IMG/VR virus record: IMGVR_UViG_3300009187_000058
Coordinates: 1 to 30,058 of that record
Length of the DNA stretch: 30,058 nucleotides
Reading direction: 5' to 3' (one strand)
From: a virus
The stretch's first letter is position 1; each line of letters begins with the position of its first letter. Of the stretch, positions 1 through 30,058 are shown in pieces. The notes under the pieces were generated by a model, which was not told the DNA's origin, searched no databases, and saw nothing but the letters and a program-made list of their open reading frames with translations. The position numbers were made by a program, and so were the translations under genes.

Positions 1-1
1 G

Positions 2-151
2 AACACACAAGTAGTGGTTACAGCATTCAATGCTGCTGCCGGGGCTTTCACTGTGCTTGAATGGCTAGCTAAAGCTGTAAAGCCTATACTAATCATTGGT
101 GCTTTCTTCGGTGCTGTTTGGCTTGCGATACAAAATAAACTACATCAATAA
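2..151 (+). CDS. C-terminal part of a small membrane protein (5' end outside window)
   Basis: An open frame enters from the left edge and stops with TAA at 149-151, leaving 49 residues. The last third holds one hydrophobic segment (around visible residues 28-43, ILIIGAFFGAVWLAI) followed by a short polar tail NKLHQ, so it looks like a membrane protein ending in the cytoplasm or periplasm. The stop overlaps the next start as TAATG, which suggests translational coupling. Its place at the head of a lysis-like cluster makes a holin or other envelope role possible, but nothing specific is recognised. Confidence 0.55.
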   Translation, partial: NTQVVVTAFNAAAGAFTVLEWLAKAVKPILIIGAFFGAVWLAIQNKLHQ

Positions 152-441
152 TGAAATGGGTGGCGGCTGCACTGTTGATAGTGAGCTTACTTGTTTCAGC
201 AGCAGAGGACAAATGTAGTGTTCAACAGTTTTATGGTATAGCTTACACTATTCATAATCCTTCAGAACGGCATCAACAAATGTCTGCGTGGTTAACTAAC
301 CATGAAAGTTTTTGTTCTAGTAAAGACATGGTTGTTATTTGGAACAACTTGCCTGAGTGGGCGGGAACAGCAGACAGCGCAGAAATAAGAAGCAAAGTTG
401 TTCGTGCTTATAATATGGCAATTGAAAGGGAAAAGAAATGA
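151..441 (+). CDS. Small secreted protein with signal peptide, function unknown
   Basis: A 96-residue protein. Residues 1-18 (MKWVAAALLIVSLLVSAA) look like a Sec signal peptide: one Lys, a hydrophobic core, and a likely cleavage after VSA or AA. The mature part is about 78 residues with two cysteines (about 22 and 55) that could form a periplasmic disulfide. There is no lipobox cysteine at the cleavage site, so an o-spanin-type lipoprotein is not supported. It is coupled upstream by TAATG and downstream by ATGA at 438-441. A periplasmic role in lysis or superinfection exclusion is a guess from position only. Confidence 0.65.
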   Translation: MKWVAAALLIVSLLVSAAEDKCSVQQFYGIAYTIHNPSERHQQMSAWLTNHESFCSSKDMVVIWNNLPEWAGTADSAEIRSKVVRAYNMAIEREKK

Positions 442-677
442 TCCCTCCAATACACAAGTGGTATCCAATGGTACAGCCAGAGAGCTATCCAAACAGGACA
501 GATGCGCTTGAGCGAAGGGCTGAGCGTATGACGGAAGAATATAAGCAAGCCTTGAAGATGAAGAAGGTGAAGGATAAAATTGATGATCTTGAGTTTGAGT
601 TGTACGTTAAGAAAGCAGAACGAAACCAACTGAGTCTTGAGATATTTACAAATCGTAAACTTGATGTGTACATATAG
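438..677 (+). CDS. Small charged coiled-coil protein, function unknown
   Basis: A 79-residue protein with no membrane segment. Residues 1-20 are Pro- and Tyr-rich (IPPIHKWYPMVQPESYP). Residues 24-72 are strongly charged and predicted helical, with heptad-like spacing of Leu, Ile and Met, consistent with a coiled coil. It starts in an ATGA overlap with the secreted protein. I do not recognise a family. Being between a secreted and a membrane protein, it could be a small virion or lysis accessory protein. Confidence 0.6.
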   Translation: MIPPIHKWYPMVQPESYPNRTDALERRAERMTEEYKQALKMKKVKDKIDDLEFELYVKKAERNQLSLEIFTNRKLDVYI

Positions 678-686
678 GAGACTTAA

Positions 687-950
687 ATGGAAGATGTAAA
701 AAGTAAATTGACATTCTATGTAACCTTCATGGTTAGCTTTACATTATGTATTTCTGTGTTAGCTATGGTAACTGCATTTGTATTGGGCTTATGGGCAAAA
801 GAAGTAGATAATGCAGAAATATTTAAATTGATAAGCCCTGCTTTTCAAACTATTATCGGTGGATTTATTGGACTATTAGCAGGTGTTAAACTGTCCCATG
901 ATGATGACCATATCAATCATTGTTCTAAAGGAGATAAAAATGATGAATAA
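687..950 (+). CDS. Two-TM small membrane protein, holin candidate
   Basis: An 87-residue protein preceded by TAGGAG at about 675-680. Two hydrophobic stretches are visible: about residues 8-36 (TFYVTFMVSFTLCISVLAMV and on) and about 50-67 (SPAFQTIIGGFIGLLAGV). A short polar tail rich in His, Asp and Lys follows (HDDDHINHCSKGDKNDE). Size, two TM helices and a charged C-terminus match many class II holins, and the GH24 endolysin lies 0.9 kb downstream. The larger membrane protein at 1360 is a second candidate. It overlaps the next gene by 11 nt. Confidence 0.6.
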   Translation: MEDVKSKLTFYVTFMVSFTLCISVLAMVTAFVLGLWAKEVDNAEIFKLISPAFQTIIGGFIGLLAGVKLSHDDDHINHCSKGDKNDE

Positions 951-1350
951 AGGCTTGGTTTCACCTCGTGGAACTATTAAAGAAACTAATGGTTCTATTG
1001 GTGAACTAATTGGTACACTGTTTTTGAGCAGAGAGATTACTCATAGAGAACACTTAAAGACAACTAGTTTTTCTCAGCACATGGCATTACAGAATTTCTA
1101 CGATAATATTATTGAAACTGCCGATAGCATCACTGAAGCATATCAAGGTAGGAATGGAATCATTGATATTCCTTTTGTCCCTAATGATTACACTGGTTCT
1201 ATCATTGAAGTTCTTCAAGAACTTCTTGATTATATTGAAAGCATTAGATATACGGCTGTTCCTCAAGAAGATACAGCTATTCAAAACTTAATTGATGAGT
1301 CAGTTGCTTTATTCTTAAGCACTCTTTATAAACTTAAACAGTTGAAGTAA
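940..1350 (+). CDS. DUF5856-like phage protein
   Basis: The start is placed at ATG 940 (MMNKGLVSP) because AAGGAG at about 928-933 lies just upstream. An in-frame ATG at 883 has no such site and lies deep inside the previous gene. The 136-residue protein is mostly helical. Its pattern LIGTLFLSREITHREHL, then SFSQHMALQNFYDNIIE, then EAYQG, then a C-terminal DESVALFLSTLYKLKQL matches what I recall of phage family DUF5856. That family has unknown function and a possible ferritin/Dps-like helical bundle. A structural or DNA-protecting role is inference. It sits between membrane proteins of the lysis region. Confidence 0.65.
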   Translation: MMNKGLVSPRGTIKETNGSIGELIGTLFLSREITHREHLKTTSFSQHMALQNFYDNIIETADSITEAYQGRNGIIDIPFVPNDYTGSIIEVLQELLDYIESIRYTAVPQEDTAIQNLIDESVALFLSTLYKLKQLK

Positions 1351-1359
1351 GAGAACATC

Positions 1360-1854
1360 ATGTTAGAAATGTTGAGTGGTGGTTTATTAGGCAGCATCTT
1401 TGGTGGTATCTTTCGGATGGCTCCTGAAGTGTTGAAATGGATGGACAAGAAGAATGAGCGTGAACATGAGCTTAATATGTTTAAGTTTCAATGTGACTTA
1501 GAAGCTCAGCGTGGTCAACAAAAGCTAGCAGAAATTGGTGCTCAAAGAGAAGCAGCTATTGATGTAGGTGTTATGGATGCCTTCAACAATGCCATCACAC
1601 AGCAAGCAGAGATGGTTAAAGCTGCTGGTGGATGGGTAGCTAGTCTATCTGCTTCTGTGCGTCCTGTAGTAACTTACTGGGTATTGTTTGTTTGGAGCTT
1701 TATTCATGTGTGGTTTGCATACAACGCATGGCTTGGTGGTGCATTAGCTACTGATGTATTTAAAACCATGATGACACCAGACTTTTCAGCCTTGTTAGCA
1801 GGTACTATCAACTACTGGTTCCTTGATCGTACATTGTCCAAGCGTGGGCTATGA
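1360..1854 (+). CDS. Membrane protein next to endolysin, holin candidate
   Basis: A 164-residue protein. The N-terminus is glycine-rich and amphipathic (MLEMLSGGLLGSIFGGIFRM). A charged helix follows (about 27-65, KKNEREHELNMFKFQ), and the C-terminal half has two clear hydrophobic segments (about 100-125 and 142-153) ending in DRTLSKRGL. This layout is common in phage proteins encoded directly before the endolysin and often annotated as holins. Its TGA overlaps the lysozyme start (ATGA at 1851-1854), so the two are probably made together. The endolysin has no signal sequence and would need a holin. Confidence 0.55.
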   Translation: MLEMLSGGLLGSIFGGIFRMAPEVLKWMDKKNEREHELNMFKFQCDLEAQRGQQKLAEIGAQREAAIDVGVMDAFNNAITQQAEMVKAAGGWVASLSASVRPVVTYWVLFVWSFIHVWFAYNAWLGGALATDVFKTMMTPDFSALLAGTINYWFLDRTLSKRGL

Positions 1855-2291
1855 ACTTAGACATTGCAGCAGATCTCTGCAAGAAGTTTGAGGGCTTTAG
1901 AAGCAAGCCATATCTCTGTCCTGCTGGTGTAGCAACGATAGGATATGGCTCCACCTACTATGCTAATGGTACTAAGGTGACTCTACAGGACACACCAATC
2001 AGTGAGACAGAGGCTTCTGCTTTGTTATTGAGTGAGTTGCAACATACATATCTTCCCGGTGCTCTTAGGTTGTGTCCCAACTTAGCAGCACATGAAAAAA
2101 GATTGAATGCCATTGTAGACTTTTGTTATAATTTAGGTGTTGGTAGATTACAGTCTTCTACACTTAGACGAAAAATAGTGGCAGAGAATTGGGAAGAGGC
2201 TAAAGAAGAACTTCTTAAATGGAACAAGGGTGGCGGTAAGGTATTAGCTGGTCTTGACAAAAGAAGAAAAGCTGAATGTGCCTTAATGTAG
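1851..2291 (+). CDS. Endolysin, GH24 phage lysozyme
   Basis: A 146-residue muramidase of the T4/P22 lysozyme family, expected to cut the MurNAc-GlcNAc bond of peptidoglycan at the end of infection. The N-terminal motif KKFEGFR gives catalytic Glu14. The usual Glu-x8-Asp/Cys-x5-Thr triad is present as E14, C23 and T29 (LCPAGVATIGYG), so this is the cysteine variant. Further family marks are a LNAIVDFCYNLG helix (about 85-96) and a C-terminal KWNKGGGKVLAGLDKRRKAE. Length is close to the usual 145-165. No signal peptide or SAR helix is seen, so release should depend on a holin. Confidence 0.92.
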   Translation: MNLDIAADLCKKFEGFRSKPYLCPAGVATIGYGSTYYANGTKVTLQDTPISETEASALLLSELQHTYLPGALRLCPNLAAHEKRLNAIVDFCYNLGVGRLQSSTLRRKIVAENWEEAKEELLKWNKGGGKVLAGLDKRRKAECALM

Positions 2292-2293
2292 TA

Positions 2294-2322
2294 TTGACTG
2301 ATGTTAATATTTGTGGTATGAC
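2294..2322 (+). promoter_or_regulatory. Candidate sigma70-type promoter after the endolysin
   Basis: TTGACT (2294-2299) and TATGAC (2317-2322) are separated by 17 nt, matching 5/6 and 4/6 of the -35 and -10 consensus. It lies in the 48-nt gap between the endolysin and the HExxH gene, the longest gap on the + strand, and faces the virion-protein block. A host-type promoter here could boost the genes from 2340 to 12260. Only sequence resemblance supports it. Confidence 0.4.
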
Positions 2323-2339
2323 AAGAGGCAAGATATATA

Positions 2340-2648
2340 ATGTTACCTTCTTCTCTTAGTATTATTGGAAGAGAGATACCTATAAAGTTGGTAGAGGAGT
2401 TTCCTAGCCAACTAGGTGAGTATAGTTATGAAGACTATTCAATTAAAATTAAGTCTGGTCAGCACCCCTTGGCGGCTGTAGATACATTGTTACATGAATG
2501 TATTCACGCTATAGACGACTGCTTCCAATTAAAAATGTCAGAGAGACAAGTGTATTGTGTAACTGTAGGAGTGATAGCACTGCTCAGAGATAACAGAGAT
2601 ATGCTTGCTTATTTGACTGAAGCAATAGAGAAACCAAGAAAAGTATGA
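2340..2648 (+). CDS. Small HExxH zinc-metallopeptidase-like protein
   Basis: A 102-residue protein. Residues 49-60 (TLLHECIHAIDD) contain a textbook HExxH zinc-binding motif (H52, E53, H56) in a helix flanked by hydrophobic positions. A YSIKIKSG strand and a short loop precede it, as in minimal SprT- or gluzincin-like folds. A third zinc ligand is not obvious, though several acidic residues lie nearby (D59, D60). The gene overlaps the next one by 4 nt (ATGA), tying it to the large virion protein. It may process a structural protein or help cell-wall passage. Substrate and activity are unknown. Confidence 0.65.
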   Translation: MLPSSLSIIGREIPIKLVEEFPSQLGEYSYEDYSIKIKSGQHPLAAVDTLLHECIHAIDDCFQLKMSERQVYCVTVGVIALLRDNRDMLAYLTEAIEKPRKV

Positions 2649-5137
2649 AAGATTTTACAGCACAACAAAAGGAAATCGTAGCTAGGAAGCTTGGCTATGA
2701 TGGTCCTATGCAGGGCTTTGATGAGTTCATTGCATCTTCTCCTTCTTTAGAAGCTAAATATGCTGCCATTACAAACAAGTTTGTTGAACGTATGGCTAAT
2801 GGTGGATTTGTTAAGTATGCTGAAGGTGGTGCTGTAGGTGCTGTTCGCCCCCCTATTGGTGATCGTATCATTGATGAGGATGGAAATACTGTAATTAATG
2901 ACCGTCCAACATTACCTCCTCCTCCCCCTGAGTTTCCTGCTCAAGGTAATACAGATGAGTTTGGTAAGCCTCTTGTTGGTGCTCCTTCTCAAGTATATGC
3001 TGCTCAAATTGCAGCAACCCCAGAACAAAACATTAGTGTAACTCCAAGAGCTGGAGCACAAGCCACTCAAGTTACTGGTGCTGCTACCGCTACAGCGGGA
3101 CAAGCCACTGCTGGTCAAGCAGGACAGGCTGCAACATATGATGCTACTAAAGCAGCCCCTGCTGTTGGTGCTGCATTGGCTGGTGTCACTGGAGCTACTG
3201 GCGAAGTGGCTAAAGAAGCTCAAGTTACAGCGGCACAAGGACAAGTGTCTAAGGAAGCTGTAGCTGCTGCTCAAAAAGTAGGCAAAGAATATATAGCTCC
3301 CGTTGAGGCAGCTAAGCGTGAGGTTGTAGCAGGGGAAATGATTACTCCTGTTACAGATGCTACGGCTGTTAAAGCGGCTGCTGCTCAAACTGCAGCACCA
3401 ACAGCAGTTACCGCAGCACAAGGTGTTGTGCAAGAGAACCAGCTTGTTAAAGCTGCTCAGATTGCTGAGAAGGATATGGCACAAGCAACAGCCATTACAG
3501 CAGCAGGGCTTGCTCCAGATGCTACAGTTGTTGCTGCTCGTTTAGATAAATTCACTGTAGATGATGGTACATTGGCTGCTGCTGCACAAGGCAATGTATC
3601 TGCTCAAGCCACAGTTCAGGGTCAATTAACAGAGCTGATGAAGAGCTTTGATGATGGAGCTACTCCTGCTTGGGCTGCTGGTGCTATGCGAGCTGCTAAT
3701 GCTGTGATGGCATCAAGGGGCTTGGGCAATAGTTCTATGGCTTCTACTGCCATCTTCCAAGCAGCTATGGAATCTGCGCTGCCTATTGCATCACAAGATG
3801 CACAAACCTTTGCAACAATGGGTTTGCAGAACTTAAACAATAGACAACAAGTGGCTTTGACAAATGCTGCTGCTCAACAAGGCTTATCATTACAGAATCT
3901 AAGTAATGAACAACAAGCTAGGTTGCAAAATGCTACTAGTTCTTTTCAACTTCAGAGCCAGAACTTGTCCAACATGCAACAAACAATGTTGGCTAACACT
4001 CAAATTAGAGCATCTCTACAGGGACAAAACCTAAGCAATGAACAACAAGCTGCTGTGGTTAATGCTGCTAGATATGCAGAACAAGCTAACATTAATTTAA
4101 ACAATGTTCAACAGGCTGCTTTGCACAACAGTGCTATGCAAGTTCAAGTTGATATGGCTAATACATCTAACAGACAGCAAGTTGCTTTGGCTAATGCTCA
4201 GATTGAAGCTGCCTTACAAGGTAAGGTATTAGATAATAGACAGCAAGCTGCTGTGTTAAATGCTGATAAGGTTTCTCAAGCTACCAACTTAACATTCACT
4301 GCAGAACAACAAGCTAAGCTGCATAATAGTGAGTTGTTAAAGTCTGTTGGTATGGCTGAGTTGTCTGCTTCACAAGCAGCCACCATTGCTAATGCAGCCA
4401 CTTATGCTGCTATGGATACAGCAAACCTTAATGCTAGACAGCAAGCTGCTGTTGTTAATGCTCAAGCGTTCTTGGCTATAGACATGAAGAACTTAGACAA
4501 TGAGCAACAAGCTGTATTGTTTAAAGCTCAAGCAACAACACAAGCATTGTTATCAGACACTGCTTCTGCTAATGCTGCTAAGCAATTTAATGCTGCTAGT
4601 GAGAATCAAGTTACTCAGTTTAATGCAACAATGACTACACAAGTTAGTCAGTTTAATGCATCACAGAAAACAGCAGTGAGTCAATTTAACACTGACCAAA
4701 CAAACTCTGTAGCTAAGTTTAATACAGAATCACAGAATCAGCGAGATACTTTTAATGCACAGCAGCGCTTGGTTATTGATCAAGCTAATGCTCAATGGCA
4801 AAGAGAAATCTCCACTTCTAACACAGCGGCTACCAATGCTGCTAACATGGCTAATGCTCAGCTAACACAGCAAGTAACTTTATCAGAATATAATAACAAT
4901 GTTCAGATGTATCGTGATGATGTTGCTCATGCTTGGCAGTCTTCTGAGAATGATGCTAACAGATCTACAACACTTGCTGCCTCAGAGATTGCTAGAGATG
5001 GACAACTAGCCATTGCTAAGGCTACAATTGAAGCTGGTAATGCTGCTGCTGTTGGTAATGTAGTTTCAAGAGTTGTTGGCAGTGATGCTGGTGGAAACTT
5101 AATTACTAGGGCAATTGACTGGATATTTGGAAACTAA
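2645..5137 (+). CDS. Large virion-type protein with long 11-residue-repeat helix
   Basis: An 830-residue protein. Residues 1-50 form a compact start (ARKLGYDGPMQGFDEFIAS) of a type I recall at the N-terminus of marine phage structural proteins. A double glycine motif follows (GGFVKYAEGGAV, 53-64). Residues about 85-300 are low-complexity Ala/Thr/Gln/Val sequence. Residues 396-637 are eleven tandem 22-residue units (type NLSNEQQAAVVNA...), continued by 11-residue units with QFNA from 647 to about 723. The tail ends in a hydrophobic segment (GGNLITRAIDWIFGN). Composition and setting suggest an elongated internal-virion or tail-associated fibre protein. No enzyme motif is seen. ATGA and TAATG overlaps bound it. 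Confidence 0.7.
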   Translation: MKDFTAQQKEIVARKLGYDGPMQGFDEFIASSPSLEAKYAAITNKFVERMANGGFVKYAEGGAVGAVRPPIGDRIIDEDGNTVINDRPTLPPPPPEFPAQGNTDEFGKPLVGAPSQVYAAQIAATPEQNISVTPRAGAQATQVTGAATATAGQATAGQAGQAATYDATKAAPAVGAALAGVTGATGEVAKEAQVTAAQGQVSKEAVAAAQKVGKEYIAPVEAAKREVVAGEMITPVTDATAVKAAAAQTAAPTAVTAAQGVVQENQLVKAAQIAEKDMAQATAITAAGLAPDATVVAARLDKFTVDDGTLAAAAQGNVSAQATVQGQLTELMKSFDDGATPAWAAGAMRAANAVMASRGLGNSSMASTAIFQAAMESALPIASQDAQTFATMGLQNLNNRQQVALTNAAAQQGLSLQNLSNEQQARLQNATSSFQLQSQNLSNMQQTMLANTQIRASLQGQNLSNEQQAAVVNAARYAEQANINLNNVQQAALHNSAMQVQVDMANTSNRQQVALANAQIEAALQGKVLDNRQQAAVLNADKVSQATNLTFTAEQQAKLHNSELLKSVGMAELSASQAATIANAATYAAMDTANLNARQQAAVVNAQAFLAIDMKNLDNEQQAVLFKAQATTQALLSDTASANAAKQFNAASENQVTQFNATMTTQVSQFNASQKTAVSQFNTDQTNSVAKFNTESQNQRDTFNAQQRLVIDQANAQWQREISTSNTAATNAANMANAQLTQQVTLSEYNNNVQMYRDDVAHAWQSSENDANRSTTLAASEIARDGQLAIAKATIEAGNAAAVGNVVSRVVGSDAGGNLITRAIDWIFGN
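3830..4813 (+). repeat. Tandem 66-nt / 33-nt coding repeats (22- and 11-residue periods)
   Basis: Eleven degenerate 66-nt units (3830-4555) encode 22-residue blocks that begin NLxN-x-QQA and carry a second Asn near position 12. After a 9-residue break, seven 33-nt units encode blocks such as QFNATMTTQVS, QFNASQKTAVS and QFNTDQTNSVA. Because 22 is twice 11, the whole stretch follows an undecad (11/3) rhythm, which favours a right-handed or nearly straight helical bundle rather than a heptad coiled coil. The repeats differ at many positions, so they are old. Confidence 0.8.
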
Positions 5138-5352
5138 TGATGAAAAATTTTGATAAGTTTTATAGCAAGGTTAGTGATATGGCAGATGAAAAGCTTGCTG
5201 CTAAAAAGACACAACCATCTAAAGGATTGGTAGCTAAAGGAGCTATGCAAGATAAGAAACAAGAAGAAAGCAACGATGTATACAATCAAGTTGCTGGATA
5301 CATTGCAGCCATTCGTAAACAAAAGATGGAGATATTAAATGGCAAATCCTAG
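5137..5352 (+). CDS. Small charged protein in virion block, function unknown
   Basis: A 71-residue protein starting in a TAATG overlap; a second ATG follows directly at 5140. It is Lys/Asp-rich and mostly helical, with a central SKGLVAKGAM (28-37). That stretch resembles motifs in the neighbouring virion genes (AKGLMARG at the end of the next protein, AKGGLASRR at the end of the 1680-aa protein). No membrane segment or enzyme motif is visible. It is probably a small structural or scaffold-like protein of the same assembly. The overlap with the next gene is 14 nt. Confidence 0.65.
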   Translation: MMKNFDKFYSKVSDMADEKLAAKKTQPSKGLVAKGAMQDKKQEESNDVYNQVAGYIAAIRKQKMEILNGKS

Positions 5353-5821
5353 TATGTTTCTATCAGCACCTATTCCCGGTCAATCATTAACAGTTGAGCC
5401 GGGTAATGTGCCGTGGGAGCAACCACCACAATATACAACGCTAGATGAGGTTGTTAAATTCTATTCAAATAAGATGAGTGATCCAGAAATTATGCTGGAC
5501 TTATTAGAATTAGTGAAGAGAGACATACCAATTCTTACTATTGTTAATACTCTAACTAAGAGCGCCCTCATGCAGGGCTATCACTATGTTGATGTGGGAT
5601 TCTTAGTGACTCCTATATTGGTAGAGATGATTAAAACCATTGCCGAGCTTAATGATGTTTCTTATGTTGTCTCTACTGCCGATAAGATTAAGAAAGACAC
5701 AGTTGATCCTAGAGTTATTAAAGAACTAATTGATGATATGAAGAAGACTAATACAGAAGTTCCAATGGCAGGGCAAGAAAAGCCTTTAGCTAAGGGCTTA
5801 ATGGCAAGAGGAGAAAAATAA
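5339..5821 (+). CDS. Conserved phage structural-type protein
   Basis: A 160-residue protein preceded by a GGAG element inside the previous gene. The N-terminus FLSAPIPGQSLTVEPGNVPW with PPQYTTLDEVVKFY resembles, from memory, virion proteins of marine T4- and T7-like phages that begin with PIPGQSLT. The middle is helical and hydrophobic (DIPILTIVNTLTKSALMQ, then VDVGFLVTPILVEMIKTIAE). The C-terminus is a charged tail ending LAKGLMARGEK (150-160), matching the glycine/lysine motif of its neighbours. It shares one base with the next start (TAATG). A virion role is inferred from similarity and location. Confidence 0.6.
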   Translation: MANPSMFLSAPIPGQSLTVEPGNVPWEQPPQYTTLDEVVKFYSNKMSDPEIMLDLLELVKRDIPILTIVNTLTKSALMQGYHYVDVGFLVTPILVEMIKTIAELNDVSYVVSTADKIKKDTVDPRVIKELIDDMKKTNTEVPMAGQEKPLAKGLMARGEK

Positions 5822-7215
5822 TGGCGGCATGGTTTGGAAGTTTTGCTGGTGGATTTGCTAAAGGATTGTCTGAGCAAATCACTAAGAAGGAAGAGGAACA
5901 ATCTGTTGCTGCTGCAGCCAGTATTACTAATATGTATCACAATGTTCAAGAGAAGAAGAAAGAAATTAATAAACAGAAAGAAGAATATAGAGCCACTGTA
6001 AGTGAGCTTGGTTCTTTTGTGTTTAAAGATGGTAACAAGTTTAATGATCAACAACTCATTACATTAGCTAGCAATCCAGAAATGGCTAAAGATATTGTTA
6101 AGCGCTTGCGTGATGATCCAGAACTGTCTTCTCGTCTTACACCAAGCTTTTTTAAAGCAGCAGAGAATGCTCCTACTGGTGTCAAAGCTGCTGATTATAT
6201 GGATGAGTTATTTAAAGTTCAAGCAGCAGCTACAGATAAGACTAAAGAATTGTTTAATACTGCTGCTAAGGGTGGTGGTTTAGTTGATCAGCTTGTGGCT
6301 GGTAATGGCTATACACAGGCACAGAAAGCCGCTGCTAAATATGGTATGACTGTAGAACAATTAATTGGATATCAAGACTTTACCACTAAGCGTCCTCCCA
6401 ACATGATGGGTGAAATGGACTATAGTCAACTTGCTAAGAGTAAAACATTTGAGCAAATTGAAAGTGATGCTCAAGTTAAAGCATTGAATGCTAAAACACC
6501 AGAGGAAAAACAGGCTGCTACAGACACACTGGCTAAGATTAAAATTACTAAGCAAGCTACAGATCTTGGTCACAAGAGAACTGAAGAAGATATTAGAAGT
6601 GATTTGGTTAATCAAGCACAAGATCCTAAAAAATCTCCACAAGAAAGAGCGCTTGCTGCTACACTTGTTCAACAGCGTATCAAGCTTATGTCTAATCCTA
6701 AAGACACTAACGAAGAGAAGGTCACACAGGCCAACCTTATTACTGTTGCTTCTAGAGGATTTGCGTCCACACTTGAGTCATTAGTTCCGGGTAAGTTTGT
6801 TACTTCTACAGATATGCAGGGTAACATTACTATCACTCCTAAGGGAATTGCTGACACCCAGATGAAGACAGCTTATGCTCAGTCTCGTAATGCCATCATC
6901 ACTGAATTTACTACACCAGATGGTAAGCCTAAGTCAGTTACTTCTAGGAATGCTCTGGTATCTATTGGTGTTACATTTGATCAAGATGGTAGAGCTATTA
7001 AAGCCACTCCTGAAACTGTGTTGATAAATGTTACACCTGCTCCTGCTCCTGCTGCAGCTCCTGCTGCTACCCGTGGTGGTCCTACGGCTCCACAACCTAA
7101 GCCAGCAGCCCCAGCATCAGCAATACCAGCCCCTAAAACTCAACCTGAATATGATGCTATCCCTAAGGGAACAAGATACATGGATACGGATGGTAAAGAA
7201 AAGGTTAAAACGTAA
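5821..7215 (+). CDS. Probable internal virion protein, 464 aa
   Basis: The N-terminus (MAAWFGSFAGGFAKGLSEQI) is glycine-rich and amphipathic, as in some membrane-active ejection proteins. Residues about 20-55 are strongly charged and coiled-coil-like. A long helical region continues to about 300, and a more beta-like stretch follows (KFVTSTDMQGNITITPKG). A Pro/Ala linker spans about 402-440. The last 25 residues (YDAIPKGTRYMDTDGKEKV) look like a short C-terminal motif that I recall at the ends of many phage virion proteins. No catalytic motif is found. It lies directly before the 1680-aa protein with a 2-nt gap, so the two probably work in one complex. Confidence 0.6.
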   Translation: MAAWFGSFAGGFAKGLSEQITKKEEEQSVAAAASITNMYHNVQEKKKEINKQKEEYRATVSELGSFVFKDGNKFNDQQLITLASNPEMAKDIVKRLRDDPELSSRLTPSFFKAAENAPTGVKAADYMDELFKVQAAATDKTKELFNTAAKGGGLVDQLVAGNGYTQAQKAAAKYGMTVEQLIGYQDFTTKRPPNMMGEMDYSQLAKSKTFEQIESDAQVKALNAKTPEEKQAATDTLAKIKITKQATDLGHKRTEEDIRSDLVNQAQDPKKSPQERALAATLVQQRIKLMSNPKDTNEEKVTQANLITVASRGFASTLESLVPGKFVTSTDMQGNITITPKGIADTQMKTAYAQSRNAIITEFTTPDGKPKSVTSRNALVSIGVTFDQDGRAIKATPETVLINVTPAPAPAAAPAATRGGPTAPQPKPAAPASAIPAPKTQPEYDAIPKGTRYMDTDGKEKVKT

Positions 7216-7217
7216 TT

Positions 7218-10200
7218 ATGGCTTTTGGTATTAATGACAAAGAAGTTGAAGCAGCTCAAGCACCTACAACTGGGTTTGGTGTTAATGATAAAGCTGTCTC
7301 CTCTGTTCCAACTCCTGTTGAAACCCCACCAGTAGACTTAACTAAACCTGCTTTTCTTACGCCTCCTCAGAGAGCTACAAAATTAGTAGAAAGAGCAGCA
7401 AACATTCGTAAGGAAGAAGAACAGAAGATTCCTTTTGATGCTTTGTGGAAAGATGATAAGAATTTTAAAACCATCCAAGACTATGCTGCTGCTAGGTTTG
7501 GTAAAGAAGGTGTTCTTCTAGCAGGTGAAACAAAGGAAGACTTTGTCAATCGTTTTGCTACACACATGAAGAGGCTTGACTTTGGTAATGAGATTAATGC
7601 TGTAGGAGAACTACAGTATTTAAACAATGCTAAGCAAGAAGACATCTTAAAAGCTGGTGCAGCTTATGACTTGTTTAAAAACACTGCTGGTGTATTTGAT
7701 GAAAAGAACAGAGGACAAAAAGGTTTCCGTCCAGTGATGGATGCTATATCTAGTATTGCCAGTAGCCCATCAACTTTACTTACTTTAGGAACTGGTAAGA
7801 TTGTTAGTAGTGGTTTAACAAAACTAGCAGTTGAAAAAGGAACTAAAGCCGCACTCACTTCTGCCAAAGGTATTGGTATGGTTGCAGCAACTCCCGCTGT
7901 TGGAGGCGCTACTTCTGCTGCACAAGATGTTACTGGTCAGAAGATTGAACTCAATGTAACACAAGCTGAACTTGATCAAGCTAAGAAGATTGATCCAAAT
8001 ACACTTGATGCTGAAGGACAGGCTCAGCTTAAATCCTATATGGAGGAAAGACAGAAGAGACTGGAAGAAGGTGTTAGAGGTAAGCAGGTAGCTTTGGCTG
8101 GTGCTATTGGTGCTGTCACTGAGACAGCAGAGGTTCTACCATTTCTTCGTGGTGGAAAGAAGGGAGCAACTAGTCAGCTAGATGACATTCTTAAGGCTAG
8201 AAAGAAACCCGCAGCAGGAGAACCAACTACACCTGCACCTAAGATTGAAGTTACTCCTAAAGATCCTACAGATAAAGTATTAGAAGATGCTTATGATATC
8301 TACGAAGGACGTAAACTTCTTGATGCTCAGGGACAGCCAACATCTGTAGCACAGATGGAAGTTAGAACTGATCTTAATAAAAGAGCTACACTAATTGCTC
8401 AGGACATCTGGCAACAAATGCCTGAGCTTGCTCCTAAAGCTACAGAGAAAGTCTCTGATGCTATTAAACGCACCCTTGAATCTGTAGATACATTTGATGA
8501 TGTTGTATTTGAAAGAGCGTTAGCCTCTGCTGATGTAACACCAGATGAGTTTGCTAAGATGTTTAGAACTTCAGCAGGTGATGCTGGACGTTCTTTACAA
8601 AGCTTGTCTGTAGTTGCTCGTCTTCAAAACAAATTAAAAAACATTGATCCTGCTGCTGCTGCAGAACTTAACAAGATGTATGGCGATAGAAGCGCTATCA
8701 CTTCAGCTTTCACTGGTGTTAAAGACTTTGGCATGCGTCTTGATAGAGAGTTAAAAGCCTTAATGGTATCTCAGCTTTCTACTACCATCCGCAATGCATT
8801 CTCTGGTTTGGCTGTTGTTACTTTTGGTACAGCAGCAGAAGCCATTGAATCTTCTTTATATCGTATTGGTAAGACAGCAGGTGAGCTAGCTACTGGTAAG
8901 CCAGTTACAGGTAGCTTTACTGGTGGCTTGAAGGGTGTCTATGATGATGCTGTTCGCTCTGCTTTCTATTTAGGTCAGCGAGACTTGTCTTCTGAAGTGA
9001 CAGAAACTTTGTTAAATGGAACTCCTGCTTTGTATAGAAAGATGATTAAGACAACAGGTGAAGCTGGTCCTAATGATTTGTCTAAAGCAGCACAAATTGC
9101 TAACACATTCAACGTAGCGCAGGATGCTTTCTTCCGTAAAGCTATGTTCACTTCTTCAGTGGAAAAGCAGTTGAGTCGTGTAGGTATTAACATGTATGAT
9201 GTTATTGCACAAGGCAAGCAAGTACCTTTTGATGTGCTACAGAATGCTGTTAATGAAGCTCTTAGCGGTACATTTAGTAAGATGCCTACCAAAGGACCAA
9301 TGTTCCACGCTGTAAAATTTGTAGAAGAACTTGGCCCTATTGGATCTACAGTGATTCCTTTTCCTCGCTTCATGGCTAATGCTATGGATTGGACATATAA
9401 GCACATGCCTACTGGTGTGTTATCTGGAAGTACAGACATTGCTGCTGGCTTAACTAAAATAGCTAAAGGCGATGACTTAGGAACTAAACAACTTACTTTA
9501 GGTTTAGAGAACTTCTCTAAAGGTACTGTGGGAACTGCTGCTGTTTATGCTGCTTATAAATATAGACAAGAACATCAAGACAATGAATGGTACAACATAA
9601 AGAATCCTGATGGTTCAACTGTAGATACAAGAGCTTTATTTCCTGCTGCTCCTTTCTTAGCTTTGGGTGACTACCTTGTTAAGTTTGAAAATGGTAGAAC
9701 AGATGAGTTTAAAGCTAAGGAATTTTTAGAAGCTATGACTGGTCTTAAAGCACCAGCAGGTACATACTCATGGCTTGGTGATAAGTTTGCTGAAGCACAG
9801 TCTAATGCTGCCACTGGTGAAGACACAGCTTCAAACAAAGTTAGTACATTCTTTGGTGAGTGGGTTGGTGAATACTTAGGTAGAGCACTTGTTCCTATTC
9901 AACAGATAAGTGACATTATTGGCGCAATAGACCGTAATGAGACATTGCCTAGAGATGCTTATCAGATTCCAGCAGGTAAAGAGGGATTTGCTTCCTCTGC
10001 ACAGAATCAATTGATGAAGCGTACTCCCGTGTTGAAGCAAGAGCTTCCAGTATATCAACCACCACTAAGAGAAACTGCCGCCTTCAATGACAATGGTCCA
10101 TTGAAGATGTTGTCTGGTATTGCTATTAAGGGTGTACCTTCTGTTCTTGAAGAAGAAGTTGTTAGACTAAAAGTACCTAACAATAAAATATTTACTAGCA

Positions 10201-12260
10201 CTGGTGATAAGATTGTAGATGCTGATGCTCGTAAGATTATGGCTCCTCTAGTTGTAGAGCAGTTTGATAATCTTAAGAAGACAAGCTTCTATGCAGAAGG
10301 CAGCCAAGACCTACAGAAGGTAGCTCTACAGAATTTGATTGGATGGGCGCAGAATACAGCTAAAGAAATTGCAACTAACAAGTCTGAAGCAGCGGCTTAT
10401 GCTGTTGGTAAGCAGCCTCGCTTGTACGAAGTACAATATTCTAAATTAGCTCCTGAGCTTAAGCGTGTTGTCACTGAGACATACAAACAACAACAAGGTA
10501 AAGACTTAGCCACCACTAAAGACTATGCAACTGCACTGGCCTATGCTGAAGCTATGAGGGCTTTACCGGGCTATGCCTATGGTGGTGTAGTACACATGGA
10601 TTTGGGTGGTGCTGTAGCTAAGAAGGTGGTGAGTGAAACTGTTGAAGCTGGTTTAAAAAAGGGAGCATTATCTCTAGGTGAGATTGTTGCTAAGCATACA
10701 GTGGCTCCTGCTGTGGAGCAGACAGCACAGGTATTAGCTACTCCTGTAGTTAAAGAGAGTGCTACTTCTGTTATGGCAAAGATGCCGTACATCAAGAACA
10801 AGTATGGTCCTGCTGTTTCTAAGCCAGTGGAAGAGGCTGCTCCAATAGTTAAGCAGATGGAAGAAGCTATTCCTGAAACTGTTCCAGCAAAGATTGAAGA
10901 GCCACTTCCTGAAATTAAAACAGATCTTCCACCGCCAGAACCATCTATCTACACTACACCAGTAGCTACTATTGAGAATTTAAATAAACCAAAGTTTGGG
11001 TTTGATGAAGAAGTTAGGAAGAACACTTTGTCTAGCATTAAGGTTCTTAGACAAGAATCTTTTAATGCTGTTAAAGATGTTCCTGAATTTGCGGGTATTG
11101 ACCCAAGTGCTATCGCTGTAGCTCAGGGTGAATATAGAGTTAAGGTTGGAAGAGAATTTAATGCAGACAGCCCTGCAGATGTAGCAGAATTTGCAGACTT
11201 TGCTAAAGGATATCAAAAGAAACTAGAAGATTTGAGAGAGCAATATAAAGATATGCCTCCAAAGATTTTAATTCATGGTACTGAAACAGAAAGAACACCT
11301 TCTAAAGTTAAACGTGGTTTCTTTGATCCACAAACAATCGAGCATAAGAAACATATGGAGCTAGATGTTGGTGCAACATCTTTCACCAGTGACCTTAGAC
11401 TTAACTATCGCAATGAACCTTTTGGTGGGCCAGTTGTTAAGAACATCTCATACACTGAGATTCCTTACGCTGATTATATATTTAGAAAAGTAGATATGCC
11501 ATTAGACGCATATACTAAGAAGGATATGAATACCATTGCTAGAACAATTACTGGCGATCCTACAGTGGCTAGACCATTAGGACTACCACGCAACTTAGGC
11601 TATAAAGAAACTGAAGATGCTTTTGTTGAGAGCGAGAAGCTTACTATTCAAACTGACTTCAATAAAATTGAGAAGCAGTATAAGTTAATTGAACAGCAAG
11701 AAAATATTAGAAACAGATTTACCAATAAACTTTTGGATGTGGTAAATAAAACTGATAAAGATGGTCTTACTTTAATTGATAACATTAAAAATTCTACTGA
11801 AAAATCTACAGATGTTTATGACGTATATAACACCATCAAGAGATTATTTAAAAATGAGTTTAGACACACTGGTGAAGCTGCTGCTACAAAAGCTGGAATG
11901 CTTCCAGTACCAGATAGCAACCAAACATTTATTAGTTCATTAAGTAAACTAGCTAAGACCACCAATGTAGAAGTTATTGATGCTATCTATTCATCTTTAA
12001 ACAAATCAGGATCTACAGATAAAGCATTGGCCCTACAAGAACTAAGTAAGAATCTTAAAACAATTCAAACAATTCCTACTTATGTGCCACCAAATACAAG
12101 CCCAGCAGACATAGCTAATTTAATTGATATGCAAACTAAAGCCGCTAATAACATTAGAGATTTGATTGGTAATGACTTTAAGATTGTTGATCCTAACAAT
12201 CCTAAGAACACTAGAAGAATCGGCTTAGCTAAGGGAGGCTTAGCTAGCCGTAGAAACTAA
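7218..12260 (+). CDS. Giant virion/ejection-type protein with ADP-ribosyltransferase-like C-terminal domain
   Basis: A 1680-residue protein, the largest in the window and the last late gene. The N-terminus has two FGxNDKxV copies (3-10, 20-27). Residues about 30-1100 are mainly helical, with hydrophobic stretches near 178-240 and 510-560 that suit a DNA-ejection protein. A motif YGGVVHMDLGGAV (1121-1133) precedes a Pro/Glu/Ala-rich linker (about 1190-1260). The C-terminal domain has ILIHGTE (H1353, G1354, T1355), GATSFTSDLRLNY (1385-1397) and VESE (E1471, E1473). Their order resembles the H-Y-E-type ADP-ribosyltransferases found in some phage polyvalent proteins, although the usual Tyr is replaced by Thr/Ser. 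A helical tail ends LAKGGLASRRN. Virion role and ART activity are inferences. No clear Shine-Dalgarno precedes the start, which lies 2 nt after the previous stop. Confidence 0.65.
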   Translation: MAFGINDKEVEAAQAPTTGFGVNDKAVSSVPTPVETPPVDLTKPAFLTPPQRATKLVERAANIRKEEEQKIPFDALWKDDKNFKTIQDYAAARFGKEGVLLAGETKEDFVNRFATHMKRLDFGNEINAVGELQYLNNAKQEDILKAGAAYDLFKNTAGVFDEKNRGQKGFRPVMDAISSIASSPSTLLTLGTGKIVSSGLTKLAVEKGTKAALTSAKGIGMVAATPAVGGATSAAQDVTGQKIELNVTQAELDQAKKIDPNTLDAEGQAQLKSYMEERQKRLEEGVRGKQVALAGAIGAVTETAEVLPFLRGGKKGATSQLDDILKARKKPAAGEPTTPAPKIEVTPKDPTDKVLEDAYDIYEGRKLLDAQGQPTSVAQMEVRTDLNKRATLIAQDIWQQMPELAPKATEKVSDAIKRTLESVDTFDDVVFERALASADVTPDEFAKMFRTSAGDAGRSLQSLSVVARLQNKLKNIDPAAAAELNKMYGDRSAITSAFTGVKDFGMRLDRELKALMVSQLSTTIRNAFSGLAVVTFGTAAEAIESSLYRIGKTAGELATGKPVTGSFTGGLKGVYDDAVRSAFYLGQRDLSSEVTETLLNGTPALYRKMIKTTGEAGPNDLSKAAQIANTFNVAQDAFFRKAMFTSSVEKQLSRVGINMYDVIAQGKQVPFDVLQNAVNEALSGTFSKMPTKGPMFHAVKFVEELGPIGSTVIPFPRFMANAMDWTYKHMPTGVLSGSTDIAAGLTKIAKGDDLGTKQLTLGLENFSKGTVGTAAVYAAYKYRQEHQDNEWYNIKNPDGSTVDTRALFPAAPFLALGDYLVKFENGRTDEFKAKEFLEAMTGLKAPAGTYSWLGDKFAEAQSNAATGEDTASNKVSTFFGEWVGEYLGRALVPIQQISDIIGAIDRNETLPRDAYQIPAGKEGFASSAQNQLMKRTPVLKQELPVYQPPLRETAAFNDNGPLKMLSGIAIKGVPSVLEEEVVRLKVPNNKIFTSTGDKIVDADARKIMAPLVVEQFDNLKKTSFYAEGSQDLQKVALQNLIGWAQNTAKEIATNKSEAAAYAVGKQPRLYEVQYSKLAPELKRVVTETYKQQQGKDLATTKDYATALAYAEAMRALPGYAYGGVVHMDLGGAVAKKVVSETVEAGLKKGALSLGEIVAKHTVAPAVEQTAQVLATPVVKESATSVMAKMPYIKNKYGPAVSKPVEEAAPIVKQMEEAIPETVPAKIEEPLPEIKTDLPPPEPSIYTTPVATIENLNKPKFGFDEEVRKNTLSSIKVLRQESFNAVKDVPEFAGIDPSAIAVAQGEYRVKVGREFNADSPADVAEFADFAKGYQKKLEDLREQYKDMPPKILIHGTETERTPSKVKRGFFDPQTIEHKKHMELDVGATSFTSDLRLNYRNEPFGGPVVKNISYTEIPYADYIFRKVDMPLDAYTKKDMNTIARTITGDPTVARPLGLPRNLGYKETEDAFVESEKLTIQTDFNKIEKQYKLIEQQENIRNRFTNKLLDVVNKTDKDGLTLIDNIKNSTEKSTDVYDVYNTIKRLFKNEFRHTGEAAATKAGMLPVPDSNQTFISSLSKLAKTTNVEVIDAIYSSLNKSGSTDKALALQELSKNLKTIQTIPTYVPPNTSPADIANLIDMQTKAANNIRDLIGNDFKIVDPNNPKNTRRIGLAKGGLASRRN

Positions 12261-12275
12261 CATTTTAAATGTTAG
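12257..12275. repeat. Palindrome spanning both convergent stop codons
   Basis: A 9-1-9 palindrome (CTAACATTT, T, AAATGTTAG) lies exactly where the late arm and the early arm meet. It contains the TAA of the 1680-aa protein (12258-12260) and, on the other strand, the TAA of the 57-aa gene (12272-12274). As RNA it could form an 8-bp AT-rich stem with a 3-nt loop in either direction. No T-run follows, so it is a weak terminator at best. Confidence 0.5.
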
Positions 12276-12445
12276 AGATATCTTTCCATGTTATCAAAGT
12301 AAGCCCTGTCAAAGCCCCGCTGCCATTCTTTACCAGCCACTGACACTGGATCATATTGATTTACAATCCATCCATGTCTAAAGGCTTTATAGCCCTGTTC
12401 AAATTGAATGCGTAGTGGAGCAGAACGCTCTGGTTTATAATTCAT
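12272..12445 (-). CDS. RMF-like 57-aa protein
   Basis: A 57-residue open frame fills the gap between the two arms. It starts with ATG at 12445-12443 in an ATGA overlap with the nuclease gene upstream. The protein (from MNYKPERSAP) contains FEQGYKAFRHG, then NQYDP, then EWQRGFDRAYF. The order Gly-Tyr-x-Ala...Gly, Asn...Tyr-Asp-Pro, Trp-x-x-Gly-(Phe/Trp)-x-x-Ala is that of the ribosome modulation factor / CrpP family of small basic proteins. RMF dimerises ribosomes in E. coli; a phage copy might act on host translation, but similarity is limited to this pattern. The overlap and sensible composition support it as a real gene. Confidence 0.6.
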   Translation of the reverse strand: MNYKPERSAPLRIQFEQGYKAFRHGWIVNQYDPVSVAGKEWQRGFDRAYFDNMERYL

Positions 12446-12918
12446 GGTTTCTCTTTCAACATAGAAATCTTTAGATTATAGCAGTCACTCTTCACTGTGT
12501 ATCCATTGCTATCATCTACTTGTCCTTTCTTCATGAACACAGCATCTTCCATATATTGCTGCTTGTCATACACCCCTAAATACCAACCAACAGAGAAGTT
12601 GTTCTTCACCCTAACAAAGCAATAGTAGTCACACTTTTGCTTTGTATTCAGGGCAGCAATGGAACAGTCATATGTATCCAAGGGTTTAACACTAGTCTGC
12701 TTGGTCTTAACATCCACTGTTTTACCGCTGTCTAAAACTAAGTCATAGTCATAGGTGTTATCTAGTTTACCGCCCAACACTTGCTGAGCTATAGCTTCAC
12801 CAATAAATCCAGCAATATTACCAGCCCCATTCATAATGGAGTTGTAAAGTCTTCCCATCTCTACAGCTTTATCTCTAGCTTCTACAAGCATAGTGGGTGT
12901 TACAACAATTTCAATCAT
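12442..12918 (-). CDS. PD-(D/E)XK-type nuclease
   Basis: A 158-residue protein with a nuclease-fold signature. GFIGEAIAQQVLG (38-49) supplies E41, DYDLVLDSG supplies D57 and D59, and VDVKTKQ supplies D69-x-K71, the (D/E)xK pair that binds metal. The overall pattern (GxxGE, then D, then DxK) resembles restriction-endonuclease-like enzymes. In length it is close to T7 endonuclease I (149 aa), which has the same fold, so a role in junction resolution or host DNA breakdown is possible but not shown. It is downstream of nrdB in the same operon. It overlaps its upstream neighbour by 8 nt and the RMF-like gene by 4 nt. Confidence 0.65.
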   Translation of the reverse strand: MIEIVVTPTMLVEARDKAVEMGRLYNSIMNGAGNIAGFIGEAIAQQVLGGKLDNTYDYDLVLDSGKTVDVKTKQTSVKPLDTYDCSIAALNTKQKCDYYCFVRVKNNFSVGWYLGVYDKQQYMEDAVFMKKGQVDDSNGYTVKSDCYNLKISMLKEKP

Positions 12919-13105
12919 TAGTTCTAACCATCTTTCCTATCTCATCAAACTCACCCATGTAAATACTAATGAAGGGGAGTTTAATTAATATACCGCAATA
13001 GGAAAATAGTTTATCATAAGGTCCACCATCGTCAATGATGTGGCATATGTTCTCATTATATTCAATATCAAGCCCAATGCCTTGTCTAAATTCTACAACT
13101 ATCAT
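12911..13105 (-). CDS. Small hypothetical protein after nrdB
   Basis: The start is put at ATG 13105, where it forms an ATGA overlap with the nrdB stop. A start 15 nt earlier is possible but lies deeper in nrdB. The protein has 64 residues (MIVVEFRQGIGLDIEYN...), with beta-strand-like hydrophobic segments (LPFISIYMG), and is acidic in its first half. No domain is recognised. Its position between nrdB and a nuclease suggests a part in nucleotide or DNA metabolism, without direct evidence. Confidence 0.55.
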   Translation of the reverse strand: MIVVEFRQGIGLDIEYNENICHIIDDGGPYDKLFSYCGILIKLPFISIYMGEFDEIGKMVRTND

Positions 13106-14061
13106 GCTGCTTTCCCCCATACATCATCCCATGTACCTGTTTGAGCGCCCTTGCTGTAGTCTGTTACACGTTGTTCAAAGAAGTTGGTGTGACTAACACC
13201 AAGCATACCATCCACCCACGGCAGAGGATTCTTCTTAATCTTATAGATGCCTTTCATCCCCATAGAGATGAGTCTACGATCTGCAATATATCGTATATAC
13301 TGTTTCACTTCTTCTTTCGTGAGCTTCTCGACTTCAACCATGCTAAATGCCAGATCCACAAATTGATCTTCAAGACCAACCATTTGATCTGCAATTTCCT
13401 TAATACGATCCGAAGTTGTCTCATCTTTGTGATGTTTAACATATTCACGATACACCTTAATCATGCCTTCAGCATGCTGAGTTTCGTCCACAATAGACCA
13501 AGCAATGATTTGGCCCAACCCTTTAAGTTTACCATTCCTTGCAAAGTTTAACAACATAACAAAACTAGAAAATAACTGCATGCCTTCACCAAAAGCAGAG
13601 ATGGCAGCAATCTTCTCAGCCATTGGTGCTTCATTCAAGTTGTTAATGTAGTTGTGCTTCTCCACCATCTCTTTATATTGGAGAAACTCATTGTATGTAG
13701 ACTCTGGTAAGCCTAATGTTTCAATGAGGTGAGCATAGGCGGCTACATGCAGGGCTTCCCTGCTTGCAAAACCACTCATCATCATTCTTACTTCCGGCTG
13801 TTTAAATATTGGAATGTAATGGTCATGATAACCACTGCCAATGTCTAAGTCACCCTGTACAAAGAAGCGTAATATCTTTGTTAAAAACTCTTGCTCTTCT
13901 TTACTTAGCTTCTTATAGTCTTTAACATCCTCAGACATAGAAACTTCTGTATGAAGCCAATGACTTTGCTCATGCTGCAGCCAAGCATCATATGCCCAAG
14001 GATATTTAAAGGGTTTAAATGTTGTGCGCTCTTGCGTAATATCTTCTTTAGTCTTTACCAT
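13102..14061 (-). CDS. nrdB: Ribonucleotide reductase class I, small (radical) subunit
   Basis: A 319-residue NrdB/R2 protein that stores the tyrosyl radical and passes it to NrdA to make deoxynucleotides. Counted from M at 14061, the metal ligands are visible as D71 (GDLDIG), E102 and H105 (REALH), E159 (FGEGMQ), and E193 and H196 (DETQH). Y109, four residues after H105, fits the radical tyrosine. The N-terminus KPFKYPWAYDAWLQHEQSHW is typical. The start is chosen because TTGGAG lies about 8-12 nt upstream; an open frame continues to 14130 but adds 23 residues of no family likeness. It lies after nrdA with an 81-nt leader holding a hairpin. Confidence 0.93.
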   Translation of the reverse strand: MVKTKEDITQERTTFKPFKYPWAYDAWLQHEQSHWLHTEVSMSEDVKDYKKLSKEEQEFLTKILRFFVQGDLDIGSGYHDHYIPIFKQPEVRMMMSGFASREALHVAAYAHLIETLGLPESTYNEFLQYKEMVEKHNYINNLNEAPMAEKIAAISAFGEGMQLFSSFVMLLNFARNGKLKGLGQIIAWSIVDETQHAEGMIKVYREYVKHHKDETTSDRIKEIADQMVGLEDQFVDLAFSMVEVEKLTKEEVKQYIRYIADRRLISMGMKGIYKIKKNPLPWVDGMLGVSHTNFFEQRVTDYSKGAQTGTWDDVWGKAA

Positions 14062-14099
14062 TACCAATGTCTCCAAGTGTTTGCAATGATGTGAATACA

Positions 14100-14118
14100 G
14101 GTGATCATTTCGACCACC
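14100..14118 (-). promoter_or_regulatory. Hairpin in the nrdA-nrdB spacer
   Basis: On the - strand the sequence GGTGGTC, GAAAT, GATCACC folds into a 7-bp stem with one G-U pair and a 5-nt loop. It sits in the 81-nt space between the nrdA stop and the nrdB start, about 40 nt before the nrdB ATG. No T-run follows, so it is more likely an RNA stability or processing element than a terminator. Confidence 0.4.
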
Positions 14119-14142
14119 CGCATTCCCCAATATAAAAGCTTT

Positions 14143-15921
14143 TTACTCACAGGCCAAACAAGTTTCGCCCTCTGCCACCTGCTTCAAATCAATATCATCT
14201 TCAATCTTTTGACGTTTGATTTGAGCGCCCACCTTATCTGCTTTTCTTACCTTCTCTGAGCGAAGATAGTATAAGCTTTTTAGCCCACTCTTCCAAGCAA
14301 GGAAATGAATGGCATGCAGATATTTAATGGATACATTAGCAGGAAAGAATAGGTTAATGCTCTGCCCTTGATCAATATATTTCTGACGATCTGCTGCAAG
14401 TTCAACCAACCAACGCTGATCAATTTCCATAGCAGTCTTAAACACTTCCTTCAATTGCTCAGGAATGTCTAGGTGCTGTACAGATCCTTCATTGCTGATA
14501 ATGGATGCCCATGTGTCATCATCATCCATGTCCAACTCAGCAAGCTTTGCTTTCAAGAACCTATTCTTATAGACGAACGCTCCACTAAGTGTATCTTGTC
14601 TAAATACATTCGCTCTGTACGGCTCAACTGAAGGGCTAGTATTGCCCATGATAAGGCTGCTACTGGCATTAGGAGCAATAGCAGTGTGATGACTAAACCT
14701 TCTACTAACATTATGGTGACCAGCATCGATGCAACTCCCACGCTGCCTATCCAAGACAGCATCAGCCCGTAAACACGAAGCATGTATATGCTTAAATATT
14801 TCATTGTTATAACTTTTAGCCATCACTCCATCGATAGCTATACCTTTCTTTTGTAAAAAAGCATGGAAGCCTAGCGCACCTACGCCAATGCTACGTTCCA
14901 TTAATGCACTGTATTTAGCTCTAGCAATTGTTGGTGGTGCTTTATCAATAAAATATTGCAACACATTATCTAGCATTTCCATAACATCTAGAATGAATTG
15001 GTTATCATTTTTCCACTCATCATAGTATTCTAAGTTGAGAGAAGACAGACAACAAACTGCTGTTCGCTTTTCATTTGTTGGCAAGAAGATTTCTGTACAC
15101 AAATTGCTACCATTAATTTTTAATCCCTTATCTTTCAACCATATAGGCAAAGCCTTATTAGCTGTATCAATGAAGACTAAGTATGGCTCACCAGTTTGCA
15201 TACGAAGGTCCAGTATTTTCTGCCACAAATACTTAGCAGACACTGTCTCAACAACCTCTTTAGTAGCTGGGTTTCTTAATGAAAAACTATCATCAAAGTC
15301 TGGATCTTTCATGGCATTCTCAATGATGGTCATAAATTCATCAGTGATGTTAATGCCATGATGCAGATTTAATGTGCGTACATTCTGATCACCAGTAGGC
15401 TTACGCATCTCCAAGAACTGGATGATGTCTGGGTGGTGAATGTCTAGATAGGCAGCATAGCTGCCCCGTCTTGTACGTCCTTGACGGTAGGCCAATGAGC
15501 TAGCATCGTAGATCTTAAGGTGGGGCATAACACCAGTAGACTTGTCATCACTATTGCGGATACCCACATGCACACCGACACCACCACCATACATGGATAA
15601 CCAGTTAGTTTCTGATAGGTTATCAACCAATCCTTCTGCACTGTCATCCATATAATTAAGGAAGCAGCTAATAGGGAGTCCACGCTTAGAGCGACCAAAA
15701 GATAAAATAGGCGTAGAGTAACTAAGCCAGTGCTTGCTGCTGTAGTCATATAGTCTTTGAGCGTGTTCTTGGTTTGAAGCAAATGATTCTGATACATAAG
15801 CAAATCTTTCTTGAGGACTAACTTCTTCCTCTTTCATATAACTTTCTCGGAGTCTCTGAATACCTAATTCATCAAACAAACTATCCCTAGACAGGTCAAT
15901 GTTGACCTTAAACTTTGTCAT
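14143..15921 (-). CDS. nrdA: Ribonucleotide reductase class I, large (catalytic) subunit
   Basis: A 592-residue NrdA that reduces ribonucleotides. Key residues are present: C86 (ISCFLN); N273, C275 and E277 (NLCTE), the active-site trio; C290/C291 (VCCLSSLN), which include the partner of the C86 disulfide; and a C-terminal CLACE with C588 and C591 to accept electrons from thioredoxin or glutaredoxin. APNASSSLIMGNTSPSVEP is a family hallmark. The N-terminal ATP cone is missing, making it shorter than E. coli NrdA (about 760 aa). This is usual in phages and would remove dATP feedback inhibition. TTAGGA precedes the ATG by about 7 nt. A strong terminator lies just upstream. Confidence 0.95.
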   Translation of the reverse strand: MTKFKVNIDLSRDSLFDELGIQRLRESYMKEEEVSPQERFAYVSESFASNQEHAQRLYDYSSKHWLSYSTPILSFGRSKRGLPISCFLNYMDDSAEGLVDNLSETNWLSMYGGGVGVHVGIRNSDDKSTGVMPHLKIYDASSLAYRQGRTRRGSYAAYLDIHHPDIIQFLEMRKPTGDQNVRTLNLHHGINITDEFMTIIENAMKDPDFDDSFSLRNPATKEVVETVSAKYLWQKILDLRMQTGEPYLVFIDTANKALPIWLKDKGLKINGSNLCTEIFLPTNEKRTAVCCLSSLNLEYYDEWKNDNQFILDVMEMLDNVLQYFIDKAPPTIARAKYSALMERSIGVGALGFHAFLQKKGIAIDGVMAKSYNNEIFKHIHASCLRADAVLDRQRGSCIDAGHHNVSRRFSHHTAIAPNASSSLIMGNTSPSVEPYRANVFRQDTLSGAFVYKNRFLKAKLAELDMDDDDTWASIISNEGSVQHLDIPEQLKEVFKTAMEIDQRWLVELAADRQKYIDQGQSINLFFPANVSIKYLHAIHFLAWKSGLKSLYYLRSEKVRKADKVGAQIKRQKIEDDIDLKQVAEGETCLACE

Positions 15922-15940
15922 AAATATTCCTAACAGGCGG

Positions 15941-15963
15941 TAAAAAAAGGAGCCGAAGCTCCT
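15941..15963 (-). terminator. Rho-independent terminator with TTCG loop before nrdA
   Basis: Read on the - strand, AGGAGC, TTCG, GCTCCT forms a 6-bp stem closed by a stable UUCG tetraloop, followed by a run of seven T that partly includes the last stem base. It lies after the 54-aa gene and 20 nt before the nrdA start. It should stop or lower transcription coming from the replication genes, so nrdA must depend on read-through, antitermination or a promoter I cannot recognise. Confidence 0.85.
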
Positions 15964-15983
15964 AAAGGAAAGGTAGTTATACC

Positions 15984-16148
15984 TCAGTCTATATCAAGGT
16001 CATCACTATATTTTTCACCCTCAGTAATGGAATTCTTTAGTGCTGTAATTATGGCAAAGTTTAATAATATTGTTTTCTCTTCCGCTGTCAAATCAAATAG
16101 GTAGGTTGCACTACCATCTTCATGTTCTTTTACCAGTTCAACATTCAT
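15984..16148 (-). CDS. Small acidic protein, function unknown
   Basis: The start is ATG 16148, which overlaps the HNH gene stop as ATGA and follows AAGGAA. The 54-residue product (MNVELVKEHEDGSATYLF...) has a likely amphipathic helix (AEEKTILLNFAIITALKNSI) and an acidic tail DDLDID. No family is recognised. It is the last gene before the intrinsic terminator, so it closes the replication transcript. Confidence 0.6.
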   Translation of the reverse strand: MNVELVKEHEDGSATYLFDLTAEEKTILLNFAIITALKNSITEGEKYSDDLDID

Positions 16149-16525
16149 TTCTTTTTCCTTTTTTCTTTCTCTTGCTCTGTCTTTATTTTGTGACAGGGTT
16201 TGCATAACACTTGTAGATTTTCTATCTCACAAAAGATACGATCAATGAACAAGTCCCAACTAACAAAGCCTTCTGTTGGTGATACTACTGGTAGTATATG
16301 ATCTACCTGCACATCAGCAGCAACAAAATGCTTCTTACACTTTGCACATTTGTAATGCATAGCTAGCTTGCCCGTCTTCTTGTTAGTCTTCCTGCCAACA
16401 AAAGCTTCTTTCAAAGCTTTGAATTTAGGAGGCCAACGTCTAGACGCAGCACGAAGAGCAGAGGTGACAAAGCTCCTGAACCTAGAGTCAGTCCACTCGC
16501 CACCGTTTCTTTTCTTATCTACCAA
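16145..16525 (-). CDS. HNH endonuclease
   Basis: A 126-residue HNH nuclease. The zinc/metal core is clear: YKCAKCKKHF (C60, C63), VQVDHILPVV (D74, H75), IENLQVLCKPCHKIKTEQE (N103, C108, C111, H112). The N-terminal part (RRWPPKFKALKEAFVGRK) fits phage HNH proteins of this size. The start is TTG at 16525: a stop lies four codons upstream and no ATG precedes the core, so expression may be low. Such enzymes may be homing endonucleases or host-DNA nucleases; nothing here decides. The gene overlaps its upstream neighbour by 11 nt. Confidence 0.85.
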   Translation of the reverse strand: MVDKKRNGGEWTDSRFRSFVTSALRAASRRWPPKFKALKEAFVGRKTNKKTGKLAMHYKCAKCKKHFVAADVQVDHILPVVSPTEGFVSWDLFIDRIFCEIENLQVLCKPCHKIKTEQEKEKRKKK

Positions 16526-16715
16526 TTGCTGTATCTACTAAATGAGACATGTCAGCAGCATCGTAATGCATAAATAAATCTCTAACTATTGCAACAGCTT
16601 CGTCAATATCTAGAGTGACAAACTCACAAATAAATTCATCATACTCTGATTCACAAACATGTTCAATAACATAGCCGTTAGTTACTTCTCTAATTGTTAC
16701 AGAATTGACTTTCAT
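16515..16715 (-). CDS. Small acidic protein, function unknown
   Basis: A 66-residue protein beginning in an ATGA overlap with the 58-aa gene upstream. An N-terminal beta-like part (MKVNSVTIREVTNGYVIEHV) is followed by EFVTLDIDEAVAIVRDLF and a helical tail, an alpha/beta layout seen in small phage proteins. It is acidic and has two cysteines. No function can be assigned. Overlap with the HNH gene is 11 nt. Confidence 0.6.
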   Translation of the reverse strand: MKVNSVTIREVTNGYVIEHVCESEYDEFICEFVTLDIDEAVAIVRDLFMHYDAADMSHLVDTAIGR

Positions 16716-16888
16716 TCTAGTCCTTCAATATCTACGAAACAAAAGATTACATCTTCTGCATCCATTCTCTCCAACGAAGCAGTTAAGTTTTCAGTGATGG
16801 CTTCACTCAGCACTTCTTCATTTAGATAGACATTGGGTAGGTCTTCAGGTCTAAAGAAAACCTTTAATTGAATGTCAATAGATATCAT
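16712..16888 (-). CDS. Small hypothetical protein (58 aa)
   Basis: An open frame of 58 codons fills the gap between the genes at 16515 and 16885, with ATGA overlaps at both ends. The protein begins MISIDIQLKVFFRPEDLP, has a helix-like NEEVLSEAITENLTASLE, and ends DVIFCFVDIEGLE. It is acidic with an alternating strand-helix-strand look. No family is recognised. The coupling on both sides is good evidence that it is real. Confidence 0.65.
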   Translation of the reverse strand: MISIDIQLKVFFRPEDLPNVYLNEEVLSEAITENLTASLERMDAEDVIFCFVDIEGLE

Positions 16889-17148
16889 AATTTTTCCAGT
16901 CGTTCTTCCACTAGCCGAGCATAGCCAATGATGTCATACCATGAGTCATGATACCACGGATCTCCATTAACAATGCGAGACATCTTGTTACAGATTAGAT
17001 CAAAGCTTTCCTTCATATCGTCATCCATAGAATTCCATTCAGAGCCTGACCTAAGTGTGTCTTTTAATGCTTGAGAAACCCTTGATACATCTTCTTTGTA
17101 GTTGCCATATCTAGTGCCTCTCTGTTCCAACGTATCATCTATATTCAT
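16885..17148 (-). CDS. DUF6378-like phage protein
   Basis: An 87-residue helical protein. The pattern LEQRGTRYGNYKEDV (8-22), KESFDLICNKMSRIVNGDP and then HDSWYDIIGYARLVEERL matches what I recall of DUF6378, common in phages near replication genes. The conserved Asp/Glu in helices (D50, E73-like positions) recall MazG-type all-alpha NTP pyrophosphatases, but that link is inference. It is coupled by ATGA overlaps to both neighbours and lies in the nucleotide/DNA metabolism operon. Confidence 0.65.
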   Translation of the reverse strand: MNIDDTLEQRGTRYGNYKEDVSRVSQALKDTLRSGSEWNSMDDDMKESFDLICNKMSRIVNGDPWYHDSWYDIIGYARLVEERLEKL

Positions 17149-17483
17149 TGTATGCCCCCAATTGTCTTGGTATTAATAGTGAAGCTGCCATCATCAAAGC
17201 TATCATGATCTGAGTTATATGAAATATCTCCAACATCAGCAAACATCTTACCGCAATACTCAACAAGTTTGTTAGCTAGTTTATCATCTTCTTCCATGTG
17301 TGGAATTACTGATGCTAATATCGTAGCCATACCAATCAAATTGTTTACATCATCTTCACTGATAGTGATTGGACCAAAGCCACTGACTAACACCTGAAAG
17401 TTGTTTTGATATATACCATCCACAATAGTAGGACGTAAGATTAGTGCAATGTCATTTGGCTTTAAGCTTGTGGAGGAGTCCAT
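17145..17483 (-). CDS. Hypothetical protein downstream of exonuclease
   Basis: A 112-residue acidic protein that overlaps the exonuclease end by 22 nt. The first half is beta-like (IALILRPTIVDGIYQNNFQV), followed by a helix (DVNNLIGMATILASVIPHM) and an Asp/Ser-rich stretch (NSDHDSFDDGSFTI). No motif or family is recognised. Its tight packing between the exonuclease and the DUF6378-like gene suggests co-expression with replication genes. Confidence 0.6.
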   Translation of the reverse strand: MDSSTSLKPNDIALILRPTIVDGIYQNNFQVLVSGFGPITISEDDVNNLIGMATILASVIPHMEEDDKLANKLVEYCGKMFADVGDISYNSDHDSFDDGSFTINTKTIGGIQ

Positions 17484-18163
17484 ATCTGTCCTTCATATCT
17501 TCGTAAGAAAAGAAGCTGAGCATTCTCTAACACACGCTCAGCATCGCCTTCATAAGCTTCCAACACTTTGTTGTATAGCTCAAGTTCATCTGTTGTGTCC
17601 CCAATTATCTTGGCTGCTTTCACTGGACCAACACGAAACAATCCTTTGATGTTATCAGCAGCATCACCTGTTAGCATCTGTGTATACAACTTAACCAAGC
17701 CCTGCTCTGGTGTAATGTAATAACCACTATGCTTTACAAAGTTGTAATGCCATCCACACACCTGATCTAAGTCTTTATCTAAAGAAACAATAACACAGTT
17801 GTCACCAAGCTTTGTAGCCTCTATAGCCACTGTGTCATCTGCTTCCTCACCCTCAGAGATAGAAGCTCCCCACTCCTTAACAAGATAACTTCTAAGGAAA
17901 GCTAGATGCTTTGGCTTAGGCTTGTCCACTCTGTTTCCTTTGTAAGGAACAGTGGTGGCTATCTCATATCGGAAGTTGTTCTTACCTGTGAGGTGCATGC
18001 TCCAACTATCCACGAAGCATTTGGGATAGATGTTATCAACACCACACATGAGGACATCAACAATTAAACGATCCAGTGTTCGCTGTGCCGTTGCTTCGTC
18101 TTCTTCCTCACATGCAGATGCTGCTCTGTATGCGAATATATCCGCATCAAAGATTGCTTTCAT
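17462..18163 (-). CDS. 5'-3' exonuclease, FEN/T7 gp6-like
   Basis: A 233-residue nuclease of the flap-endonuclease superfamily, expected to remove RNA primers and degrade host DNA, as T7 gp6 does. Metal-binding acids are in order: FDADIF (D6, D8), EGEEADDT (E106, E107, D109, D110), SLDKDLDQ (D129, D131), and TGDAADNIKG (D167, D170). A helix-hairpin-helix-like RVGPVKAAKII (177-187) for DNA binding follows. Length is shorter than T7 gp6 (about 300) but near other phage members. The gene shares one base with its upstream neighbour (TAATG) and lies downstream of SSB and polymerase. Confidence 0.92.
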   Translation of the reverse strand: MKAIFDADIFAYRAASACEEEDEATAQRTLDRLIVDVLMCGVDNIYPKCFVDSWSMHLTGKNNFRYEIATTVPYKGNRVDKPKPKHLAFLRSYLVKEWGASISEGEEADDTVAIEATKLGDNCVIVSLDKDLDQVCGWHYNFVKHSGYYITPEQGLVKLYTQMLTGDAADNIKGLFRVGPVKAAKIIGDTTDELELYNKVLEAYEGDAERVLENAQLLFLRRYEGQIWTPPQA

Positions 18164-18348
18164 TAAGCAACTTCTTCAACCACCACTGGTACTGTATCAG
18201 CGGCTGCTGCTTCTGCTGCTTGTAGTTGTTCAGATCCCTGCTGTCGGATAACAGCAATGGTGTCTGTAACAGCTTCAAAAGGAAGCTTAGCAAGTGCTGC
18301 CAAGACCAAGTTAAGTTGGTCCAATGTCAATGTGATATTCAAATTCAT
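18163..18348 (-). CDS. Small acidic/alanine-rich protein, function unknown
   Basis: A 61-residue protein. Residues 1-40 form a likely helical pair (LTLDQLNLVLAALAKLPF, then EAVTDTIAVIRQQ), followed by an Ala/Glu/Val-rich tail (AAEAAAADTVPVVVEEVA). It starts in an ATGA overlap with the SSB gene and ends in TAATG with the exonuclease. No family is recognised. Its position between SSB and exonuclease hints at a replication accessory role. Confidence 0.65.
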   Translation of the reverse strand: MNLNITLTLDQLNLVLAALAKLPFEAVTDTIAVIRQQGSEQLQAAEAAAADTVPVVVEEVA

Positions 18349-18764
18349 AATACGTCCTCATCGTTTGCATCAATACCGCTAGCAGCGGAATACTCTACCA
18401 AGTCTGTAATGACCAGCTTCTTTAATGAAGGGCTAATACCTTTTTTATTCTTGTAAGTCCAAGAATATGTAGATACCAACGCCTTACCCTTGCTACCATT
18501 GCCAATGGCTTCAGTAATTTCATCGTTGTCTGTATCAAAAACACGAATGGCTTTCTCTGATTTGCAAGTGATGTACTTGCCCATGTCAGCCTTCTTGTCT
18601 TCTCCAGTTTGAACACTGATTCCCATATCTTCCAATGCTTCAACAGCAGCGTCAGACAGGTTGCACAAGTTCAACTGAAACTTACCAGACATGTCATTCA
18701 CTTTATTGTGTTGACACCAGAACACATCAGCTTTAATCTTGATGGCTTTCTTTTCTTCAGTCAT
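18345..18764 (-). CDS. Single-stranded DNA-binding protein, gp2.5-like
   Basis: The start is ATG 18764 (MTEEKKAIKIKADVFW), with TTGGAG about 8 nt upstream; an in-frame TTG 12 nt earlier lies on the ribosome site itself. The 139-residue protein has a beta-rich body (KFQLNLCNLSD, KYITCKSEKAIRVFD, LVITDLVEY) and a strongly acidic C-terminus (DANDEDVL). That layout is the hallmark of T7 gp2.5-type SSBs, whose tail contacts polymerase and helicase. Sequence likeness to gp2.5 is weak, so the call rests on size, tail and position between DNA polymerase and exonuclease. Confidence 0.7.
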   Translation of the reverse strand: MTEEKKAIKIKADVFWCQHNKVNDMSGKFQLNLCNLSDAAVEALEDMGISVQTGEDKKADMGKYITCKSEKAIRVFDTDNDEITEAIGNGSKGKALVSTYSWTYKNKKGISPSLKKLVITDLVEYSAASGIDANDEDVL

Positions 18765-18797
18765 AATTTTCTCCAATATAAAAACTCACTAGTAACG

Positions 18798-20513
18798 TCA
18801 GTGACATTCACGCCAGTTGTTGCCAATCTTTCCTTCGGCATCTACTGGGCAACGAAACTTAAGAGCTTCCCCTGCTTTAGTTGCAGCTTGCTCGATGAGC
18901 TTAACTGCTTCCTCTGCCTGATCTTCTCTTACTTCCCATTGTGTTTCATCATGAACAAACGCTAACAGTTTAGCATCTATTCTATTTTCTTGCAATAGAT
19001 TTGTTGCTTCAATAAGCCATTGTTTTGCTATTATAGCACCTGCACTTTGCAACAATGTATTCAATGCAGCATGCTCAGATCTAACCCACACTCTGCGTCC
19101 ATCCAGTGCAGGTAAATGTCCCTTAGCCATCAGCCTAGATATCTTCTTCTTCAATGCAGAAAGTCCGGGCGTATTGTTAATAAAACTATCAATTAGTTTC
19201 TTACCTTTGCTGCTATTTCCACCAACAATACTTCCAGCTTTGGCTGCTCCTGCTCCGTAGAGCACTCCATATGTCAGAGTTTTTGTGGTGTTTCTAGCCT
19301 TCTTATGTTCAGGATTGTTATCGTCCTTGATAGTACCCTTCTCCACCAAGCCAAAACTCTGTGCATTAAACCAATGGATATCACCCTTAAGCAGCTCATC
19401 CATCCACTCTTGGTCATTCAGGTAGTGGCCTAAGCAGCGAAGCTCAATGCCTGATAGATCAACACCCACTTGCTTGTAGCCTTTAGGCACTGTCCACACC
19501 TCCCTACACTCTGCTCCATAGGGGTTACCCACTGCAGGTATCTGTGCCATGTTAGGGCTACTGTGTGTAGCTCTACCAGTGACAGCACCATTGGTAGTAA
19601 CTCTACCATGCACTCTGCCATCATCACCCACTAGTTCTAACCAACTACTTATCTGAGCTACACGCTTTTGTATCATCAAATACTCAGCAATTATTTGACC
19701 CTCTGGGAACACAACACCCTTCAAAGTGTCCTCATCCACTATAGGTTGACCCGTTGGGGTCATTTTATTTGGCTTCCATCCAAGGTGGATAAGCCTATCA
19801 CCAATTTGCTGTCTACTTCCGGGATTGAATATGGTTACTTTGTCCTTGAGCTGCTTGCCTGTCTTCTCAGACACACGCTGTTCAATAATAGGAGGGAATA
19901 CCTTCTGCATTTCCTCTTCAATGTCAGACATACGTCCACTCAATGTTGCATTAAGCACCATAGCTTTCTCAATGTCTAACATGAAGCCATTGTTTTCCAT
20001 TCCTCTACAGATGATGGCAACCTCATGCTCAAGCTGAATGCTTTGTAGTGAAAACCCTTCCTTCACCATCACTGTGGATAGGTGGTTATATAGTTTCTCA
20101 AGCAGCAACACATCCTGCTCACAGTAGGTAGCCATCTCTTGTGTCCATCCACTGTCGAAGTCAGTGAAGCCAATCTTGTAGCTGCCTAAGCGGTAGCCCC
20201 ATGCCTCAAGACTGTGAGGAGTAGGGGCTTTGCCCGATACAGGCACGACAATATCAATGTCGGGCTTGTACAGGCGTGACATAACAAGAGTATCTACTAA
20301 CATGTTGTTAGGAATGACTACACCCCATACCTTCTTAAGCACTGGTGCATCAAATCCAATGATGTTATGGCCCACCACTTGCTCACCATCTAAGTATTGT
20401 TGCAAACTGTCGGCTTCCCGCCAGTGCCTCACCTCTCCAGTAGTGTTGTGCTTAGTAACACACAACCATATGGTGTCATGTTTCAGGTTTGTCTCTATGT
20501 CTAAGAAGATCAT
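18798..20513 (-). CDS. DNA polymerase, family A, with 3'-5' exonuclease
   Basis: A 571-residue T7 gp5-like replicase. Counted from the start at 20513, exonuclease acids are D5 and E7 (FLDIETN) with GHNIIGFD near 48-55 and YCEQD (D134). Polymerase motif A is GVDLSGIELR (D352), motif B is RNTTKTLTYGVLYG (R407, K411, Y415), and motif C is VHDE (H521, D522, E523). The motif B tyrosine at the ribose-selectivity position is as in T7. The ATG at 20513 has AAGGA 8 nt upstream; ATG 20519 is possible, and upstream codons look non-homologous. It overlaps the gene upstream by 38 nt. At 571 aa it is shorter than T7 gp5 (704). Confidence 0.95.
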   Translation of the reverse strand: MIFLDIETNLKHDTIWLCVTKHNTTGEVRHWREADSLQQYLDGEQVVGHNIIGFDAPVLKKVWGVVIPNNMLVDTLVMSRLYKPDIDIVVPVSGKAPTPHSLEAWGYRLGSYKIGFTDFDSGWTQEMATYCEQDVLLLEKLYNHLSTVMVKEGFSLQSIQLEHEVAIICRGMENNGFMLDIEKAMVLNATLSGRMSDIEEEMQKVFPPIIEQRVSEKTGKQLKDKVTIFNPGSRQQIGDRLIHLGWKPNKMTPTGQPIVDEDTLKGVVFPEGQIIAEYLMIQKRVAQISSWLELVGDDGRVHGRVTTNGAVTGRATHSSPNMAQIPAVGNPYGAECREVWTVPKGYKQVGVDLSGIELRCLGHYLNDQEWMDELLKGDIHWFNAQSFGLVEKGTIKDDNNPEHKKARNTTKTLTYGVLYGAGAAKAGSIVGGNSSKGKKLIDSFINNTPGLSALKKKISRLMAKGHLPALDGRRVWVRSEHAALNTLLQSAGAIIAKQWLIEATNLLQENRIDAKLLAFVHDETQWEVREDQAEEAVKLIEQAATKAGEALKFRCPVDAEGKIGNNWRECH

Positions 20514-20673
20514 CGTCATTGTCCTTATCATTTTGTCGGAGGTTGTCAACATCTACCGACTGTTTGTAATCTTCTACTGAATCCCTACCAAAGATGGCAT
20601 TCCATCTAGTAGCCCATTCCTCATCAGCTATTGATCTGGTACGCTGAGCATGTCCCTTTCCATCATTACTCAT
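20476..20673 (-). CDS. Small charged protein before DNA polymerase
   Basis: A 65-residue, very polar protein (MSNDGKGHAQRTRSIADEEW...) with WATRWNAIFGRD in the middle and an Asp-rich stretch NDKDNDDD. It starts within an 8-nt overlap with the gene upstream and ends 38 nt inside the polymerase gene. No domain is recognised and its C-terminal part may be disordered. The overlap could couple its translation to that of the polymerase. Confidence 0.55.
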   Translation of the reverse strand: MSNDGKGHAQRTRSIADEEWATRWNAIFGRDSVEDYKQSVDVDNLRQNDKDNDDDLLRHRDKPET

Positions 20674-20902
20674 CCCAGTCCCCCCAATTCCACACCACTA
20701 CAGGTGTGTCCTTTCCTATGTATGCATTCTCAATGTTGAAGTTGATGTATTCAATGGCATCATCAGAAGACATACCATCTCTGATCATCAATTGTTCAAC
20801 CATCTTCTCACAATCATATACCAACACATCAACACGTTCATTACCAATCCAAAGATTGGCTGTGCCTATGATGGCACTATCAAATCCATCCCACTTCTTC
20901 AT
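20666..20902 (-). CDS. Conserved phage hypothetical protein
   Basis: A 78-residue protein whose pattern KKWDGFDSAIIGTANLW, VYDCEKMVEQLMIRDGMS, AIEYINFNIENAYIG and TPVVVW is one I recall from many phages, encoded next to replication genes. It is acidic and rich in Trp. Function is unknown in the family as far as I know. It begins in an ATGA overlap with the primase-helicase stop. Confidence 0.7.
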   Translation of the reverse strand: MKKWDGFDSAIIGTANLWIGNERVDVLVYDCEKMVEQLMIRDGMSSDDAIEYINFNIENAYIGKDTPVVVWNWGDWDE

Positions 20903-22512
20903 AGCATAAGTCCTTCCATTGTGTCATCAATCTCAAACATTCTGCCAGTGTCTTTGTTATAAAGCAAGCTGCAAGCAGGACCAGTTTGTCCTGCAAAACG
21001 ATTCTTCAACACTCTCACCTTAGTGGTGTTACGTTCAATGGGATCATCGTGCTGTCCATTCCTCTCTAGCGATATCACCATGTCACTAAGCTGTGCAATG
21101 GCGGCACTGCCTCTAAGCTGAGCTAAGCTAGTGGTTGCACCTTCCTCATGTCCCTTATCTGAGGGACGCTTGAGGTGGCTAACAATGATGAGAGCAATGT
21201 TTGTTTCTTGTACAAGCATGCGAAGCTTGGTCATAATTTCATCAATGGCCTTGCGCTCATCGCCATTGTCCTGACTGGATACGATGATGCTTAAGTGGTC
21301 TAAGAAGACATACTTACATCCAAGCCCTTTAGCCATATACTTCACACGATTGACAATGTTTTCAATGGCTGTGCTACCAAAGTGATCAAAGAAATACAAA
21401 CGCCCAGTGCCTAATGTCTTTTCAAATGCGTCCCTGCGTATAGCATCAGACACCACAGATGTTGGTAGATGTAGTGGTGTATCAGCAGCAAGACTCATCA
21501 TGGATAGGCTAGTCTTTCTCACGCTCTCTTCAAGAAACATCAAGCCAATGTTGTCATTGCTGTTCTGTAACAAGTGCCACACTATTTCTCGTAGAGTTTG
21601 GCTCTTACCTAAGCCACTACCTGCTGTGAATGTAACAAGCTCACCTGCTCTGATGCCATAGGTGATATCGTTGAGTCCCTTCCAAGGATAGAAACAGTCT
21701 GCTGCTTCCATCGGTGTAGACACAAGCTCCCATAACCCTACACCACTGACAATACCATCAGGAACGAAAGGCTCTGCTGCCCACCAACGGGCAATGAATG
21801 CAGACTCTTTGCTATCAGCAAGCCACTCACATGCATCCTTATATGCAGGGTCAGGTTTAAATATTTTGCACTTGCTACCAAACAATTCAGCAACTTCCTT
21901 AGCTGCCTTCTGCCCTGCCTCATCACCATCAAAGCAAAGCACAATGTTTTCAAAGCTGTTGATGTATTCGTAGTTTGCTTTAGCATCTTTCAATGCACTA
22001 CCTGCACCCGTGCGAATAGATACCACTGGATATTTACTGCCTGTCAATTGGTAAGCAGCCAGTGCATCAAACTCACCTTCAGTGATGGTTAAGTATTTGC
22101 CATTGGATGGGTATAGGTTCTGTCCAAACAGTGTTCCTTTGCTCCATCCACCAACAGTGGTGAACTTCTTGTCCTTCACTTCCCTACGCTTAGCTGCCAC
22201 CAGTTGTGTGTTGCTGTCATAGTAGGGGAAGTAGTAGTGTCCATCATTACGAACAACACCATAGCGTTCCATTGTGGCTTTGTTAATGCGTCTGTCAGAT
22301 ACACTAACACTGTGTCCTTCGTTGTAACTTTTAATGAAGCTACTTGTGTCTTTGTTATCACTATCAATGTCAATCACTTCTAGTCTTTCATTGTTGGTGG
22401 AAGGGATGTATGTATTACATACAAAACATTTGGTGGACATGTCTTCGTTGATGGACAAGCCATCACTACTACCACATGTCTCACAAGGTAGGTGAGTTTT
22501 TAAAAATGTCAT
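20899..22512 (-). CDS. Primase-helicase, T7 gp4-like
   Basis: A 537-residue bifunctional replication protein. A zinc-binding site is formed by C10, C13 (CETC) and C29, C32 (CFVC), which would read primer sites. The TOPRIM primase core has EGEFDALA (E145, E147) and CFDGDEAG (D195, D197). The helicase part has Walker A AGSGLGKS (297-304), a catalytic-type Glu in FLEES (326-330), Walker B KYVFLDHLS, and the SHLKRP and RGSAAIAQ motifs of DnaB/gp4 helicases. The acidic C-terminus (EIDDTMEG) may contact the polymerase. Length is near T7 gp4 (566). It overlaps the gene upstream by 32 nt. Confidence 0.95.
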   Translation of the reverse strand: MTFLKTHLPCETCGSSDGLSINEDMSTKCFVCNTYIPSTNNERLEVIDIDSDNKDTSSFIKSYNEGHSVSVSDRRINKATMERYGVVRNDGHYYFPYYDSNTQLVAAKRREVKDKKFTTVGGWSKGTLFGQNLYPSNGKYLTITEGEFDALAAYQLTGSKYPVVSIRTGAGSALKDAKANYEYINSFENIVLCFDGDEAGQKAAKEVAELFGSKCKIFKPDPAYKDACEWLADSKESAFIARWWAAEPFVPDGIVSGVGLWELVSTPMEAADCFYPWKGLNDITYGIRAGELVTFTAGSGLGKSQTLREIVWHLLQNSNDNIGLMFLEESVRKTSLSMMSLAADTPLHLPTSVVSDAIRRDAFEKTLGTGRLYFFDHFGSTAIENIVNRVKYMAKGLGCKYVFLDHLSIIVSSQDNGDERKAIDEIMTKLRMLVQETNIALIIVSHLKRPSDKGHEEGATTSLAQLRGSAAIAQLSDMVISLERNGQHDDPIERNTTKVRVLKNRFAGQTGPACSLLYNKDTGRMFEIDDTMEGLML

Positions 22513-22735
22513 AACCTTTGTAGACTATTTTGTTGGTCTTGAGCACTTGCTCGTATGCGTTAAACAGCTTAGCCATTCTAGCATCGTGAAGGGCATGTAG
22601 TCCAATTAATAAATTGGCTAGCTCATCCTCTGTTGGATTCTTTTCTCTATCCATCACCACCCACAGGATGGAGTCGATGTCCTCTTTAGTTATCCAAGCA
22701 GCCATGATGAGGTTTTCTAGTTCGTGTATCTTCAT
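22481..22735 (-). CDS. Conserved small helical phage protein
   Basis: An 84-residue helical protein. LENLIMAAWITKEDIDSILW, then NPTEDELANLLIGLHALHDARMAKLFNAYE, resembles a small family encoded before primase-helicases in other phages, from memory. No catalytic motif is clear. It starts in an ATGA overlap and runs 32 nt into the primase-helicase gene. Confidence 0.6.
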   Translation of the reverse strand: MKIHELENLIMAAWITKEDIDSILWVVMDREKNPTEDELANLLIGLHALHDARMAKLFNAYEQVLKTNKIVYKGYDIFKNSPTL

Positions 22736-22971
22736 GCTTGTCCCCTGTTACGGATGGCGAAGGCTGTTCCCCAATTAAGTTGCTTTTCTGCAATCCTTGC
22801 ACACGCCTCACGCTCAATCAGCACAGCGGCTTTGATGGCATCTGCTTCCCAATGGTAGGGCTGTCCCATTTCTCTAAGTATTTGTTTGCCAAGATTGCTG
22901 TTCCGTTCCACAGCATTAAAGGCTTCGTCTTCTTCTGGTGTCCAATCAGTCATGTGTTCTTCCCTATTCAT
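22732..22971 (-). CDS. Small acidic phage protein
   Basis: A 79-residue protein. The start at 22971 is favoured by GGAGG 7 nt upstream and the ATGA overlap; an internal ATG at 22953 (MTDWTPEEDEAF) also has AGGGAAG nearby, so two products are possible. The body EREACARIAEKQLNWGTAFAIRNRG resembles a helical tail found in many phage hypotheticals. Function unknown. Confidence 0.65.
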   Translation of the reverse strand: MNREEHMTDWTPEEDEAFNAVERNSNLGKQILREMGQPYHWEADAIKAAVLIEREACARIAEKQLNWGTAFAIRNRGQA

Positions 22972-23114
22972 TTTGCAGCCTCCAAATATAAACCAACATT
23001 ACCCAGTGCATAACCAATGAAAGCTATGCCTAATCCAATGTTTCCTTTCAGTAGTAGATCCACTGCCACCGCTGTATACACCACACCTACAATTGCAATT
23101 AGCCAAGCACTCAT
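22968..23114 (-). CDS. 48-aa two-TM membrane protein
   Basis: A 49-codon open frame reads from ATG 23114, with GGAGG 7 nt upstream, to TGA 22970-22968, with ATGA overlaps at both ends. The protein is almost all hydrophobic: SAWLIAIVGVVYTAVAV (2-18), a KGN turn, then GLGIAFIGYALGNVGLYL (27-44). GIAFIGYALGNVGLYL is a pattern I recall from many small phage membrane proteins. It would insert in the inner membrane during early infection. Function unknown. Confidence 0.7.
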   Translation of the reverse strand: MSAWLIAIVGVVYTAVAVDLLLKGNIGLGIAFIGYALGNVGLYLEAAK

Positions 23115-23281
23115 GACTTTTCCTCCACAAATTCTAGTGGTTGAAATTCTTTAAGCACTCTTGTTAATGCATTAATAAGTTCCCAGTCTTGATGTTCAGC
23201 ATCATGCTTAAGTTCATATTTAATTAACCATTCAAGTTGTTCAACAACAACTGCCTCTTGTTCCATCTGACTCAATGTCAT
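23111..23281 (-). CDS. 56-aa acidic helical protein
   Basis: A 57-codon frame fills the space between integrase and the membrane protein, with ATGA overlaps on both sides. MTLSQMEQEAVVVEQLEWLI is followed by KYELKHDAEHQDWELINAL and an acidic tail EFVEEKS. It is predicted to be mostly helix. No family is recognised. The GGAGG that serves the next gene lies inside its last codons. Confidence 0.65.
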   Translation of the reverse strand: MTLSQMEQEAVVVEQLEWLIKYELKHDAEHQDWELINALTRVLKEFQPLEFVEEKS

Positions 23282-24378
23282 ACTAGTCCTCTCATTTCCT
23301 GTGTCACTGTTGCACTACGCAAAGTGTTCTTGATGTATGGTGTTAGGCTCTGCGGTGTAGCATGACCTGACACTGACATGATGTTGGTGATGGGTACACC
23401 AGCCTCCACCATTTCTGTTATTGCTGTCCTTCGTAGGTCTTGCAATACTAGATCACTGGGGATGTTAGCCTCAGCCACAATTTGCTTAGCCACCCTAGAC
23501 AGATTGAATAAACTGTAGGGAAGTAGCCCACCCTTCCTATCAGGATTATTGGATGGTGCAATGTATTGCTGCCACCCAAACTCAGCATGCTGTTGCTTCA
23601 ACATGGTGAGAAGCCCAGTGCTTGTTGGTATAGACACTCTAGACCTGCGCTTGCTCTGCTCTAGATGCAACACACCCTTCTCTAAGTCTACCTGATCCCA
23701 TCTAAGCTTACGCATATCACCCATACGCTGTCCATATTCATAGGCCATCTGCACAATGAGTCCTACATTACGCCATTTGAATGTGCTGTAGGCAGTGTTC
23801 ATGAATGCTCTGACATCTTCCCTTGTCCACACAGTTCTTCGTGGCTTGTCTGCCCTTCTAAGCACCTTGCTAAAGGGATTGTGTGTGATGTAGCCATGAC
23901 GAATAGCAAAATTGAAGAGCAATCGATAGACAGCTAGTGTGTGGTTAGCTAGGCTAACACTGTGCTCAGCATGCTGTTCATATATCTTTTGACAATGCGG
24001 GGTAACTAAGCTACCTAGCTTACATTGATACAAAGGTATGCCATTGGCCTTGCTATCTTGCCATCCTTGTAAGTAATAAATGTAGTCACGCTGTGCCTTA
24101 ATACTGAGCTTGGTATAAGTGATGTTGTTCTTATACGCCTTGATAAGATCAACCACCTTCGTATCCTCTGATATATCTTTAAGATATCTAAGTTCTTTAC
24201 GCCAGTTGTCTAGCTGTGCGTTCAGCTCTTCAGCTAAAGCAAAGGCTTTAGATTTGTCAGTGCCTAATACACGCCTAGCCACCACCCCTGCATCCACTGC
24301 ATCCTGTGGTGGGTTGTAGCGATACTTGGTTATGCCTTCGGCAGCTTTGGCTAGTGTTACATAGCGAGGCAGTGTCAT
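23278..24378 (-). CDS. int: Tyrosine-type integrase
   Basis: A 366-residue site-specific recombinase. A SAM-like core-binding domain is visible at about 75-170 (DLIKAYKNNITYTKLSIKAQ; LANHTLAVYRLLFNFAIRHG). The catalytic domain has R218 (YGQRMGDMRKLRW), K243 (SKRRSRVSIP), R316 in LQDLRRTAITEM, H339 (SGHATPQSL) and the nucleophile Y348 (TPYIK). The first residue of the HxxR box is Gln313 instead of His, a change seen in active phage integrases. It is coupled by ATGA overlaps on both sides inside the replication operon. No repressor or obvious attP/tRNA fragment is seen near it. Confidence 0.93.
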   Translation of the reverse strand: MTLPRYVTLAKAAEGITKYRYNPPQDAVDAGVVARRVLGTDKSKAFALAEELNAQLDNWRKELRYLKDISEDTKVVDLIKAYKNNITYTKLSIKAQRDYIYYLQGWQDSKANGIPLYQCKLGSLVTPHCQKIYEQHAEHSVSLANHTLAVYRLLFNFAIRHGYITHNPFSKVLRRADKPRRTVWTREDVRAFMNTAYSTFKWRNVGLIVQMAYEYGQRMGDMRKLRWDQVDLEKGVLHLEQSKRRSRVSIPTSTGLLTMLKQQHAEFGWQQYIAPSNNPDRKGGLLPYSLFNLSRVAKQIVAEANIPSDLVLQDLRRTAITEMVEAGVPITNIMSVSGHATPQSLTPYIKNTLRSATVTQEMRGLV

Positions 24379-24563
24379 TCTTGTTCCCTTGCCTTCATCA
24401 TCTCTTCAGCAAACCAATAAGCTTTACTTGCTACTTCAGAATGTGGAATGTTCCACGCACTGGTCATCAGCACAGCCATAGCTTTAGCTGCAAAGTAGTC
24501 ACGCAGGGTCATGCCATCTTTGTATTGATCGGGGAACGCTGCTTCCATATCATTCTTTTCCAT
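24375..24563 (-). CDS. Conserved small phage protein (MTLRDYFAAKAM type)
   Basis: The start is ATG 24563, 5 nt after a perfect AGGAGG (24569-24574); ATG 24566 is closer than ideal. The 62-residue protein has GMTLRDYFAAKAMAVLMT in its middle, a pattern common in phage and prophage hypotheticals, and a helical C-terminus (VASKAYWFAEEMMKAREQE). Function unknown. It overlaps the ADP-ribosylglycohydrolase end by 14 nt and the integrase by 4 nt. Confidence 0.7.
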   Translation of the reverse strand: MEKNDMEAAFPDQYKDGMTLRDYFAAKAMAVLMTSAWNIPHSEVASKAYWFAEEMMKAREQE

Positions 24564-25392
24564 CATCACCTCCTAGTGCATAAAGTTTTTCAGCCATATC
24601 AATCAACTCATCCTTCTTCACTAGCTTGTCTAGCCATCTAGTGGGTATACCTTTCAAGCCATACTTACGCCCTGCCAACATGCCTGTCACTGCACCAACA
24701 GTGTCAGCGTCATAGCCTTTGTTAACTGCCATGATCAAAGCTTTCTCAAAGCTTGATGTTTCTCTCACACATTCCCATGCCATGTTGTATGTATACATGA
24801 TGCTTCCTGATGCATACACATCACGGAAGTGTTTGAGATAGTCGAAGTTGTCTTCTGCTTTACCTGACATAAGCTCAGCAACAAACCCTGCTATGTAATG
24901 CACAGTGTCTGCATTGCCATGTGTCATCAACGACACAGCAACACTCTGTGCCACAGCACTGGGCATGTTGTTGTGATTGGCAAGCACAACAGGAGCTACT
25001 CGCATGATAGATCCATTACCACTGGAGCTATAGCTACAGCTACCTGCATAGGGTTGTGTTGCTGTGATGCGGTCAATGGCTTCACTGCATGTTCTACCAA
25101 TGTCAAAGACATAATTGCGAGTACCAAAGTGACCAGTCTTCTTCCACATCTTGAAGTTCATGGCAATGTTCTCAGGATCAAAGCGTTTGCTGCTTATGTA
25201 TGCATCGGCAATAGCCACAGCCATAGCACCATCGTCTGTCCACTCTCCTTCGGCAGTGTTATGCACACCACCACCTTCCATCTCTGTCAATGTCTTTGAC
25301 ATCTCATGTGGTCTAACAAATTCCAATGGCGCACCCAGTGCATCACCAATGAAAAGACCCATGAACATACCAATTGCTTTATCTTGATGCAT
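24550..25392 (-). CDS. ADP-ribosylglycohydrolase (ARH/DraG family)
   Basis: A 280-residue protein of the ARH/DraG fold, which removes ADP-ribose from proteins, nucleic acids or small molecules using two metal ions. Family marks are FIGDALGAPLEF (14-25), EWTDDGAMAVAIADA with T52, D53, D54 as metal ligands, GNGSIMRVAP (125-134), and KGYDADTVGAVTGMLAG with D228, D230 and T231 as the second metal site. All key residues look intact, and length (280) fits DraG-like enzymes. It may undo host ADP-ribosylation aimed at the phage, or erase marks made by the phage itself. It shares one base (TAATG) with the gene upstream. Confidence 0.93.
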   Translation of the reverse strand: MHQDKAIGMFMGLFIGDALGAPLEFVRPHEMSKTLTEMEGGGVHNTAEGEWTDDGAMAVAIADAYISSKRFDPENIAMNFKMWKKTGHFGTRNYVFDIGRTCSEAIDRITATQPYAGSCSYSSSGNGSIMRVAPVVLANHNNMPSAVAQSVAVSLMTHGNADTVHYIAGFVAELMSGKAEDNFDYLKHFRDVYASGSIMYTYNMAWECVRETSSFEKALIMAVNKGYDADTVGAVTGMLAGRKYGLKGIPTRWLDKLVKKDELIDMAEKLYALGGDDGKE

Positions 25393-25586
25393 TAAATATC
25401 CTGCGCTTCTAATATCATTTTGAAATGAAGTGGATCACCCATCTCATTAAACTGTTCTCTCAATGGTTCTAAGAACGCATCGAGATCTTTGTCAGCCATT
25501 AAACAATTAAGTTCTATCTTGACCATGAATTCTTCGTCACATTCTTGAGTGGTGTAACCAGTCACGATTGCTTTTGTATATAACAT
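25392..25586 (-). CDS. Small acidic protein, function unknown
   Basis: A 64-residue protein with AAGGA about 7 nt before its ATG. Residues 1-30 are beta-like (LYTKAIVTGYTT, FMVKIELNCLM), followed by helix (DKDLDAFLEPLREQFNEM) and a last strand (LHFKMILEAQDI), an alpha/beta layout. No family is recognised. It is the first gene after the hairpin at 25600-25619 and is coupled to the ADP-ribosylglycohydrolase by TAATG. Confidence 0.6.
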   Translation of the reverse strand: MLYTKAIVTGYTTQECDEEFMVKIELNCLMADKDLDAFLEPLREQFNEMGDPLHFKMILEAQDI

Positions 25587-25599
25587 ATATGTTCCTTAT

Positions 25600-25619
25600 G
25601 CAGGGGACTAAGCCCCTGC
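25600..25619. promoter_or_regulatory. GC-rich hairpin between DUF932 gene and next gene
   Basis: GCAGGGG, ACTAAG, CCCCTGC forms a perfect 7-bp stem with a 6-nt loop. No T-run follows on either strand, so it is not a standard intrinsic terminator. It lies 9 nt after the DUF932 stop on the - strand and just ahead of the ribosome site of the 64-aa gene. It may protect the 3' end of the upstream message or be a processing site that sets different levels for the two sides. Confidence 0.55.
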
Positions 25620-25628
25620 CTTGGTTAA

Positions 25629-26471
25629 TTAAGCGAAGGCAATGTCTTCGGCAATGTTCCACAACTCTGAGTTGATGCGGATGTTTTCTTTCACGCTGTT
25701 AACAGGACGGGCTTTACGCATCACACCTTCAGGGTGCTTGTCAGACAAGCTCTTAACAAAAGCATTACCACGGATAACGCCTTCCTGAATACGATTGAAC
25801 ACAGTGAAGGCATCCATGTAGTTGTCTTCTTGGCGAGAGAGCCGCAACACATCGGCAATGGTTTGAGGGGTGGCATACACACCATTGGTCTGCTGTTCAA
25901 GCAAGTCCCAACGTGTCTCAACACCACGCTTAGCCATCAACACTGACTGGTGTGGATCGAGAGTGATGCTACGCAACTTCTCAAGACGCTCCATCATGGT
26001 GGGCAATGTAGCCACAGTGTTGCGGAGCATCTCTTCAAAGCCATTCAATGCCTTGCTGTGGTAGATGCGAGACTGGAAACCATCACCTGCCACAATGCCA
26101 TTGGAGCAGATGAAGCGGAAGCAACCTGCAAACAACTTCACTGAGCCAGTGCCGTCATGAGAGTTGTACAAAATAATCTCAGGACGAATGTCACCAGTGC
26201 CAAAGTCAATGTCCCATGTCTTAGCGAAGGCTAACATGTGACCTGAGTGGGCAGGGTTATTCTTACGGCTACGCTTTTGTGCTGCTTGCACTGGTGCATA
26301 TCCATAGTCTTGCATCACTGGGATGATGTCGCTTGTGTTCAATGACACATAACGATCTGTAAGTCGGTCAGCTTTGGTTGTGCTGAAAGAAGCAGGGGCA
26401 AGCTGTCGAATACGCTCTGTAGAGAGAGCAGAATTGTTTGCATTGCGAGAGAAGATTACATGATTTGCCAT
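25629..26471 (-). CDS. DUF932 phage/plasmid-like protein
   Basis: A 280-residue protein resembling the DUF932 (TIGR03299) family, found widely on phages and plasmids. Recognisable parts are ALSTERIRQLAPASF, then a central NPAHSGHMLAFAKTWDIDF, and LFAGCFRFICSNGIVAGDGF with HSKALNGFEE. The mix of beta strands and the Cys-Ser-Asn-Gly turn is typical of the family. Function is not known; a role in DNA metabolism or early takeover is often guessed. AAGGAA sits about 7 nt before the ATG. It is the first gene after the promoter-like node at 26518-26547 and may be strongly expressed. Confidence 0.8.
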   Translation of the reverse strand: MANHVIFSRNANNSALSTERIRQLAPASFSTTKADRLTDRYVSLNTSDIIPVMQDYGYAPVQAAQKRSRKNNPAHSGHMLAFAKTWDIDFGTGDIRPEIILYNSHDGTGSVKLFAGCFRFICSNGIVAGDGFQSRIYHSKALNGFEEMLRNTVATLPTMMERLEKLRSITLDPHQSVLMAKRGVETRWDLLEQQTNGVYATPQTIADVLRLSRQEDNYMDAFTVFNRIQEGVIRGNAFVKSLSDKHPEGVMRKARPVNSVKENIRINSELWNIAEDIAFA

Positions 26472-26499
26472 GATGTTTCCTTAAGAAAAGTGAGAGGGT

Positions 26500-26512
26500 G
26501 TCAGCAACTGAC
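26500..26512. promoter_or_regulatory. Operator-like inverted repeat at predicted start of transcription
   Basis: GTCAG, CAA, CTGAC is a 13-bp inverted repeat centred about 12 nt downstream of the TATAAT, so it covers the expected transcription start of the DUF932 operon. It could bind a dimeric repressor, or form a small 5-bp RNA hairpin at the 5' end of the message. No second copy was noticed in the window. Confidence 0.35.
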
Positions 26513-26517
26513 GCTTA

Positions 26518-26547
26518 ATTATAACCACAAAAATAGGGATAACACAA
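26518..26547 (-). promoter_or_regulatory. Candidate sigma70 promoter for DUF932 and downstream genes
   Basis: On the - strand a perfect -10 TATAAT (26523-26518) is preceded after 18 nt by TTGTGT (26547-26542), which matches only the TTG of the -35 box. It is in one of the few real gaps of the - strand arm, directly after an intrinsic terminator, and points toward the DUF932, ADP-ribosylglycohydrolase, integrase and replication genes. The -35 element coincides with the terminator loop. Confidence 0.55.
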
Positions 26548-26555
26548 TACCCCTA
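26529..26555 (-). terminator. Rho-independent terminator ending the small early gene cluster
   Basis: On the - strand TAGGGGTA, TTGTGT, TATCCCTA forms an 8-bp stem (one G-U pair) with a 6-nt loop, followed by TTTTT. It lies 7 nt after the stop of the 71-aa gene and separates the early small genes from the DUF932 and replication operon. A new promoter overlaps it. Confidence 0.75.
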
Positions 26556-26562
26556 CAAAACC

Positions 26563-26778
26563 TCAGGGCTTTTTAGCCAAAGGTATTACATCCATCCATA
26601 CCACTAGATGAACAGTATCTCCGAACATATCTAGGCAGTAGCTATACATGCCATCAATGTGATCGAAATAGTAAACAAGCCCAGTGCGAGGGCATTGTAC
26701 ATAGCTCTTAGGCTTCACCGAGTACAGCGGTGTCACTGGTTGTTTGTCGAAATCCTTGATGTCCACTTCGCTTAACAT
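26563..26778 (-). CDS. Conserved small phage protein, last of early cluster
   Basis: A 71-residue protein preceded by a perfect AGGAGG 7 nt before the ATG. The core PLYSVKPKSYVQCPRTGLVYYFDHIDG is split by turns and followed by MYSYCLDMFGDTVHLVVW, a mainly beta layout that I recall from other phage hypotheticals of this size. Three cysteines or His could bind metal but no clear motif exists. It is followed by the intrinsic terminator. Function unknown. Confidence 0.65.
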   Translation of the reverse strand: MLSEVDIKDFDKQPVTPLYSVKPKSYVQCPRTGLVYYFDHIDGMYSYCLDMFGDTVHLVVWMDVIPLAKKP

Positions 26779-26935
26779 GATTTTCCTCCTGTTGTATGTG
26801 TAATTGTTTCATCTGAGTGCCTTTAATGTAGCCTCTGACATAGGTGTTGTCATCTATCCACTGGTATGCCATACCTAAGCTACGCAAGCCATGAACAAAG
26901 CCTAATTGATAGCTGATGTTTACATCATTCTCCAT
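26708..26935 (-). CDS. Small hypothetical protein with long downstream overlap
   Basis: A 75-residue frame from ATG 26935 (MENDVNISYQLGFVHGLRSL), with AAAGG 9 nt before it. A start 9 nt earlier is possible. The first 45 residues look protein-like (GMAYQWIDDNTYVRGYIKGTQM). The last 24 residues run through the ribosome site and start of the next gene, a 71-nt overlap that is long for this genome. The C-terminal part may therefore be functionally loose, or the true gene shorter by mutation. No family recognised. Confidence 0.45.
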   Translation of the reverse strand: MENDVNISYQLGFVHGLRSLGMAYQWIDDNTYVRGYIKGTQMKQLHIQQEENHVKRSGHQGFRQTTSDTAVLGEA

Positions 26936-27095
26936 GTACATCATCCTTTCTTTGTACTGGTACAGCTAACAACCACTTGTCACCTAAATACCTAATGCTC
27001 TTCACCCACTGCCGTTGATTGTGGCGGTTGATACGCTTGTCTACACCTTCGGTGTTGTACAATTTACGAACATGAGTTAATACATTTGTTTTCAT
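26925..27095 (-). CDS. Small basic phage protein
   Basis: The start is ATG 27095 (MKTNVLTHVRKLYNTEGVDK), with AAAGG 7 nt upstream; upstream in-frame ATGs lie inside the previous gene and lack support. The 56-residue protein is basic: RINRHNQRQWVKSIRYLGDKWLLAVPV is a pattern I recall from several podoviruses. It may bind nucleic acid or inhibit a host protein, but this is only a guess from charge and early position. It ends 11 nt into the next gene. Confidence 0.6.
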   Translation of the reverse strand: MKTNVLTHVRKLYNTEGVDKRINRHNQRQWVKSIRYLGDKWLLAVPVQRKDDVHGE

Positions 27096-27366
27096 AAGTA
27101 TACCTTTCATAAGATCTGATTTTGCTGTCACCATCGGTGTGTTTAGTGACCCACTTGATGGCTACGTTGTCGGAATGTAAGCGTTGCAACAGCAACGACA
27201 AGTCACAGTCTTCCTCAAGGTAGACATTGTCCTTGTATTGGTAGCTGTAGCTGCTTACATCAGGGGCAATGCCCAAGTTCTCTAACACCTTGCGCTTCAC
27301 CTTGCCCCATCCATGCCCTGCATCAGTGTATACAATGATGGTGAACACCTTGCCTTTTTTTATCAT
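27064..27366 (-). CDS. Conserved phage hypothetical protein (DAGHGW type)
   Basis: A 100-residue protein. TDAGHGWGKVKRKVLENLGI, SSYSYQYKDNVYLEEDCDL and a C-terminal KIRSYERYTYENK are a set of patterns that I recall from many proteobacterial phages. The invariant-looking Asp, His and Glu-Glu-Asp-Cys-Asp make an enzymatic or metal-binding role possible. Function unknown. It overlaps the next gene by 32 nt and the upstream gene by ATGA. Confidence 0.7.
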   Translation of the reverse strand: MIKKGKVFTIIVYTDAGHGWGKVKRKVLENLGIAPDVSSYSYQYKDNVYLEEDCDLSLLLQRLHSDNVAIKWVTKHTDGDSKIRSYERYTYENKCINSCS

Positions 27367-27635
27367 GATGTTAGTTCCTCAATAGTTCCTGCCAGTACCA
27401 CTGTCTTACCAGTAGCTCCCACTATAAAGCTAAGCTTTACAATGTTAGGGTGTGACCTAAGTCCACACTTAGTCATGTATGTTTCCATCTGTCCTCTTTC
27501 ATCGAAAGAGTGTTGCCATCCATGTCCATTGCTAAATTCCCAGTGCAGGGTGTATGGTGGCGGTAGCACTTGCTTAGGTATGAACACCTCTTCCACAGGG
27601 CCAAAGTATTTATCTTTCCAAGGATCTCTCATCAT
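27363..27635 (-). CDS. Hypothetical protein, 90 aa
   Basis: A 90-residue protein coupled by ATGA overlaps on both sides. It is rich in aromatics (KDKYFGPVEEVFIPKQVLPP, HWEFSNGHGWQHSF) with a beta-like C-terminal half (NIVKLSFIVGATGKTVVLAG). No family or motif is recognised. Its setting among small early genes is typical of host-takeover or anti-defence proteins. Confidence 0.6.
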   Translation of the reverse strand: MMRDPWKDKYFGPVEEVFIPKQVLPPPYTLHWEFSNGHGWQHSFDERGQMETYMTKCGLRSHPNIVKLSFIVGATGKTVVLAGTIEELTS

Positions 27636-28084
27636 AGGTTATTCTCCAAAATATATTTAGCATCGGCAATGTCTTTAGACAGTGCCTCTATCCAAGAGCC
27701 ATCCTCAATGTACTCGTCAGCCGACTCTGTCAGTCGCTTCAGCACACCTCGAATGTCAGCCTTAGCACCCTTAGCAATGACAGGAAATCTTTCATTCCTT
27801 TCCATTCCTCGGATGAATGCATACCAAACCTTCGACTTCGGAGTGTAAAAGGTTGATGCAATTTCCTTACGCTCATAATTCTTGGTAATGTTCAGATGAA
27901 CATAAGCATAGTGCATACCAAAGGTATGAGCAGTCTGTTCCTGCTTAGTGACTGACAAGGTGAAGAGAACATCCCTTGCTTCATTGAAGCTGTCCCATGT
28001 GTTGTTTCCATGCTCATCACAAGCATAGTCTTCGTTAGCCATCAGCACCATGTAGCCATCGGCTGTCTTAATAACTTGATTCAT
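27632..28084 (-). CDS. Hypothetical early protein, 150 aa
   Basis: The start is ATG 28084 (MNQVIKTADGYMVLM), which gives an ATGA overlap with the gene upstream and follows GAGGTGAG; an earlier start would run deep into that gene. The protein has beta-like parts (YAYVHLNITKNYERKEI, KVWYAFIRGMERNERFPV) and a helical C-terminal third (ADIRGVLKRLTESADEYI). No known motif is visible. It is one of the longer early genes here and function cannot be assigned. Confidence 0.6.
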   Translation of the reverse strand: MNQVIKTADGYMVLMANEDYACDEHGNNTWDSFNEARDVLFTLSVTKQEQTAHTFGMHYAYVHLNITKNYERKEIASTFYTPKSKVWYAFIRGMERNERFPVIAKGAKADIRGVLKRLTESADEYIEDGSWIEALSKDIADAKYILENNL

Positions 28085-28338
28085 TTGCTCACCTCTTCTA
28101 TCTCTGTACAACGACACCCAAACCCATCAACTGCAGGGCAATCTGGATGGTGGTCAAGCTCTAAATGTGCATCAGTTATTTCCCAATCACCACACTCAAC
28201 AATACCCTGATTGACGGGTATGAAATCACCACCATCAATGTTCTTAGCTATGTCTATAGCATCATCCTCACTCTCAGCATCAACATGAACATACAAGTAT
28301 GTTGTCATCTTAGCAAACACTTTGTATCGATTAGTCAT
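28081..28338 (-). CDS. Small acidic hypothetical protein
   Basis: An 85-residue protein. The N-terminal 40 residues (RYKVFAKMTTYLYVHVDAES, EDDAIDIAKNIDGG) have the beta-alpha look of a small ferredoxin-like fold often found in phage proteins. A Cys/His-rich tail (HHPDC, GFGCRCTEIEE) might bind metal. It is very acidic. It is coupled by ATGA to both neighbours. Confidence 0.6.
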   Translation of the reverse strand: MTNRYKVFAKMTTYLYVHVDAESEDDAIDIAKNIDGGDFIPVNQGIVECGDWEITDAHLELDHHPDCPAVDGFGCRCTEIEEVSK

Positions 28339-28526
28339 AATGTATTTCCTTTCAGGATGGGTTGTCGTTTAATGAGTGGAAGGTAAACCTTAGTGCCAAA
28401 GAACTGATGGTCAAATGCTTGATCATCAAGTAGCTTGGCTGAGTGTGCTCTAGCTGCTTTCATTGTCCTGAAAGAAGCCACAGGGGTGATGCTGTTAGGC
28501 CAGTTCACAATGTATTTGTATCTCAT
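28335..28526 (-). CDS. Small basic hypothetical protein
   Basis: The start is ATG 28526 (MRYKYIVNWPNSITPVASFR), 4 nt after the stop of the gene upstream, with GGTGG nearby. An open frame continues to 28685 but that part is antisense-like and lies fully within the upstream gene. The 63-residue product is basic, with a helix TMKAARAHSAKLLDDQAF and a LIKRQPILKG tail. No family recognised. Confidence 0.6.
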   Translation of the reverse strand: MRYKYIVNWPNSITPVASFRTMKAARAHSAKLLDDQAFDHQFFGTKVYLPLIKRQPILKGNTL

Positions 28527-28530
28527 ATGC

Positions 28531-28911
28531 TTACCACCAACTATCGTAGAACACTGCCTTGCCATCGGCAATGGCTTCCTTCGCCACCTTGACGAAGTCA
28601 CCAACACTCTCAAGATCTTCGGGATAAATTTCTTGAGCACCGAAGAAGAACCCATTGACAGGCACAAGCTTGTTAGCACCAACATCCATCTCTAAACGAT
28701 CAAGATCGTTAGCAGTGAGCCTCACTGTGGTGCAGTTGAAGCTCTCTTTAGAGCCACCCTTTTGGCGGTAGAGATCCTCCATCCAACCATGCAAAGCATT
28801 GAACTTACGCCAGTAGCTGATCTGCATAGCGTCATCACCGAGTGCCATATCAACGACACCATCACCAATGGTGGTTGCATCCACCGTAAATGCATACATA
28901 TCAAGTCCCAT
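28531..28911 (-). CDS. Conserved phage protein beginning MGLDMY
   Basis: The start is ATG 28911 (MGLDMYAFTVDA), with GAGGAA 7-8 nt upstream; the upstream extension has no family likeness. The 126-residue protein carries ISYWRKFNALHGWMEDLY, a hallmark of a widespread phage and bacterial family beginning MGLDMYL, with LTANDLDRLEMDV and FFFGAQEIYPED. The family has no established function that I know of and is sometimes misannotated as phosphoglycerate kinase. It overlaps the upstream gene by 11 nt. Confidence 0.75.
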   Translation of the reverse strand: MGLDMYAFTVDATTIGDGVVDMALGDDAMQISYWRKFNALHGWMEDLYRQKGGSKESFNCTTVRLTANDLDRLEMDVGANKLVPVNGFFFGAQEIYPEDLESVGDFVKVAKEAIADGKAVFYDSWW

Positions 28912-29080
28912 AATCGTTCCTCGGAAAGTTAATTGTTGAATAATAGAAGTCGAGGATTTCATCCTCTGTCAATTCGAATTCTGCACTGCCCAGTGCCTTA
29001 GCAATGCTGATTTCGTAGTCGTATCGTGACCATCCTGTCTCCAAGATCAGGAAGGTAGTCATGTCACCTACAGCAAACAT
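28901..29080 (-). CDS. Small hypothetical protein with uncertain start
   Basis: The frame is open from about 29125. ATG 29080 (MFAVGDMTTFLILETGWSRY) gives 59 residues and a 17-nt overlap with the gene upstream; AGGA lies about 10 nt before it. A TTG at 29104 would add TKTGWWY, which also looks protein-like. The rest, ALGSAEFELTEDEILDFYYS, is acidic and well formed. No family is recognised. It overlaps the MGLDMY gene by 11 nt. Confidence 0.5.
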   Translation of the reverse strand: MFAVGDMTTFLILETGWSRYDYEISIAKALGSAEFELTEDEILDFYYSTINFPRNDYGT

Positions 29081-29207
29081 GTACCACCATCCTGTCTTCG
29101 TCAACAGTGAGCCAAGCCTTTCGAGTCACACTGTTATAAACAATAATGTCACCGACATTAATGATTGCCCCTGTCTTGCAACAGATACCTTTGTATCTAG
29201 CCTTCAT
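29064..29207 (-). CDS. 47-aa hypothetical protein
   Basis: A 48-codon frame fills the gap between 28901 and 29204. ATG 29207 overlaps the stop of the gene upstream as ATGA. The protein reads MKARYKGICCKTGAIINVGD, then IIVYNSVTRKAWLTVDEDRM and a Cys-Cys-Arg end. GxIxVGDxIVYN is a beta-barrel-like pattern (as in small SH3- or KOW-type folds), which together with CC pairs suggests a compact domain. No family assigned. Confidence 0.55.
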   Translation of the reverse strand: MKARYKGICCKTGAIINVGDIIVYNSVTRKAWLTVDEDRMVVHVCCR

Positions 29208-29398
29208 GATCCGTTCCATGTTGCCTCCGAATGTTGTTCTTCAATATGCCAAGTGCCTATCTTGATAGCCTCTGCTATCGACTCGGCAAAGCCAATGTAA
29301 CCCACTGCATCTGAATCACTGAACAGCTCAAACACCTCAGCAGTTTCGTCCCACTTAACCCACACTTCGTAGCCATGCTTCTTAAGGATTTTCCGCAT
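29204..29398 (-). CDS. Small hypothetical early protein
   Basis: The start is ATG 29398 (MRKILKKHGYEVWVKWDETA), with TTGGAGA 7 nt upstream. Eighteen further in-frame codons upstream lie inside the previous gene. The 64-residue protein has a strand pair (YEVWVKW, VFELFSD) and a helix (FAESIAEAIKIGTWHIEE). No family is recognised. It overlaps the gene upstream by 17 nt and the next by ATGA. Confidence 0.6.
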   Translation of the reverse strand: MRKILKKHGYEVWVKWDETAEVFELFSDSDAVGYIGFAESIAEAIKIGTWHIEEQHSEATWNGS

Positions 29399-29717
29399 TG
29401 TATTTCTCCAAATATTTAAACAAATATTCCAGTGCCTCTGACTCTCTGTCAAAGGCTAGGTACTCACCGTTCTCATCTATCCATTCACAAGACATAGTCT
29501 TGGCAAACAGTACACAGTAGTCACCAACATGTTCCACATACCAGTCCTTTACCTGATTCAAGCCACAATCATTGAGATAAATCTCATGGCACATCTTCTT
29601 GCACCTCTCATCACTCTCCCTAGTGAGTCGCTCTAGTTCTGCAGGGTGATTGTCTTGCAACAACCCCATCACTGCATACTTAAACATAAACTCTTTATGT
29701 TGGTCATCGTCCATCAT
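29382..29717 (-). CDS. Hypothetical early protein, 111 aa
   Basis: A 111-residue acidic protein starting in an ATGA overlap with the upstream gene. It is mostly helical at first (HKEFMFKYAVMGLLQDN, PAELERLTRESDERCKKMCHE) with a central aromatic stretch (KDWYVEHVGDYCVLFAKTMS) and a helical end (EALEYLFKYLEKYN). Five cysteines are present but no metal motif is clear. Function unknown. Confidence 0.6.
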   Translation of the reverse strand: MMDDDQHKEFMFKYAVMGLLQDNHPAELERLTRESDERCKKMCHEIYLNDCGLNQVKDWYVEHVGDYCVLFAKTMSCEWIDENGEYLAFDRESEALEYLFKYLEKYNAENP

Positions 29718-30058
29718 TCGAAACTCCTCATGTAAATAACACCACGCTTAACACCATCAGCCATTGGCATGACCTTCATTGCCACCACATCAGCCACCTT
29801 TACAGGTTGTTCAGTGGTCTTGAATACAAAGCTGTCATACTTATAAGGGTTATAAGTAACTTGTCTGCCTACCATGCTAAGGAATTCATAGTGGCTCTCG
29901 ACTCTGTCGCCATTGATCCACACCCCAGTAACTCCTGCATGGACATTCTTTCGCTTCTCTCGAAGCACCCTCTGTCGCCCTGCTTCGGACACCTTGAACT
30001 TACAACTCTCAAGTAACACAGTGTTACTGTGAGCAACAACTCTACCCTTTCGGTCACC
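29714..30058 (-). CDS. Conserved phage protein, 5' end outside window
   Basis: The frame is open to the right edge, leaving 114 residues. A GTG at 30019 could start it, but the residues upstream of that (RVVAHSNTVLLESCKFKV) look like continuous protein, so the gene most likely begins beyond 30058. EAGRQRVLREKRKNVHAGVT and VTYNPYKYDSFVF are patterns I recall from other podovirus early proteins. The AGRQRV and KRKNVH parts are basic and could contact nucleic acid. Function unknown. Confidence 0.6.
   Translation of the reverse strand, partial: GDRKGRVVAHSNTVLLESCKFKVSEAGRQRVLREKRKNVHAGVTGVWINGDRVESHYEFLSMVGRQVTYNPYKYDSFVFKTTEQPVKVADVVAMKVMPMADGVKRGVIYMRSFE

What the first reader, a model, noticed from the sequence alone, without database searches (positions are those of the whole stretch)
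7218..25392. ADP-ribosyltransferase-like cargo plus ADP-ribosylglycohydrolase in one phage: an attack-and-erase pair?
The window codes both a late, probably virion-packed protein with an ART-like domain (7218-12260) and an early-arm ARH/DraG enzyme with intact metal sites (24550-25392). The parts are known families, but I do not know of a described phage system in which an injected transferase is matched with an early hydrolase. The hydrolase could end the effect of the injected enzyme once takeover is done, or protect phage components.
Basis: inference. Interest (0 to 1): 0.72.

Follow-up and report, generated by a model that had tools for sequence, protein, structure and literature searches.

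The report
Phage virion ADP-ribosyltransferase and matched hydrolase
A group of aquatic HMO-2011-type phages carries a predicted ADP-ribosyltransferase in a virion-type protein and, 13 kb away, an ADP-ribose-removing enzyme of previously unexplained role, and natural recombinants show that versions of the two genes travel together while the genes between them do not, which suggests they work as a matched pair.

Summary
Both genes are real. ORF 24550-25392(-) is an ADP-ribosylglycohydrolase (PF03747, E=5.7e-55) with invariant metal and TH residues. The C-terminus of ORF 7218-12260(+) has no Pfam or PDB sequence match, but a confident AlphaFold2 model (pLDDT 91.8) finds only ADP-ribosyltransferases among its 50 best PDB fold matches (modest scores: E 2.4e-3, TM about 0.4).

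All 18 relatives of at least 50 kb carry both features. None of 13 outgroup genomes (marine HMO-2011-type and HTVC103P) carries either. That alone could be one ancestral event, so I tested allele co-variation. In 28 genomes the hydrolase is the best genome-wide correlate of transferase-domain divergence (r=0.75; next 0.62). Among 16 contigs sharing one backbone, transferase and hydrolase alleles co-vary (Mantel r=0.72, p=0.0002), while ten other genes or segments do not (r -0.16 to 0.05). In two backbones compared by blastn, the transferase-bearing C-terminus and the hydrolase gene are replaced between conserved flanks.

Best explanation: a cognate ART/hydrolase pair, the hydrolase limiting or undoing the transferase's ADP-ribosylation. 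Activity, injection and timing are untested. Precedents: Cronobacter phage S13 (Alt-like gene beside a hydrolase gene), Bxa/BAH, Tre1/Tri1. A 2022 paper noted the hydrolase in this phage group, function unclear.

The parts
7218..12260 (+). 1680-aa virion-type protein with a C-terminal ART-like module; in some relatives the C-terminal part is a separate downstream gene
8535..9917 (+). core region of that protein (aa 440-900) shared with HMO-2011 and Roseobacter CRP-345; does not co-vary with the ART domain
11016..12257 (+). C-terminal module (aa 1267-1680: helical lead, ART-like domain, helical tail)
11166..11738 (+). ART-like domain as modelled (191 aa, AF2 pLDDT 91.8)
11274..11279 (+). invariant H37-G38 on the first modelled strand (expected ART motif I)
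11379..11387 (+). invariant S72-F73-T74 on the second modelled strand (expected motif II)
11607..11630 (+). invariant E148, E150, D151 and E155 around the late strand at 150-153 (candidate catalytic acid)
24550..25392 (-). ADP-ribosylglycohydrolase (ARH/DraG type), 280 aa
25231..25236 (-). D53-D54 metal-ligand pair
24919..24924 (-). T157-H158 (TH motif)
   Evidence: motif described in PMC9503650
24700..24711 (-). D228-A-D230-T231 metal-ligand motif
23278..24378 (-). tyrosine integrase, next to the hydrolase gene in nearly all relatives; does not co-vary with the ART domain in the backbone-matched set
25629..26471 (-). DUF932 protein, on the other side of the hydrolase gene; does not co-vary with the ART domain in the backbone-matched set

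Best explanation
The C-terminal module of the virion-type protein is an ADP-ribosyltransferase effector and the distant hydrolase is its cognate antagonist. Inferred course: the transferase enters the cell with or shortly after the phage DNA and ADP-ribosylates host macromolecules; the hydrolase, made from the replication arm, removes ADP-ribose so that the modification is limited in time and the infected cell (or a lysogen, since an integrase lies next to the gene) is not harmed by injected or newly made transferase. Supported here: hydrolase family and active-site residues, ART-like fold, gene positions, strict co-occurrence, specific allele co-variation. Inferred: enzymatic activity of both, delivery, timing, and that the hydrolase acts on the transferase's product.
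For: Hydrolase: PF03747 E=5.7e-55; invariant D53/D54/D228/D230/T231/T157/H158; best PDB relatives are a Thermus ARH, Tri1 and DraG (naming of the first from general knowledge). Transferase: AF2 pLDDT 91.8; the 50 best PDB fold matches are all ADP-ribosyltransferases. Co-occurrence: 18/18 genomes of at least 50 kb have both, 13/13 outgroup genomes neither. Co-variation: hydrolase is the top correlate of ART divergence outside its own protein's C-terminus (r=0.75, next 0.62), bootstrap rank 1 in 89%. With one backbone (16 contigs) Mantel r=0.72, p=0.0002, ten other genes or segments -0.16 to 0.05; leaving out the three most divergent contigs r=0.39, p=0.005 (n=11 version r=0.42, p=0.0045). Paired replacement: contig 3300031758_000430 against G025 has integrase 99%, polymerase 98%, core about 99% identity, but hydrolase 67% and ART about 46%. 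Precedents: Tre1/Tri1 (PMC7827354), Bxa/BAH (PMC11699363), S13 Alt-like + ARH.
Against: No activity, substrate or delivery data. ART fold scores are modest (E 2.4e-3, TM 0.41-0.46 for the best), no sequence family matches, and the classic catalytic tyrosine is not evident. Fine-scale mismatch: window and G018 have 98% identical hydrolases but 57% identical ART domains. What co-varies is the whole C-terminal module; the partial correlation with the ART domain falls to 0.29 given the lead region and to -0.14 given the tail (n=15). Type II alleles are shared by three contigs that may descend from one transfer. The hydrolase could act on host-made ADP-ribosylation instead.
Confidence: 0.55

Rival explanations
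1. The hydrolase is a counter-defence enzyme that strips ADP-ribose added by host anti-phage ADP-ribosyltransferases (DarT-like or others), independent of the phage's own ART-like domain; the two are linked only because both track host type.
For: PMC9503650 proposes that phage ARG domains could counter bacterial immune ADP-ribosylation. Both modules could follow the host: hosts with a given defence might also need a given effector.
Against: Then other host-facing genes should also co-vary with the ART domain, but none of about 30 other genes in the backbone-matched set does. Hosts are unknown, so this is not excluded.
Confidence: 0.22
2. Hitch-hiking: both genes were acquired together once, and the allele association reflects a few joint recombination events without functional matching.
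For: Type II alleles occur in three contigs with near-identical ART (95-98%) and hydrolase (96-100%), which could stem from one donor; all presence/absence data fit a single event.
Against: The loci are 13 kb apart with RNR, polymerase, primase and integrase between them that were not replaced; the association remains without type II (p=0.005) and a further shared pair of alleles occurs in G002/G024/3300047297_000085.
Confidence: 0.15
3. The ART-like domain is an NADase/NAD phosphorylase of the RES type rather than a transferase, and the hydrolase processes a soluble ADP-ribose product.
For: The second-best PDB match is the RES toxin of a Xre-RES system.
Against: Diphtheria-toxin and PARP folds match about equally well; ARG domains are thought to prefer macromolecular ADP-ribose conjugates (PMC9503650).
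Confidence: 0.05
4. The ART-like domain is a structural relic without activity; the hydrolase has an unrelated housekeeping role.
For: No Pfam match; modest fold scores.
Against: Invariant histidine, SFT and acidic residues across 53 divergent sequences; presence in all 28 genomes analysed, while DNA polymerase and RNR are found in 19 and 20; co-variation with the hydrolase.
Confidence: 0.03

Closest known systems
Phage T4 Alt and Alt-like ARTs; Cronobacter phage S13 Alt-like gene beside an ARH gene (NC_028773 gp048/gp049)
   Same: A phage ART that by analogy with T4 enters with the DNA, in a phage that also codes an ARH.
   Different: S13's genes are adjacent and annotation-based, in a 182-kb T4-like phage. 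Here the ART-like module is part of a podovirus virion-type protein, belongs to a different ART branch by fold, and lies 13 kb from the hydrolase gene.
Polyvalent-protein ARTs (e.g. vRNAP of Roseovarius Plymouth podovirus 1; PMC5512222)
   Same: ART in a very large virion-type protein, related to PARP and diphtheria/cholix type ARTs; BFVD fold hits include a Roseobacter phage vRNAP and a 'large polyvalent protein associated domain' protein.
   Different: No Pfam match to any ART model; serine-phenylalanine-threonine in place of an obvious tyrosine on strand 2.
Tre1/Tri1 (type VI effector ART and ARH-fold immunity protein)
   Same: ART plus ARH-fold antagonist; Tri1 (6dre) is the second-best PDB sequence match of the hydrolase (that 6dre is Tri1 is from general knowledge).
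   Different: Tri1 also sequesters Tre1, and its solved chain has about 66 residues before the homologous part that the phage protein lacks; genes here are unlinked and belong to a phage.
Bxa/BAH/Bsi of a Bacteroides prophage (PMC11699363)
   Same: Phage-borne ART with a hydrolase that reverses it.
   Different: Immunity genes of a released toxin; here the ART-like module is in a virion-type protein and the hydrolase in the replication arm.
DraG-like ARH of HMO-2011-type subgroup I phages (PMC9038755)
   Same: Very likely the same gene: ARH reported in five metagenomic HMO-2011-type genomes, function stated as unclear.
   Different: That passage names no partner; the ART-like module and the co-variation are added here.

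Membership tests
ADP-ribosylglycohydrolase (ARH/DraG, PF03747) | Profile match above curated cut-off | tested here: met
   187.5 bits against 26.2
ADP-ribosylglycohydrolase (ARH/DraG, PF03747) | Binuclear metal ligands (TDD and DADT motifs) and TH motif | tested here: met
   T52-D53-D54 and D228-A-D230-T231 present; D53, D54, D228, D230, T231, T157, H158 invariant in 64 homologues
ADP-ribosylglycohydrolase (ARH/DraG, PF03747) | Hydrolysis of ADP-ribose adducts | not testable with these tools
   no biochemistry
ADP-ribosyltransferase (H-Y-E/D class) | Split beta-sheet ART fold | tested here: met
   AF2 pLDDT 91.8; 50 of 50 best PDB matches are ARTs, but E >= 2.4e-3 and TM 0.32-0.46; no decoy control
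ADP-ribosyltransferase (H-Y-E/D class) | His on strand 1, Tyr on strand 2, Glu/Asp on a late strand | tested here: inconclusive
   invariant H37 and E148/E150/E155; strand 2 has S72-F73-T74, no clear Tyr; model geometry could not be measured
ADP-ribosyltransferase (H-Y-E/D class) | Match to a known ART profile | tested here: not met
   no ART Pfam family for any of 53 members; no ART sequence match in PDB
ART/ARH effector-immunity pair | Both genes always together | tested here: met
   18/18 both, 13/13 neither; may be one event
ART/ARH effector-immunity pair | Allele matching of effector and antagonist | tested here: met
   Mantel r=0.72, p=0.0002 on one backbone; imperfect at fine scale
ART/ARH effector-immunity pair | Adjacent genes | tested here: not met
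   about 13 kb apart, opposite strands
ART/ARH effector-immunity pair | Neutralisation of the effector by the partner | not testable with these tools
   needs expression assay
Tri1 immunity proteins | N-terminal extension (taken here as the part that could block the effector active site) | tested here: not met
   hydrolase residue 4 aligns to Tri1 residue 70

The most novel reading that the evidence does not exclude
A virion-delivered ADP-ribosyltransferase in an abundant class of aquatic podoviruses is matched allele by allele with an unlinked hydrolase that resets or confines its marks, so the phage writes and erases its own ADP-ribosylation programme, possibly also to permit lysogeny or to protect lysogens from superinfecting relatives.
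Probability: 0.35. Interest if true: 0.82.

Novelty: new variant of a known kind. Interest (0 to 1): 0.66.

Why it matters
Phage-coded ADP-ribosylglycohydrolases are known (in this phage group since 2022) but their substrates are not. The allele co-variation points to a specific partner in the same genome and turns 'function unclear' into a testable pair. It would also give an ART/hydrolase pair split between a virion-type protein and the replication arm, in phages related to a dominant marine group.

Tried and rejected
First AF2 run on the whole C-terminal module with 18 sequences was uninformative in the ART region (pLDDT about 30); the 53-sequence domain alignment solved it. Pfam and PHROGs scans found nothing useful for the big protein. 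A genome-contig scan for bacterial relatives of the hydrolase found none. Presence/absence alone was rejected as proof because all positives form one phage clade; hence the mirror-tree tests. The first 16-contig Mantel run had a mis-trimmed ART sequence and was repeated with the same outcome. Records lacking the hydrolase but having the ART domain (G020, G021, G022, G028, G030), and G029 with the reverse, are fragments under 47 kb, so they were not counted as exceptions. Considered and judged less likely: hydrolase against host defence only, hitch-hiking, RES-type NADase, inactive relic.

Full report
What was checked. The two ORFs are at the stated coordinates. The record is a 30,058-base IMG/VR virus contig. 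Its right-hand arm (12442-30019, minus strand) codes RNR, exonuclease, SSB, polymerase, primase/helicase, integrase, the hydrolase and a DUF932 protein; its left-hand arm (plus strand) codes a lysozyme and large virion-type proteins. The big protein's middle part is related to HMO-2011 phage1322_22 and to Roseobacter CRP phage proteins, whose versions are shorter and lack the C-terminal module. The window therefore belongs to a relative of the HMO-2011-type podoviruses. The early/late labels are inferred from this layout only.

The hydrolase. It matches PF03747 far above cut-off and solved ARH, Tri1 and DraG structures. Metal-ligand motifs and the TH motif are invariant in 64 phage homologues. 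The gene lies between DUF932 and integrase in nearly all relatives for which both flanks are held. A 2022 survey already noted a DraG-like ARH in five HMO-2011-type subgroup I genomes and said its function is unclear (PMC9038755).

The ART-like domain. No useful Pfam, PHROGs or PDB sequence match. Aligning 53 relatives gave an AF2 model with pLDDT 91.8 and pTM 0.82. Every one of the 50 best PDB folds is an ADP-ribosyltransferase-fold enzyme: diphtheria toxin catalytic domain, RES toxin, tankyrases, exotoxin A. Scores are modest (best E 2.4e-3, TM about 0.4), no decoy control was run, and I could not measure active-site geometry. Invariant H37-G38 lies on the first strand, S72-F73-T74 on the second, and E148/E150/E155 around a late strand. 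The viral fold library gives a 44% identical 'large polyvalent protein' homologue and a Roseobacter phage vRNAP; polyvalent proteins are a described home of virion-carried ARTs related to PARP and diphtheria-type ARTs (PMC5512222). In one sub-group the module is a separate gene just downstream with its own start codon, so it is a detachable unit.

Co-occurrence. Searching genomes of at least 50 kb, chosen through either gene, 18 of 18 have both; 13 outgroup genomes (12 HMO-2011-type records of 49-57 kb and Pelagibacter phage HTVC103P) have neither. Because each group is a clade, this could be a single event and is weak evidence on its own.

Co-variation. I therefore compared divergence matrices of all gene families across 28 genomes. 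Outside the C-terminus of its own protein, the ART domain's best correlate is the hydrolase (r=0.75); the next gene reaches 0.62, the integrase beside the hydrolase 0.58, and the core of the ART's own protein 0.25. Bootstrapping genomes puts the hydrolase first of 20 widely shared families in 89%. By Spearman rank the lead vanishes over all 28 genomes (0.59, equal to the 5821-7215 gene) but is clear in the 19 genomes outside the most divergent group (0.73 against at most 0.57 for genes of other proteins). Restricting to 16 contigs that share one backbone (integrase at least 88% identical) removes the shared-ancestry signal: ART against hydrolase r=0.72, p=0.0002; integrase, core, N-terminus, primase, polymerase, both RNR genes, exonuclease, SSB and one more gene between -0.16 and 0.05. 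Without the three most divergent contigs the association stays (r=0.39, p=0.005).

Paired replacement. Contig 3300031758_000430 and G025 are near-identical in integrase (99%), polymerase (98%) and core (about 99%), but their hydrolases are 67% and ART domains about 46% identical. By blastn the C-terminal module (contig bases 11311-13133) and the hydrolase region (26786-28251) are replaced, each between conserved flanks; a few other blocks also differ, mainly near the contig's left end. G005 against G025 shows the same two blocks. The same type II pair occurs in a third contig, 3300020048_000818, and another shared pair of alleles in G002/G024/3300047297_000085. Counter-example: window and G018 hydrolases are 98% identical while their ART domains are 57% identical, so matching is not strict. 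What co-varies is the whole C-terminal module; the ART domain cannot be separated from its lead and tail with these data.

Interpretation. Precedents make an effector/antagonist reading natural: Tre1/Tri1 (PMC7827354), prophage Bxa with the hydrolase BAH (PMC11699363), phage S13's Alt-like gene beside an ARH gene and Aeh1's PARP-like ORF next to an ARH ORF (PMC1524935). The phage hydrolase lacks the N-terminal stretch that precedes the homologous part in Tri1, which favours enzymatic removal over sequestration. Whether the hydrolase ends the injected enzyme's effect, protects the producing cell from newly made enzyme, or protects a lysogen cannot be decided here; an HMO-2011-type phage (CRP-3) is known to integrate (PMC9038755). 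Main rivals are a counter-defence role against host ADP-ribosylation and neutral hitch-hiking.

Verdict. New variant of a known kind.

Noticed in passing
L267, L268, L269, L270, L175, L166, L164: The ART-like module is a separate 612-687 aa ORF just after the core ORF, usually in another frame, with its own start (TTG or ATG) and, in several, a GGGGAT-type ribosome-binding site.
   Followed up: partly
L257:19146-24161 (HTVC103P gp52): The large protein at the corresponding place of a Pelagibacter phage has no ART domain; its C-terminus looks by eye like a methyltransferase plus a lysozyme-type domain, so cargo may be swapped at this position. Not tested by profile search.
   Followed up: no
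window 18798-20552 and 13102-15921: DNA polymerase and class I RNR relatives are found in only 19 and 20 of 28 genomes, fewer than the hydrolase, integrase and ART domain (28 of 28).
   Followed up: no
window 13102-15921 against L256:9699-11642: The window carries a two-gene RNR (NrdA/NrdB-type) where HMO-2011 has a B12-dependent RNR annotated.
   Followed up: no
window 5821-7215: The gene just upstream of the big protein is very variable among relatives (31% identity between the window and G005, although their cores are 89% identical).
   Followed up: no
window 7218-12260: The core of the big protein exists in at least two deeply split types (about 39% identity) spread over the same early-gene backbone, so the virion arm recombines freely with the replication arm.
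   Followed up: partly
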